Shown: piece after piece, positions 1-64,000 of the stretch | Layout: each line of letters begins with the position of its first letter | Numbering within the stretch: position 1 is the stretch's first letter | From: Manduca sexta | Taxonomy: Eukaryota; Arthropoda; Insecta; Lepidoptera; Sphingidae | Direction of reading: 5' to 3' | NCBI RefSeq assembly: GCF_014839805.1 | Contig: NC_051135.1 | Location: 12,465,291-12,529,290 of the forward strand | DNA: 64,000 nt | Position numbers and translations under genes: made by a program | Notes under the pieces: generated by a model | Seen by the model: only the letters and a program-made list of their open reading frames with translations | Databases searched by the model: none | What the model was told of the DNA's origin: nothing

Positions 1-1255
1 GTTGGCATATAGTACCCCTATAATAATTATATACTATAATTTTTTTTTTGCAATGAGTTTTGAAATTTTTTGTTTTACATTCATAGTAAAATCAATTTAA
101 AATGTAAAAAATTCGTAATTGTTGATAGAGGAAGATAAAATAAGCTCATCGATATATTCATTTTAAAATCATTATCAAGTGTATTGGAGGTGTTTCCATT
201 TTGTCGTTTATAACTAACAGTAAAAGGAATAAAATGTATTGTATGGGAATTTTTTAACCGACTTCAAGAAAGGAAAGTTCTCAATTCGGCCGTATTTTTT
301 ATGTATGTTGCCTTAGAACATTTTTTTTATATATTTAATGAAATCACCAGTTTGTATATTATGTTTATACAAAAGGTTAGTAAATAATTTTTTTAATATA
401 AAATGCTAAGGAATATTTTTTGTACTTTAAGAAGCATGGAATTAACAATTTTCGGTGCATTTTCATCATGAAATTAACGAAACAATATTCAAATGATAAA
501 AAAATTTAAACGATTACACTAAAGATGACATATTCCAGAAATATTATCTTTACTGTTCTGTGTTGTGTTTATTTTTTTCTGTTTATACTTATATTTTAAA
601 GAGGAAAAGTTTGTGAGTTTGTTTGAAGATTTATAGGGGCTAAACTCTGGAAGTACTCAACTGATTTCAAATTGCTCACTAATACGAAGCTAAATTACTT
701 CTGAGTGCTATAGGCTTTGTATCCCGGGAAAATATTTCACCCGGGCGGAGCTGCGGGCAAAAGCTAGTGTATTATAAATTACTAAAAGGTTGGCGAGCCA
801 TTTTTATGTAAAAAGCGATTTAAGTATTCGTCTTAGTTATTTTGTTTCAGAAACTACCATGATTTTGTAGTGGTCATGTCTACGTATTTTACAAATTATA
901 ACATGTCCTTATGAAATTTTCCAAATTAAATATCAGTGTGCAATAATAATGTTATTTTTTATTACATTTTCAAAATAAAGTCCTACATACTTTCACTGGC
1001 CTAATTAAATAAACGTACACTGATTTAACTTTTGAATCTGTTGCTTTACTATAACAAATCCTAATAAAATTAATCAATTCTTTAAAAAAAAATGTAACCA
1101 ATAGTTACTTGGAATCTTAATACAAAAAAAATAAAATAATCTTAAGCTGGTCTTTTCCCTATATGATGATTTTACAACAGGATAAAGTCAAGAGAATCGC
1201 AACGGAATAAAATCGTCTAATTCATACGTCTAAACACCCAAAACAATGTTCGCAG
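1..1255. other. Intron/intergenic, no exon seen
   Basis: AT-rich sequence with no exon that I can support. It contains one retroposon tail around 610-775, listed separately, and ends at the acceptor of the first FLYWCH exon. Confidence 0.5.
610..775 (+). repeat. Retroposon 3' tail (LINE-like)
   Basis: The stretch moves from a 'gctataggctttgtatccc' segment to a GC-rich end reading 'ggagctgcgggcaaaagcta'. I know this kind of ending from abundant non-LTR retroposon tails in lepidopteran genomes. A related copy lies at 3955-4085. The family name is not assigned. Confidence 0.5.
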
Positions 1256-1503
1256 ATTCCAGTGAAGATGATTTTGCTGACCCGAAAACAGCATACTTCG
1301 TAGAAACCTCCAGAGGTGGTTTGATACTCATTTACAAAGGGTTCCGATACAGGAGAGAGCATAAAGTAAAAAGCGGTAGACGGTGGGTTTGCTCTGTTAA
1401 CAAATACTGCAACGCCTTCCTCACCTTGACGGAGGACAACGAGATCACCAAAGTCCGTGCCAATCATAACCATCCGAAAACACCAATAAAGATACGTTTG
1501 TGA
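1256..1503 (+). CDS. mod(mdg4): FLYWCH alternative terminal exon 1 (+)
   Basis: This exon encodes an alternative C-terminus with one FLYWCH C2H2 finger, the zinc module used by mod(mdg4) isoforms for DNA or protein contact in chromatin. It opens at an AG acceptor (1254-1255) with two bases that complete a split codon (Asp if the upstream base is G) and stops with TGA at 1501-1503. Counting the junction residue as 1, an acidic lead (SSEDDFAD) is followed by the strand motif RGGLILIYKGFRYRR, Trp44-x-Cys46, Cys52 and His71-Asn-His73. The polypyrimidine tract is weak. A start codon at 1246 lies upstream of the acceptor and is probably intronic. The finger is clear; membership in mod(mdg4) is inferred from the array. 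Confidence 0.82.
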
Positions 1504-2263
1504 TACATAGTATTTCTTGTAAGTACCTTTATGTACTAAGTACTTTCGAAACGTGGTCAAAGATCAAGTTAGAATTACTGGCATGGCTTGAAGAAATGAA
1601 GTTCTTGTATATTAAATATACTTATCAAAGTAATAAAAAATATTACAATAAACTCGTATTCACTGAAACTGACCTGTCCTCTTGTATACCTTAAGATTTT
1701 CTCTCTATTTAGCAAAAAAATATTTACGATTTTTATGTTTACGCAAATGTTCGACATTGACATAAAATTATTTTTACAAGGCGGACAGTTAGTGCTGTAA
1801 AATTTTTGAAACGTCGGAAGAAAATGATAATAAGTATAAAAATCGTAAAAATTCGTAATAATAGTTTTATTTTACGATACTTATGGAATAACTTATGTTC
1901 TATGTTTTGAAGTCAGGTCGTTGGTCCCTCACACCGTTAGAGTGCAACTCAGTGACATGTTAGTCGTGGAGACGGCGAGAACCGGTTTTCAGAAACGGCG
2001 GGCTAGATTCAACGCCCACACGCTTCCATTATGAAAGGCGATAATGTGAAAATTACGTTATAGATATCCAATATGGAGACGCATATAATTTATACATACA
2101 TAAGTACAAGTATATGAATACCTATCTTAACCGGTCAATGTTACAGAAAATCGAGAATATTATTGTAAACCCAAAAATTTACAGTACACATTCAAGTAAT
2201 AAATCGCAGTAAAAAAATAATAATTTTAAAATTGGGCCTAAATATAAAAAAAAATATTTTCAG
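1504..2263. other. Intron, nothing recognised
   Basis: About 760 bases without a supported exon. A somewhat GC-richer patch near 1915-2040 shows no open frame with zinc-finger spacing. The end carries the good acceptor tract 'aaatattttcag'. Confidence 0.5.
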
Positions 2264-2580
2264 ACGACAGTGACGAGGATTACGATGAAAATTCAAAGGA
2301 CGTGGCTATATTCTTGAAAACGCATAGAGGAAGCATGTTATTAAAGTTAAATGGATATAAATATCGTAAAACATATAAAACAAAACACGGGACACGCTGG
2401 GTTTGCTCGTCGAACAAGTATTGCTCAGCCCACCTGGTCGTGTCGGACATGGATGAGATCGTGGCGGCGTGCGAGGTCCACAATCATAATAAAACTAAAT
2501 CTGCGAAGACTTTGGCAAAACCGCTTGCAAAAAAAGGTAATTTAACAACATTCACTTACACAATAAACTATATTTTATGA
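2264..2580 (+). CDS. mod(mdg4): FLYWCH alternative exon 2 (+), possible internal donor
   Basis: The exon begins after the acceptor at 2262-2263 in phase 1 and carries a strongly acidic lead (DDSDEDYDEN), then SMLLKLNGYKYRK, Trp46-x-Cys48, Cys54 and His73-Asn-His75, a complete FLYWCH finger. Read through, it stops with TGA at 2578-2580 after a basic tail (KSAKTLAKPLAKK). It also contains a good donor, AAG|GTAATT, at 2536/2537 that cuts after the first base of a codon. This is exactly the phase needed to join the next exon at 2670. It can therefore serve either as a terminal exon or as an internal exon of a two-finger isoform. The acidic lead resembles that of the exon at 1256, which suggests a tandem duplication. 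Confidence 0.85.
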
Positions 2581-2669
2581 TGAAGTAAATAAGATCTAAA
2601 TTTATTGAGCATTTGAACCCCATTTAAATAATATTGCTGATTCTACCATCTATTTCTGTTATGAAACAG

Positions 2670-2962
2670 AAAAGGCAGTGCTGGTGATATCTCGCAACGG
2701 TAACATCAACTTAATACATAGAAAATTCGCCTATCGCAAGAAGTACTCCGGGACTGACAGAAGTCGATGGGTATGCGCCACGGAGAAGGCTTGCCGCGCC
2801 TGCATATTTGTAGACAATGATTACCACGTGGTCTCAGGCATTATGGACCACATGCACTCACCCCCGAAGATTCATAAAAGCCTCTCGGACCTCCCGCTAT
2901 TAGATGAGAAAGGGAACAAAATCAACAAAGAAGACATATACAAACGTGATGAATCAAATTGA
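2670..2962 (+). CDS. mod(mdg4): FLYWCH alternative terminal exon 3 (+)
   Basis: Acceptor 'tgttatgaaacag' (AG 2668-2669), phase 1, with Glu at the junction. The finger reads NINLIHRKFAYRKK, Trp34-x-Cys36, Cys42 and His61-Met-His63, then a charged tail of about 33 residues to TGA at 2960-2962. AATAAA at 3100-3105 could serve polyadenylation. The exon lies only 133 bases after the possible donor inside the preceding FLYWCH exon, in matching phase. It may be used alone or as the second finger of a double-finger isoform. Confidence 0.85.
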
Positions 2963-4286
2963 AAATTTATGTTTTTCTTTTACATTTTATGTTTTACGAA
3001 ATTAAATGAAATTTTAATGTTTTTAATGTGTTAAGTCTATAAAAGGTTATATACAGATCTTGTTTTATTACAATTGACACTCTTAGTAAGTATGTAGATA
3101 ATAAACAAACACAGGAACTCCAGTAATGTCAAAAAAAAGAATCAAAATTGATCAGAACTTAATCATAGATCTACTACAGTTATGGAACATTATGTAACTT
3201 GGCTATTTTGCTTGCTGTCTCTTTGTACTGTTTTGTGGTAAGTACATTAGCTTCTACCATACCAACTGTGCATTTTTCCAAGATGTAAAAAAGTACATGT
3301 CGGCCTCAGTCGTAAGAACCGCAAAAAATCATGTCAATTTCATTCTAGTAAAAAAAAAAAAGAACTCACCAACGGACACACTTTTGATATTAGTAGTAGT
3401 ACAAAATATGTTTTATGTTATAATAATTAATGTGAATAGTATTCAGAGACTGATTGTCGAAATTGCTTAAAATATATTATATGACGGTTCTAAGTGCATA
3501 CCTAATCCTTAAAGACAGAATGCGGTGCGTTTTATTTATTGCGATAAGTATCGACTCACTCATGGCGCTGAATAGTGATATCATCGTTTAGCAAATATTT
3601 TTATATGCCATATCTTCTGTTGGAGCTCTGTTTGGATTTGGTAAGGAATTATTTCGAGTACAACCTTACAACGATCAAAGAAATGTCTGGTAAACGGCCA
3701 ATGAAAGAGAATTTCTGGTTGAGAAATATTCATAAACTAAAAATGTTAACGGCAAAGAATATATTATTAAGACTAGGAAAAATTGTTGCGACAAAAAATT
3801 TCAGCCCCATGAAATGCCACCAAAAATAAACATATAGCATCAAAGAAATTGTTTGATATTATGAAATCGCAATAAACATATTTTTTTCTTTGATAAAAGT
3901 ACCTAGTGTAAGTATGTTTGTTAGAAGTAAACGCAGAATAACAGATTCAGTTAAAATTTGGCACACGGGTAAACTATGTTTTGGATTAAAAAGCAATTTA
4001 TGTAAGGTTGCCTGTGTCCTGTTTTAGGGGCTTTAGTAATAGGAAAGGTTTTTTACACGGGAGAAGCCGCGGGCAACTCTTAGTCAATAATAAAAACAGT
4101 TAAAAAATATAGAAGCCTACTTACTACACGAGTTGCTAAAATGCTTGCCAATAAAAACGATACAACCTTCCGAAAACCTAGATCTAAAACCTACCAATAT
4201 AGTTGAAGTAAGTCTAGATAAGTCAGCTTACATAATTTGAAGAGCATCAAAGTCTTTGTAAGGTAACGTCATAATTATTATTGCAG
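2963..4286. other. Intergenic between exons
   Basis: AT-rich with AATAAA at 3100-3105. Apart from the retroposon tail at 3955-4085 I recognise nothing. The small open frame at 3575-3829 has no family signature. Confidence 0.5.
3955..4085 (+). repeat. Retroposon 3' tail, second copy
   Basis: Runs from 'aaaatttggcacacgggtaa' to 'agccgcgggcaactcttagt', the same type of ending as the tail at 610-775. It is diverged and truncated. Confidence 0.45.
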
Positions 4287-4543
4287 TAATTCAAATGATG
4301 TCAAAACGAGGCCGCCCGCTCATAATGTACAAAAAGTATACTTATTCCAAATATCCATATCCTCTCAAGAATGGTTGGAGGTGGTACTGTTCCAAGGTGA
4401 AGAATTGCAGAGCATACATCCTGACGACAGACGCCAACCACTTAGTAGCTGTGTCTGGAAAGCACAACCACGCCCCGCCCGCAGAAGACTTCCAGTTGAG
4501 AATACCGATTCGTCTTCCAGTGGGATCTTACTTTAATTTGTAA
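4287..4543 (+). CDS. mod(mdg4): FLYWCH alternative terminal exon 4 (+)
   Basis: Acceptor 'ttattattgcag' with AG at 4285-4286, phase 1 (Val at the junction if the upstream base is G). The finger reads RGRPLIMYKKYTYSK, Trp33-x-Cys35, Cys41 and His60-Asn-His62, followed by about 20 residues (APPAEDFQLRIPIRLPVG) to TAA at 4541-4543. The Met codons at residues 4 and 5 are likely internal. AATAAA at 4842-4847 is a plausible polyadenylation signal. Confidence 0.86.
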
Positions 4544-6087
4544 TAGGCACAGAAAAATATCACTTTAAATGTCTTCCGCAGAATAGAATTCTATCAAGTG
4601 CAATGTCACTTCTCAGAGGCTTTAGCATAACTGAAGCAGCCCATACAAGACACGCGCTGTTCAGAATGAGAACGCAATCTGCACATTTTTTATGTCTACC
4701 TATGTAAATTATAGTGTGTTAGTGGTCAATTACCACAAAATAAGATATTTGTATTTGTTACTTAATGAGATCTTTCTTTTGAATGAATAATCTACATAGT
4801 TCCTTATATCCTAACAAACTATGTTTATTTTAAGAATTAAAAATAAATTATGTTAAAAGCTATATAAAATATTGATTCGTTTATTTGCAGCATTATGTTG
4901 TAGTGGCAATGTTCAGTTTTAATTTATGTAATAAAGCACTTGTATATTTTAGTAAATTATTAAACTAAAAATATATTTTTAACATGTTTTATTTTTCAAA
5001 ATAGCTTTTTAATTCCTTCTGACATGGTTGCGAGACGGGATTAACCAGAAAAAAAAATGGTTTGAGGTAAATGCATTAAATATATTTAAAAAAAATTACA
5101 TTAATTTATTAATTAAAACTATAAAGTAAATGATGCAAAAAAAATTGAGGTAGAAGAGTATTACACTTCAGTCTTAATATTTTATACCAGTTTTCACAAG
5201 GTAATTGAACATACTACATTAAAATAGTATACACTTTTTAAACATAAAGATCTTGATTCCGTCAAAAATTATGTATAAAAGGATACAAATTTCCAAATAT
5301 GTAAGTGATATTTATTTTTTTACATTTTTAATAGCTAATTCACATTTTAAACAAGTAATTCTCTTACACCTGATGCTAAAAAGCCTTAACACTAGAAGAC
5401 TGTAAATAAAAAACACTCAAATATGAACCAGATAATTGAAATTATAAAAGCTGTTACAATCAAGCATTCTGTAACTATTTGCTTTTCTTATCCAAATGTT
5501 GATGTAAATTACTTAATGGGTGTCTACATCTTTGATCAGAGTAAATAAACATACTTCTGTAATGAGGTATTTCTGCATATTCCCATAAGATATGGATATA
5601 CAACTTATAATATGTATTAATTATAAATTAATTATCTTAGAATATTTACCACCCCTGTAATTCTTAAAAAAAAATTTACCACAAATATATTACCTTACCC
5701 GCTAAATGTAAAATAAACATTTTTAATTTTAGGTCTTGAGGTAGAAATGATAAATCAGTCTTATAATTTTATCATGAGCAGAAAAAGCTGAATTGAATTA
5801 CAATATTTATAGCTAAAATAAATTAAGTACAAATACAAAAAAAATTCAGTCCCAAATGTGTTATTTGATTTCTCTACTAGTCTTTTATCAGTCTTCATTT
5901 TGAACATCAAAGGTTTTACATCATTTCAGAGTACCAAAACTTACAATCTAAACTCTTAATATATAACTATATGCAATTCATTTAATCTTAATTTTGTTAT
6001 CCTACCAAAATGAAAAAAAAAGTATGAATTTGTAACAAATAATAAAAATTCTTTATGGTATGATTACTTTTAAATTAGCCTCTACAT
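4544..6087. other. Intergenic, tail-to-tail with a minus exon
   Basis: A very AT-rich interval between the end of the + exon at 4543 and the end of the - exon at 6088. I see no exon and no recognisable mobile element. Confidence 0.5.
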
Positions 6088-6341
6088 TTAAACAACTTTG
6101 AAGGAGCCATCCTTGCGCCGGTAGAATCCTGGAGGAGGATGATTGTGGTTGTTACGTACCCTTTTGATGAGGTTTCCAAGTCTGTGCACAACTGTTGTGA
6201 CATCAACATGGCAGCCAGTTTTAGTACGAGATGTACAGTACCATTGTTTCTTTCCATAAGCCAGTTTGTTTTTTAGACGGAATGCAAATCCTTCGTAGAC
6301 TAACAGCAAGCTTCCTTTTCTCGTTGGAATGAAGTTTGCAA
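6088..6341 (-). CDS. mod(mdg4): FLYWCH alternative terminal exon (-) inside the + block
   Basis: On the minus strand the acceptor 'aatattattttcag' ends at 6342, and the exon opens in phase 1 (Val junction). The finger reads PTRKGSLLLVYEGFAFR, Trp34-x-Cys36, Cys44 and His66-Asn-His68, with a tail PPPGFYRRKDGSFKVV before TAA at 6088-6090. It is a complete finger with no breaks. It is the only minus exon among + exons to both sides, so it cannot be cis-spliced in the same transcript as they are. Its sequence is closest to the + exon at 21878 (shared PTRKG, and QW-x-C ... R-x-KTGC), which points to an inverted transposition of an exon. Confidence 0.87.
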
Positions 6342-8816
6342 CTGAAAATATTATTTTTGTTAATAAAAGGGATCGAAACGACTTGCCTTATGACTATGAT
6401 AGGTGCAATAGGTCAATAAACTATGCTAATTCTTACAAATATTCTCAAAACTTTTGGCCCCTTCACTCTTCTGAGGTAACTCATATCCCATGGAGATAAA
6501 TAAAACGAAAGGAAAAATACATAATTATATTTATTTACAGTAACAAACTTTTATATCAGTGACTTAGTGCTAATACATTTTAGGGCCTCTACAGTCATTT
6601 ATCGGCCGTGGTATTTTCGTAACAATTACCGATTCCTAATAGTGTTATTAAAATTATAATAAAATACTTTCTAAAAACAAACGCGCGCTTTCTTAACCTA
6701 AACAATTTCACAAAACAACACTTATATTTAATAACGCATACACAACTGTGTAATAACTTGCATAATTGACCGCAAAACTGTTTTATAAAGGTATTATTTA
6801 TCAATACCTTACTAGCTAATTAAATAAATATGATCTAAAAGTCTAAAGAACTAACAAAATAAAGCCACTAGGTATATACGTCATATTACAATGTTGCATG
6901 TTGCAATGGTAAATTCCATGCTATAGATGGAAATAGCTATGACAAGTTCATTATGAACAAACGAGATGGCAATATAGAGTATGTTACAAATATGAGTTCT
7001 CTCATGGACATGAATCTGAACTAAAATTTACATTTCTAAACATAATATAAAAAAGCGTCACGTGAAGTGTTGCCAGGGTATTTGTCAAAAGTAGATTTTT
7101 GTTACCCTGACGTCTAGATACATTGTAAATCTGTGTAAATAGACACTTGTGGATTCGGGTTTGAAATAATTTTACTATATTTAATTATAAGGAATTTATT
7201 TACAGAGCTTATAAGATCGACAGATATTCATCATAAGAATTTCCTTAAGTTTATACACGTATGTCCTATTGATGCTGAAGTTGTTGTATGTACCTATTTC
7301 CTTTTAAAATTTAATATCGGCTAATAGAATAAAATTAAAGCTCTGAATCTGTACTATTATTATGTTTCTAATAAAATTTAAAGTTGTAAACGAAGAATTA
7401 TATTTTTGTATTGTAATATTGGTCAAACTAGTGATTAAACGTCACATTTGATGTGCCGTAGGCATGAAATGTCATTGTCAGATATTTGTAAAATGTTTTG
7501 TGAATTGTGAGGAAGGATGAAAAACAGGGATTTGTTTCTTCGATATGCTTTATCTGGTCATATCTAATTACATTTATCACGATTTAATTATTTGTGCTAA
7601 GTAACATATTTTATGTGATAACTGAAACTGAGTGTTATAGCATACAAAAGATTTAAATTAAAAGTTTGGTTGTGGTGTGAGTTAAATAGTGTGTAGAGTT
7701 TGTGGCCCAAATTGAAGGTTTTCAATTAATTAAGGATTGTTGGTATTGTATCAGTCTGTAGAAGTGACTTTACTGCAAATCTATATTTGTGTAAACAATT
7801 CTTATATACAACATTGTTTATAATTTGTAAATTGTATAATTATTTTAAACTCATGTGTATTGAAAAACATAGATGAAAATAATTTTTTTTTATAAGGAAA
7901 TAGTCTGTTTCCTGCTATAATCTTTTAAAATTATTTAATAATGAAACAACACCATGTAGTATTCTTCTGTGGTTCTACTAAGTAGGTACTGGTGTTAAAT
8001 AAAACATAATAATGTGTAAATTTATGTATTATTGTAATTCCGTTAATTATCAACACATATTTTTCGTTATCTAAGGTAAATTTTAACATAACTTTACATA
8101 ATGAACAACATACTTCTAAAATTAATACTACAAATACTCAAACTGTAGATATAAAATACTTACAAAAGTGTAAGTTTCATACAAAACAATACAAATAATT
8201 TTTAATTTTACCCACCTTGATACCGCTACTACTCTAAGAGAATTTGTTGCAGCAGCAACATCATATTTTCAGTTAGAAATATACTTACCATATGCACACA
8301 CAATATTCATACTAAACTACAAAATTATCAAAAAATCAGGGGAGTAAAATTGAGGTTTTTGGTGATAATATTCCTTATCCATGGATGATTTTTGGCACAA
8401 TTTTAGCAGTGGTAATAATTTATTAATGCAATGTCAACAACCCTGTATATAACCTTATAGAAATTCCATGAAATCAAAAGTAGGTACTATTAAAATTACA
8501 CTATGCTAGTATAGTGGATAAAAAATTATGGAGAATACACAATGTTTAGCATTAATAGGCTTTTGATATAAAATATGTATTAATTGTTAAATATTATAAA
8601 ATAAAATTAAAATGTAAAAAAAGTGAATTTCAGAAACATTATTTCTCACAACCTAATTAGAACATGATATTTAACTTTTCAGGAAACCAATGTATGGCTC
8701 ACAGAAACGTTTACAATTAAATATTTAAAATTAATAGTGTGTTTATTTTCCTTCCTTCTATAAATATTTTGTTATAACATTGTTTTAACGCATTATAAAA
8801 GTGGCTTTATTTTCAG
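6342..8816. other. Intergenic, head-to-head between opposite exons
   Basis: About 2.5 kb between the 5' ends of a - exon and a + exon. Any promoters for these opposed exons would lie here, but I can point to no defined element. AT-rich, with no exon recognised. Confidence 0.45.
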
Positions 8817-9085
8817 GTATATTCATAAACACAAGAGGGAATTCAAAACTGTTCATTTACCAGAACCACACATTCCGATTTATGTACAAAAAGGCATATG
8901 GAAGTCAGCTGTGGTACTGCTGGTATTTCTTCAGCCGTTGCTGTCCGGCAAAGCTGAGGATTAACAATGCAGGGAAAGTTACAGAGAGCATCGGAAGGCA
9001 CAACCACGACCCTCCTACATGTTGGATGACTCCGGATGGTAAATCGTACAGCCTTCCCCCCCTTCCTGATAAGGGTACATCGTAA
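8817..9085 (+). CDS. mod(mdg4): FLYWCH alternative terminal exon (+)
   Basis: Acceptor 'gtggctttattttcag', AG 8815-8816, phase 1 (Gly junction). The finger shows NSKLFIYQNHTFRFM, Trp33-x-Cys35, a Cys42-Cys43 pair and His62-Asn-His64. The inter-Cys loop is unusually aromatic (WYFFSRCC). A tail of about 25 residues (DPPTCWMTPDGKSYSLPPL) ends in TAA at 9083-9085. AATAAA follows at 9092-9097, immediately after the stop, so the 3' UTR is probably very short. The TPDG tail motif resembles the TPEG/TPKG tails of the minus exons near 60-62 kb. Confidence 0.87.
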
Positions 9086-11281
9086 TGTACTAATAAATAA
9101 AAAGTATTGCAAATTTGTGTTTCACTGCCTATTTTAGTTGTGAAATGAACGATTGCCTCTTTTGAGATTTAATTTGTGAGCGTGTTCATTGTTTTATGTA
9201 AATTAATTTAAGTTTGTTAGTGATAATATGTCTCTACAATGAAATTGGAAGTCTTTTTTCTGGCAAATTTTTTTGCTGATTTCTTATTTTCGTATATAAT
9301 AGATCAATTTTTTATTGCCAACAAACTTTTTGATTTTAGTCAACAAACCTAATTCTATTATGGGCATAATTTATTATATATTTGCACCCTAGTGTTAAAA
9401 TTATAATATATAACATAAAACTTGTTTTAATATAGTTATAAAATATATTCTACTTATGTTAACATCTTATTGACATTTATTGTGCATTTTTAAATGTTAT
9501 TTTTACATGTATTTAAGTGGCTCCAAGACACTTTGCTTAAGTTATGTACTATGCCATGCCTGTAGTGGATTAATAAAATATGTTCCTCAGTATAGATGTG
9601 TAGTTATAAGATGATAGAAATATTGTTTGAAAATGTATCGGGAGAATTGTTGAATGTAACAAGAATTACGTCTCAAATTCTGCTTACTGTTGTATTACAC
9701 TGCATTTCGGATGACATATAATATACTCACACACAAGTATAACACGTAACATAGGTAAATACATAGATATAACTTTTCATGTCTAATCTCATAAAATACT
9801 GAATGTATACTGCTGTGCAGGCAACGAAGCATAGTGCTATGCAAAGTTTGTAACATGGTAACAATGTGGGATGGATTTTCTTTAGAAAAATATATTTCAA
9901 TTTAGTGCTATGCTGCGCTGCTTCGCGAACGCCAGACTTCTTAAGGAAATTTGGGTTTTACAACCCTCTATATTGAGCATGGATTTAAAAGTTTTTACAC
10001 AGTAGTTTATATGGATGTTTGTCTTCACATTTTATTGTACTGATCCAGTTAAAAATATAAGTGGTATTGTCGCTTCTGAAACGGTACGTGAAATAATATT
10101 TAATACAATTCCATTAACTAAATACATGCTACAGGTTTTCTTGGTAACCAATCAACACTTGTTACTTAATATATTTAAATTTCTGTACCATATCCCGTCG
10201 ACTAAGTGTGAATGGTCATTTTAATTCTGTATGTATTGAGTTAATGAAGCGAGTGGAGAGGATAACCAAAGAAAAGTGGGTTGTGTGGTGATATTGGTAG
10301 AAGTTTATATAACGACTGATAGAATTTAAAAACGAAATCAGATACCGACCCCACCTAAAGAAATGGAGGTAAAAATTAATACTGACTGTTTATCTTAACT
10401 AAGAAATATTGTTTCCGGAGCGATAGTATATTGTATTCAATCTAGCTGTAATGTAAAAAACCCATTGTAACAGCTCACCCGACGTATTTGATAACTTATC
10501 GTGTATCGTGGAATTACTACGATAATAGTGATCTAATCTCGCGCCTTGACTGTCCTATATTCTTATCCAGGGTTGCCTTACATTATATATGGTAGACAAA
10601 CCCTGTAGTAATTAAGGTTTTTGAAAGCATATAACTACATATTTCAACAATTATTCGTGCAAGAGGAAAAATTTTCTGAATCTAGGTACTTAGGTACTAT
10701 TGCGTTGTTTATAAACGTTTGTACGACGTATTTTAAATTAAACGGTTTTTTAAGTGTTGTCGGTTATCGCGGGCGTGTTCCATAAATCGAGTATAATAAA
10801 GCGATTCACATAATTCACATAACATGCACGACCTTCGCAGTTGAGTCCCCGCTTTGTTATTCTTCCCTTATCGTTTCATACAGTATATTTTTGTTACGCT
10901 CTTTGATTAAATATAACTATCGATGTTACAATGAGGGTACCCTATTATTTAGGCATACTTTTTGAAAGTGGAAATTCGTTTTTATTTGTACTGCTTTAAT
11001 TTTTTCGCGCGAGTCTGTAATTTTTAAATGTGATTTGCACTTTACCTATACGTTTCCGTATAAGTTTTGTGAAATTGAGAACTTATGTGACTACTATGTG
11101 ATATAATTAAGCATACCGAAGGCGTGAGAAAGATCAACGGGTGTTATTTTATTTTATGTGAAAAATGATGAATATTTGATATGAATTGTGCCCCACCTCC
11201 CTCCTAATATTTAATACTATTGTAAAACTTATGCGTTCCGTATTGTATTACAACCAAATAATATAAATTATAAGGTTTTAA

Positions 11282-11479
11282 ATGCATCACCATTTTTTTA
11301 TTTCAAAATTGCGTAGTATAAGTAACATGGACCTTATTTTGATTAATGGAAAGTCTTTTTTTAAACATAACTCTACGTTTGTTAACCTGGCAAGGGTCGG
11401 CTTATACAAACACACTTTACTAACCATCAGATGCTGCAGGGAGCACTGCAGTGTCCATACACAAAAACTACCAATATAA
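11282..11479 (+). pseudogene. Possible decayed FLYWCH-like exon
   Basis: An open frame whose middle reads MDLILINGKSFFKHNS, which resembles the finger's first strand (LLLLNGHRFHRE in the exon at 42812). It is followed by RCCREHC, a possible Cys-Cys part, but the Trp and the terminal His-x-His are missing and no phase-1 acceptor fits the frame. It may be a dead exon or coincidence. Confidence 0.2.
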
Positions 11480-13639
11480 TATTTTGTTTTACTAGTTTTG
11501 CTGTTTTGGTCGCCTTTTGAACGAACTTCTGTGATAAAATAAATCACAAAAGACCACTTGATTTATACGAACAATAACTAAATCACTGGACAAGTTTTGT
11601 AGTTATGCTGACTTAAGTAAGCGCTTTAGGCGTTCGCAACCCTTGAAAATTAAGCGACCATGCTGAGGGCAACCTCCTAAAGAGTTAAGAACCTCGGCTC
11701 GGGACGGTCACTGGGAGAGTATGAGACATCAAGAATAATGGTTGCGCGTAGTTGCAGCGAATTAACAATAAAGAAAAGAGATGTAATTTCGTTGTAGTAC
11801 GAGGTGTGACACTCAGTGTGATAAACGTTGATTCAATTTATTAACAAAGAGCAAGACTGGTAATCTGAGAAGTTACTATAAGTTTTGTATTTGCAAACAT
11901 ATTACTATATTTCTTTGAGTATTTTTCACAATTTTGAAGTGTGCCATGATGGTGCTTTATTGTTGATAACAACTTTATAGGGTATAAGTGTCCCTTAATA
12001 GTAAAATACCACATAAAACCTTTCGAGGGAAACATCAGTTGTACCGTTCATGATAAGTTCTTGTCAATTAGCCTCTTGAGTTGTAGAAATATCTTAATCG
12101 GGGTTTCGTCGAATAGACATTAACTACAAAGATAGAAAACACATCGATGGTGATGCTTGAAGAATGGATAATATCTTCTGAGACTAATGCTGCTGTGGTA
12201 AACGAGAAGGCAGTATGTTATCTACACCTGGAGTTCTAGTAGCTCTGTTTACTTCTTCAGTGTTATCTCCTTTTCCGGATTCGTTATGGTGAAATCTGTA
12301 GTAAGTGTAAAAGTATTGGTCGAATTAAGTAGTTCGATAAAATTCCTAGTTTTGTAATTTCCGTTCTGCTATTTTGATATTTCATGCTGAAGATCCAATC
12401 TCTTTTCTGTCAGTATTTTCTTGTCTTTTCTTAATGCCATTGGCCGTCTAAATACATTTTCTCCTAGTCTCCGCAATCTGGAAGCATGGCAATCTTTCGC
12501 ACGTTAACTTTAAATATTTTGTATATTTAGTTATGCCTCTTCTAACACTTCTTGTCTTTATGATCGTTGCTATTACTTTGGCTAAGTTTATCAACATTTT
12601 TTATTGTGCTGCCCATTAATAATATTGATTTATATTGCGTATTCTTTCTTCTATTTATGATTCTTGTACTGATAAGTTCTTGTTGAGTGTTTATCTTGTA
12701 TGTTGACATCTTTTGCTTCTTCCATAGAGTCCTTTAATTATGCTTCTAATTCCTTTCCTTGGTGGCTTTGCCTTGAAAGATCTAATCTTTGTAGATGTTT
12801 TTAAGTTGAGTTTTATTCTCAAAATTCTATTATTGCTATTTATATTCAGCATTTACTGTATGTAAACTTTTTATAAATAAAATATTTATATATGACTACT
12901 AAGTGTAATGAAGATACAAAGGAAGCAAGGATTTTGGTACCATCGAAAATACATATGTACACATACTGAGGTAGGAGTTAACTCCAAAATAGTATGGTTG
13001 TAAAATTTTGTAGACTCGCAAGATTTGATTGATTTATTAAAAAGTTAATTAGTGATTTACAAGTATAATTATTTGAAAGGTAGGTATTAGGTACCCGATT
13101 CAGTCCTATATTCGCTTATTTATTTTTGTGAATACTTTAAGGTATTCACTTTGCAGGATGGCCGATTTTACGCGCCGCTCTCCTAGCCGATGACATTGGC
13201 CGTTTCTGGAAATATTAGGCTGCGCAGGCAGACTGGCAGAAGAGAAGCTTTGTCACGCCACGACTATTAAATTATTTTCTCTGGTGGCACGCAGTAAAAA
13301 ATTTACTAAAATTATATTCTGTATTTATTGCGAATATAATGTTTTACACTAAAAAGGGCGTTTCACAATTAATTGGTATACATATATGTTAAATAAAGCT
13401 GATTACATTCAAAAAGTCATCGACACTAATATTACCGCATCCTCGTCGAAACCAGGCAACACGATCAAATCATGGTATATAATGATGATCTATTGATCTT
13501 TAAGATGCAAAGATATGTTGCCATTCCGCACTACGCGACTATGATTAAAGCTAAAATGGTAGGATTTTAGTCAGTAAGATGGTTTATACCGGTGCGTCCT
13601 GCAGAAATCCGTAAACGGATTTCTCCGTTTTTAAAAAAG

Positions 13640-13890
13640 TAATAAAGGAGGTCTGTGCCCAGTAGTGGGGACTTTAAAGAGAGTAGAGAGACTTTAAAGG
13701 TATTCAAGGCTGGATAAAGGCATTATCACGCCAATATAGACATTAAAGTTAAGGCCCACGTAATAGGGGTGAATTTAATGCCATTTATAGGGCTCAATAC
13801 GCCGAGTTGCTACTGAACAGGAAACCCAAGATCACTAACTGACCCGGGGTTCAAACCAAAGACCTGAGATTGTCAGTCGTACCGCAATAC
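13640..13890. repeat. Retroposon debris with SINE-like B box
   Basis: 'aggaggtctgtgcccagtag' is of a kind seen in lepidopteran LINE tails. The following 'gacccggggttcaaacc' contains an inverted RNA polymerase III B-box-like motif (GGTTTGAACCCC on the minus strand), as in tRNA-derived SINEs. Target-site duplications were not found. Confidence 0.4.
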
Positions 13891-14614
13891 GACTACTAAC
13901 GATGCAGTCGACTTTAAATGTCGGGGTAAAATAACTCATTTCAAAAGCGAAACACCCTTTGAGCGTGTGGCGACGCAATGCGAAGCATTCACGACGGATC
14001 GATAAGAGCAGACGGCGTTGTTGGCTCAATTGATATTATTCAATCGATGGTTCTTCGTAATAGGACCGCATTCTGTCAAATAAGCACAGCTGAGTATAAC
14101 TAAAGTGGTCGTTGAAAATTTTTGTCAACTGTTTCACGTTATGTGTATCTAATATGCTTTCCTCGTCACTTATCAATCTACTTTTTGTCTGATTTACTCG
14201 TAGGACTTCTTACTGCCCCTAATTATCAGAGCCGCATTTCCGTCTACATTTATTAACTGTCTCAGAAGACAATGAATTTAACTTTAATAATATTAGGAGC
14301 GAAATTTGTGAATAAGTAAATGCAGAAAGCGCTTAACAGTTTTGGAAGAAATGACACATAATAGAGTATATCCTAGATTAATATATAAACCACTTTTTAT
14401 ACTGACAAAATAAACAGTAACATTTTTATTCTGTAAAAGAACTGCGCGGGCGAAGGCGCGAGAAACACCTAGTGTTTAATAATACGATCGCATTACTACA
14501 TTACTATCATAAAAAATATTCTTTGCATGCTGTTTTAATTGGTAATACAAACAAAATAAATTGTGCTAATATGACCCCAATATGTGATAATTAAAAGGGC
14601 CTTTAATATTACAG

Positions 14615-14883
14615 AATACATTGTGTTAGTAAAAGACCAAAGTTATATCCCACATCCGCGGCCGCCGCGCGAAGACCCACCGGAAAGGTTGGAGGGTGGA
14701 CTAAAAAAGCACGTGATAATGCGACTATACCTCGGAGGCAAGAAGAAAATGCCTCAGCGATTGTGTAGAGTGTGTAGCGCGCACCAAAGGAAAAGCCTGA
14801 CAAGTTTCATATGTGCCTCCTGTGGGGTATCATTGCATAGAGGAGACTGTTTCAACAGATATCACAGTTTAGAGAAATATTGA
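14615..14883 (+). CDS. Terminal exon with piggyBac-type C-terminal Cys-rich domain
   Basis: After 'cctttaatattacag' (AG 14613-14614) an exon opens in phase 1 and encodes about 88 residues with no break. Residues 43-89 read as the C-terminal Cys-rich zinc domain of piggyBac-type transposases: KKK-x-PQRLC51-x2-C54, then TSFIC67-x2-C70-x-VSLH75, then C79F and the ending YH84. The preceding PPERLEGG also fits the linker of that family. No catalytic transposase sequence lies upstream; the neighbouring bases are AT-rich noncoding. Stop TGA 14881-14883 is followed directly by AATAAA at 14884-14889. It shares acceptor phase with all FLYWCH exons, so it looks like a transposase tail used as an alternative C-terminus. 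A truncated transposon relic is the alternative. Confidence 0.7.
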
Positions 14884-15614
14884 AATAAATATTTTGATTA
14901 ATATTTCTGCTATTATTGTTACGCTCACGAAAAGAATTAAATTTTATTTAAGAATAAGAATTGCCAACTATAAATAGGGGCAAAGCGATAGTGCGGCCGA
15001 TATCTTGTTCTTTTCTGTAGCTCTGTAGTGATGAACTTATCCGTCACAGAGCTTGCAATAAAGACCAATCAAAATTCTATAGTTTCTGGCCGTACTATCT
15101 GTGTATCTCTCTCAAACTTTATACCTACATTCAATCTCAGCTCAAAAGCTACAGTACATTGTCTTCTGTCTAAATAACAATGATGGATAGTTTCGGCACA
15201 ACGTGGTCCAATTAAGGGCGGTGTGCGCTACACTGGGTAATTTTTATTCAATTGAAAATTAAGTTGGATATTGATTAAAAAACCATTACTGTGGAATTGG
15301 TCATGATTGCTGTCATGTCTCGAACTCACCGAAGAACTGATTGATCTCCAATATTACAATGATCTGTACAACTGAATGATGATTGAATACTGTTGCTAAG
15401 TAATTCCAGTCTTCTATGCGTCATCGCAACTTTTGCCAAATACATGTTAATAAGAGACTTTGTTTGTTACAAATTTTTTATTTCGAGTATGTAAAATATT
15501 TGTAATGATGGATGACGACATCGACTTCTGTATGGATCAATTTTGTTACTTTACAATACCCTTTTTGAAGAAGGTTTATTAAGTCGTCGTCTTCGTAAGC
15601 TAGGAACACTTCAG
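14884..15614. other. Interval between two Cys-rich exons
   Basis: No exon seen. A weak pair of inverted segments (gatagtgcggcc near 14990 and ggccgtactatc near 15090) could be a short MITE but has no clear ends. Confidence 0.4.
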
Positions 15615-15859
15615 TAATATCAAACATTTCAATTAGGGATAGAAAAAAGAAAAAATATAAACTGAGAAGCAAATTTAAAAAAAAGATATTCAGTCCTGCG
15701 GCATCTGAGATCCCGGAGAGGCAAGAGAGGCGTACAAGATGGCTTGTGAAAATAGACCGCCCTGGGAATAAATCAAGCATGAAATGTTATATATGTTTGA
15801 GAACGGTTTGTGCTCAATGTATACGAACAAAATTGTATTTATGTAAAATATGCAACTAA
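15615..15859 (+). CDS. Terminal exon with short Cys-rich (piggyBac-tail-like) domain
   Basis: An open frame from acceptor 'aggaacacttcag' (AG 15613-15614, weak tract), phase 1 (Val junction), to TAA at 15857-15859. A lysine-rich lead is followed by SEIPERQERR, then SSMKCYIC, RTVCAQC and LYLCKIC. It matches the minus-strand exon at 43652 closely (EIPERQ, KSS-x-KC-x2-C, VC-x2-C, LC-x2-C), so the frame is real coding sequence. It lacks the first Cys of that copy (TRWLVK in place of RRCQVK), which may impair one zinc site. The domain resembles degenerate piggyBac C-terminal Cys clusters. The acceptor choice is the weakest part. Confidence 0.6.
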
Positions 15860-16105
15860 AATATTTAAACAGAATTTATACAACATAAATATTTTTGTGC
15901 TTTTATTTAATTTACTTAATTGGACCTTAAAACGTTGTTTAGTTACGGCAATTCCTTCACAAAGTAATTTAGGAAATATGTGCAAAGATATAAAACAATA
16001 TGTAAGAGACAGGAAAAAGTTCATAACAAATAAAAACGACGCATTAACCCCTTTTTGAGTTCTTAGACACAATTCTAATAAATTCATATATTATTTGCCT
16101 TTCAG

Positions 16106-16296
16106 AGCTTGTACGAGAGTATACGAAAAGTGGTAGACCAGTGTTAAGAGTAGGAGCATACAGATACATAGTGCACATTATGTCCGGGCGAAAGATCAGT
16201 TGGCAATGCTGCAAGCAGAAGCAAATGGGCTGCAAGGCCAGGCTCATAACCTTTGACTACGTCATCATCAGGAGTGGTGGTAAACATAACCATTAA
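16106..16296 (+). CDS. mod(mdg4): FLYWCH alternative terminal exon (+), duplicate A
   Basis: Acceptor 'ttatttgcctttcag' (AG 16104-16105), phase 1 (Glu junction). A minimal exon of 191 bases that ends right at the finger: GRPVLRVGAYRYIV, SWQCC, GCKARL, then KHNH and TAA at 16294-16296. The W-x-C, GC-x-A and H-N-H ligands are all present. It is paralogous to the exon at 17989, with the same length and about 46 of 62 residues identical by my count. The downstream flank is also partly shared. Confidence 0.86.
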
Positions 16297-17988
16297 AGTT
16301 GAATTTCGTTAGTAACCGATAATTTTTTTTTAATGTTCTATAGTCTAGGAATAATTGAGTTTTTTTATATGTTCATGTCAAAGTAACTTCTCCACCTGGT
16401 GGTAAGTGGAGTGGCGTCCAAAAGGTAATGAGTGATGACAATCTCTTGCCTGCCGACATAATTATGCAGTTCATAACTGGCTGCATAGTTGTATAAGGTG
16501 TAGAATAATTAGATAGATAATCGAATTCTTATTCTAATGTTCTTAAAATTAACTGTTAGTGACTCGCTCGGAGTGTAATCCTCCGAGTTACAACTATTCA
16601 TTAGATTTAATTATTTACTGACTACCTGAAAACTGTACTTGATCTATGATTTAATTCAGAGTCCAATTTAGCTATTAGATATTAGTCAGCTACCAATAGC
16701 AATGTAAACTTGTTTCTATAGTCTAAACAGTTTTATTTCAAAGTGTAACGTCGAATAGAATTGTTATCAGTGTAGCTCGTTTGCGTGGGTCGTTATTTAC
16801 GTTAGTTCCTACACTTGTTATCGCGGTGGTAGACCTGCGTCATTCTGTATCGGCGCGGTCTAAAGTCCGTGTGTACAAATAATACCGAAGGTTTTCCTCG
16901 GTGGAGTTTATCCCGTTCTCACGACATTCAACTGACATCATACTGACCCAGTACTGTGGAATACTAGCAAATGGAATGGTTTGAGGATAGGAACAAGTTT
17001 CGACGTCTTCTAGTATGTAGAATAACTGGAATGTTAAAGATTTTCGATTTAATTCTGTTTAAGTAATAAAAAAATATCTTTTAAGTTTGGTTACATTTTC
17101 GTTTTTATGTATGTTTAATTAAGTTTTTTTTTATTGTCCTTTGTATGATTCTGTGCATAAAAATATAAATTAATAGTGTCTTTTATTTACTTCCTTGCAA
17201 CTCATAAATAATCAATTTTTATTAATGATGTTTGAATATGTACTGAGAGTATGGAAGCCTACTTAAAACATAATAAAAAGATATCCCCGAGATCAAATAT
17301 AATTAAAAAAAAAGACTTTTGTTATAAATTATGTTGGTTCTGTTTCTTTAGTAATACATATCGATAATTATCTATCTATAGTCATCTTCTTAACTTGGTA
17401 AATGTATTTATACTATACAGCACTTTATATAAAAACCTCTCCTAGAACACTGCTTATAAAACAATTTATGAAATGTTTGGCGTGGCGTGGATTTACATTA
17501 AAAACTATTATTTTCTGGCGTAACGTATAATACATAATTAATTTATCAAAAGTTGCACGTCACGTCATGTAGCATGGGTGCCTCCTAAGCTAATCACCAG
17601 CTGTACTAAATTAGTTGGTTATCTACACAGATTTTGTGATGATTAGCTAATTACCACGATTACTGGTATATAAATGGATCATAGAAGTCTCGATTGTCGA
17701 TTATCTACGAATCACTACAATTTTTTCGTTTTTTTATAGCCAAGCTTTGCCAGTCAAGACCGAAATAGGTAATGGGTATCTTAGCACCGAGAACCTGGCG
17801 GTATGTGAGAGAGATGTGTTTTCCAAGTTCCAACTTGTATAGTGGAACTTGGAAAGAATTGAACAGATCATTTCGATTAAAACTATAGATTTTTATCGAA
17901 ATTATCTGTTTTATGTTAATAAATATTTCTCGCTGGATAACCTGACTAAGAGACTTATCATTACACTTCGTATTAAATTGTTTTTCAG
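16297..17988. other. Interval between duplicated exons
   Basis: Holds a short repeat segment around 16380-16460 (shared with the region after 18240) and a segment at 17545-17665 with a copy at 19385-19495. A moderately GC-rich patch at 16740-16960 has no recognisable frame. No exon seen. Confidence 0.45.
17545..17665. repeat. Segment duplicated at 19385-19495
   Basis: Begins 'cacgtcacgtcatgtagcat' and ends with 'tttgtgatgattagctaatt'. The copy near 19385 reads 'catcacgtcatgtatcatgg' to 'tttgtgatgattggcttgta'. The pair suggests that the exon-bearing unit was duplicated more than once, or that this is a small dispersed repeat. Confidence 0.45.
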
Positions 17989-18179
17989 AACTTGTACAAG
18001 AGTACACGAAGAATGGTAGACCAGTTTTAGTATTGAAAGGATATCGATACATCGTTCACGTCATGGCAGGACGGAAGATCAGATGGCAATGCAGTAAGCA
18101 GAAGCAGATGGGATGCAAGGCCAGGCTAATGACCTACGACAACGTCATTATCAAGAATATTGGTAAACATAACCATTGA
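17989..18179 (+). CDS. mod(mdg4): FLYWCH alternative terminal exon (+), duplicate B
   Basis: Acceptor 'ttaaattgtttttcag' (AG 17987-17988), phase 1 (Glu junction). The product has the same 62-residue frame as duplicate A: GRPVLVLKGYRYIV, RWQCSKQKQMGCKARL, KHNH, TGA at 18177-18179. This copy keeps the more typical Lys-Gly-Tyr strand and Ser after the first Cys. The finger ligands are intact. Divergence from duplicate A lies mainly in the first strand and in the loop before KHNH, where binding specificity could differ. Confidence 0.87.
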
Positions 18180-20823
18180 CGGTGTTAATTTTTTAGTAAA
18201 TAATCTTCAGATGTCGAAATGAGGTGTTTTTTGTTTTATTTTTATCCAAGCACGTCAAAGTAACTCCACTGCACCTTTTGGTAAGTAGACTGGTGTATGG
18301 ATAGGACATCAAGATATAAGAGATGATGCCTTGACATTTTATGCTATTGTGTTTGAAACTGGTACAACACATATTCTTAAATCGATTACAATTCATAGAA
18401 AATCGACTATTGCTGCTGTTGTTGTATCGATAATGTTAGTCATCGCTCCCTAGAACTTGGTAAGTATTTCAACACTATTACATTTCGCTGCGGAAGCTAG
18501 AAATCTACTGGAATAAACATAGGACTACATTAAAGATCCTCGTGACACTGATCTGGGTGCTCGTTAAGATTAGCGTGGTTGCGTCGATATTTTTTAAATT
18601 CGCAAACACGCTAGACGATCATTATACATGATACGGCTATCTTATCTACTTCTCTTATCTGACATTTGATTAACTTGATGATGAACCTTTACTTGGAATG
18701 ATAAATCGTATCTTCTTTTCTTATCTTTATGAAAAATAGGAAAAAGCCCCGTGAGTAAACGTTGCTAAAATTTTAATCATCGATTGATCATTTTTAATCT
18801 AAGAATCTGTAATGGCTTTCAATTTGTAATTTTTTTATCTCTATTCGAAATTCTTGAGATTTAATTAGCCGACTGATAAAAAAATTAACTAACAATGCTA
18901 ATTCTCAATACCTACTAAACATATCAATAACCGATTTCTTGTAACACAAACTTTGTTTGATGCGAGGTGAATTGTAATTTAATACTATTATTTTATGGTG
19001 AAACATGTAAATATTTGATACTGATAGACACAAAAATTATGTAGATAGGTAATTTTTTTTGGCATCACGTTTATATACTTAGGTATAAAAAGGATTGACT
19101 GAGTAGGGACAATATTGACAGATTTATTTTGGAAATATTTACATATAATAATTTACTGTTAAGCGACAAACTCAATGTTCTGTTACAATGCTAAATTCAA
19201 TAATAGGTGCAACCGAAGACATTTTAAAAATTTTGTAGAAATTATCAAATATTGATATACCTTAGGTAGGTAGGTGTATTCAATATTTGATATAGGTAGG
19301 TATATCAAAATTATCAAATATTGATGTACCTACCTATCAAGGTAGGTAGGTATATTTAATATTTAATAATTATTACATCATAAGTTATACATCACGTCAT
19401 GTATCATGGGTGACTCATAATCTGAATACCGATTGAATTATGTTAATTGGTTATTAAAGCTATTTTGTGATGATTGGCTTGTAACCATGATTTGGGAAAA
19501 TAATTGATAAACGATATACTTTATCGTATCAAAATCAGATATTTTGCTTCGAGGTTTTGGCTTCCTAACTATAAAATTATCTGCAAGGTTTTATTACACA
19601 ACGCTAAAAATATGAAAGTAATTAAAAACATTACATAGTTACTCCAGCAAGACAATATGTCGCCTGCTGGGGATATTGAAGATATGAAAAGAGAAGTTTC
19701 TGTCCAAGAACGCCTACATTAAAAATTCGCCGTCATTGCCAATAATTTTGAAAATCTAAAATTTATCTATTGTTTTAATGGCCTAATTTTGGTACTCAAT
19801 ACTAAAATAAACACTTGACAAAAATGACAAATTGTATTAAATAAATAGCATTACGGACCCAGTGGTGAGTGAAGGAAGCCGTGGGTGCTCATCGAAATGA
19901 TCTAAACATTGTTATTGCATGCTTTCACGGTAAAGAAACCATGAAAAACCTCAATTTTAAAAGTTATGTGCGCATCGACTTGGCAATGCCTATGAAATTG
20001 CCAAGTCCATGACCAGCGGGAGTTTACCACAGAATATCTTTGTTGCTGTATTCTGAACCGCTTAGCATCAGGCGAACCCCTTATCCAACGCTTGCTAAGA
20101 CAATACAAAAATATTTTGCTGTTGTGTGGAGTTACTGTTCCAGGTTGATTCAATCCGCTTTAGGCAAAAGTGGTAAACCATAGTCTTATTCCTCTTTATG
20201 GCGTTATTTATTATTAAAGAAGCGGGCTGCAGGTCACCCTCAGCATCAGGAGAGTATTATATTATAAACAAAGTTGTACGTACATTCATTTAGATTTTAG
20301 CTAAATTTCAATTGGAGGAAATGCTTATAGATCCGTTAATAAGAATCTAAAATAATTAATACAGGTTTTATTGGTGGTAAGTCAAGTAATTATACAGCAG
20401 ATTAAAATAAAAAAATGAATAAAAGAAACTACCATACCATATTTTCAAAGTTAGTACAAGATAATTGAAATAATCATTTTAAGTCCCAACAGCGTTTTAA
20501 TTCATCACAAAGAAACTTATTATAATATGTATACTAATGAGCCGTAATTAAAACAGCTGCATTACGTAGTTAGAGTCTCGGTCAGAGGACTGAGCAGTCC
20601 TCCTTATCAAGCAATATGGTCTGATGTGACGTCATTCGAATTAGGGCGTGAGAGCGCGCCAAAACACTTTTCGATTGAGTGGAATATATCTTTTAAACAC
20701 TACTAACGCCATCTGTTGTAGTGAGAACACAATAGGGCACTTTTTACCTAAATTATTTTAGAGACATTTTTAAGTACCTATCTATTAATACTCGATCAAT
20801 ACTAATAATTTAATTTGTTTTAG
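18180..20823. other. Exon-free interval
   Basis: 2.6 kb. Contains the repeat flank after duplicate B (near 18240-18310), the TAGG-rich block at 19235-19365 and the copy segment at 19385-19495. A stretch at 19850-20160 looks repeat-derived. No exon recognised. Confidence 0.45.
19235..19365. repeat. TAGG/CCTA microsatellite-like inverted block
   Basis: Alternating short runs 'taggtaggtagg' and 'acctacctatc' separated by copies of 'tatcaaatattgat' make a compact set of local direct and inverted repeats that could fold. Confidence 0.5.
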
Positions 20824-21185
20824 TTGACGCCGAATTCATACAATTGAGCAATGGGAGATACCTTCTTTTACATGACGGATACACCTTCTGGAAAACGAAT
20901 CATTATAAAGCAGTAAACAATAGTATTCGATGGTACTGTTCCTCGAGAAGCCGAGATAAATGCGCAGTTTCTCTTTTGTGTGACGGAAAGCACATTCTTG
21001 AAATAAAACATGTTCACAATCATCCTGCACCTAAGTTATGGTTGGATTCCAAAGGACGATACATAAAATATGCACACCCGTGTCCAAGGAGTCGCAAACC
21101 TGAGTTGCGACCGTTTCAAACTACATCAAACATGGGAATGAACCCATTGTTATTTAAAAATGTTCGATTTCTTAGGAGTCAGTAG
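20824..21185 (+). CDS. mod(mdg4): FLYWCH alternative terminal exon (+), long tail
   Basis: Acceptor 'aatttaatttgttttag' (AG 20822-20823), phase 1 (Val junction). Encodes about 120 residues, the longest FLYWCH exon here: SNGRYLLLHDGYTFW, RWYCSSRSRDKCAVSL, then HNHPAPKLW, and a basic tail of about 55 residues (SRKPELRPF and so on) to TAG at 21183-21185. The Trp, two Cys and His-Asn-His are all present. AATAAA at 21262-21267. The Arg/Lys/Pro tail is not part of the finger and could be an added nucleic-acid-binding or localisation segment. Confidence 0.87.
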
Positions 21186-21877
21186 TCTCTAGGGAATATT
21201 GAGTAGTTTTGTTTTATGTCTTATAGCTTTATAATGTATTAAATGGCAGAATTAGAAATTTAATAAAATTCATAATTAATATTTATTCTTAGATTTCTAT
21301 ATTGTATAAATTCTTGATTAACTTAGTTGGTGTAAGTTAATATGGTGTGCGATGTTTTAGTAATTTTAAGACTAGTAGCGTCATCTATTGAGTGGCATTG
21401 TTTCTCTAAGTAAAAGTGGCGTCATCTATCTTATGTGCTGCAAAACTCTGATTGCAATATACATAATGGAAATATTGTGGTATTTTTTTATTGTAATCAA
21501 AATAGTAAATTATGATGAGTTCTACCTACATCGATAGTATAAATATTTCTATTTATTATTGAGAATATAACCTCATGGCTGAACTGTAAACGCACTTCCA
21601 TAAACGTCAAAATGACATCTGTTGCGTCACTGGGCTAAATTGTGTTTTCCCACGTTTATTTTTATTTTTGTTGTATTAAATATCCTTATTTCTTATCAAC
21701 TACTGTGCTATTTATGGATTTAGTATAATTGTGAAATATGTCTGACAACAATAAGTATTTTAGTCGAACTGAACAAAGAACGTGGAGGGCAATATTTCTG
21801 TTGTTTTGATTGCAAATAGAGGTTCAATGTCATTTAAGACGTGTTATAGGTATTAACAGGGGTTTTAAATGTTTCAG
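21186..21877. other. Interval between FLYWCH exons
   Basis: AT-rich; AATAAA at 21262-21267. No further exon seen. It ends in a clear acceptor 'ggttttaaatgtttcag'. Confidence 0.5.
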
Positions 21878-22098
21878 ATGACGATATAGTGCAGTGTGTA
21901 CCGACCAGGAAAGGGCATCAGATATTGTACAAAGGTTATACTTATGTGTTCAAAAGTAGGTTGCAGTGTGGAGCTGAACAGTGGATTTGCTCTTTCAGAC
22001 AAAAAACTGGATGCATATCGGTGATAAACATGCAAACGTACGGTGTGGAGGTGGTCAGAGACTTCCACAATCACAAAAAACCAATGTTTTGCGATTAG
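21878..22098 (+). CDS. mod(mdg4): FLYWCH alternative terminal exon (+)
   Basis: AG at 21876-21877, phase 1 (Asp junction), then DDIVQCVPTRKGHQILYK, a Tyr-rich strand, QWICSFRQKTGC and FHNHKKPMFCD, with TAG at 22096-22098. The ligands are Trp-x-Cys, Cys and His-Asn-His. It is the last single-finger + exon before the BED module. Its closest relative in the window is the minus exon at 6088, which shares PTRKG, QW-x-C and KTGC. Confidence 0.87.
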
Positions 22099-23057
22099 AT
22101 ATTACAATCAAATTTGTATAGTAAAATTAAATCATCACATTCTCTTATTGGTGTTGTACTGCATGATATGATATTAAAAATATAATTATGGTTTTAGTAA
22201 ATTATGTTTTTATATCTAATGTTTGCTATAAAATAACTAAAAAAAAATAAAAACAATGTTCATTGTATGCCACTGGCGCCATGAGTCACTTGGCTTGTAA
22301 CTACATCTCGAGACCCAAATATTAACTAAGGCATAGATCTTTTGAATTATAAATATCCCATTTAATTGATATTAAGTTTAAATTTTCCAGATTGCTTTTG
22401 ATTAGAGTTGTTTTCTGTCTTTTGGTGTAAAATCTTATTCTAAATGTGACTGTAGCCTAACTTTAGAGAGAAATTAAATTTGAGCAGCTTGGCTCTAATT
22501 TTATGGTATTATATAGCTATGAGACAGAATTTATTAGAAATTTGATTGAACTTTTATTCATAAAATTATGAAATATTATGTATCTCTTAATTTAAAATTT
22601 TCATAGTGGTCTGACAACAGCAATATTTAAATATATTTAAAAAATGACAGTATTAAATAGATATTATAAGAGCAGCCAGTCTTGTACAAAATAGAATATT
22701 TTTTAATAAATCTAAAAACAAATTTTGTTTTTTATTGAATTTTTTAGGAACTACAAATAAACAGTTTAAATACATGTCTTTGATTCAATGACTAGAATCT
22801 TGATTTCTATAAAATTCCCTTAGACTTTACTTCACTTACTTTTAAAGGTATGACAAATTTTGTAAGTATATTATAAGGATTTCCTTAATGATTTCTTATG
22901 TTAACTAACACCGCGATAGAATCCGAAAATTAGTTTAATTTCAAGGATTTCCTTATTTATTAAGAAATGAAAATCAAATGCATTACTTAAGTATATCTAA
23001 AATTAGTAATATAACATTAATAATGCATTAAATTAAGATATCAAATATTATTTACAG
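22099..23057. other. Interval before the BED-finger module
   Basis: About 960 AT-rich bases, no exon seen. A promoter for the BED module would have to lie here if it were independent, but I see no defined element and no upstream ATG-bearing exon. Confidence 0.45.
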
Positions 23058-23444
23058 AAGAACAGTTGCCAGAGTGGGCTTCCATTTACTACCTTAAGGA
23101 CTTGACGAAAGAGAACATAATGAAATGCAACCTCTGTGACATCATCATCAATGCTGATGAGAAGTCTCTCCTCCTCTTAGACCACATCAAAGATAAGCAT
23201 AAAGAAGTGTTTGATGTCCACAAAGATAACCCAGAAGCAAATATTGGGTTTCGCATAGAGTTCCTGCATTTGAATGTTATGAAAGACGAGGAAGATCCTA
23301 AATCAGAACCAATTTTACTGGGGGAAGTGTGTGAGACTACCAGTGAGCCACTGGTGAAGGTTCCAGAACCTGCTACCGACAAGGATGATGAGGTCAACAC
23401 GCAGTATGTGATGAATAAGAAAAAAAAGAAGAAGGATTCATCAG
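23058..23444 (+). CDS. BED-type zinc finger exon 1 of 4
   Basis: Acceptor 'tattatttacag' (AG 23056-23057), phase 1, and donor CAG|GTTAGT at 23444/23445, also phase 1; the exon is 387 bases, a whole number of codons. It encodes WASIYYLKDLT, then KCNLC (Cys-x2-Cys) and HIKDKH, the pattern of a BED finger (aromatic residues, C-x2-C, H-x4-H), with 'LLLLD' where the usual Asn-Leu helix start stands. A long acidic linker and a Lys run (NKKKKKKDSS) follow. BED fingers bind DNA and occur in transposases and in chromatin proteins. Because the entering acceptor has the same phase as all FLYWCH exons, this may be an alternative C-terminus of the same gene. An independent gene with a distant 5' end is the alternative. 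Confidence 0.75.
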
Positions 23445-23894
23445 GTTAGTTGTTGTTCAATATCTTCATAGGCATACATTTATTTCATAGCACTGTCTTT
23501 ACTAATGCTTACCGACATTCATGGTGTAATGTTTGTTGATGAACTTTACCTACCTTCAAAACCCTGTACAATTGTTAGAGTGAGTAATAGTAATCTATAA
23601 TTTTATTAATCTCATTGTTTTTATCACACTTATTCTAATCCTAGTGGATTTGAACCAAAATCCCAAAGGTCTTTTTTCCTATTATTATACCAGGACAGTA
23701 ATACCACACATTATAAATAGTTTCATCAAAATCATAAAAAAGTAAATGAAAGAGGAACTTGTTTATCAATTTTACCATAAAATAACTGGAAATGATATAT
23801 ATTTTTCTTCTGTATTGTTTAAGTTGTCAATGCACTGGTTGCATTGCGTATCCATATAAATGCATAGACTTATGTGTATATCCTTTCATTCCAG
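23445..23894 (+). other. Intron of BED module
   Basis: A 450-base phase-1 intron from 'gttagttg' to 'cctttcattccag'. No other content recognised. Confidence 0.7.
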
Positions 23895-24170
23895 AAGCAC
23901 GCAAGCGCAGTTGGGTGTGGAAATACTTCGACAAGTTGAGCAACATCATCTACCGTTGCAACTTGTGCCACGTGGTGCTGTCCATCAAGGGCTGCAACAC
24001 CAACAACATGAACCGTCATGTGCGCACGCGCCACCCCCATGTCTTCAAGAAGGAGATCACGCAACGCGACACTTCAGAGAGCTTTGACCTGAGTAGCGAA
24101 GTCGAGACTCCATATGCAATTAAGACCGAAGAAATTTATGCGAGCGACAGGGATTTGGAAGATATGATTG
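23895..24170 (+). CDS. BED-type zinc finger exon 2 of 4
   Basis: Acceptor 'cattccag' (AG 23893-23894) and donor G|GTGAGT at 24170/24171; 276 bases, symmetric phase 1-1. It encodes RKRSWVWKYFDKL, YRCNLC (C-x2-C), NTNNMNRHVRTRH (H-x4-H), a textbook BED finger, followed by an acidic Ser/Glu-rich linker (ESFDLSSEVE). The exon is clearly GC-richer than its introns. Adjacent fingers are each on their own symmetric exon, so they could multiply by exon duplication without changing the frame. Confidence 0.85.
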
Positions 24171-24582
24171 GTGAGTTTTACTTTCATAGAACCGGGGCAG
24201 AGATTGTATACTTGATGAGGTATTTAACTATCTCCGCCATGAACAGCTAGTGTAACTGAGGAACACAATATGGTCTAAAGCCCTTCGACATGGCCCATTC
24301 TGTTGAATCATATAATTAAGGCTGGATGGACGTAACATGCAAACATAGTCACATTATTATATAGATGGTATTTTTGGAACGTATTTCTAATAATTTGGAT
24401 TTGAAAGAAGTTGACTAAACCCTACGACACCTTGAATTCTTTCAAGGTTATTTATTGTGTAATAAAATATTTTATTCCATCGTAAATTATAAAATGCTTG
24501 AGTTTTACCCAAACGTTCCGCATCATAAACAATTTAATATTCGTCATTGATTTGCTAATGTGACATTTCGAATAATTTCCAG
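24171..24582 (+). other. Intron of BED module
   Basis: A 412-base phase-1 intron from 'gtgagttt' to 'cgaataatttccag'. Nothing else recognised. Confidence 0.7.
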
Positions 24583-24753
24583 AGAGCACGAACCAGAAGC
24601 TGCGCAGGAGTTGGATCTGGTCGTACTTCGAGCGCGTGTCGGCCGCGCAGGCGCAGTGCAAGCTCTGCCGGCGGCACATCACGCACGGCGGCAACGCTAC
24701 AGGCAATATGAATCGACATCTCAAGATGATACATAATAAGACAGGATATCCCG
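24583..24753 (+). CDS. BED-type zinc finger exon 3 of 4
   Basis: AG at 24581-24582 and donor CCG|GTATGT at 24753/24754; 171 bases, phase 1-1. Very GC-rich compared with its surroundings. It encodes LRRSWIWSYFERV, QCKLC (C-x2-C) and GNMNRHLKMIH (H-x4-H), ending NKTGYP. It is a compact BED finger without the acidic linker seen in the first two exons. Confidence 0.85.
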
Positions 24754-25144
24754 GTATGTATATTATTCTGATTCGACAACTGATAAGAGACACGAGCAGC
24801 TTGTGGCCAAGCACTATACTGCCTCGCTAAGCGTTATGTCAGGGAAACCTTATTTCGAGATAATCGAATTTTTGTAAATGTAGTTTTATAGTTTTGTATG
24901 TAAAACTGAGATAGAGAAACTCTTTTAAGGTTTTTTTTTAACAAGATCTAAACAAGATACCTTTATTTAGGTAAGTTCATTGGATGGGTATTTCTTTAAG
25001 CTATCTGACCGCATAAAAATAAAGTTTTTTGAGATACCGCTTTTGAACTTAGCACGACAGTATAACTATCCATAAACAACAAGCAAGACTTTAAACATTT
25101 TCTATTGATACAATTTTACTTGTCTAATGGTTATTATAAACTAT

Positions 25145-25515
25145 TAACTGACGGCATTAGTGGCGTAGTCTCAATGAGTACATCTTACGAATAAGACTAC
25201 GACCGCGCCGAGGTTCCGGGTTTGAATCCCGGGTCGGGCTAAAAAATAAGAGCGACTGGGTCTTTCCATCTTAAAAAGTACCCAGTCGCAGCTCGGAGTC
25301 CGTAAGTTGGTATGATACCCCCGTGCCACGGAAAGCACGTAAAGCCATTGGTCCTGCGCCTGATCTCTCTCCGGTCATGTCGGATTGACGTCTCACCGGA
25401 CTATGAGGGTGAAGGAATAAAGAGTGTACCTGTGTATTGCGCACCCACTTGTGCAGTATATCTCCTGCGTACTTATCTGATCTTAGTTGAATTTGGCCGC
25501 CGTGGTAGATTAACA
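25145..25515 (+). repeat. tRNA-derived SINE
   Basis: The head has 'agtggcgtagtctcaatgag', resembling a polymerase III A box, and 'ggttccgggtttgaatccc', containing a B box. The body continues to the region of 'gccgccgtggtagattaac'. A weak 'attaac' may be the duplicated target on both sides. Confidence 0.6.
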
Positions 25516-25934
25516 TAAACAGAACACAATCGTAAAATTGAGAAAGAGATGGTGCTTGGAAAAAGTTTTGTACTTAATGATTAATGGCCATGTGCTTGTA
25601 TTCTGGTGACCGTAATACTGTTTATTTATCAGGATTCCGTCTACAACATGCTTTATATCTATAGTAATATTTTGTAAAAATTCGTACTTACTGTACGCAC
25701 AATTCACAAAATTCTAATGCAGTCATCATCAATCATTTCTTACATCCGATCTATAAGCAAATAATTCAGGTTCTTCGTTCCAATATGGCCAAATTTTAAT
25801 AACATTCAAACCAGTGGAACCCAATCTGAAATTTTTATGTATTTTTGGAAAAAATCACAATTTCAGCATCAATAATGCGTGCCTCTATTTATGTAACCAA
25901 CCAATATAAAATAATAACTACATACATACCTAGT

Positions 25935-26165
25935 ATCACGCCTCTATTCCATAGGGGTAGGCAGAGATTATAGATTGCCGCTTTGCACGATTCTGGCATA
26001 CTTTACTCGCTTCCTCCTCGTTCACCAATCTTTTCATGCAATGCCGCCGATCCAGGGTATTTTGACCTGGCCTATACTAATAATGTCAGATAACATTTGT
26101 AGGTTCGGTGATGTCCACCCTTACCGGCTCTTCCACATTAGCTTTATATATCTTCTTTGTCAATC
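25935..26165 (+). repeat. Dispersed repeat, copy related to 49205-49400
   Basis: Begins 'cacgcctctattccataggg', continues 'gctttgcacgattctggcat' and ends 'taccggctcttccacatt'. The copy at 49205-49400 has the same order of blocks, so this is one element family, probably a SINE or LINE tail. Confidence 0.6.
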
Positions 26166-26232
26166 TCCTATCATCCTCTCCAAACACCCAAACCACCTCA
26201 GAAAAAAATAACTACATTCCAAATAATTCCAG

Positions 26233-26444
26233 TAGACGATAAAAACGACACGTCGTGGGTATGGAAGGTGTTCGAAGCCAGCGATGATGAAGCATACACG
26301 TGCAAGATCTGTCAATTCCGCTGCATCAAGTACACCAGCGAGGAGCGCAGCGTGTCCTGCATGCTGCACCATCTCAAGCTCGAGCATGGAGTGGTCTCCG
26401 GAGACCAGATCATCACCGGGACCGAATGTGATGATGAGCACTGA
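26233..26444 (+). CDS. BED-type zinc finger exon 4 of 4 (terminal)
   Basis: AG at 26231-26232, phase 1 (Val junction), stop TGA at 26442-26444. It encodes DTSWVWKVFEASDD, YTCKIC (C-x2-C) and a longer insert (KYTSEERSVS) before CMLHHLKLEH (H-x4-H), with an acidic end TECDDEH. AATAAA lies at 26604-26609. Spliced to the three preceding exons it gives a C-terminus of four tandem BED fingers with acidic linkers. The final His ligand and frame are intact. Confidence 0.83.
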
Positions 26445-28153
26445 TGATACCTGCTGGTCTCCGTCACCGAGCCAGGTTACTGAGGCCGGAGGTGTGGGGA
26501 TGGAAACTTCTCGAAATCCACGTAGAATGAAAAGGTATTTTTTGGTTGCAATCGAGATAACGACTTGCTAGCGTCATTTCGTTTGATGATTTATATCTGA
26601 GTAAATAAAGAGCAGTATATCTGGTCATTAATGCCTCAGATGGTCATAAGCAGTTCTTCACGTCTTGAAGGTCAATTACTACATAAGACTACTGTAGGAA
26701 ACATTACAGAATATCTATAGTAATTAAACTATCTTCAATGTTCAAACTGGAGTAACATGGCATATTGATTACTGCTTAAATTAGGAGTCTGGATGTCGCT
26801 GGTCTGCTCCTGCAACTTGAACCTTCAGTGTCATGACTCATGAGTCATAATCGTGTGACTAGTGTATTTACCTTGAGGTAACAAAACTTAAAGTGTATAG
26901 TGTATAATGCTGTATATACCCAAACATGTTTAAATGCTATACATAATATTTTAGTTAATTAACAATGGAAATGTAGGTGAATAGTCTAGAATAAGTTTTG
27001 CGTATTTTGTTAGTTATCAATAAATTGCTTTTCGAATTATTTGTTTTATTTACTATACGTTAAAATATGCAAGAGTAAAATGAGATAGAAATAACGTGGA
27101 ATATAAATAGACGAAGCAACTAATATTGTTATAGATAGACGCATTTAGATTTGATTGATTTCTAAATGGAATTGATGGGAAGAGGTATTTGTTCCTTGAA
27201 ATATGAAATTCGCTGAACGAAATGAAAACAACCTAACTATGAATAGGTCCAATACTTGGTGTACTATGGCTTCATTTTGATTGATAATTGCAGAAAATAT
27301 AAACAAATGAATTAAAAGGCCAGGTTGCAGTGGCGAAAAGTCCATACAACTCTATTACTGCCGACTTCCGTAAATGATGTAAATCTAAATGAAATTAGAA
27401 CGTCTTGCAGATCGCATTTATGCATATTATTAGTGTATAATGTATCGGATTCATTTTCAGAAAATTTCACCACTCGCTATTGGTAGGTTGCAAATAAAAC
27501 ACAATTACAACAGGACTAGTTATATTATAAACATCCATTACATTCAGTTATATTAGTCTATAAATAACCTTCACAGTAACCTTAATGGTTTAAAGTAATC
27601 CTCAAATTATACTGGTTGTTTTGTCACTTTACCAACAATATTCGTTTAATTAATTGTTATAAGTCTAACACATGTATTAAGTTAATCATTGGTTAATGAG
27701 GATGGTAAAGTTACATTTAAACATAACAAATGATCGACCGTTTTGAATAAATGATTCCAATTTTAATTTTCGAATTCCGAGAATGAACCAATCAAAATAA
27801 GCCATTTGTAACCATGTCAAATAAAACTGTTCTGATTAGTCCATTTTCGAGATGAATCGAATTGGGTTCGTTTGTTGAAAAGGCCGTTGGAGTGAAAGAG
27901 AGAAAGAAGTTTTTAAGTTGAGTTTAAAGTACATTGCCTTGCTTAAATTTATTTTTGGCACACCAAACAACTATAAACTTGGTACAAAATTATTTCTGTT
28001 GAAAATTGTATTCACGTAATTCAAGTTATGTTTAGGCCCAATTCAATAAAATATAACCTATTACTTATCTAGGTTTTTATAAGTATAGGATCACAAAAGG
28101 TAAGGTGTTCTGATATTTTTGCAGTAACATTAAGTGACGCAAAATAAAACAAA

Positions 28154-28469
28154 TTAAGGTGGTAGCTCAAGGTCCATTTTCATACATTTTGTTTCGGCTT
28201 TAATCTGGGTAACTAAACAAGTATTGGCAAGTAAAGAATTTAAATTCACGTCTAGTTAGTGATTAGTTCTCGCAGTTGAAAGAAAAATGTCAAAATAATT
28301 AATAATCATGGATATTTCGGCCTTTAAAATTTAATATGACGAAATTTTAAAGGCAGAAATATCCATGATTATTAATTATTTTTACATTTTTCTTTCAACT
28401 GCGAGAACTAATCACTAACTAGACGTGAATTTAAATTCTTTTGAAATGGACCTTGAGCTACCACCTTAA
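28154..28469. mobile_element. Foldback (snapback) element
   Basis: Two long arms match as reverse complements: 'ttaaggtggtagctcaaggt' at the left end against 'accttgagctaccacctt' at the right end, and 'agaatttaaattcacgtcta' against 'agacgtgaatttaaattctt' inside. The centre is near 28325-28345. The left arm alone has an unpaired stretch of about 45 bases. RNA from it would form a long hairpin. Confidence 0.75.
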
Positions 28470-28984
28470 GTATATTTTTATACCACCGCTTTTCACATGT
28501 AGTACGTTTACATTCAATTCAAAATATCTTACAATAAATAAATACTTCTGACTTGTAATTTTCGAAGCTCTAAAATTCTTGATCCTTTGAATCTTTATCA
28601 CATAATCTAATTTTATAAGAAGTTATTCAAACCCGATACAGCAATATTTTATTCAGTGTAAAATATTTTAATAGTTCACCATTATTGGATTTCGTGATAA
28701 GTATTTATGAAGATAGATGATTGATTCAAATTATTTGCGTTCAATATTCATATGTACAACGTACATGGTATTTGATATGTCATTATCTATAGTTTAATAT
28801 TTTTGCTTTTAAAATATTTTACACTATGTACTAGACAAGACAGTAAGTGGTGTAGGTTAGTACTTATTTATTTAATTAAATATTTTAGTCCTGTATGTCT
28901 CAGGCAATGCTGGCCATTTTGTAATATATAACAATGTATAAAGCTGCGTACAAATGAGTCTGATTTTATAATGATTTCTTATGT

Positions 28985-29140
28985 TTTCTCGAATGTTAGG
29001 CATTGAATTTTTTTTATTTGCGGATTTTATCTCGGTTTTATATTATAATTTTCAGTTCGCGCCGTGACTACGAAGGCTGCAGTCTTCGAAATATCGCGAG
29101 AAATTATAATATAAACTCCGCGAAATAGTTACATTTCAGA
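28985..29140. repeat. Dispersed repeat shared with 52215-52375
   Basis: Starts 'tcgaatgttaggcattga' and includes an attataattttc core, a 'gccgtgactacgaagg' block and 'gcgaaatagttacatttcag'. The copy at 52215 has the same order of blocks. An internal short hairpin ('tatattataatttt' against 'aaattataatata') is visible. Confidence 0.5.
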
Positions 29141-29407
29141 GTCTGTGTGTATCAGTCTGTGGAGTTATAAAATGAAATCCATCAATAGTTGTACATTATC
29201 ATGACATTCTCAAAGGTCATGGCAATATACACTCTATTAATGTCGATACAAAGCATTTTCTCAAATGTTAAGCTCGTAGGGTAATGTGATATATAGCTAA
29301 GACGTACTGCGATTCGCAAATGCTATATTTGTCAATCATACTTCGTCTAAACGAAATAATATTTATAATCTTACACAGATTTAGCAAACTCCATACAGAT
29401 ACCAGTC

Positions 29408-29585
29408 TTACTTATAAACTTGTTTTAGCGTTAAGAGGTGATTAAGAATTGCTAAAATAGCTGTCAAAAACATCACCGGTTCCTAGTTTAAGCCTTATTA
29501 AGAGGCAAGATGGCGGGTTTTGACTTCAGCTGATCGAATAAACTGTGTTTTAACTAAGCATAGCTTTGGAAATTTTTATAAGTAA
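29408..29585. mobile_element. 178-bp MITE, copy 1
   Basis: Ends are the inverted pair TTACTTATAAA / TTTATAAGTAA. A second copy of exactly the same length lies at 46044-46221 in the opposite orientation, sharing for example 'agcgttaagaggtgattaag' as reverse complement. I could not define a target duplication. Confidence 0.7.
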
Positions 29586-29803
29586 TACTGTATGTGTATA
29601 TTCTCCTATCCTGCAGGAAATATCTACACAGTGTTCACGACTGGCCTCGTTACTGCAAAGAGAAGATTGAAACATCATTGTAATGTTGAATATTTTTACT
29701 AGTTCTACAATACATTTGGCAATAGTTACTAACATTAAATTTACACAACCACTTAAACGCTTACGTTACACAGAGGTAGGTATCCAGCTGTACAGGCGAC
29801 ATC

Positions 29804-29952
29804 AATGATTCAATATGTAATCCCAATGGGTTAGGTTAGGTTAGGTTAGGTTAAGGCTGGGCGGTAGTCATAAGACACTTTCACACTTTCACACCGCGAA
29901 AAAAAAACAAAAAAAAAAGTTAATGATTTAATATGTAATCCCAATGAGTTAG
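29804..29952. repeat. (TTAGG)4 block and A-tailed insertion flanked by a 31-bp direct repeat
   Basis: 29804-29834 and 29922-29952 are near-identical direct repeats (aatgatt, then atatgtaatcccaatg, then gttag). Between them lie TTAGG repeats at 29831-29850, a short unique piece and a run of about 20 A with one C. This looks like an A-tailed retroposition with a long target duplication that carries or created insect telomere-type TTAGG units. Confidence 0.55.
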
Positions 29953-29954
29953 TC

Positions 29955-30140
29955 AGGGTGCGCAGTGGCGGTCTTAGTGGACTCGAGGCCCAGGCGAAAT
30001 CAAAAATACAACGCGTTACCCTGGACGGCGCAAGAAAATTCCCCTGTTTTAACAGTTTGCTTTGTAAGATCGTAAAACGTCCTCCAAAGAACCGCGCGCG
30101 AGGTCCCGGGCGGTTGCCCGGCTCGCCTCCCCTGAGGTTG
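29955..30140. repeat. Repeat-derived GC-rich segment
   Basis: Begins 'gtgcgcagtggcggtcttag' and ends in a 'gtcccgggcggttgcccggc' palindromic GC block, unlike the AT-rich surroundings. It reads like a hAT-type transposon terminus (cagtggcgg) with degenerate interior. Ends not defined. Confidence 0.35.
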
Positions 30141-30889
30141 CGTATCAACTTTGTTAAACAAATGCAGTTGGTTAATATCTGATGGTTTTAAGATCCTCAT
30201 TATTTTTTAAAAGTCGGTAACAATAAAAAGATCATATTTTATACATAATTTGTCATATATAGGTTGGAATTTAATTCAGTGTTTTCCCGAAACGTATGCA
30301 CTCAGTCAATGATATACAATAAATCTACAATACAAAATACGAAAAAAGAAAATGGCGACAAAATAATTTTACACTACAAAAAATTCTGACTTTGCTGCTA
30401 GTATTTTTTAAATTTTGCTATAATTTAATAAATGCTATAATCTTAATGCTATAGATTTATATATTTTCCTACGTACATGAAAACAGTAAACTAAATTCCA
30501 CCGTATATACCATTATGCTTCACTTATACATGCACTATATGGTATATAGTATCTATATACCCTTATTCTTTCATCATTGATGCAACCTGTACTTAACAAT
30601 AAATTCGAATATATACACTAATAATTTTACGAATATCATATTCTATACAAAGTTATTAAAACAGATAATATGTTTACAATTAAAATTGTCATGTTTGATT
30701 GCTTAACAAGTAAAAACCCTGTATTGATCCTGTTAGAGCAAATTTGATACGTTATAATATTTTTGACAGCTTATAATTTGTTTATTTCAAATCGTAAAAA
30801 AAAACAGACAATGGACCGTTGAGGAACCAATTTGGCTATAGTGTTATTCCTATAATGTTATTTTTCTTGCTTTGAATGACGAGACGAGC

Positions 30890-31160
30890 TTGCTGTTTGC
30901 CAGGTGGTAAGCAATATGACCGTTCATAAAAAGCAGAAATACCATCCAACACCTTGAATTATAAAGTATTGTTTGGTATTCCACTGCGCTCGCTATTCAG
31001 ATACATGAGATGTTAAGTCTTATGTCCATTAGTTACACTGGCTACAATCCCTTCAAACCTGAACACAGCAGTGACTACACACTGCTACTTGCAAATAGAA
31101 CATGCGGTGGTACCTAGTACTTACCCAGGCGGACCCTCACATATGAGAGACCTACCACCA
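30890..31160 (-). repeat. Dispersed retroposon repeat, inverted copy of 63480-63775
   Basis: Contains 'acgagacgagcttgctgttt', 'cttgaattataaagtattgt' and 'catgcggtggtacctagtac'. These appear as reverse complements, in reverse order, at 63480-63775. I know this element type as very abundant in lepidopteran genomes. Confidence 0.6.
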
Positions 31161-31860
31161 AAAATATGTCCAGCATCTACGGTAACATCAGGCCCAGCCC
31201 GTTGGAAATATCCTCAGTTCCTATTTTGACTCAATACCCTAACAATTTGCCAAATCTATACAGACTACAAGCTGTCAAAAACGTCACTTTAGTCAAAACA
31301 TGCGACGTTTAAGCGAATAAGATTTCATGCTTAACATTATGAGGTAATATCAAAGATACGTACATTATTGCTTGATTATTATTAGTTTTATTCCTTTTCG
31401 CGAGGACGGTAACTATTTTTGATATCAGTAACATGATTCCTTAATTCATTTATTGCAATTCGATTACGATTTTGTTTATATTTACATAATACTTTCTACT
31501 TACAATATTGTTCATGCCACTATTTTTGTACTATTTTTTGCTGCCTTAAATGTTTTTTTCATTCTAAAACGTCGATGCATGAATATCATAAGTAATATCT
31601 TAAGTAAAAACCTCTGCCCAAAGGAAAGCTTAAACATAAAACATATTTTTCCGACAGAGACTTAATCTAAGTAACCATTTCATCTTAAGAATTTTTGGTA
31701 ACATTGATCTATATTATTCATTATAATATTATGTCTGTATTCTTCACTACGGCAACATTTAAAAACAAACATTAAAAATAATTTAATAACATAATAAGTC
31801 CCAGCTTTAATTTTTTTCAAATTCCATTTTAAAATTATAAATCAGGGCCGGATTAAGTGT

Positions 31861-32096
31861 TTACACGGGGGGCTTGGGTCCGCAATTGTGTGTGCTTTGG
31901 ATGTAAACTATCCTGCCTCTGTAAGTATGTAGCGCCGCCTTGCACCATGGCCCCCGGGAGCATCGCCAGCGGATCTTGCCGTTTCTGGCACACCCGTTGA
32001 ATCGGAATCTGTAGCCGCCTACATTGATGCCCATCTTTCCCTGCTTGCTGAGGCAGTAGGACGCAAAACAGTCTATCCCCGTCCCGATGAGACCAA
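31861..32096 (-). CDS. mod(mdg4): FLYWCH alternative terminal exon (-), His-x-Cys variant
   Basis: Minus-strand acceptor 'aaaatatttgttgcag' ends at 32097; the exon opens in phase 1 (Val junction) and runs 77 codons to TAA at 31861-31863. There is no suitable start codon at the beginning, so a start-based search misses it. The finger reads KMGINVGGYRFRFN, IRWRCSRGPWCKAAL, TYRGRIVYIQSTHNC, then GPKPPV. The usual final His is Cys, so the zinc site would be Cys2HisCys rather than Cys2His2. Frame and splice phase are intact. It is the leftmost exon of the minus block apart from the one at 6.1 kb. Confidence 0.82.
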
Positions 32097-32739
32097 CTGC
32101 AACAAATATTTTGTTTAAAATCTGTTGAATGTTTCTTTTAAACTAGAAAAGGCAAAGGCTATTTAAAATATTCGGCTTAATATTAACACTTATGTATTAG
32201 TTTTGGAATGCGTCTGCACTGAACAAAATATTATTGACATACAATTTAGTTTGTCAGTTTCTGAAGAAAATTTACACGCTGTTTTATTGGAATAGGTACT
32301 GGACGCGATTGAAGGAAAGGAAAATAAGAAGGGATGTCATTGTGTGATAATAAAACGGCAAGATCGTATATTACTTTATCCAATATTAAAGAGGCAATAT
32401 AAAACAAATTTTCTATAAGTGTAAAAATATTTATTTTCCAACTAAAATTGCCTCACCTATTAGAACAAAAAATATAATAAATCAAAATATTTAATTATAA
32501 TTATCCACATATTTTTTTGTCATTCTTCATCGTTACCCTTGCCTCAATTTATTTTATTGACAATTAATGGAGAAAACATACAATCATATTAACCTAAACA
32601 TTAAACTGAGATCGCATGGCCTCATAAGGGTTTCATTATATTAAGGAGCGTGTAGTAATCTTTAATTTTGCAAACTATTTCATACGTAACACTATATAAT
32701 ACCAAAAGAAACTTATTTGAGAAAACATTAATATAATAG

Positions 32740-33000
32740 GGCAGATGCCTTTCACATTGCAATATACGTACAGCCCTCGAGGCCTTTTATCCTGGATACT
32801 ACTACCTTTTAGGGTAAAAGGTCTTGAGGGCGAAATCCGATGCGCTGGTGGGACCAAATCCGCTCCGCTCTTAACAGCAATATGTACGAAGCAATACGTT
32901 GCAGAGAACCGGCACCATTGGCGCAGTATAGTCCGGAATAAAATGATCCGTGTAGGAGGTCCCGACCCTCAGCATTGAGGATATCGCAAGAAGAAGAACA
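32740..33000 (+). mobile_element. Non-LTR retrotransposon 3' fragment
   Basis: The frame to 32978 ends in ENRHHWRSIVRNKMIR and PDPQH, followed by 'ttgaggatatcgcaagaaga'. The Arg/Trp-Arg-Ile-Val pattern and the stop followed by GA-rich tail are typical of the C-terminus of insect LINE reverse-transcriptase ORFs. Strongly 5'-truncated. Confidence 0.6.
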
Positions 33001-33212
33001 TACGTACAGCAGTGGTCAAGGTTTCATATAACTCGATGCCTGCCTTCTCTTTATGTTGAATTTATGTCGAATTATCATTAGAACGATTAGCAGACCACGT
33101 TCATTAATATCAGCACATATATGTTATGTGCCCTTTCGGATAATGTCACTTCGTCACTGACAGCATTTTTAATGCCGTGGTTGCAAATGATAGTATTTAA
33201 AGCATGGGTTGA

Positions 33213-33536
33213 CGCATAGGGTCGGCTTCTCCGGACAGACGGCGCAGAAGAACCTGCTCTCTCTCCGTCGGGTTTGCTTGCTGCAGACTCGACATCGGCG
33301 TGTCGGCGCCAGCTTCTTATCGGATGGCGGCAGATAGTCCAGATAGTGGAAACCTGAGCAGAAAGGAGTTTATTATACGTTTTAGAAAAGAAAGAAACAA
33401 AAACCATTTGGCCATTCTTTGGACCAGATGGCTAAAAATAATAGGTATACACGCAGTAGACAAATATCTAACACCTGATAATAGGCGTATTGAAAGGGTT
33501 GGCTGGGTGGTCCGTGCCCACGCCAGAATTTCTTAG
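33213..33536 (+). other. Open frame of unknown nature
   Basis: An uninterrupted frame that ends at TAG 33534-33536 and reads, among others, SRKEFIIRFRKERNK, LAILWTRWLKIIGIHA and VGWVVRAHARIS. Composition is coding-like, but I know no family for it. An AG at about 33325 would give a phase-1 entry. It might be transposon-derived. Confidence 0.25.
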
Positions 33537-34045
33537 TGCTCTCCCATAAGATGTTGAGCCAGTCTACTACTATAAACTTTTAAAACGATCAAAATTATCA
33601 ATTCCAATTATACGGTTTTATTTTAAGTTTTTTTTTTTTTGTATAGTACACAAGCCCTTCGGACAATGACTAGATATGCCTATGCACCTGACTTCAATAA
33701 ACCATACCAAACGTTGCCTTCAAATCTATCGTAAGATTGCACCAATCAAAATAAAATTAACATGACAAGTTTACAAATTATGCATCTTCATTGTTTGATT
33801 TTGGAATCCGACATTATAGTTTGGAGTTGTTTATTGTAATCGGTCTTAAGACATGATGGTTACATTATCTCAAATTGGGTAGCTATGCTGTACACATTGC
33901 CTACAGAACGAATATGCCGGTTTGTAATACCAATAGGAAGGTTGTGCACTCGTATGAAAATTTAAAATTAATATATTCCTTACTTTGTGAGAATATGAAT
34001 GAACTGGTCTAAACAACAATAAAAAAACCAATTGTATTTCATTTT

Positions 34046-34987
34046 TTGTCTTTATCATATACTGTAGTCTATACCTTAAACTAATTTTGGAAAGAGTAAT
34101 ACCAGTTTCTTGCCCGTTCTTCTCTGGTGAGAACTGCTTTCCAAACTGGTGGTAGAGTTAATATTGACGGAATCTAAATAATGTATAACATTTTACAGGT
34201 TCAAATAAATCATTTAATTTCACTGGTCTACAGAAACTTGTCGATACCAATTACCTTTGATAATTGCGATTTCCAAAGACACAAACGATCTCCTTACCTT
34301 GTTAAACCTTCACCTTTTAAGACTTACAGGGTATTCATGTTTTTTTTGTTATATATTTTTGAGTAGTGGAGATCTTTTAAAAGGGAAGAAAATAAGGTAA
34401 AAGTAATGGGTCAGATATTTTAAAACAAAATATATATCGAATCAATGTATTTCTTCATTTATCAACAACACATATAAACGTCTATTATTTTATTGAAGTG
34501 TAATTATTGCTATTTCTTGTCTTTATCATATACTGTAGTCTATACCTTAAACTAATTTTGGAAAGAGTAATACCAGTTTCTTGCCCGTTCTTCTCTGGTG
34601 AGAATTGCTTTCCAAACTGGTGGTAGAGTTAATATTGACGGAATCTAAATAATGTATAACATTTTACAGGTTCAAATAAATCATTTAATTTCACTGGTCT
34701 ACAGAAACTTACCGATACCAATTACCTTTGATAATTGCGATTTACAAAGACACAAACGATCTCCTTACCTTGTTAAACCTTCACCTTTTAAGACTTACAG
34801 GGTATTCATGTTTTTTTTGTTATATATTTTTGAGTAGTGGAGATCTTTTAAAAGGGAAGAAAATAAGGTAAAAGTAATGGGTCAGATATTTTAAAACAAA
34901 ATATATATCGAATCAATGTATTTCTTCATTTATCAACAACACATATAAACGTCTATTATTTTATTGAAGTGTAATTATTGCTACTTA
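34046..34987. repeat. Tandem duplication, unit 471 bp
   Basis: 34046-34516 recurs at 34517-34987 with an offset of exactly 471 bases and only a few differences that I can see (for example 'gaactgctttcc' against 'gaattgctttcc', 'cttgtcgatacc' against 'cttaccgatacc'). The near-identity implies a recent event or an assembly duplication. Confidence 0.85.
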
Positions 34988-35117
34988 CATCTATGAGATG
35001 AATTAGATATGACAATCACAATTGGATTAGGAGTTACTGAACATTGCATTCAGATTTCTACTCTTTGACTTTTTTATAAATTTCAATGACCAATTAGTCG
35101 TTATAAAATACAATTTA

Positions 35118-35359
35118 ACACACACACATCACTCATTTATCCCCTAAGGAGTATGCAGAGCGCACCCAGGACACCCACTTTACGCTAAGTGTGTTCCGTC
35201 CCATGATGTGATAAGGTGCGAGCCTATTACCATATCGGGCACAAATTTCAGACTCCGGGCTGATACTGAGCAGAAAAACCCAAATATCACTTTTGCCGAC
35301 CCGGGATTCGAACCCAGGACCTCAGAGAGCTGCCGTACCGCGCATACACCGAGGCTGTC
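35118..35359 (-). repeat. tRNA-derived SINE with 9-bp target duplication
   Basis: Flanked by TACAATTTA at 35109-35117 and 35360-35368. Read on the minus strand, the head begins 'gacagcctcggtgtatgcgc' and contains the B box in 'ctgggttcgaatcccgg'. The insertion lies just downstream of the stop of the minus exon at 35447. Confidence 0.75.
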
Positions 35360-35446
35360 TACAATTTATCGACATCAAACTAGTTTCCACAACAATGTAC
35401 TATTAAACAAATTTTTGAAATTATTTTATCCGTTCATGTCAAAAGT

Positions 35447-35697
35447 CTAAAGTGGGTCGGATTGTTGATCCCCAAACACAATTTCAGATTTACAAGTGTG
35501 AGGACGAAAATACTCGTCGTTGGACAAAACCACGACGCCGTCGAGGGTCTTCACCATGGCCATGCATTTCAGAGATTTCCTATACTTACAATACCACAGC
35601 TGCACCTTTTTCCTTCGGTAGGCATTATGGGCATTGTACAGATGGTCTCTATAATGTAGCTTTGGATAGGCATTGCCCGTAATATATACTAGTTGTG
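35447..35697 (-). CDS. mod(mdg4): FLYWCH alternative terminal exon (-), His-x-Cys variant
   Basis: Acceptor 'tgtttttatttttcag' ends at 35698; phase 1, here with Ala at the junction. It runs 82 codons to TAG 35447-35449 with no start codon near the 5' end. It reads YPKLHYRDHLYNAHNAYRRK, QLWYCKYRKSLKCMAM, then YFRPHTCKSEIVFGDQ. The Trp, two Cys and His are present, but the last ligand is Cys in place of His, as in the exon at 31861. The first strand (PKLHYRDHLY) is diverged from the usual Gly-Tyr. No stop interrupts it. Confidence 0.78.
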
Positions 35698-38477
35698 CTG
35701 AAAAATAAAAACATATTTTTTATATATAAAACCTCTGTTTGATTTAAAAGTTTTTGTGCAATGCGAATTAACTATAAAAATGTAATGTATGATTTTATTT
35801 ATTAAAATATTTTCCTTTCATATACAATTAAAAATATCAGTTGACAATGTATAAGAAAGTTTCCATAACCTCAAGAAAGTATAATTTTTTATACTGCGTA
35901 GACCAATTTCAGAACGTATAGCAATTAGCCGTCGTCGCGTCGCAAGCATCGTGTGTTACTAATTATGTCTATATCTTTTTGCTTTTAAATGAATAAAACA
36001 AAATATAGTTAAAATATACACGTTCATATATTGTAAACATTTCAAATTATGCTTAACAAACTTAAAAATATCAAAGTTATTTTTGTTCTGAAAGGAACTG
36101 GCACAAGGACCATACAAAATCAAATAAACACTCAATAAAATTAATAGAAAACTAATACGTATTCTTATTTCTTGTACAAAATGTTAGTCACGGAAGACTT
36201 AAAAATATTTTATTTATTTAATCTATAAAATTAAGTATTTACTAAGCATACTTACATATTTGCAAATACAAAATAACCCCTCCTTTCACTTAAAACTAAT
36301 TTACTAAATATTCTCGAAAATGTTTTAAAATTATATTTAATATTCAGTTAGGAATCACATTGCTTGAAATTATTATTACCAACACAGGATATGAATATTG
36401 AAAATGTCTAGTATTGTAAGTATATTATGATATTCTTAGGGCTGTCGAATATATAGCGCAGCGCAGTGCTGGAGATTTTTTACTGTCAAACTATTATCGA
36501 CATTTTCTTCATTGAAATAGTATTCAAAATCAATTAACACAGCATTGTAATGCAATTTATTGGTAATGGATTTTGAATATTATTTCAATGAAGACAATGT
36601 TGATAATAGTTTGACTGTAAAAGACATATCCGCGTTTCGTTACGCCATATATGCGATGGCTCTTATTGTTTTAAGGTACTCTTCCATTGTCACAATTAGG
36701 GCGAGTACAATCGATATAAAAAGCATGTTCTAGTATTTTCTCACTGGATAATTTATATTCTCAAAAAAAAGGCGGCAAACAGGCAATTGAATTCTTAAAC
36801 ATCAACAATACTCAACTATGGTACAAAAAAAAAATGTATTTGTAATAGAAAATTTTTATAAACAAGACAAAATGATTTATGGACGAACAAAGGGGTTAAA
36901 AGTTAAAATTAAAAAATAATAACATCAAATTTCGAGCTGTCGGTGCATTTTGATTGGTGCAGTTTAACAATTCTACAATACGTGGGAAATTTGGACGGCA
37001 TTAAGTCAAAACAAAATTATTTTTAGAGTCAAACGGTCCCAAAAATATAAGAAATAAATAAAATTTCCTAATGCACCATACAATTCACAAAAAAACTTTA
37101 TAACATTAAAAAAAAAAAATTAGCGAACCGATTTTTTTTTATATCGATTATTATTTTAAAAGTGTGTATATTTAGTATTAAAATGAAATTTTATTTAAAT
37201 AATAACACGTTCTAATATAATGATTGCACTTACAAATGATAGGATCAAACTTTATTTAAAAAAAAAATGTTTAAAAAAGCGTTATATTATTTCATTTCAT
37301 AATTCTATTTCGTGAATGAATTTATGACTAGTAATTTTACAACAACAAAGAAATAACATTTATAAAAAGTTTATAAGTTTTTGTTAAGTCAAGAAAAATA
37401 GGCATTAACTGTACAAATAAATATTCCAACTTTTACTTATATTATATCTTTTTTGTCTTAGGACCTTTTTTATTAATTGTTCACAGCAAAGTGAGCATAC
37501 TGCGCATTGTAAGTCCGATGTTCTTATTTATTAATATAAAAAATGTACTTGTAATCAAGTACAATATGGAATATCTATTTTTTTTTTTTCAATAGTCGCT
37601 ATGATTATGCCGGCCGGCCTCATAACGATACCATTATTATAAATTGCAAAGGCCGTGTATTGCTGTGTAAGATGGTATAGATGACGCGCATAAATATATA
37701 CACTTTTGATATATAAAATTGTATGTAAACAATAGTTTCAATAGAAAATCAGAAAAAACTCCAAGAAAAAAGACATTAAGGCCCCACCCCGAGCAAAACG
37801 GTGCGCTAACCATATATTTAGAAGCTAAATATTTGAAATTTATAATAAATATAGAAAAAAAAAAATAACTTTTATACAATATGTCATCTTTGCTTTAAAA
37901 AAATATCTTTTTTTATAATATCGACATTGTTTCACTCATTTCGTAATATAAATGCAACTAAAATTGTTGACGCGGATCTTGTCTTAAAGTACGGATTATT
38001 TTTAATTTGAAAGACACCACTCTAGAAGACGTGAACATAGATAATTTAATAAGGAATATTTTGGTAGTTTAAATTTTAAAGCGACCCGAAATAGATTTTT
38101 TTTAACAAATAATTCGCAAATCTTTGCATATTACCTTTAACTCAGGCGCCGTAAAAATATGGAAGGAAACTTCAAGGCCGTTTGCTCGAGAGAGAGCCTT
38201 AAAACCCAGTATCAGGCAAATAAACATAGTACCCTATGTCGCAGTAATATACAGACGTACAAATACCGTATGACCGACACAAATAATATACAATGTAGTA
38301 TTAAACATCAATTGTCTTGAGACAACAGGGTTCTCTGATCATTATTAAATTATCCTCGAGAGTCCCAGTCGCTCCAGGTTCGACCCGCGATCTTACATTT
38401 TAATAGAATCCTGCTACCCCAAGGCAATGGTCTCGTATGATTGGTAAGAACAATCTTAAACAACTTTTCATACCAAC
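35698..38477. other. Exon-free interval
   Basis: 2.8 kb, mostly AT-rich with A/T runs. Contains the hairpin at 36478-36623. A 'gccggccggcc' patch at 37610-37620 has no open frame of interest. No exon found. Confidence 0.5.
36478..36623. mobile_element. Short foldback element
   Basis: 'tactgtcaaactattatc' and 'ttcattgaaatagtattcaa' on the left recur inverted as 'ttgaatattatttcaatgaa' and 'gataatagtttgactgta' on the right, around a centre near 36550. Hairpin-type MITE; ends not exact. Confidence 0.65.
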
Positions 38478-38674
38478 TCAATGATTGTGCATGTCAGTAA
38501 GCTTGACGATAACGTTCCCTTCAGTGATGGCGATGGCGCGGCACTTGTTGAAGCACTTGGAGCATCGCCAGCGCGTTCTGCCTTGTCTGCTGACGTAGTG
38601 CCTCATGAACCGGTTCTTGCCGATCATAAGTACGACTCGCCCGTTGCGCTCCGTGAAGATGGTTGCTTGCGTAC
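38478..38674 (-). CDS. mod(mdg4): FLYWCH alternative terminal exon (-)
   Basis: Acceptor 'cacgcaacatttttag' ends at 38675, phase 1 (Gly junction). A minimal exon that ends at the finger: TERNGRVVLMIGKNRFMR, TRWRCSKCFNKCRAIAI, then DMHNH and TGA 38478-38480. There is a third Cys in the loop (CSKCFNKC), giving a choice of spacing for the second ligand. Clearly GC-richer than its flanks. Confidence 0.87.
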
Positions 38675-40872
38675 CTAAAAATGTTGCGTGTTGTAGCTAA
38701 AATTATATTGAATAAACCAATATATGTTATAATGGGACCATTTCGTGGTCCTATTTTAATAAATAGAAAAGAAATTATGGAAATCGGAATACAAATCTCG
38801 GAGTAATTGACGTAAATACATAAAAAATACATGAATTAAGAAAATATTTTTGGACGTTGCTTAAAGAGGATAGAGGTTAGATGTAGTTTTTGTATATAAA
38901 TATTATTGATTTGGAACTCTTCATTTCTTGTATGAAATCTCCCAGTAACAATATCCTAGTCATTAAATGATTTAAAGTTATCTTAGTGACAAACAAAGCC
39001 GGTGGAGGAGTTTACATAACAACAAATATCGATATATTCCCTTCTACTTTAGATATCTGTAAAATATGTTTGTGGTAACTGATTACTTACCATTGAAACT
39101 CCCCAATTTCCTTATAGCAAAGTTTTTATAATTACAATTGTATAGTTGACTTTGAAGTATATTCAGTAAATCAATCATACCGAATTTTCTTTAAAGAGAA
39201 GACTGGTAAATATAATAATGAAATGAGTACCAGAGAAACATCCATTAAGACACATTTAATCATCGAATTACAACAAAAGCATTTCGCTTAATTAATATAA
39301 AATAATGATTATACTATGGAACATAAAAATACTGTCAACGTCATCTACTTTCAATTTAATGCACTGAGTTTTTTTATCTATTCCTGAGAACGTTCAATCT
39401 AAAATACTAGTAATTGCTTTAAAAGGGAAATAAACTTATGCCTTATGTGTAAATGCCTAACTAGAATTAAGTCTCTTTTAGTAGTGATGAAAAAAATAAA
39501 TAAAAAAAACATTCAACTTCATAATATGATTGGATGAAGTAGATGTTGTAGTCAATGAAGTTCAGATCTAACGAAATGAAGGTTATCAACTTTGCCTAAA
39601 TAAATTAGACAAAATAAGTCTTTCGAAATCAATATTAAAATTATTTGTAATTGCAGCTATGTCTGTGGAGTCCACGTTAGTCAAACTTACACTATCTTCA
39701 CTATTGGTGTTGTAAGAATAAATATAATGTCGAATATATATAAAACATTTCTGCTTTTGGTATTTTCTTCAACGTTTAAGTACTTTGTCATTCACTTTCA
39801 GAAGGACTATGAATTACATACACGTAGTTGGGTAAATGACATTTTCTTTAAAGGTGGACGATATAAGATGAATAATTTCAAAAGCCCTGGTATCATTAAT
39901 TCATTTATATATGCCTTTACAAACTGTTAGTTTTCCTGTTTTTACAAATCCTGGCTTATTTGTAAAATGTCAATAGCTTTGGCGTTCTCTGGTCGGAACT
40001 ACATCTATGGCACTATATTTGAATGTGTAAACTCACGCATATTTTTGATCTTCCTACATATTTTGATTTCTTTTAAATAAACTACGCCATTTTTATATTA
40101 TTAAATGTCGAGAAAGGTACTTATTTAAATAAAAAAAGGGATGGAAATTTTACTAATTGGCGATCATTTGTAAAAGGATTCAGTTTGTAAAGGCATGAAT
40201 TATACAAAAACAAATTACTACGAAAGCTGTTAGAATTAAAACTTTAAATTCATTATAATAGAGACACATATAATAAAGCAATGGACATATTAGTGATAAT
40301 TGTATATGATTTATAGATGAAACAGTAAATTTATAAAATAAATACGGCCCTCTGGCTATTTGTAATCTAAAATAACAAGTCTCTTTAATAAGAGCACCCG
40401 ATTCTAATCTATTGTGATTATCATCTAACGCAGGGTTTCTCAAACTTTTGGCTTCACGAACCCTTTTAAAAGTTTCCAGATAGCAGATAGCAAACCCTTT
40501 AATTATAATAATAAAATAAGAAATCATTTACTGTCGTTTTATTGAAATTTCAATGCGTACTATTTTTATTCCAAAATTCTTGTTAAAATATGACTTTTTC
40601 TAGTGTATGATATGATCCTCTAAAAAAAAAATGGCAACACTGGTGCCAGAGTGAGCGACGAATTTACTATATAGTCGCGCGTGCGCCGTCGTCTGTGCCG
40701 CACGTGCCTGCTAGTCATCAAGCCAACATCCCGTAAATCTTGTCGCTAACCTCGTACCATCGAATGACAAACCCCTAGGAGTTCGCAGATGCCACTTTGA
40801 GAAACCCTGATCTAACGCATTACGCTAAACTTGTCTTATAAATGACCTAAAGCGGTCAAATATCACTAAATA
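38675..40872. other. Exon-free interval
   Basis: 2.2 kb AT-rich; contains the hAT-like MITE at 40431-40809. Small open frames here (39727-39930 and 40180-40527) lack any family signature. Confidence 0.5.
40431..40809. mobile_element. hAT-like MITE with perfect 8-bp TSD
   Basis: Terminal inverted repeats CAGGGTTTCTCAAA / TTTGAGAAACCCTG, flanked on both sides by ATCTAACG (40423-40430 and 40810-40817). An 8-bp duplication is the hAT hallmark. The interior has no transposase. A shorter relative is at 56397-56623. Confidence 0.85.
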
Positions 40873-41519
40873 TTAAATATTTGTAGCTACGTCATCACTA
40901 TTATTATTCTGAGGGGCATTCAAATTAACAAGTTCTTCTTGACCTACATCAATATTAGGTTCTAACTTGTCCAAACCCAGGTCATTCGTAAAATCGTCAG
41001 TTACATTTATAAATATATTATCTGTATTGAAATCGCTCGTATCCAAATTCTTATTGTTAGTTTGTGAATGTGTTATCACAGGAGCTGCTATCGATGACAC
41101 AGATGGCAGAGAGTTGCCATTATTAATATCATTCTGAATATTATTCAGAGGATCGTCTAAATGTGAATTGTAATCTTTATCGTCATTAGTCTCTAAAGGT
41201 AACGAAGTGAAGATAAAGTTCTGAACCAAGGAATTCTGTTGTTGTTGGAATTTCTCCAATTCTAATTCTTCTCCGTCTGACAATATTTCTATTGGTGCTT
41301 CATCTCTCACTACTTCTATAACGTCGTCGTCTGAAGCATTATCTTGGATGGTATCTATTGCAGAACAGTTTGCGTTCACTTCGTTAATAACATTTGTGGT
41401 TACGGTGGTTGTAGTGGAACTGGTAGCCGCTGTTACGGTAGAAGTGACAGCTGTGGTAGCAACAGAAGTGGTCGCAGACGTCGTGGCAGAAGTTGTGGTA
41501 GGATTTGCTACGTCCTTGC
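40873..41519 (-). CDS. Thr-rich / acidic alternative terminal exon (-), no zinc finger
   Basis: Acceptor 'tttttgttataggc' puts AG at 41520-41521; phase 1 (Gly junction), about 214 residues to TAA at 40873-40875. The first 45 residues are almost only Thr, Ser, Ala and Val. Then come two hydrophobic clusters in acidic surroundings, DDDVIEVVRDE and IEILSDGEELE, which look like SUMO-interaction motifs. A Gln run (EKFQQQQNS) and a long Asn/Asp-rich disordered tail follow. No FLYWCH or other metal ligands. Its splice phase and position between FLYWCH exons suggest an isoform-specific C-terminus for protein contacts rather than DNA binding. The Thr tract shows short tandem codon repeats. It could instead belong to another gene. 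Confidence 0.65.
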
Positions 41520-42811
41520 CTATAACAAAAACAAACTTCCAACATTACAAATGCGTGTGTACTTCATTACGTCTTACAGAATATGCGCATAATATTAAAT
41601 TAGATACTAACATACAATAAAAAAGTATTGAGCGGAATTAAGATTACTTTATTCGAAAAATATATTATAATTTCATAAAATATCCTTTAGGATAGGTATA
41701 TAAGAAAAAAATCACATAGAAAAAATATTACATAGAGTATGTACAAAGCATTTACAAATACACGAATAGAGATAATATTTTTGTATATTAGAACAACGAC
41801 AGTTCAACCGGCAAAATGTTAGCCCTATTAGTACGTGAATCTTTTAATTGGACGAGGTTTGAACCTTTCATAGACAATGCTAATTGCGGGGCTGAATTAG
41901 GTTCTGAATTTTCTAAGCATTGCTATAGACTGCTAATAAAATGTGCGCAATTAATCCCATGCCCCTAACCCCTAAAAGAAGTTACGCTACATTAGACAAC
42001 ACAATACCAATTCACTCGGGAATTTACCCGCAAAATTATTAAAAGTAGTTTGGAAAATATTTTGCCATGTCCGTGATAGGATTAATGCTTGAGAATTAAT
42101 TTTTGCTCTACATTTGATAACTATTATGGAATAGGTTCAAATACGGATCAGAGTTCTACTATATTATGACCTCTACCAGTTTACGGACATTATCGGTTAG
42201 AGTAATTATAATTAAATTTTAACTATTATTTAGTTGTGACAAATTATTTGGTTTGTTGACATGTTACACTATTGTGATTATATTTTGCTTTTGAGTACTT
42301 GCAATTCCGCTTTAACCATAATAATTAGGGGAATTTTCCTAACAATTTATCGGTTTTAGTCATAGGCAGATATTATCTTATTTTACTCTTATATAAATAA
42401 TATATCATTCTTATAATCTCTTAAACGTTTAACTTAAAAAATATGATAAATTTCGAACGTGTAGAAGATAAAAAAAAGTATATAGAAAATACTCTAAATG
42501 AATAAAATGAAATAACAAAATACTAAATATCTAAATGTAACCTTTTAGCACCTGATACCAAGTGTAGACTATAATAAATTCGTAAAAAGTAACAGTAATC
42601 TTAGCCTAAGTATATTGGACAGAGAGAGTCTCAGAATTAATCCGTATATTTTAGTTAACGGTTACAATAATGAAACACAAATAATATGAACTGCCTCAAC
42701 ACTCAACATCTCTAAAGTCTTATAGTTTACGTGCTCCTTGAACAGATTTTGCCTAAACATCTATTTTGAATCTTATTCTATTGTTACGTTATGGTTCAAT
42801 TTTGTAATCGT
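41520..42811. other. Interval between minus exons
   Basis: AT-rich, with no exon or repeat that I can name. Confidence 0.5.
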
Positions 42812-43005
42812 CTATTTAACGCTATGGTTATGCTGGTTGCTGACTATAATCTTGCCGTGGACAATGTGGACCTTACATTTGCACGCGTAAGTGCCTCGTT
42901 TAGAACACCGCCAGTAACTCCTCAGATGGGTTCCATACTCCCGGTGGAATCGGTGACCATTGAGCAGCAGCACTTGACCACCTTTTACTGTCGTAAAAAT
43001 CTCAC
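42812..43005 (-). CDS. mod(mdg4): FLYWCH alternative terminal exon (-)
   Basis: Acceptor 'gtatccgtatcag' ends at 43006, phase 1 (Gly junction). It reads FTTVKGGQVLLLNGHRFHRE, YWRCSKRGTYACKCKV and NQHNHSVK, with TAG at 42812-42814. The ligands are Trp-x-Cys, Cys (CKC pair) and His-Asn-His. Short, like the exon at 38478, with three residues after the last His. No defects. Confidence 0.87.
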
Positions 43006-43651
43006 CTGATACGGATACATATAAATAATTAGTTTCAAAATACAGTAGGGGAATGATTGCTAACGTATCTGTTGATATGTTTCATTATATTGGTCTAAAA
43101 TTAGTAAACCAGGTGATTCGCCAAATTCAAAAGACGACGAAATTATTGTTGTCACGTAAATTTTTGATTGTGTTTTTATCTGTTTCTACACAATAACAAT
43201 TGAACTTCAAAAATTTGTTGTACTCAATTTTTTTTTTGTGTTTTCTGAATAAGCTGAATGAGACATATTTTTTGGGATTTTGCATTCGAGGATTCACTTA
43301 GGAAGTAATAAAGAGGTGTTAGTTTTATTTTGATACTGAATCTCATAGCAATAACGCTATATTTTTTGGCATCAACAGGAGATTTTATTGAACTTATTTG
43401 GGAATAGTATGGATTTTTCTAAAATATCTGTTTGTTTAGATCTATATGTACATGTACACAAAGGCATGAAAATGAATAACTCATGGGAACAATTAACTAA
43501 CAAAAATATGGATATTGGAAAAAACGTTCATAATAATAAGTAATTTATTTTATATACTAATTCAATATAGGCACAATCGACATTACTTCTTTTACACATA
43601 ATAAAACTCTTGGTTAAAATCAAACAACAAAATAAAAATACAAAAACATTA
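43006..43651. other. Interval between minus exons
   Basis: AT-rich, no exon. A TTTATT at 43544-43549 (AATAAA on the minus strand) could end the transcript of the exon at 43652. Confidence 0.45.
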
Positions 43652-43884
43652 CTAACTACTGCATTTTTCACACAAAAATATTTTTTTTGACATACATTTA
43701 TTACAAACTAACCTCTTGCATACAAAACATTTGACACTCGACTTGCTGTCGATGCACTGTATCTTCACTTGGCAACGTCTTCGCACTGGTTGTCGTTCTG
43801 GTATTTCATCTGATATTATTACTGCATAACTGGTTTCATCATCTTCTTCCTTGATGCTTTTCATTTTGTTTTTCATCTTTTTAT
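43652..43884 (-). CDS. Terminal exon with short Cys-rich (piggyBac-tail-like) domain (-)
   Basis: Minus acceptor 'gacgtcaattttcag' ends at 43885, phase 1 (Asp junction), stop at 43652-43654. A Lys/Glu-rich lead (KKMKNKMKSIKEEDDE) is followed by DEIPERQPVRRRC, KSSVKCFVC, RLVCNKC and FLCEKC. The Cys pattern resembles degenerate C-terminal Cys clusters of piggyBac-type transposases. The exon is the opposite-strand relative of the + exon at 15615 and keeps the Cys (RRC) which that copy has lost. The Met codons in the lead are likely internal. It lies among FLYWCH exons with the same acceptor phase. Confidence 0.72.
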
Positions 43885-44093
43885 CTGAAAATTGACGTGC
43901 ATATTATAAAATTCATAAAACATTTTCAATTACTCATGTTTGATAAACATTAGTCTTGAATCATTATGAAATATGACAATTAACCCAAAAAGTTTGTAGT
44001 TGACAATTGAGAATAAGATCGAAGATATAACCTTAAATAAAATAAGGATAAAACACAAACAAATATTAAAATATATACAATTGAACACGTTTA

Positions 44094-44290
44094 TTAGTGA
44101 TTATGGTTGCCTAACTCAGAGATGAATCCACCAATCTTGTAGATTTTCGCTTTGCATTGGGGCGTGCTATAATAGTGAGTGCAATACCATATACTCCTAT
44201 CGTTCGCAGAGTTGGTTCGCTTGTTGTACCTGTAATTACCGACGTGCATTATAAGTCCTCCACGCTGCGAAGTAGAGTAGAAGAGATTAC
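44094..44290 (-). CDS. mod(mdg4): FLYWCH alternative terminal exon (-)
   Basis: Acceptor 'ctgttgtaataattccag' ends at 44291, phase 1 (Gly junction). It reads TSQRGGLIMHVGNYRYNK, IWYCTHYYSTPQCKAKI and ELGNHNH, with the stop TAA at 44094-44096. AATAAA overlaps the stop (44090-44095 on the minus strand), so the 3' UTR may be minimal. The inter-Cys loop is long and aromatic. The Met at 44324 lies upstream of the acceptor and is probably intronic. Confidence 0.86.
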
Positions 44291-44520
44291 CTGGAATTAT
44301 TACAACAGCGTTAACATCGAACATTCACTCTACGTTTTATTATCCAGTAATTGATTGTGTTTCCATAATTAATATTGTATTTCACTTGGGTTTGACTCCT
44401 AAATTGATAATATTGAAACATCAGTATTCATTTTGCATTGAGTATTTTCAAAAAATACATTAACATGAACACATTAACAAACTTCAACATTGAGCAATTT
44501 AGACTATGAAATAGCAATGA

Positions 44521-44768
44521 TCAATTGACTAGATCGAACGGTGATTCCCATTGGACTATTTTGTACTTAAGACTACCGATTGGATGGTTGTGGTCGTTTT
44601 TTAAACTGACGATCTCGTCGTCTATAGTGTGGACCTTGGCGGTGCAGTCGGCATGGGTGGCACACTTCCAAGTCTTTTTTACGTGTTGGAGACAGTAGGT
44701 CCTGCAGATGAAGGCATATCCGTCTACTATGAGGTGTCGCGTTCCACGAGCCGATGTTTTGTAGTATA
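44521..44768 (-). CDS. mod(mdg4): FLYWCH alternative terminal exon (-)
   Basis: Acceptor 'gcatatttcttttacag' ends at 44769, phase 1 (Val junction). The finger reads GTRHLIVDGYAFICR, TWKCATHADCTAKV and NDHNHPIG, then about 18 residues (LKYKIVQWESPFDLVN) to TGA 44521-44523. All four ligands are present. The tail is longer than in most minus exons, and its use is unknown. Confidence 0.86.
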
Positions 44769-45081
44769 CTGTAAAAGAAATATGCAAGATGATTTTTATC
44801 AGTCATATAATTTTCAATTTATAGTTGGCAAGAAGATGATATTTTGGACTTTTCTATAATTTATAGTTGGCCAGAAGATATTTTAGACATTTCAATAGAT
44901 TTATGAAGCGTTATGGCTCAAATAAAATAAATAACATAATATAAACGGTTTAATGAACAGTTTGGTAACAACCTTTTAACTAGGTGATGGCAGCTTGGAC
45001 CCTTTTCCGCTTGATTTATCCTAAGAAAAATTAATAAAAAAAGTTACTTTAAAGTTTTGTTATTGCGAACCTTATGCCAAA

Positions 45082-45287
45082 TCATCGATGGTTGTGTTTT
45101 GTTTGCAAACTGTCAACGCCGTCACTTAGATTGTCAGATAGAGTTATGATTCGTGCTTTGCATCCCTTGCGCGCATAACTACACGACCATTGGACCTTTC
45201 CACTCGTGTAAATCCAAGTTTTGCTAAACTTGTGCCCTTTGTAGATAAGCTGAATGGTTTGTCTTCTTCTTGCCCAAAATTTAATAA
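45082..45287 (-). CDS. mod(mdg4): FLYWCH alternative terminal exon (-), no internal start codon
   Basis: Acceptor 'aatttctttgttatag' ends at 45288, phase 1 (Val junction). It runs 67 codons without a start codon to TGA 45082-45084: IKFWARRRQTIQLIYKGHKF, VQWSCSYARKGCKARI, then a longer loop (LSDNLSDGVDSLQ) and KHNHR. Complete finger ligands. Its GCKAR segment and KHNH end resemble the + exons at 16106 and 17989, again linking the two strands. The acceptor ends in ATAG with a modest tract. Confidence 0.83.
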
Positions 45288-45744
45288 CTATAACAAAGAA
45301 ATTACCAATTTAACACCACATATAGTTTTCTTTGGAATTAATTGTCTTTTTTTGGAGACGTTTTTTGTTTTCATATTTATTATATTTTTTTGGGAGGGCA
45401 TAGACCTCATTATTGCTGTAATATTTTAAAATGTACAACCCATCGGAAATATTCTAAGTCTTTTGGCATTACAACTTTTTTTCTATAGCTCAAAAACGAA
45501 ACAAATAGTCTGATATTTAACTACGATAGCTACAATGTTCTTCGGACCGAAATACTGAGCGTTTCTTGCTTGGCATTAGAAATAGGTACTAGATGCTAGC
45601 CAAATCAATTCTTACGTCATTTAATAGCAGTAGATCTCCTAGTAACTATAACTTGTAATACATATGTCGCAGTCTGCCTCGTGATTTTGAAAGCTGCATT
45701 GCTTTGGAAACATCAGAAGAAAATAAAATCTAAAAACCACGTTT

Positions 45745-46005
45745 AATCATAGGCATACTGATGCAACTGCACCCGATGGTAAGTGGAGTGGGGTCCAATA
45801 GAATGTCGACTGACGAGAGATGATTACTCCTCGGCGGTCGACTCAATTACGCCGGCCTGTTGAAACCGGATATACACAGGCTGATCCCGGAACGCGACAC
45901 ACTTACGTGAGCCACTATAGCGAGTTTTACCACCTTGTGCACGGTAGCATCTGGACGGATATAAAATATATCCTACCACCAGCAAACCAGCAAGTAACCT
46001 AGTCT
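45745..46005 (+). repeat. Dispersed retroposon repeat
   Basis: Runs from 'aatcataggcatactgatgc' through 'gatggtaagtggagtggggt' to 'atcctaccaccagcaaacc'. A shorter related piece ('ggtggtaagtggagtggcgt') lies at about 16400. Common lepidopteran element type by my recollection. Confidence 0.55.
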
Positions 46006-46043
46006 TATTTCGATGTCTCATATTCGCGTAAACATAAGCAGCC

Positions 46044-46221
46044 TTACTTATAAAAAATTGGCAAAGCTATGCTTAGTTAAAATACAAATTTACTCGATCA
46101 GCTGTAAGTCAAAGACCGCTGTCTTGCCTCTTAATAAGGTTTAAACTAAGAACTGGTGATGTTTTTAGCTATTTAAGCAATTCTTAACCACCTCTTAACG
46201 CTAAAACAAGTTTATAAGTAA
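46044..46221. mobile_element. 178-bp MITE, copy 2 (inverted)
   Basis: Same terminal inverted repeats (TTACTTATAAA / TTTATAAGTAA) and same length as 29408-29585, in the opposite orientation. Confidence 0.7.
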
Positions 46222-47780
46222 GACTGAAAGAATTAAAATGCGTTGAGATACAAGTGCAACTCACCTGCATAGTCAACTGCCGTCTGCTTACTTTAACGTG
46301 TTTAATAAAGTATGTAGGGGATTTGATTAAAATAGACAGTAAAATGAAAATAATATTATTTGACCATACGTTGACAGTCTATGAAAAATTGTTACTTTAA
46401 TTACTGTAACTTAACGTAATTAAGATCTATGGAGTTAATTGTATTACTTAATATTAATTGAATTTTTATACATTACTTATGAGCAATTAAAAGTAGGAGA
46501 GCGCTTAAATACAGACTTTCCGATATGAAAAACTGATAGGTATCGTGTTACGAATATTCAAAGAGCACCCTTTATAATGGTTTTGTGACTGAGAATACAT
46601 TTTCGTTTTTTTTTAATATTTAAAAATCAATATTTATCTTTTATTTTGGCGGAAATTTAAAAATAGAAGAAACTGAATCTAAATAATAAATATGATTAAT
46701 TTAACATTTTATATCTACTTACATAAAAAGTTTATTACAATATGATATTTATAACACTTATTTAATATTGTGAGCCCTTACAACTTAAGTCAAAGTAATA
46801 TTTTATCATTATATTATTTTATCATATCTAAAAAAAAATTAGTAACTTATTTCCAATCATGATATTATAATTAGATTCATAAAGATGTTATTTCCTTTTT
46901 TTGTTTTAAATTATAATTAGATAATTGTACTTTGTCCCTACACTTAGATATTTTAAAATTTATTTTTACTGTGACATAAATAACTAGTTCCTTCCTTATT
47001 CTCCTTTTCAATTCAAGTGCAAATTCATTCCCTCAAAATAAAGTAACTGAGATTCATAAATCATAAAAAAAAAGAAATGATACTTAAAACGACAAAAAAC
47101 ATCATATATACAAATGAATTACACTATCTACTTTTGTAAATAAATCTATATCATTTACCTATTTCGAGGTAAATTAAAATATACAATTTTGTGTTAATTA
47201 TAAAAATATTTTTACACTTGATCTTTAATTAAGCAACTCGTCTAACCCTACCCTAGCAAAAACAAAAACATTACATATTAACTATTGCTTTTAGAATCAA
47301 ATATTTTAAAGTTGAATAGTATTAGTATTAGGTGAATAGTATATCCAAAACATTGTCCCAGTGTTAAACCGTATGAAACGGTTGCCGAAGGAATAATAAA
47401 AAAAATAATCAAACGCGCTGTGGTTCGTTGAGAATCTATTCCAGATTTCGGGCCGGTTTCAGTGTGAAATCCTTCTGTTTTTTTCTCCACCTCTTTAGCG
47501 CTCTCTTCAATGTCTTTTTTACTCATGGTAGGCGATACGAATAGGCAGGTCTCATCACGATAATGGATCAACAGCCTATAAACCATATTGCAAGTAATAT
47601 TATAAGTGCATGACAGATCTTCAAAGAAGATAACTGGTAAAGACTTGATGTGCTGCAATTCCTTGTAGAGGAAGAATTTGAAAGAACGACGGACTTAATT
47701 AAGCGTCCAGGTTACTTTATAAAAGCTTCAAATTCCCCTGGAACCGAAATGGAGAGCAATCTCGGCTCGTTCTACTTCCG

Positions 47781-48019
47781 CTAGGCTTGACTCGCGTGTA
47801 TTTGTTTCAAAAACTTGTCCATATGGCAATGTTCGTTGTACATGGCAACTATTTGCTCGATGTTCACCGAGTCTGTCTTGATGAACGCCTTGCACCCAGT
47901 CCTGGTCCTCCTGGAACAGTGCCACAGGATCCCGCTCTTCGACAGAACCTTGTACGTGTAAGTCTGGTTTTCGTACTTTAATAGGGGATGCTTCCCTTTC
48001 CCCGATGGGATTAGGATGC
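47781..48019 (-). CDS. mod(mdg4): FLYWCH alternative terminal exon (-)
   Basis: Acceptor 'acgaataatttatttccag' ends at 48020, phase 1 (Gly junction). It reads SGKGKHPLLKYENQTYTYK, ILWHCSRRTRTGCKAFI, then YNEHCH and a tail MDKFLKQIHASQA to TAG 47781-47783. The final ligands are His-Cys-His, with Cys at the usual Asn position. The frame is open for 78 codons, and the only Met is late, near the finger's end. GC-rich compared with flanks. Confidence 0.85.
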
Positions 48020-49447
48020 CTGGAAATAAATTATTCGTTAGTTTGTAAAGATACGATCGGTTTTCAATTTAATGGTGAATATATGTCGTCGGTCAGGTGG
48101 TTCCGTGCCTGTCTGAAGAGAAGCAGCGTCAACTAGAACTTGAATCTAAGATGTATTGCATCGCATTGCAACATATTTACGACATAACATGAACTGGGTG
48201 ATATGAGCTACTATATCCTTCAAACTGGACCTTAGTTTGCATACTGCTGCTTGGAAGCAGAAATACATCTGGTGAAGATGACAGGATCTTTTATGAGTCG
48301 ACTGGTAAATATTTCTATATCTATCTATCTATATTCGATTGGTTGTTTTTTAGTGATAAATACTGTACATGAAAATTTGGAAAATTTGTTCAGTAGCTTA
48401 TATTTTATCATCAAACTTCTACTTGAATGATACAAAGAAATTATAGGACCACTGATCATTAGATAAAGAAAAATAATATAACTTAAATTGATATAATGAC
48501 ACACGAGAATATACATCTATTTGTTTATTCAGAATAATATAAACAAAATTTTAAAATAATACATTAATGGACCGAAAAGAAAAAATTAAAACCTTATTGT
48601 TAAACCATGATACTGGAGTAGCCACATTTTTGTGTTACTTACAAAATTGTATCATTTCTGTTGTAATGTCGAAGCTGAAGCTATATTAAAGTTGGAGCTT
48701 AGATCCAATGTGAAAAGTTAGTTTGATGTTGGATGAACGTTCCAATTTGTTATGTAGTCGCATCAAGAATCGACAAATATTTTCTGATTTTACCAACCCA
48801 CACCTTATACAATCTAATAAACATTGACAATAACAAGATTGGCTCAATCTGAAGCTATATTAGTAGTGTTATTGTCAAAATTACTCTTACTAATAGATTT
48901 TTCTACATGTTCATGGTAAGTAATTATTTACCCTCAAATACTATTTTTCGCTGGTTTCGATCTAATTGTTTTTTATACTTTGTAATATATATAACAAGAA
49001 GTATTCCCAACAGGATAACGTCTTTAAGGAACCCATTCTCAGTTTCCATTTTTTAAATGTAATTGTTCCTGAACTACTTTCATAGTATGTTTCGAGTTTT
49101 AAGAACTTTATTAAAAAGATAATATTTATGAACCTGTATTAAGTTGGCCTCATGATCAGCCCTTTTCGTCTTCCCTCACTGTTTATTCTCTTACCTACAA
49201 ATAAAACATTACGCCTCTATCCTATAGGGGTAGACAGAGGCTATGGATTGGTACCTTGCACGATTCTGGCATACTTGTTTCGCTTCCTCCACCTTCATCA
49301 ATCTTTTGTTGAGGATACTTTAGACCTGGCCTTTATTAAGAATATCAGATATCTGACAGTTGAAGGTTCGGTGCGGTTGACTTCTACCGGCTCTTCCAGT
49401 TATTACCTTTAAAGTAATTAATTGTCCATAATACAATAAATAGACTA
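48020..49447. other. Interval between minus exons
   Basis: Contains retroposon debris near 48090-48310 and the repeat at 49205-49400. No exon seen. Confidence 0.45.
49205..49400 (+). repeat. Dispersed repeat, copy of 25935-26165
   Basis: Begins 'attacgcctctatcctatag', includes 'ttgcacgattctggcatact' and ends 'ttctaccggctcttcc'. Same block order as the copy in the BED intron. Confidence 0.6.
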
Positions 49448-49839
49448 TTATAAACCTGGAATTGTCTTTCCAGGAATCCCAAGGGTATCTTGCAAAAATT
49501 GCTTACACACTTTAACGGTTTTGGTGCCATCGCATAAATAATAATTATAAGACCATTTACGACGAGCTGCCACTCGCTTTTTTCGAGTACTGCATTTTCT
49601 TACACAACTAAGAAGCCACTCTTTTCGATTCTTTGAACTTCGTAATCCCCAGTAAGTCTTGTGAATGCGCTTGCGTTCGGCTACACTGAACTTATTGCCA
49701 CAATCGTTATCACATCTCTTTCCTAGACAGAGATTTGTCTCATTAACTTTACGTCTTTTGGGCATTATGCGGGATTTGTTTAACTTTTTTGATGAATTAT
49801 CTGATCTATAACTTAATCGAACCATCAAATAAGATTCCT
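49448..49839 (-). CDS. Cys/Arg-rich alternative terminal exon (-), copy 1
   Basis: Acceptor 'attctgtttgtttcag' ends at 49840, phase 1 (Glu junction), about 130 residues to the stop at 49448. It encodes NLCLGKRCDNDCGNKF, ERKRIHKTYWGL, EWLLSCVRKC and a basic RKKRVAARRKW, then KTVKVCKQFLQDTLGI. I recall this C-x4-C ... YW-x-L ... VCK-x2-F-x2-TL-x-I pattern from uncharacterised arthropod proteins, some transposon-associated; its function is unknown to me. Its paralogue is the exon at 51642. It shares the acceptor phase of the FLYWCH exons and looks like another alternative C-terminus. The many Cys and His suggest metal binding. Confidence 0.72.
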
Positions 49840-51641
49840 CTGAAACAAACAGAATATTATATTTAATGAGATGACATAACAGTTGTACAAAACATTTTAG
49901 TGTTTATCTCAGAAAATGAATTGTTTACTTTATAGTTTACAAACTATTTATTCACATTCAATAATTCAATTGCTAATAGATAGCTTGATTAAGTGTTTAA
50001 TGCAATAATGTTACTTCCCATCTTCCATGAAAATTATAATTAAAAGCCTTTGAAGAGTAAAACAAAATGTGATTGCTTATTCTTATAACTAATTCTTTGT
50101 TTATAAGTAATATATTGAACTTAATGTCGTCCCGTCAGGAGACCACTAAGGAAGTGTTTTCATTCCCTCGGCCCGGGATTAACTCCAGACGCAAAAAGAG
50201 GATTGTTTGTAGATCTATGTGTCTGTCTACTGGTGTAAATTATTTTTTGTTCCAAAGCTGATGTGATCAAAATAGTTCTCAGCTACAATTTAAAGCTAAG
50301 TAACCGAAGTGTTTAAGGTAAATAAAGAAAAGAAATAGTAATAAAATAAAAAGCATAACAATTATATTAATATAATTAATGTAGTAAAATATATGTGCCT
50401 TATTTCGGGTGTTGTGTTTGCTAAGGAATTAAGAAATTATAACAGAAAATAAGTACCTATATATGATGAAAAAGATAAAACAAACAAAATGCCGTCCAAC
50501 TCGGTTAGGCAATTAAATTCCGAGCCGTCAGATATGCGTATTCGTCTAATATCGTCTACAATAAAACTTTGCACGAAGGTTATGTTACATTACTCTTCAA
50601 GCAATAATTTACGTTGTATTCTAAGCAGCAGTCTGATGCAGTATTAGCAGTCAGAATTATAGAACCAGACAACAACTTGAATGGAACGACATTAAGGACT
50701 ATCTTAAAGGAAAATAAAACGTAAAAGGGCATTGTTTTGCATAAAACCACGATTAACATACTTATAATCGTTTATTCACAATAAAATTAACAATATTTTA
50801 ACACAATAAACAAAATCTTTTTGTTAGACCACAATCCTAAGGCAGTCAGATTAGTCATACCTACGAAATTGCACCGCTTCCATAATAACATCGAAATTAG
50901 TTTAAAGTTGATATTTGGAATCATCACAACGACGATTTAAAATTGATTGTTTGTATTTTCTTATGTATAGGAGACCATGTACTGGCATTCAAAGCATTGG
51001 ACGTCAACATGCGAGGTAGATAGACGAATTATGAAGGTCGGGGGAATATGTTAGATGCGGGCTGCTTTAGATAGGTTCGTCTGGATATCTTTAAGTGAAG
51101 GCCTATGTTCAGCAGTCGACTTGCGGCTGATGATGATGACAATTACACTGGCTTCAGTTCAACCGGCAACCTCCGATCTAGGATTAGCAATTATGTCCCG
51201 ACCTTATCAATTCACACATTTCATAATCCAGCAAACATCAATCATGGCAAGATAGGCTCATACTGATTCCAGATTAGTAGTATAATAGTCAAGTTCCTGG
51301 TATCAGGAAACCCTTCCCCTGTGGGTGTTCGTGGTAACTGGTAAGTGAAGTTATAACTGAATATTTGTCCCTAAAATTGTCGATAGCTAGTATATGCTTT
51401 GAAAAATCATTTTCTTCTTGTCTATCTTATAACAATAGACTACTAGTTATTTCCCGTCTTTTGATGTTTGCTGTATGTCTCATATATGTATGTTAACGAT
51501 TTTATTAAGATAATAAGATTTATGCTCCAGTATTAAGTTGAACACTTCATTAGCTCTCATCATCTCTGTCACCCCTTTTCTGATATCAATAGCTCCAATG
51601 GCATTAATAATTATTTTTAAACAAATAAATTATATGGACAG
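49840..51641. other. Interval between paralogous Cys/Arg-rich exons
   Basis: AT-rich, with a LINE tail at 50990-51142. The + open frame at 50073-50261 has no family signature. Confidence 0.45.
50990..51142 (+). mobile_element. LINE 3' tail
   Basis: Ends 'gaaggcctatgttcagcagt' and 'cggctgatgatgatgac', the ending I know from RTE-like LINE copies in Lepidoptera. An inverted relative lies at 60642-60830. Confidence 0.6.
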
Positions 51642-52054
51642 CTAATGATATAATTGTACATTAGGATATATCACACGAGTAATTCCTAGCGTACTTTGCA
51701 GAAATTGCTTACAAACTTTAACGGTTTTAGTGCCATTGCTTATATAATAATTGTAAGTCCATTTACGACGATCACTTGCAGCACGCTTTCTACGAATACC
51801 ACATTTTCTTACACAGCTAACAAGCCAATCTGTTTGTTGCTTTAAAGTTCCTAATCCCCAATAAAAATTGTTAATATATTCTCTTTCTGCTTCAGTGAAA
51901 TTGTTGCCACAATCGTTGCCGCATTTCTTTCCTAGACAGGGATTTGGCCCGATGGCTTTGCGTTTTTTGGATAATTTTGTAGATTTTTTATACTTCCTTG
52001 ATGTTTTAATATCTGATCCACAACTCACGAACCGACCAATCGAATCGGACTCCT
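51642..52054 (-). CDS. Cys/Arg-rich alternative terminal exon (-), copy 2
   Basis: Acceptor 'gttttgtttatttcag' ends at 52055, phase 1 (Glu junction). It encodes about 137 residues: an EESDSIGRF lead, Lys-rich KYKKSTKLSKKRK, NPCLGKKCGNDCGNNF, FYWGL, DWLVSCVRKC and RRKW, then KTVKVCKQFLQSTLGI, and a short different end (YPNVQLYH). Cys positions match the copy at 49448. The two acceptors and leads are also alike (EES), so the whole exon was duplicated. No breaks. It is the outer member of the pair, about 1.8 kb away. Confidence 0.73.
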
Positions 52055-52214
52055 CTGAAATAAACAAAACAATTTATGCAATGAGATTGCGAAACCGTAA
52101 TGGAGTGTTAGTTTATATTTTCTTGTTTACAAATAATTATATCACTTTACATGTGTTTAAAAATAAGCCAATAGGTTATGAACACCTTGACTGAGGGTCT
52201 ATCATGATCATATC

Positions 52215-52375
52215 TTATGTCGCGAATGTTAGGCATTGATATAAACCTATTTTGCACATTTCATTGCGTTTGTTTTATTATAATTTTCTCCCGAGGTTTT
52301 GAAACCTTTGCAGCCGTCGTGGTCCACCACGTGACCGCGATAAAAACCGCAAAATAGCTTTATTTCAATAAGGGT
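52215..52375. repeat. Dispersed repeat, copy of 28985-29140
   Basis: Starts 'tcgcgaatgttaggcattga' and ends 'aaaatagctttatttcaata', with an attataattttc core, as at 28985. Confidence 0.5.
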
Positions 52376-52749
52376 CTATCGCTTTCGACCTTCCATAAAA
52401 TTTATTTTTTGTGATTAATGAGAAATCGTAATAAATTAAAATGTATAACAATTGATTTGTCATTTTTTAATGTAGTGAACTTCATGTTCCATACTTCAAT
52501 AAAATGTAAGAGCATGGTTGTTTTTATTTTTATCTAAAGTCTTTGATGTAAGGGTAAGGATGCATCGAAAAAGTCGCGAGTTTTTTTATCGCAAATCCCG
52601 CACCTTATTCCTTATTTGCAGCTTGCTTCCATCTTATAGTATTATTAACAAATTTAACGCGAATTTTCTCGACACATCGGGCTCTTGTACACTACTGACA
52701 CGATTATAACACAAATGCATAATGTATTTTTTATCATCTGAATATATAA

Positions 52750-53068
52750 TATCAGCCCTGTATTATATACTGTTCTACTGTTGGGCACGGGAATCCTCTA
52801 CTACTGAGAGGGATTAGGCCTTAGTCCATCACGCTGGCCTAGTGCGGATTGGTAGACTTCACACACTGTCGAAATTCCTATAGAGAATTTCTCAGGTATA
52901 CAGGTTTCCTCACGATGTTTTCCTTCACCATCAAAGCAAGCGATAATTCATAAAGAATAGACACATATTTTTTTTGAAAAGTCAGAGGTGTGTGCCCTTG
53001 GGATTTGAATCTGCGGACATTCGTCTCGGCAGTCCGTTCCACAATCAACTAGGCTATTGCCGCTTTTT
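52750..53068 (-). repeat. tRNA-derived SINE with 14-bp TSD, copy 1
   Basis: Flanked by ATCTGAATATATAA at 52736-52749 and 53069-53082. On the minus strand the head reads 'gcggcaatagcctagttgat' and a B-box-like 'agattcaaatccc' follows. The body is shared with 59974-60306. Confidence 0.8.
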
Positions 53069-53243
53069 ATCTGAATATATAAACAAAATTTGATTTTACT
53101 ATTCGAAATTTGAATTTACAACAGTAGTATCACTGTGATTATATGTCACAAGTAAATGCTTTAATTTATAACAAGAATATTCATTCTAAAAATTATGGGA
53201 GTTATTTTTATGGAATCGCTTTCTACTTGTAGCAAATAACTCA

Positions 53244-53416
53244 GGGGCCTTATTCTCTATCCCGCACGTTATTTTGACAGTGCGTAACAAACACGTACGC
53301 ATCATGTTTAGGACAATAGAAATTTGGCTTACAGAATACCATTCCACGCACATTTCTCGAAGATAACATGACACGGCCGCGTTACGCGTTTACACTATCA
53401 TACAGAATAAGGGCCC
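53244..53416. mobile_element. MITE with GGGCCTTATTCT-type ends
   Basis: Left end 'ggggccttattctctat', right end 'atacagaataagggccc', inverted with two mismatches over 17 bases. No coding interior. Confidence 0.65.
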
Positions 53417-54007
53417 AGATCATAGAGTGTTTCCCGCAGAACTGTCAACCTTTATAATAATATGATGAAAAAATGGTATCCAGGGTTGCTTCCGATATTT
53501 AGGCAGTGTATAAGTTAGTTTATGGTCAAGTCTAGAAAATCATTTTTGGATTAAAACAAAATTATGATTTCCTCAGTCAAACACTGTCATAAAAATGCTA
53601 AACGAAATCACTATTTTATACATATATTGAAAATTAGGTAATATAATAGTATTAAAATCGATGAATAGCTATTAATAACAAACAAGATGTAAATGACATC
53701 GCTAGAATCAGAGTGATTATTTATTTTAATAAAAAAGAAATCGTTCTTAGTTAGAACTCCAGAGTATCTTCTAGTCATACATTTTTCTTCCTAAAGCAAG
53801 GAATTGATGGATAAGTTGAGGTATAAGACATTAATTAAAACAGAAAGATGGCGCTTGAACATCCATTAAATCCTTAAAACGGATGAGTTTTAAGAAAAAA
53901 AAAACACTTCACTCTGGTCCTTGTAGTTGTTTATATTTCTTTTCCATAGTTGATATTAATTTGGACTTACAAGAAGTGCCTTTCGAAATCTCCATTTCAA
54001 ATCTTTA

Positions 54008-54089
54008 TAAAGGTGCTATTCCATACATCGCAATGCGGTCTGTAAGCGATCGTGTTGCATTGTGTGTCGAGTATGGAACAGCACCTTTA
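54008..54089. mobile_element. Short MITE, about 80 bp
   Basis: 'taaaggtgctattccatac' and 'gtatggaacagcacctttaa' are inverted ends. The flanks suggest TA insertion, but this is not certain. Confidence 0.55.
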
Positions 54090-54414
54090 ACAATACCGAA
54101 TTCATTCCTTAGTAATTAATATTTGTGACATACTTCTATATCTTACAGTACATTGCGAGTAACAAGTTAAATGCTATATTACAATTTCATTACTTATAAT
54201 TAAGACTTTTCTGTATAACACAATAATAACAAGTTTCTATTAAAATTTATAAATAATAGGATTTCAGTTCAGTGTCTTAACAATAAATGTTTTGTTCTTT
54301 AACAATTGAAATACATAGTAGAATACCAATCAGATCAACACTCAAATGGCAAGAAAAGCACCGTAATCTATACAAATGTTAATAAATTACACTAATATTA
54401 TAAGGAAAATCATC

Positions 54415-54572
54415 CACGAAGACGCGTCTCACCAACTTTTGAGCAGCGTTGTGAAGTAAGGGGACAGATCCAAGTACTTTCTCGAACACTATCTGTCGTA
54501 GTGTGCGTGTGTACTTATGCTGCTAACGCACACTGTAAGCGATAAGAGATAGAAGTGGGGCGCGTCTTCGTG
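54415..54572. mobile_element. MITE with CACGAAGACGCG ends
   Basis: CACGAAGACGCG at 54415-54426 and CGCGTCTTCGTG at 54561-54572 are perfect inverted termini of a 158-bp noncoding element. Confidence 0.7.
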
Positions 54573-55975
54573 TGTGAAATAGTTATATCTACCTATAGAA
54601 TAAGAGATTACTAAAGAATTGCATTAAAGTATTTGTAATCGTTAAAACATTCCCCAGATGCTTCACGATAAACTAATAGCTGATGGGAAGTAAAAGACCC
54701 TACGACATCTTTGAAAACTAATGATTTAACGTTCGCAAACGTTTTAGTGCAACTCCGTTAGTTGTAAACATATTATACAGTACATTAAGTGTATGTCTTA
54801 GCATATCTTTAATGTGATGACTAAGAAAATAATCGTTATTGTTCGAAATCATTGTTTTAATTTGAGCCCAATTCGTTTAGATTTAGAGCCTTAGGGCTCA
54901 TTCAAAGCTACATAGAGCTATGAGAATGCATTGTTCCAAATGCAATAGTTTGTATTCAAGGTGAGCGCACACCTGGCACATGACTTCTCGCGCATACTAC
55001 ACATAATTAAATGTCCACAAGTCATTCCTATATAATAGACAATATAAGACAAGAAAAAAAATCGTGACTTTCTGTGATTCTATTTCAACCTCATCCATTA
55101 AGTAAGAGGAAATAAGGTCGAAAATAAATTCATCTGTAGCTTTCAGAAAATTTTATTTGGACCTCACTCTACTTAAAACTGATGCAGTAAGGTCATTTTG
55201 CGGCGCTTGTTATAAAATATGTTCAGTAGTATTTCGCTGGGTTTGTATTGATGGGGAAGCGATGTGTTTCTCGACATTTGTTTGGACATACGTAGTTGCC
55301 TATAACATAATTTTAAATAGTCATAATTAAATGTGAAAAAAATATTTTATACGACTTTTGTATTTAAAAATAAATTTACTGCATAAAATGAGTTGATATT
55401 ATAACATTTTCGATATTAAATAATTCATTCGAGCACTATGTTGATAAGGTTATGAATTGATGTTAATAACTGTTTCCTGAGCGATCCATATATTTTTGTA
55501 CCTTATCCAAAAACCTGATAGTATTATTAGGATTTCAGAATAAACATTCCATTGCTCAAGAGAAAAAACAAGATAATTAAGTGATAGCATAATATGCCTC
55601 TTACATCACTTCTTCTATAACTTAGTAATAGTTTTTGCTAGACCCCGAAATCATGAAAAAAGAGCTGATATACTATTATACATTTATATAAAATAAAGCG
55701 AGGGAACTTTTCAGGCGGATTGAAATGTAACTTATATCGAGAACTGTTTATCGAATATATTGGTAGAGGATAGATGACCTCTTAAACGCATTTGCTTAAA
55801 CTTATCCAGTAGGGTGAATATTGCGCAAAAAACTCGAGAAAAATCTTTCAACACTTTGACTCAAAATTCATGCGTATAGTCGCTTGGCGTTTGTTTGAAA
55901 TTCACCCTTAAAGCTTTCGCTAAAAGAACTGTATTGTCATATTTACTGATATTTGTTTGTACTCATGATATAAAA

Positions 55976-56232
55976 TCAATAGTTAAACGAGCTTTGGAGT
56001 TCGGTTTTGTTGGAGACCGTCATTAATTGCAGTTTCGGTGGCGTATGATCGTGAGGTTTGTGAGCGTAGGCCTTGTTCCCGAAGCTGATAGCTGATGCTC
56101 TGCAGCCCTTGAGCCTCCTGGAGCAATACCAGGACACTCTGCCGTCAGCATTCTGCTTCTGATAGCTGTAGGTGTACCCCGAGAGCAAGAGTAGAGGATG
56201 TTTGCCTCCTCTTTTAGTCCAGAGAAAGGTCC
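55976..56232 (-). CDS. mod(mdg4): FLYWCH alternative terminal exon (-)
   Basis: Acceptor 'atcgcacctgtccacag' ends at 56233, phase 1 (Gly junction). It reads FLWTKRGGKHPLLLLSGYTY, SWYCSRRLKGCRASAI, KPHDHTPPKL and a tail (MTVSNKTELQSSFNY) to the stop at 55976. Ligands are Trp-x-Cys, Cys and His-Asp-His. Its GGKHPLL and GKHPLL in the exon at 47781 suggest common descent. The real 5' end is the acceptor, upstream of the first in-frame start-like codon. Confidence 0.86.
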
Positions 56233-56396
56233 CTGTGGACAGGTGCGATGTGAGTAATATACAAGATATAGTACGCTGACATTATAATGCTTACCCTCGA
56301 AAACTTACCAGATTTGGGCATTGTTAATTCAATAGTGTTTTGAGTTTTGACTTACAAATTGTATATAGAAACTTGCTTTGAAAAATATATTTAGAG

Positions 56397-56623
56397 CAGG
56401 GTTTCTCAAACTTTTTGCTCCATCAACCCTTGTAAAAGTGTCTAGATGACAGCGAACCCCTTTACTAACTACTTAAGCCCCTCCCCGCCCTCCCTTCTCA
56501 AGGAAATACATAGTTGCGCGCGCGCTACAGCGTGTGACAGTGTGCCGCAAGCCATCACGCCACCATTACGCGAATTTTGTCCTGAATCCCCTAGCGTCGC
56601 GTACCCCACTTTGAGAAACCCTG
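56397..56623. mobile_element. hAT-like MITE, shorter copy
   Basis: Ends CAGGGTTTCTCAAA / TTTGAGAAACCCTG as in the 40431 element. Flanks ATTTAGAG and ATCTAGTG match at 6 of 8 positions, a decayed 8-bp target duplication. Confidence 0.75.
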
Positions 56624-57302
56624 ATCTAGTGTATAAATAATATACAGATATAATAATCGTGATTTTATTGTGATAACACAAATACAATTAGAAAATATAC
56701 ATCCATTATTCGAATGCGTAATTTCGTGTATAACTTACATTGTCGTCCGAGCTTTGAAAAATAACAAGCCTTCTTAGAAACTAGATTTTAGATTCAATAT
56801 TATCCTTTAACTATCGTATTTTTTGCCCTGGTTCCACATCTGCCTATCCCTTCGGGGATTAAGGCATGATGTGTGTTAATTTTGATTTTTATTAATCTTT
56901 TTTTTTTTAAATCCGGTACAAATGTAAAACGACTTATAAATTCGTATATGATGAACTAATAGGGTAACATGGGGCACGGTGGCTCATAATTTACAAAAAT
57001 ATATTTGGTGGACGATCCTCATCTTATTGCCTTTGTTCGGTCGGTAAGAATAATTATTGAATCGTCTAAAAAATTAAATATTTACGTCACTGTGTCCCCA
57101 CTTCACCCTTCACAATATTCATTAAAAGTATTCATTAAAGCCTAACAATAAATTGCATCACATACAATTTTCAAGTAGAAGGCACAATTTTACATCAATT
57201 ATAAGGCACTTATATCTATAACTTCGGGTGGTTTATATTATTTTTTTTTTAAATATTACCTTTTTATTTTCCTTACAACAAGTTTCATTTTTGATTAGCA
57301 AT

Positions 57303-57467
57303 GCTGGGGCTACACTAACATTATAACAAGGACCATCATCGCAAAACATATGTCGTAAAATACTGCGTTAAATCAAAAATCGAATGTCAAATTATCTCGA
57401 TATTTTGCCACTCTTACGCTTCGTTATTGCGATAATTAATGCCATTGGGCATTAGTGTGGCCCCAGC
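57303..57467. mobile_element. MITE with GCTGGGGCYACACTAA ends
   Basis: Left 'gctggggctacactaa', right 'ttagtgtggccccagc', inverted with one mismatch; noncoding interior of 165 bp total. Confidence 0.65.
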
Positions 57468-58357
57468 ATCAGATCTATCCGTAGACACATCCGACAACTT
57501 GATACGTGAAACTAGTATATCGACAGTACTCATCGGTGAAAGTGACAGATAACGCGCTCATTCGTTTTCAATAAGCGATCTCAATATAAATCCTCGGTCC
57601 GATCCAAGAATTGGCCAATCAGAATAAGTAAACTTACTAATAAGTAAGCATATAAAAAAAAACTGCTGCCCCCTTAGAATGACCCAATAAACGCGACTAG
57701 TAAGTCGATATTTAATTTTGCTGTCTCTGATTGGTCGAGAGACCGAGGCGTGAGTCACGTGTTAGTTTCTCAACCAATCACAATAAAACGATACGAAGTT
57801 GCATCGTGTTTTGCCACAGATTGGTCCATTCTCCGATAGATTGATACAACGATTGGGATCTTTTATTGCAAACAGCGTTTGGATAGTTCAATGATCCTAT
57901 TGTATCATAATTAAAAGTAAAAACTCAAACAGGAATGATAAAATTACTTACATATTACATTAATATTAACATGAACTAAGACATGAGATTAACAATTCAA
58001 TATCATAATATTAAATCATAACATTAAAAATATCGTTTCGTGTACTGCATTTTTTACTATCGACATACAATTTGATAACACGAATATGATTGAATTTTGA
58101 TAGAATACTAAGAGATAGAAAGATATTGGGCGACAAAATGGCGGCCACATAATACTTAAATTAAGAATGATTCATACTTTAGTAGATCTAGACACGAATT
58201 TTCCTAATAAAATTGAAGCAATCGTGCTAGAAATCGACAAACGTTTTATTAGAGGTTATTTCAAATTTTTGCCTGCACATAGACGTTTAGTATAGACTCG
58301 GCATTTACTTACAAAATACATAAAAAACGATTGAATCAAATAATGACAGTCACATAG

Positions 58358-58548
58358 CTACGAATGATTATGCTCTAAAAAAGATCTGACTATGACGGAG
58401 TTGTGCGTGGTGATGCTGGCCCTGCAGCCGAGCTGGATCCTCTTGCAGCAGGTCCACCGAATCTTCTTCCTGTAGCACTCGTGCTTGATGAACTTGTGGT
58501 CGCCCACGTGGACCACCAGGTGCCCGCGGTTCGATAGCCCGAAACGCA
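58358..58548 (-). CDS. mod(mdg4): FLYWCH alternative terminal exon (-)
   Basis: Acceptor 'cttatctttcccttccag' ends at 58549, phase 1 (Val junction). It reads RFGLSNRGHLVVHVGDHKF, IRWTCCKRIQLGCRASI and FLEHNHS, with TAG 58358-58360. The 191-base exon ends one residue after the last His, as compact as the + pair at 16106 and 17989. It is strongly GC-rich against an AT-rich background. Complete ligands, no defects. Confidence 0.87.
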
Positions 58549-59001
58549 CTGGAAGGGAAAGATAAGGATTAGACATTATCCAGTATAAGGCATAAACCAA
58601 GTTGTATTGCCAAGCTATTTTATTCTTTATGGTGTATTGGTTATTTAGGCTGTGAACCATGAAGTTCTGGGTCCAAATCCAAGGTAACATAAGTTTGTGT
58701 AATTTTTTACTTTATAAAACTATTTTGAGTTGTCCGCGATTCAAAGTTATGTTCCGTAAAGGCTCGTACTCACATCTTGAGACTAATATAATATGTTTGC
58801 ATATGAATGTACTGATTCCGCCTTAGCCTATTCCGTACTGAAAGAGGTAAATTTATTTTTGTTTTATCAGGGCGCTATGTCGGTCACACTTGTATTTACC
58901 CTGAATTTTCCATTCACATTCCTATACCTGCTTTGGAATAGAATTCTTCAGTACGCGTCAATGTATGAGCGAGTATAAAATTCATAAATTTAATATAGGT
59001 A

Positions 59002-59386
59002 TGTCGCCGCAGCACTGGTGAATTTCCGGAGCGATAGTGGCGCCATCTATTATTATATCGAGGAAGTATTAGAAAAGGAGGGAGGTCGACTGCTGTCAAT
59101 ATAAGGACCGGCCGAACGACGAGAGCTCAGTCTTGTACGAGTGTTGGTTGAGTCTGGTTGGAGTCTTGTACCAGCCTTGTAGCGGTATTGTAGTAGTCTT
59201 CAGTAGTCTTGTTTCACGCTCGAACCGAGCACATTGTGTATTCCGCTAGTGTTGCTATGCAGTAAATTGTTAGTGAAGTAAAGAAGTGTTTCAATAATTG
59301 AATAACTGTCCGGAAAATAAATATAGACCGGTGATACTTTACCGGTCATGTAAAAAAATAACCAAGTAAACAGTTTCACTCCGACA
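59002..59386. mobile_element. Solo LTR with 4-bp TSD
   Basis: A 385-bp segment starts TGTCG and ends CGACA, perfect 5-bp inverted ends of the TG...CA type, flanked by GGTA at 58998-59001 and 59387-59390. Inside, a TATA-like 'caatataagg' lies near 59097 and an aataaa near 59317, as expected for an LTR read on the + strand. No internal retroviral-type genes adjoin it, so it is the product of LTR-LTR recombination. A 4-bp TSD fits Gypsy- or BEL-type elements. Confidence 0.78.
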
Positions 59387-59973
59387 GGTATATTACAGGA
59401 TAATAAAATTAAAAATCATGTAGATAAGTTGTTTATTTTCAAATAATATTTTTGTACAAATATGATGATATTTAGAGTGCCACTTGAAATAATATTAATA
59501 ATATTCAAACACCAAACTCAGATATAGGTACTAAAACCTTTAGTTTCTAAACGAAACTGTCAACACGCGGCTGGAGATTGCAGTTGAACATTTTTTTATA
59601 ATGTTATGCGTATTTATTTTTGCTGGCACATTTTGAAATAGACACATTACACATTACATAAATAAAATTAAACAAAGAAAATTACTATATTATTAATAAA
59701 TAAATAAAAAAAATTACATAATGTCCAGTAAAGGTACCTCTCATTCAGCTGGATGCTACAGTACGACCTAAGTAGTACTGCAACGATGATTTTCGATGAG
59801 AGGCCCAGATGACGTGCAGACGCTCAGTCGGTTCTTATAATAAAAAAGCAATTACATTATGTATATATACGTATGACCTTATTCAAAAACAGTTAGGTTT
59901 TGAACTCAACGATGAAGTAAAGCTACCATTGCAAATTACACTTTATATTACTTAAAAGAAAGTTCTTATCTTA

Positions 59974-60306
59974 ATAAAAATAATAATAATATCAGCCCTG
60001 TATTATATACTTGCCCACTGCTGAGCACGGGCCTCCTCTACTACTGAGAGGGATTAGGCCTTAGTCCACCACGCTGGCCTAGTGCGGGTTGGTAGACTTC
60101 ACACACCTTCGAAATTCCTATAGAGAACTTCTCAGATGTGCAGGTTTCCTCACAATGTTTTCCTTCACCGTTAAAGCGAACGATTAATTCACAAAGAATA
60201 CACACATGATTTTAGAAAAAAGTCAGAGGTGTGTGCCCTTGGAATTTGAACATGCGGACATTCGTCTTGGCAGTCCGTTCCACACCCAACTAGGCTATCG
60301 CCGTTA
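59974..60306 (-). repeat. tRNA-derived SINE with 11-bp TSD, copy 2
   Basis: Flanked by TTCTTATCTTA at 59963-59973 and 60307-60317. The body matches 52750-53068 ('ctgagagggattaggcctta' and so on). The insertion lies about 100 bases past the stop of the exon at 60404. Confidence 0.8.
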
Positions 60307-60403
60307 TTCTTATCTTAGCTAACGTATAATTATCCAAATAAATACTTCATTCGACACAATATACCAACTTTTCACCATATAAAATTATCAATAAGCCTAG
60401 CCT

Positions 60404-60633
60404 CTAAACTCTAACATAATATCCCTCAGGAGTGACATAATACTGAGGAGGTGAGTGCTCATGATCTCCTCTCGCGCGTATGAGGTTACCATCGAAGCCA
60501 ACCGAGAGGTACGCACCGCACCCCGAGCTGCAGCGCCATATCTCCGACTTAGATGTCCGTTTTATTAAACGGTACGTAAACATGTTGTACATATAAAAAA
60601 TCCTGCCGTTGAGGTACTCTATCTTCCTTAGAT
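60404..60633 (-). CDS. mod(mdg4): FLYWCH terminal exon (-), short-loop subfamily A
   Basis: Acceptor 'atgatcattccgtttcag' ends at 60634, phase 1 (Asp junction). It reads RKIEYLNGRIFYMYNMFTYR, IWRCSSGCGAYLSV (Cys-x3-Cys, shorter than in the other exons), GDHEHSPPQYYV and TPEGYYVRV before the stop at 60404-60406. The Cys-Ser-Ser-x-Cys loop and the TP-x-G-x-Y-V tail define a subfamily with the exons at 62299 and 63151. Its upstream intron starts directly with LINE sequence. Confidence 0.86.
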
Positions 60634-60641
60634 CTGAAACG

Positions 60642-60830
60642 GAATGATCATCATCAGCCACATAAAGTCCAATGCTGAACATAAGCCTCTCCTAAACATT
60701 TCCAAACAGACCTGAAGAAAGCGGCCTGCATCCAGCGTGTACCTGTGACCTTTATCAAGTCGTCTGTGCACCTTGCAAGTGGACCTCCAACGCTGCGCCT
60801 ACCGGTACGTGGTCTCAAATATATGAAAAT
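60642..60830 (-). mobile_element. LINE 3' fragment (inverted)
   Basis: 'gatcatcatcagccacataa', 'ctgaacataagcctctccta' and 'ctacgctgcg'-like blocks are the reverse of the RTE-like LINE tail at 50990. It sits only 8 bases from the acceptor of the exon at 60404, so it may supply part of that intron's 3' region. Confidence 0.6.
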
Positions 60831-62298
60831 AGTAGTATAAGAATGAGTTGGTGAGACTCTTTTTTCCAAAGAGTTCACAAACATATGAATGTTTTTCAAA
60901 TTATTAAAAATAATGTCCTTATCTAAAGTTTTACAATTTTAGGGTGATCTAGGGAGGCGAGGTTCCGCTATTTGATACATAACGCGCCGCAGATGAGACT
61001 GGTTTGGGTTAATATAGATGGATCGAATTTGTTATAAGAACTGCGATCAGGCGTGCGGCTATGCGCCCGTAGATTCGAGCAGTAAAAGGCCAAGTAGAAC
61101 ATTAGGTTATCCCTAACCTTCGAGCAATAATAATATGCAATGTGCCCTTTGCTACGCACAAAGAAAACTTTATAAAATATTATCTCGTTGGTTCAGAATG
61201 ATATTTGCCACTATCTACATTCGTTCAAAACTGATGAATCAATCATTCAGAAGTAAGTAATAATACCATTTCAGAATTTGATTACGTATATTTGAGACAT
61301 AAATTATTTGAAACATATGAGAATATAAATCTTAATTCTTAAAACATTAGGTATAATATACATATTAGATAAAGATCTAAGGGTCTATACAGACATCGCG
61401 TTTTGCACGCACGCATTTTATCATGCAAAAGTGGATACACAGTTCATAAGTGCTTCGCATTTACTCCGCGTTTTAGTTGCAGTTGTAGCGCGTGATCGGG
61501 TTGTTTAAAAACTTCGTTTGCATAGACAGTAAATGGAGGATGGCTTTTATGACACTAATTTGAGAATATACATGTAATATTCCTACTTATAATATAAAAG
61601 GTTAATAAAACATTATTGTACAATGCGGTATGTTTTTACCCAACAAAACACGTTGATATGACCCTTACAATATAATCATTTTGTAACATTCACATACCAT
61701 AATTAATGCTAATGTTTTTAAAACTTAATAATGCCTGCATTCTTTCACTTGGCGACAGGAAAACACAAAGATGATTAGTTTATAGTTTTTTAAGAAATAA
61801 TGTGTCCATATTAATTCTTCTACAATGAATTATTCTTTATAGTATTTTCAATACAATTAGGCGGTAAAAAAAGTTTCCTTACCAATATTAATATTAAATA
61901 AACTTTAGTCAAAGTAGTTATACAATGGTTTAAATTCTTTGCAGAATAATTTTGCAGATGTATCAAAATTTACAACATAGATGAAAAAAATGAGATCAAT
62001 TTATTCTAACCTTCAAATTCTATTCATAAATACACCTACGATACATATATTATTCTATTGAAGTACAAATAACGAAATTGAGTATTAAAATATTTAATGA
62101 AATATTGAACATTTAGAGTAGGCGCACACGGGCGGTTATATGATCGGCTGTTGACACTAAACCTTTCTGTATACGCACACTTACGGTAATTTTCCCGCAT
62201 GAATTTCTACACAAAAATATTGGTACGGTTATTGAATCGCTCGTGCGTCCCTACCCCTAATCTTAATAACAGCTACAAAAAGCTACAGTATAATACAA
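60831..62298. other. Interval between subfamily exons
   Basis: AT-rich; a patch around 61380-61520 looks repeat-derived. No exon recognised. Confidence 0.45.
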
Positions 62299-62531
62299 TT
62301 AAAGCTTGACGTACACGCCTTTCGGTGTGACAAAATACCTCGGTGGGGGGTGTTTATGCATCCCCCTGGCAGTGAGTAGGCGGCCATCATTACTGACGAA
62401 TATGTAGGCGGCACAGCCTGAACTGCAGCGCCATCGCTCGCTAAACGTCGTCTTACCGGTCAAGTAATAAGTGTAATTTTCGTACATGTACTGAACTTTG
62501 CCGGTCTCCAGTTTAATTTTCTTGAGTAAAA
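62299..62531 (-). CDS. mod(mdg4): FLYWCH terminal exon (-), short-loop subfamily B
   Basis: Acceptor 'aatataagacacatttcag' ends at 62532, phase 1 (Val junction). It reads KKIKLETGKVQYMYENYTYY, RWRCSSGCAAYIFV, GMHKHPPPRYFV and TPKGVYVKL before TAA at 62299-62301. The same Cys-Ser-Ser-Gly-Cys loop as in the exon at 60404. The exon has exactly the length (233 bases) of the broken copy at 63151, from which it probably arose or with which it shares a recent ancestor. All ligands intact. Confidence 0.86.
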
Positions 62532-63150
62532 CTGAAATGTGTCTTATATTAGTTGAAATAGTGTTAGGTTAGTATTACTATTACTACGTTCAACGCTTAC
62601 ATATTTACTAAAATATATAATAAATAATATTGTTGACACTTAATTATTTTTAGTAATTTTTGTGCTCTTGTTTCTACACTATAAATTAAAATATAAAACA
62701 TTAAATTATTTTTATGGTGAACATATTTTAATATTTTTCATACATTTCTGGAACTTTTAATCATACAATTTGTAATTGATAATTTGTGGCAGTCATCGGA
62801 AAACTATTTTTTGTGTGCAATCTTTTTTTTGAAGTTGCTATAAAATTGATAGGTAAAATATGAAACCTATAACATGAAAAAAAGGGAAAAAACTAAAAGG
62901 TCGCAAACAGGAATTGATTGTTTGACGATTCCCACAAATTAACAATTTTGGAATGGGTCATTACTTTATTAAGAGTGCGATGTATGTGTAACGTTATATC
63001 GAACAATAAATTAGTCGTATCGAATGTGTTAGTTTCCGTATAGAAGAAGCCCTGAAACTCTCTAAAATAATATTTCATTTGGAGCAAGCCTGGTCTCATG
63101 TCGAGGCTATAAGTCTGCGTCAACATTTTTCCATCAAATATATGCATTTA
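62532..63150. other. Interval between subfamily exons
   Basis: AT-rich, no exon or repeat recognised. An open minus frame at 62893-63147 has no family signature. Confidence 0.45.
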
Positions 63151-63383
63151 TCAGTTGATTTTAATATAAACACCGTCTGAACTAATATGGAACGCAGGCG
63201 GTGAATGCGTATAATCTCTCGCGTACAGTAGTTTTCCATCAAACGATACCTTTATGTAGGCTCCACATCGAGAACTGCAAGTCCATCTCTCATATCGTCG
63301 AGTTTTGTTCGTAAAGGTGTATAGTTTGTACATGTAATAAGTTTTGCCATGGTTTTATTTTCTTGCTTTTATTTTCTTTATCT
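63151..63383 (-). pseudogene. mod(mdg4): FLYWCH exon (-), short-loop subfamily C, broken
   Basis: A splice acceptor 'aacaattcttccag' ends at 63384 and a phase-1 frame of 233 bases follows, like the exon at 62299. The ninth full codon, at 63355-63357, is TAA. I find no other AG that would enter the finger frame downstream of it. Beyond the stop the frame reads KTYYMYKLYTF, RWTCSSRCGAYIKV and YTHSPPAF, with one residue missing so that the first His of His-x-His is gone, then SSDGVYIKIN. Two independent lesions (stop and lost zinc ligand) mark a decaying exon. A protein started at the internal ATG (63331-63333) is possible but would lack the fusion. Confidence 0.75.
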
Positions 63384-64000
63384 CTGGAAGAATTGTTTAT
63401 TGGTATTATGGTTACTTGAATTACGTTTGACGGCCAAACATCGTCACAAACTTTCGCATTTATAATACATTTTTACTGGTAGGTCTTTTGTATGCGGGAG
63501 TCCGCCTGGGTAGGTACCACCGCAATGTCTATTTCTGCCGCCAAGCAATGTATAGCCACGGTTGTGTACCGGTTTGAAGGACATTGTAGCCAGTGTAACT
63601 GCTGGACATAATAAGACTTAACATCTCATGTATTAGGATGGCGAGCGCAGTATAATACCAAACAATAATTTGTAATTCAAGGTGTTGTATGGTAGGTTTT
63701 TACCGTTTATGAGTAATAGTATCGCTTACCATCAGGCGAACGGCAAGCTCGTCTAGTCATTCAAAGCAATAAAAAAGACTAAGTGTAGCTAGCGTCTTCG
63801 CACGCGTGATAAGCTTATCCCGCTGCAAAGATCTCTACAACACTGTAGTGGTTCAAAGCAAAACCTGTAGGATGCCAGTGTATCTACATCAAAATTAAAT
63901 TAAAAAAATACAGTCCTATAAATTGCCAGGTTAACGTAGGCTATGTGTTATTTCGAGATATCTTCTCTCCGTGTGCCAAATTTCATTCAAATCCATCCAG
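63384..64000. other. Right end, repeat-rich
   Basis: Contains the dispersed repeat at 63480-63775. The last bases (gtgtgccaaatttcattc) look like the start of another retroposon tail cut by the window edge. No exon seen. Confidence 0.5.
63480..63775 (+). repeat. Dispersed retroposon repeat, inverted copy of 30890-31160
   Basis: Runs from 'gtccgcctgggtaggtacca' through 'ggacattgtagccagtgtaa' to 'catcaggcgaacggcaagct'. Same element as at 30890 in reverse. Confidence 0.6.

Follow-up and report, generated by a model that had tools for sequence, protein, structure and literature searches.

A window of Manduca sexta DNA as a probable part of the mod(mdg4) alternative 3'-exon array, with tails of several types in one splice phase

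The window analyzed here, a whole 64-kb stretch of Manduca sexta DNA, very probably covers a portion of the alternative 3' exons arrayed at mod(mdg4), a reading that takes in a predicted + strand donor and trans-splicing. In this known insect gene, a shared front part is joined to different tails to yield dozens of proteins. Inspection of both strands reveals 28 intact terminal exons or units (22 of them FLYWCH exons) and one decayed exon, which agrees with the roughly thirty terminal exons described in the initial annotation. A motif-seeded profile returned 23 FLYWCH ORFs; the 22 intact copies, as that annotation had counted, occupy both strands, with nine on the + strand and 13 on the - strand, where the decayed copy also lies. 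The remaining exons are one acidic exon, a BED unit made up of four exons, and two pairs, one with a piggyBac-type cysteine-rich domain and the other with a Cys-rich domain that has no name. The FLYWCH exons are as follows.

1256..1503, + strand, FLYWCH terminal exon (Pfam 3.1e-10; further phase-1 acceptor at 1292)
2264..2580, + strand, FLYWCH terminal exon (Pfam 4.1e-9; phase-1 tttcag, not the best-scoring AG)
2670..2962, + strand, FLYWCH terminal exon (Pfam 6e-7)
4287..4543, + strand, FLYWCH terminal exon (Pfam 5.4e-10)
6088..6341, - strand, FLYWCH terminal exon (Pfam 1e-11; sole minus-strand FLYWCH exon of the left half; acceptor preferred to another phase-1 AG at 6386)
8817..9085, + strand, FLYWCH terminal exon (own profile; Pfam 22.5 bits, slightly under cut-off)
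16106..16296, + strand, FLYWCH terminal exon, duplicate of 17989 (Pfam 1.3e-12)
17989..18179, + strand, FLYWCH terminal exon, duplicate of 16106 (Pfam 7.6e-15)
20824..21185, + strand, FLYWCH terminal exon (Pfam 8.8e-10)
21878..22098, + strand, FLYWCH terminal exon (Pfam 1.9e-7; directly upstream of the BED unit)
31861..32096, - strand, FLYWCH terminal exon (Pfam 8.6e-9; phase-1 AG not best-scoring)
35447..35697, - strand, divergent FLYWCH terminal exon (Pfam 3.5e-7)
38478..38674, - strand, FLYWCH terminal exon (Pfam 1e-10; phase-1 AG not best-scoring)
42812..43005, - strand, FLYWCH terminal exon (Pfam 6.1e-13)
44094..44290, - strand, FLYWCH terminal exon (Pfam 4.7e-7)
44521..44768, - strand, FLYWCH terminal exon (Pfam 6.7e-11)
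45082..45287, - strand, FLYWCH terminal exon (Pfam 1.4e-10; tree partner is + strand exon 21878, 97/84)
47781..48019, - strand, FLYWCH terminal exon (Pfam 2.4e-10)
55976..56232, - strand, FLYWCH terminal exon (Pfam 1.5e-7; 67-88% in four BTB-less lepidopteran gene models)
58358..58548, - strand, FLYWCH terminal exon (Pfam 2.5e-9; 85% in one Helicoverpa gene model)
60404..60633, - strand, FLYWCH-type terminal exon of a tandem triplet (own profile and tree; no Pfam match)
62299..62531, - strand, FLYWCH terminal exon of the same triplet (Pfam 22.6 bits, slightly under cut-off; tree)
63151..63383, - strand, decayed FLYWCH exon of the same triplet (own profile; no Pfam match)

Because our FLYWCH profile was built from the window's exons themselves, it is circular as evidence. 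Pfam PF04500 was run on all 22 intact exons, and 19 passed its cut-off. Exons 8789-9082 and 62302-62568 scored slightly under it, and PF04500 gave no match for 60407-60691, which the tree places close to 62302, or for the decayed exon, in which an in-frame stop lies close to the 5' end and one zinc-binding His is substituted. Relatives of these exons occur both with and without a BTB part. Exon 6088..6341 shares 44% identity with the tail of BTB isoform P0068, and exon 31861..32096 shares 58% with the tail that M. sexta protein P0082 carries behind its BTB part; that tail is itself a different exon. The conserved minus-strand exons 55976-56232 and 58358-58548 were found solely in BTB-less models, as was + strand exon 21878..22098, present at 60% identity or more in seven lepidopteran gene models; those relatives guided the choice of its acceptor over a phase-1 AG at 21860. 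Poly(A) signals within 400 nt followed 20 of 28 exons, compared with 76% at random, and thus showed no enrichment.

The tails of other types are distributed across both strands.

14615..14883, + strand, piggyBac-type cysteine-rich (zf-Tnp_2) terminal exon (Pfam PF13842 1.3e-5; phase-1 acceptor)
23058..23444, + strand, BED exon 1, internal (Pfam 0.0089, under cut-off; phase-1 donor at its end)
23895..24170, + strand, BED exon 2, internal (Pfam 2.8e-10)
24583..24753, + strand, BED exon 3, internal (Pfam 1.4e-7)
26233..26444, + strand, BED exon 4, terminal (Pfam 0.0025, under cut-off; phase-1 AG not best-scoring)
33169..33353, - strand, piggyBac-type cysteine-rich (zf-Tnp_2) terminal exon (Pfam PF13842 1.1e-8)
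40873..41519, - strand, acidic Thr/Asp/Asn-rich candidate terminal exon (phase-1 acceptor; no domain)
49448..49839, - strand, terminal exon with an unnamed Cys-rich domain (phase-1 acceptor)
51642..52054, - strand, terminal exon with an unnamed Cys-rich domain, diverged duplicate of 49448-49839 (phase-1 acceptor)

Joined together, BED exons 1-4 hold the annotated Manduca sexta protein MSEX001999 exactly. Exons 1-3 carry phase-1 donors ahead of the next in-frame stop (TCAG/GTTAGT, ATTG/GTGAGT and CCCG/GTATGT), in line with the initial remark that these three do not end in a stop; the accompanying observation that every other exon ends in a stop is trivial for any ORF. BED exon 2 also gives a weak zf-C2H2_12 match. 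Exon 33169..33353 matches the piggyBat transposase in the PDB (E 3.2e-4), and its phase-1 acceptor is the sole AG within the stretch searched. Profiles built from the window retrieve BTB isoforms that carry matching rare tail types: the unnamed Cys-rich profile reaches BTB isoform P0077 (E 3e-7). Exon 51642..52054 has a relative, P0002 (E 1e-24). BTB and BED are combined in nine of 52 proteins of one retrieved set. The unnamed domain gave a weak structure model (mean pLDDT 62) with no convincing counterpart in the PDB (best E 4.5), and a sequence search reached a best E of 0.38. Among the isoform tails, none matched exon 14615..14883 in pairwise comparison, and none matched the acidic exon 40873..41519, the least certain part of the array.

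A common splice phase unites these exons. As the initial annotation held for every case, a phase-1 AG is available in all 31 intact exons. It is the best-scoring AG in 18 of 22 FLYWCH exons (19 of 22 with a slightly shorter search stretch) and in eight of nine non-FLYWCH exons, for which search stretches were chosen by hand. Pooled, 27/31 have a phase-1 AG as their top scorer (binomial p 9e-10 against 1/3), which contrasts with 63/166 control ORFs (Fisher p 3e-7). The count excludes the decayed FLYWCH exon and ORF 15599-15856. The latter resembles a cysteine-rich tail and was dropped, its best AG being phase 2 and the cysteine-rich profile not reporting it. The less expected feature is that BED, piggyBac-type and one further Cys-rich domain share this phase as alternative tails.

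There is good support for identifying the window as an array of lepidopteran mod(mdg4) acceptors, namely the MSEX001999 match, BTB likeness, the junction codon and one assembled fusion. MSEX001999 and the M. sexta BTB+FLYWCH protein MSEX001997 both come from contigs of 2,227,192 bases, and the source contig of P0082 has the same length as that of MSEX001999. The M. sexta BTB is 71% identical to a provisional reference sequence of Drosophila Mod(mdg4) and 53% to one of Ttk. The junction codon begins with G, as expected from one phase-1 donor, in all 129 of the BTB isoforms retrieved, although these resemble automatically generated gene models and represent few species (chiefly Cydia, Helicoverpa, Danaus, Nymphalis, Choristoneura and Pectinophora). 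In the assembled sequence P0070, BTB appears joined to a tail that shares 96% identity with + strand exon 8817 across 89 aa, with the junction at the predicted residue, residue 1 to residue 1. Related tails likewise appear BTB-fused in gene models of other Lepidoptera, and 89 of the 129 isoform tails match the window; less favorably, most of these matches are at 30-45% identity and the other 40 tails have none. Together with the domains and the phase excess, the points in favor support the original proposal of a lepidopteran mod(mdg4) locus.

The BTB part searched against the window gave chance matches only (best E 1.3). We propose that a common transcript carrying the BTB/POZ exons would enter from outside the window, probably from the + strand to its left, and would end in ...GDAQ followed by a G that opens the next codon. 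Its one phase-1 donor could then be joined to any one acceptor of the array. On the donor's strand, the BED unit and the 10 single exons that are intact might be reached by cis- or trans-splicing, and the 17 intact minus-strand acceptors would necessarily require transcripts of their own and trans-splicing, as is reported for Drosophila and Danaus. The resulting proteins would share a BTB oligomerizer and differ in the tail, which would bind DNA or protein.

Trans-splicing would be unneeded if a second donor gene, BTB or other, lay on the minus strand beyond the window's right edge and were joined to the minus-strand exons by cis-splicing. The strands are indeed mostly segregated, with + exons to the left and - exons to the right save 6088-6341, and among the sequences examined no transcript joins a minus-strand exon to BTB or ties one to the known donor. 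However, the available part of PMC4667647 describes Danaus RNA data with 33 isoforms in which a single donor is linked to acceptors of the opposite strand, as well as RT-PCR confirmation of 14 of 18 tested mod(mdg4) isoforms, strand not stated. Given also that the phase is common to both strands and that one well-supported group in the FLYWCH tree spans both, we consider a second donor unlikely.

More improbable still, and rejected, is that the exons represent separate small genes or relics of Mutator, hAT and piggyBac transposons. FLYWCH, BED and zf-Tnp_2 domains are also found in transposases and one FLYWCH copy has decayed, but the exons share an acceptor phase, the BED unit and related tails appear BTB-fused in other species, and no transposase catalytic domain occurred among the 25 of 28 matching families listed, for 144 of 178 non-FLYWCH ORFs scanned. 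Equally remote is assignment to lola or another BTB gene with alternative 3' exons: Drosophila lola likewise combines a BTB donor, alternative 3' exons and trans-splicing, the last examined there with allele markers (PMC4667647), and the database mostly names the isoforms 'protein tramtrack, beta isoform' (one, P0160, is 'modifier of mdg4'), but FLYWCH is present in 100 of 120 isoforms, lola tails are of C2H2 type (17 of 20 isoforms in the available part of PMC11426971), no classical C2H2 family occurred among the 25 of 28 listed for 144 non-FLYWCH ORFs, and the BTB lies nearer Mod(mdg4) than Ttk in the comparison with those two provisional sequences.

The mod(mdg4) locus type is already known. 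The available part of PMC4667647 describes lepidopteran loci in which a single BTB donor is combined by trans-splicing with numerous acceptors, most of them FLYWCH. Both strands carry acceptors in the window, as they do in Danaus, in Bombyx and perhaps in Plutella. It reports 40 acceptor combinations in Danaus plexippus, 41 in Plutella xylostella and nine in Bombyx mori. With 40 monarch isoforms drawn from both strands, and isoform numbers in the database reaching X50, the initial description of the set as unusually large loses its support. Non-FLYWCH tails are also present in other Lepidoptera. Isoforms without FLYWCH number three of 40 in Danaus and four of 41 in Plutella, so some non-FLYWCH tails were already counted there, though without a description in the available text; the word 'BED' is absent from that paper's main text, and the window has a BED unit. 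The Drosophila melanogaster locus is similar, with more than 30 mostly FLYWCH isoforms and acceptors partly on opposing strands (PMC12692577, in part), although fly and lepidopteran FLYWCH domains form separate groups (PMC4667647). One fly isoform is said to have a BEN domain in the available part of PMC5094011, so a non-FLYWCH DNA-binding tail is in itself not new.

For one more moth, our analysis places the exons and their acceptors on an explicit map. In it, transposon-type DNA-binding tails share a phase, and like tails appear BTB-fused in annotated relatives. Several tails look like transposon DNA-binding pieces, and a transposase origin is given for the FLYWCH domain in the available part of PMC10027918. 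An exon landing in the array with a phase-1 acceptor, on either strand, would yield a new BTB fusion, and tails taken in this way could include FLYWCH (Mutator), BED (hAT-type), piggyBac-type cysteine-rich, Psq, unnamed Cys-rich and homeodomain types. We therefore offer, as an idea with somewhat less than even chances, that the lepidopteran mod(mdg4) acceptor array may have served over a long time to capture DNA-binding domains of foreign origin. Trans-splicing would then make, out of pieces of transposons, a family of chromatin proteins that is renewed rapidly. Because a captured exon would need just a right-phase acceptor on either strand, it becomes testable whether trans-splicing lowers the barrier to transposase domains becoming host regulators.

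FLYWCH domains were sought in the six-frame open reading frames (ORFs) of the window with a motif and then with an iterated profile, which yields 23 ORFs, 22 intact and one decayed (63151-63383). The intact exons, nine on the plus strand and 13 on the minus strand, agree with the initial annotation, which had counted 22 across both strands. When all 22 were run against Pfam, 19 passed the cut-off, two lay just under it and one, at 60407-60691, gave no FLYWCH match; this exon joins the decayed copy and exon 62302 in the exon tree. A further 178 non-FLYWCH ORFs reach at least 58 residues, and after the 34 that overlap FLYWCH exons were dropped, a Pfam scan of the other 144 returned zf-BED in four (E 0.05 or better, two above the cut-off) and zf-Tnp_2 in two, both above the cut-off. 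Two more ORFs share an unnamed cysteine-rich domain, and an acidic Thr/Asp/Asn-rich candidate exon (40873-41519) presents a 215-residue open frame with a good phase-1 acceptor.

Each exon was scored for its acceptor by a simple scheme of our own, in which the best AG upstream of the domain was taken, with search stretches set by hand for the nine non-FLYWCH exons. The best-scoring AG lies in phase 1 in 19 of 22 FLYWCH exons (18 of 22 with a slightly longer search stretch) and in eight of nine others, compared with 63 of 166 control ORFs. A phase-1 [CT]AG is also present in all four exceptions, upholding the earlier claim that a phase-1 acceptor fits every intact exon. For three exons the listed acceptor is a phase-1 site other than the top-scoring one, chosen from relatives (21878, plus), by eye for its better context (6341, minus), or from the initial annotation and likeness to the start of exon 2264 (1256, plus).

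To relate these exons to BTB isoforms, the 281-residue common part was used as a query, which matched 1962 proteins with E values no higher than 1e-30; the best 120 of these and nine BTB-BED proteins form a set of 129. The junction codon begins with G in all 129, the residue right after GDAQ being V (38), G (33), D (22), E (19) or A (17). Tails match the window in 89 of the 129 isoforms and lack a match in 40, and since most matches are 30-45% identical, tails seem to turn over fast. The assembled sequence P0070 fuses BTB to a tail that shares 96% identity with exon 8817 (plus), residue 1 to residue 1; its source contig of 1252 bases hardly exceeds the reading frame, from which we infer that it is RNA-derived. 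Pfam assigns FLYWCH to 100 of the best 120 of 1962 isoforms, a homeodomain to three, zf-Tnp_2 to two, and Psq and DUF4806 to one each. Among the 129 tails, a profile of the piggyBac-type cysteine-rich exons, built from window sequences alone, matches P0135 (E 1e-9) and P0166 (E 1e-7), and a profile of the unnamed domain, built from the window and P0002, matches P0077 (E 3e-7). Pairwise comparison with these tails gave no match for the acidic exon 40873-41519, cysteine-rich exon 14615 or exon 52054. Three Cydia proteins annotated as mod(mdg4)-type BTB isoforms (P0131, P0140, P0169) carry a homeodomain end with no window counterpart, possibly a BTB-homeodomain fusion or a gene-model error. Eight Cydia isoforms (P0147, P0148, P0157, P0162, P0167, P0168, P0172, P0173) share a further, basic tail type, for which precomputed Pfam shows BTB only and the window holds no credible match.

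A query that strung together six window exons matched 52 proteins, 51 of them with a source name, all of which we take to be moths or butterflies. The M. sexta protein MSEX001999 (327 residues) is covered entirely by four pieces at 100% identity to the window. Joining BED1-4 at the predicted phase-1 sites reproduces it exactly, with 21 additional N-terminal residues, and in nine of the 52 proteins a BTB start precedes the BED unit. Listed as a stand-alone BED protein, MSEX001999 is probably, judging by phase and relatives, a mod(mdg4) tail with the BTB part absent from its gene model. Seven of 12 window exons checked have relatives at 60% or more among the 52 proteins, counts that reflect the six-exon query and are no conservation survey.

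Window exons with relatives at 60% or more, and number of such proteins among the 52
21878, start of a plus-strand exon: 7
56232, end of a minus-strand exon: 4
58548, end of a minus-strand exon: 1
BED1, plus-strand BED unit (23058-26444): 2
BED2, same unit: 28
BED3, same unit: 44
BED4, same unit: 17

Exons 17989, 20824, 33353, 60633 and 62531 have none among these proteins. A second M. sexta protein, MSEX001997 (P0082), combines BTB with FLYWCH. It and MSEX001999 each lie on a contig of 2,227,192 bases, which we take as the same contig because of this shared length. The BTB part has chance matches only to the window. The tail of MSEX001997 is missing there (58% to exon 32096), which places at least one more acceptor outside.

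Inspection of the exon tree reveals five required strand changes, at least two forced by well-supported branches, in a tree with 13 of 20 inner branches unresolved and several long end branches. Exon 21878 (plus) groups with 45287 (minus; support 97/84), and a tandem triplet is made up of 60633, 62531 and 63383. In a Helicoverpa armigera gene model (P0004) the BED unit is combined with a relative (85%) of 58548, here on the strand opposite to BED; this could be a strand switch between species or a gene-model or assembly error. The window also contains two tandem 471-base units (34041-34983, 98% identical), either a recent duplication or an assembly artefact; a 100-base inverted repeat (28233-28441, 98% complementary, 9-base loop), possibly the remnant of a mobile element; and a dispersed pair (52746-53067 and 59986-60308, 86-89% identical), a probable transposon fragment.

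Krauss and Dorn (2004) reportedly treated mod(mdg4) of both Diptera and Lepidoptera, and an earlier study reportedly dealt with Bombyx. The exon set had been called unusually large; its size proves ordinary for Lepidoptera. Non-FLYWCH tails are already known, being reported for Drosophila (5 of 31), Danaus (3 of 40) and Plutella (4 of 41) in PMC4667647, and a Drosophila BEN-domain isoform in PMC5094011. FLYWCH, ZBED and Psq are treated as transposon-derived transcription-factor families in PMC10027918, whose main text lacks the words piggyBac and Lepidoptera. Among the open-access papers matched by searches for mod(mdg4) with piggyBac, BED-type, transposase or Manduca, no title or abstract opening describes such tails, which does not imply absence in print.

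In Drosophila, one mod(mdg4) donor is said to supply all isoforms by trans-splicing to acceptors that have promoters of their own and lie in part on opposing strands (PMC12692577). Danaus acceptors are reported on the same strand in seven isoforms and the opposite strand in 33, with 14 of 18 tested isoforms confirmed by RT-PCR (PMC4667647). Given this precedent, the minus-strand exons of the window should be trans-spliced, such that one BTB donor would be joined to each of these acceptors.
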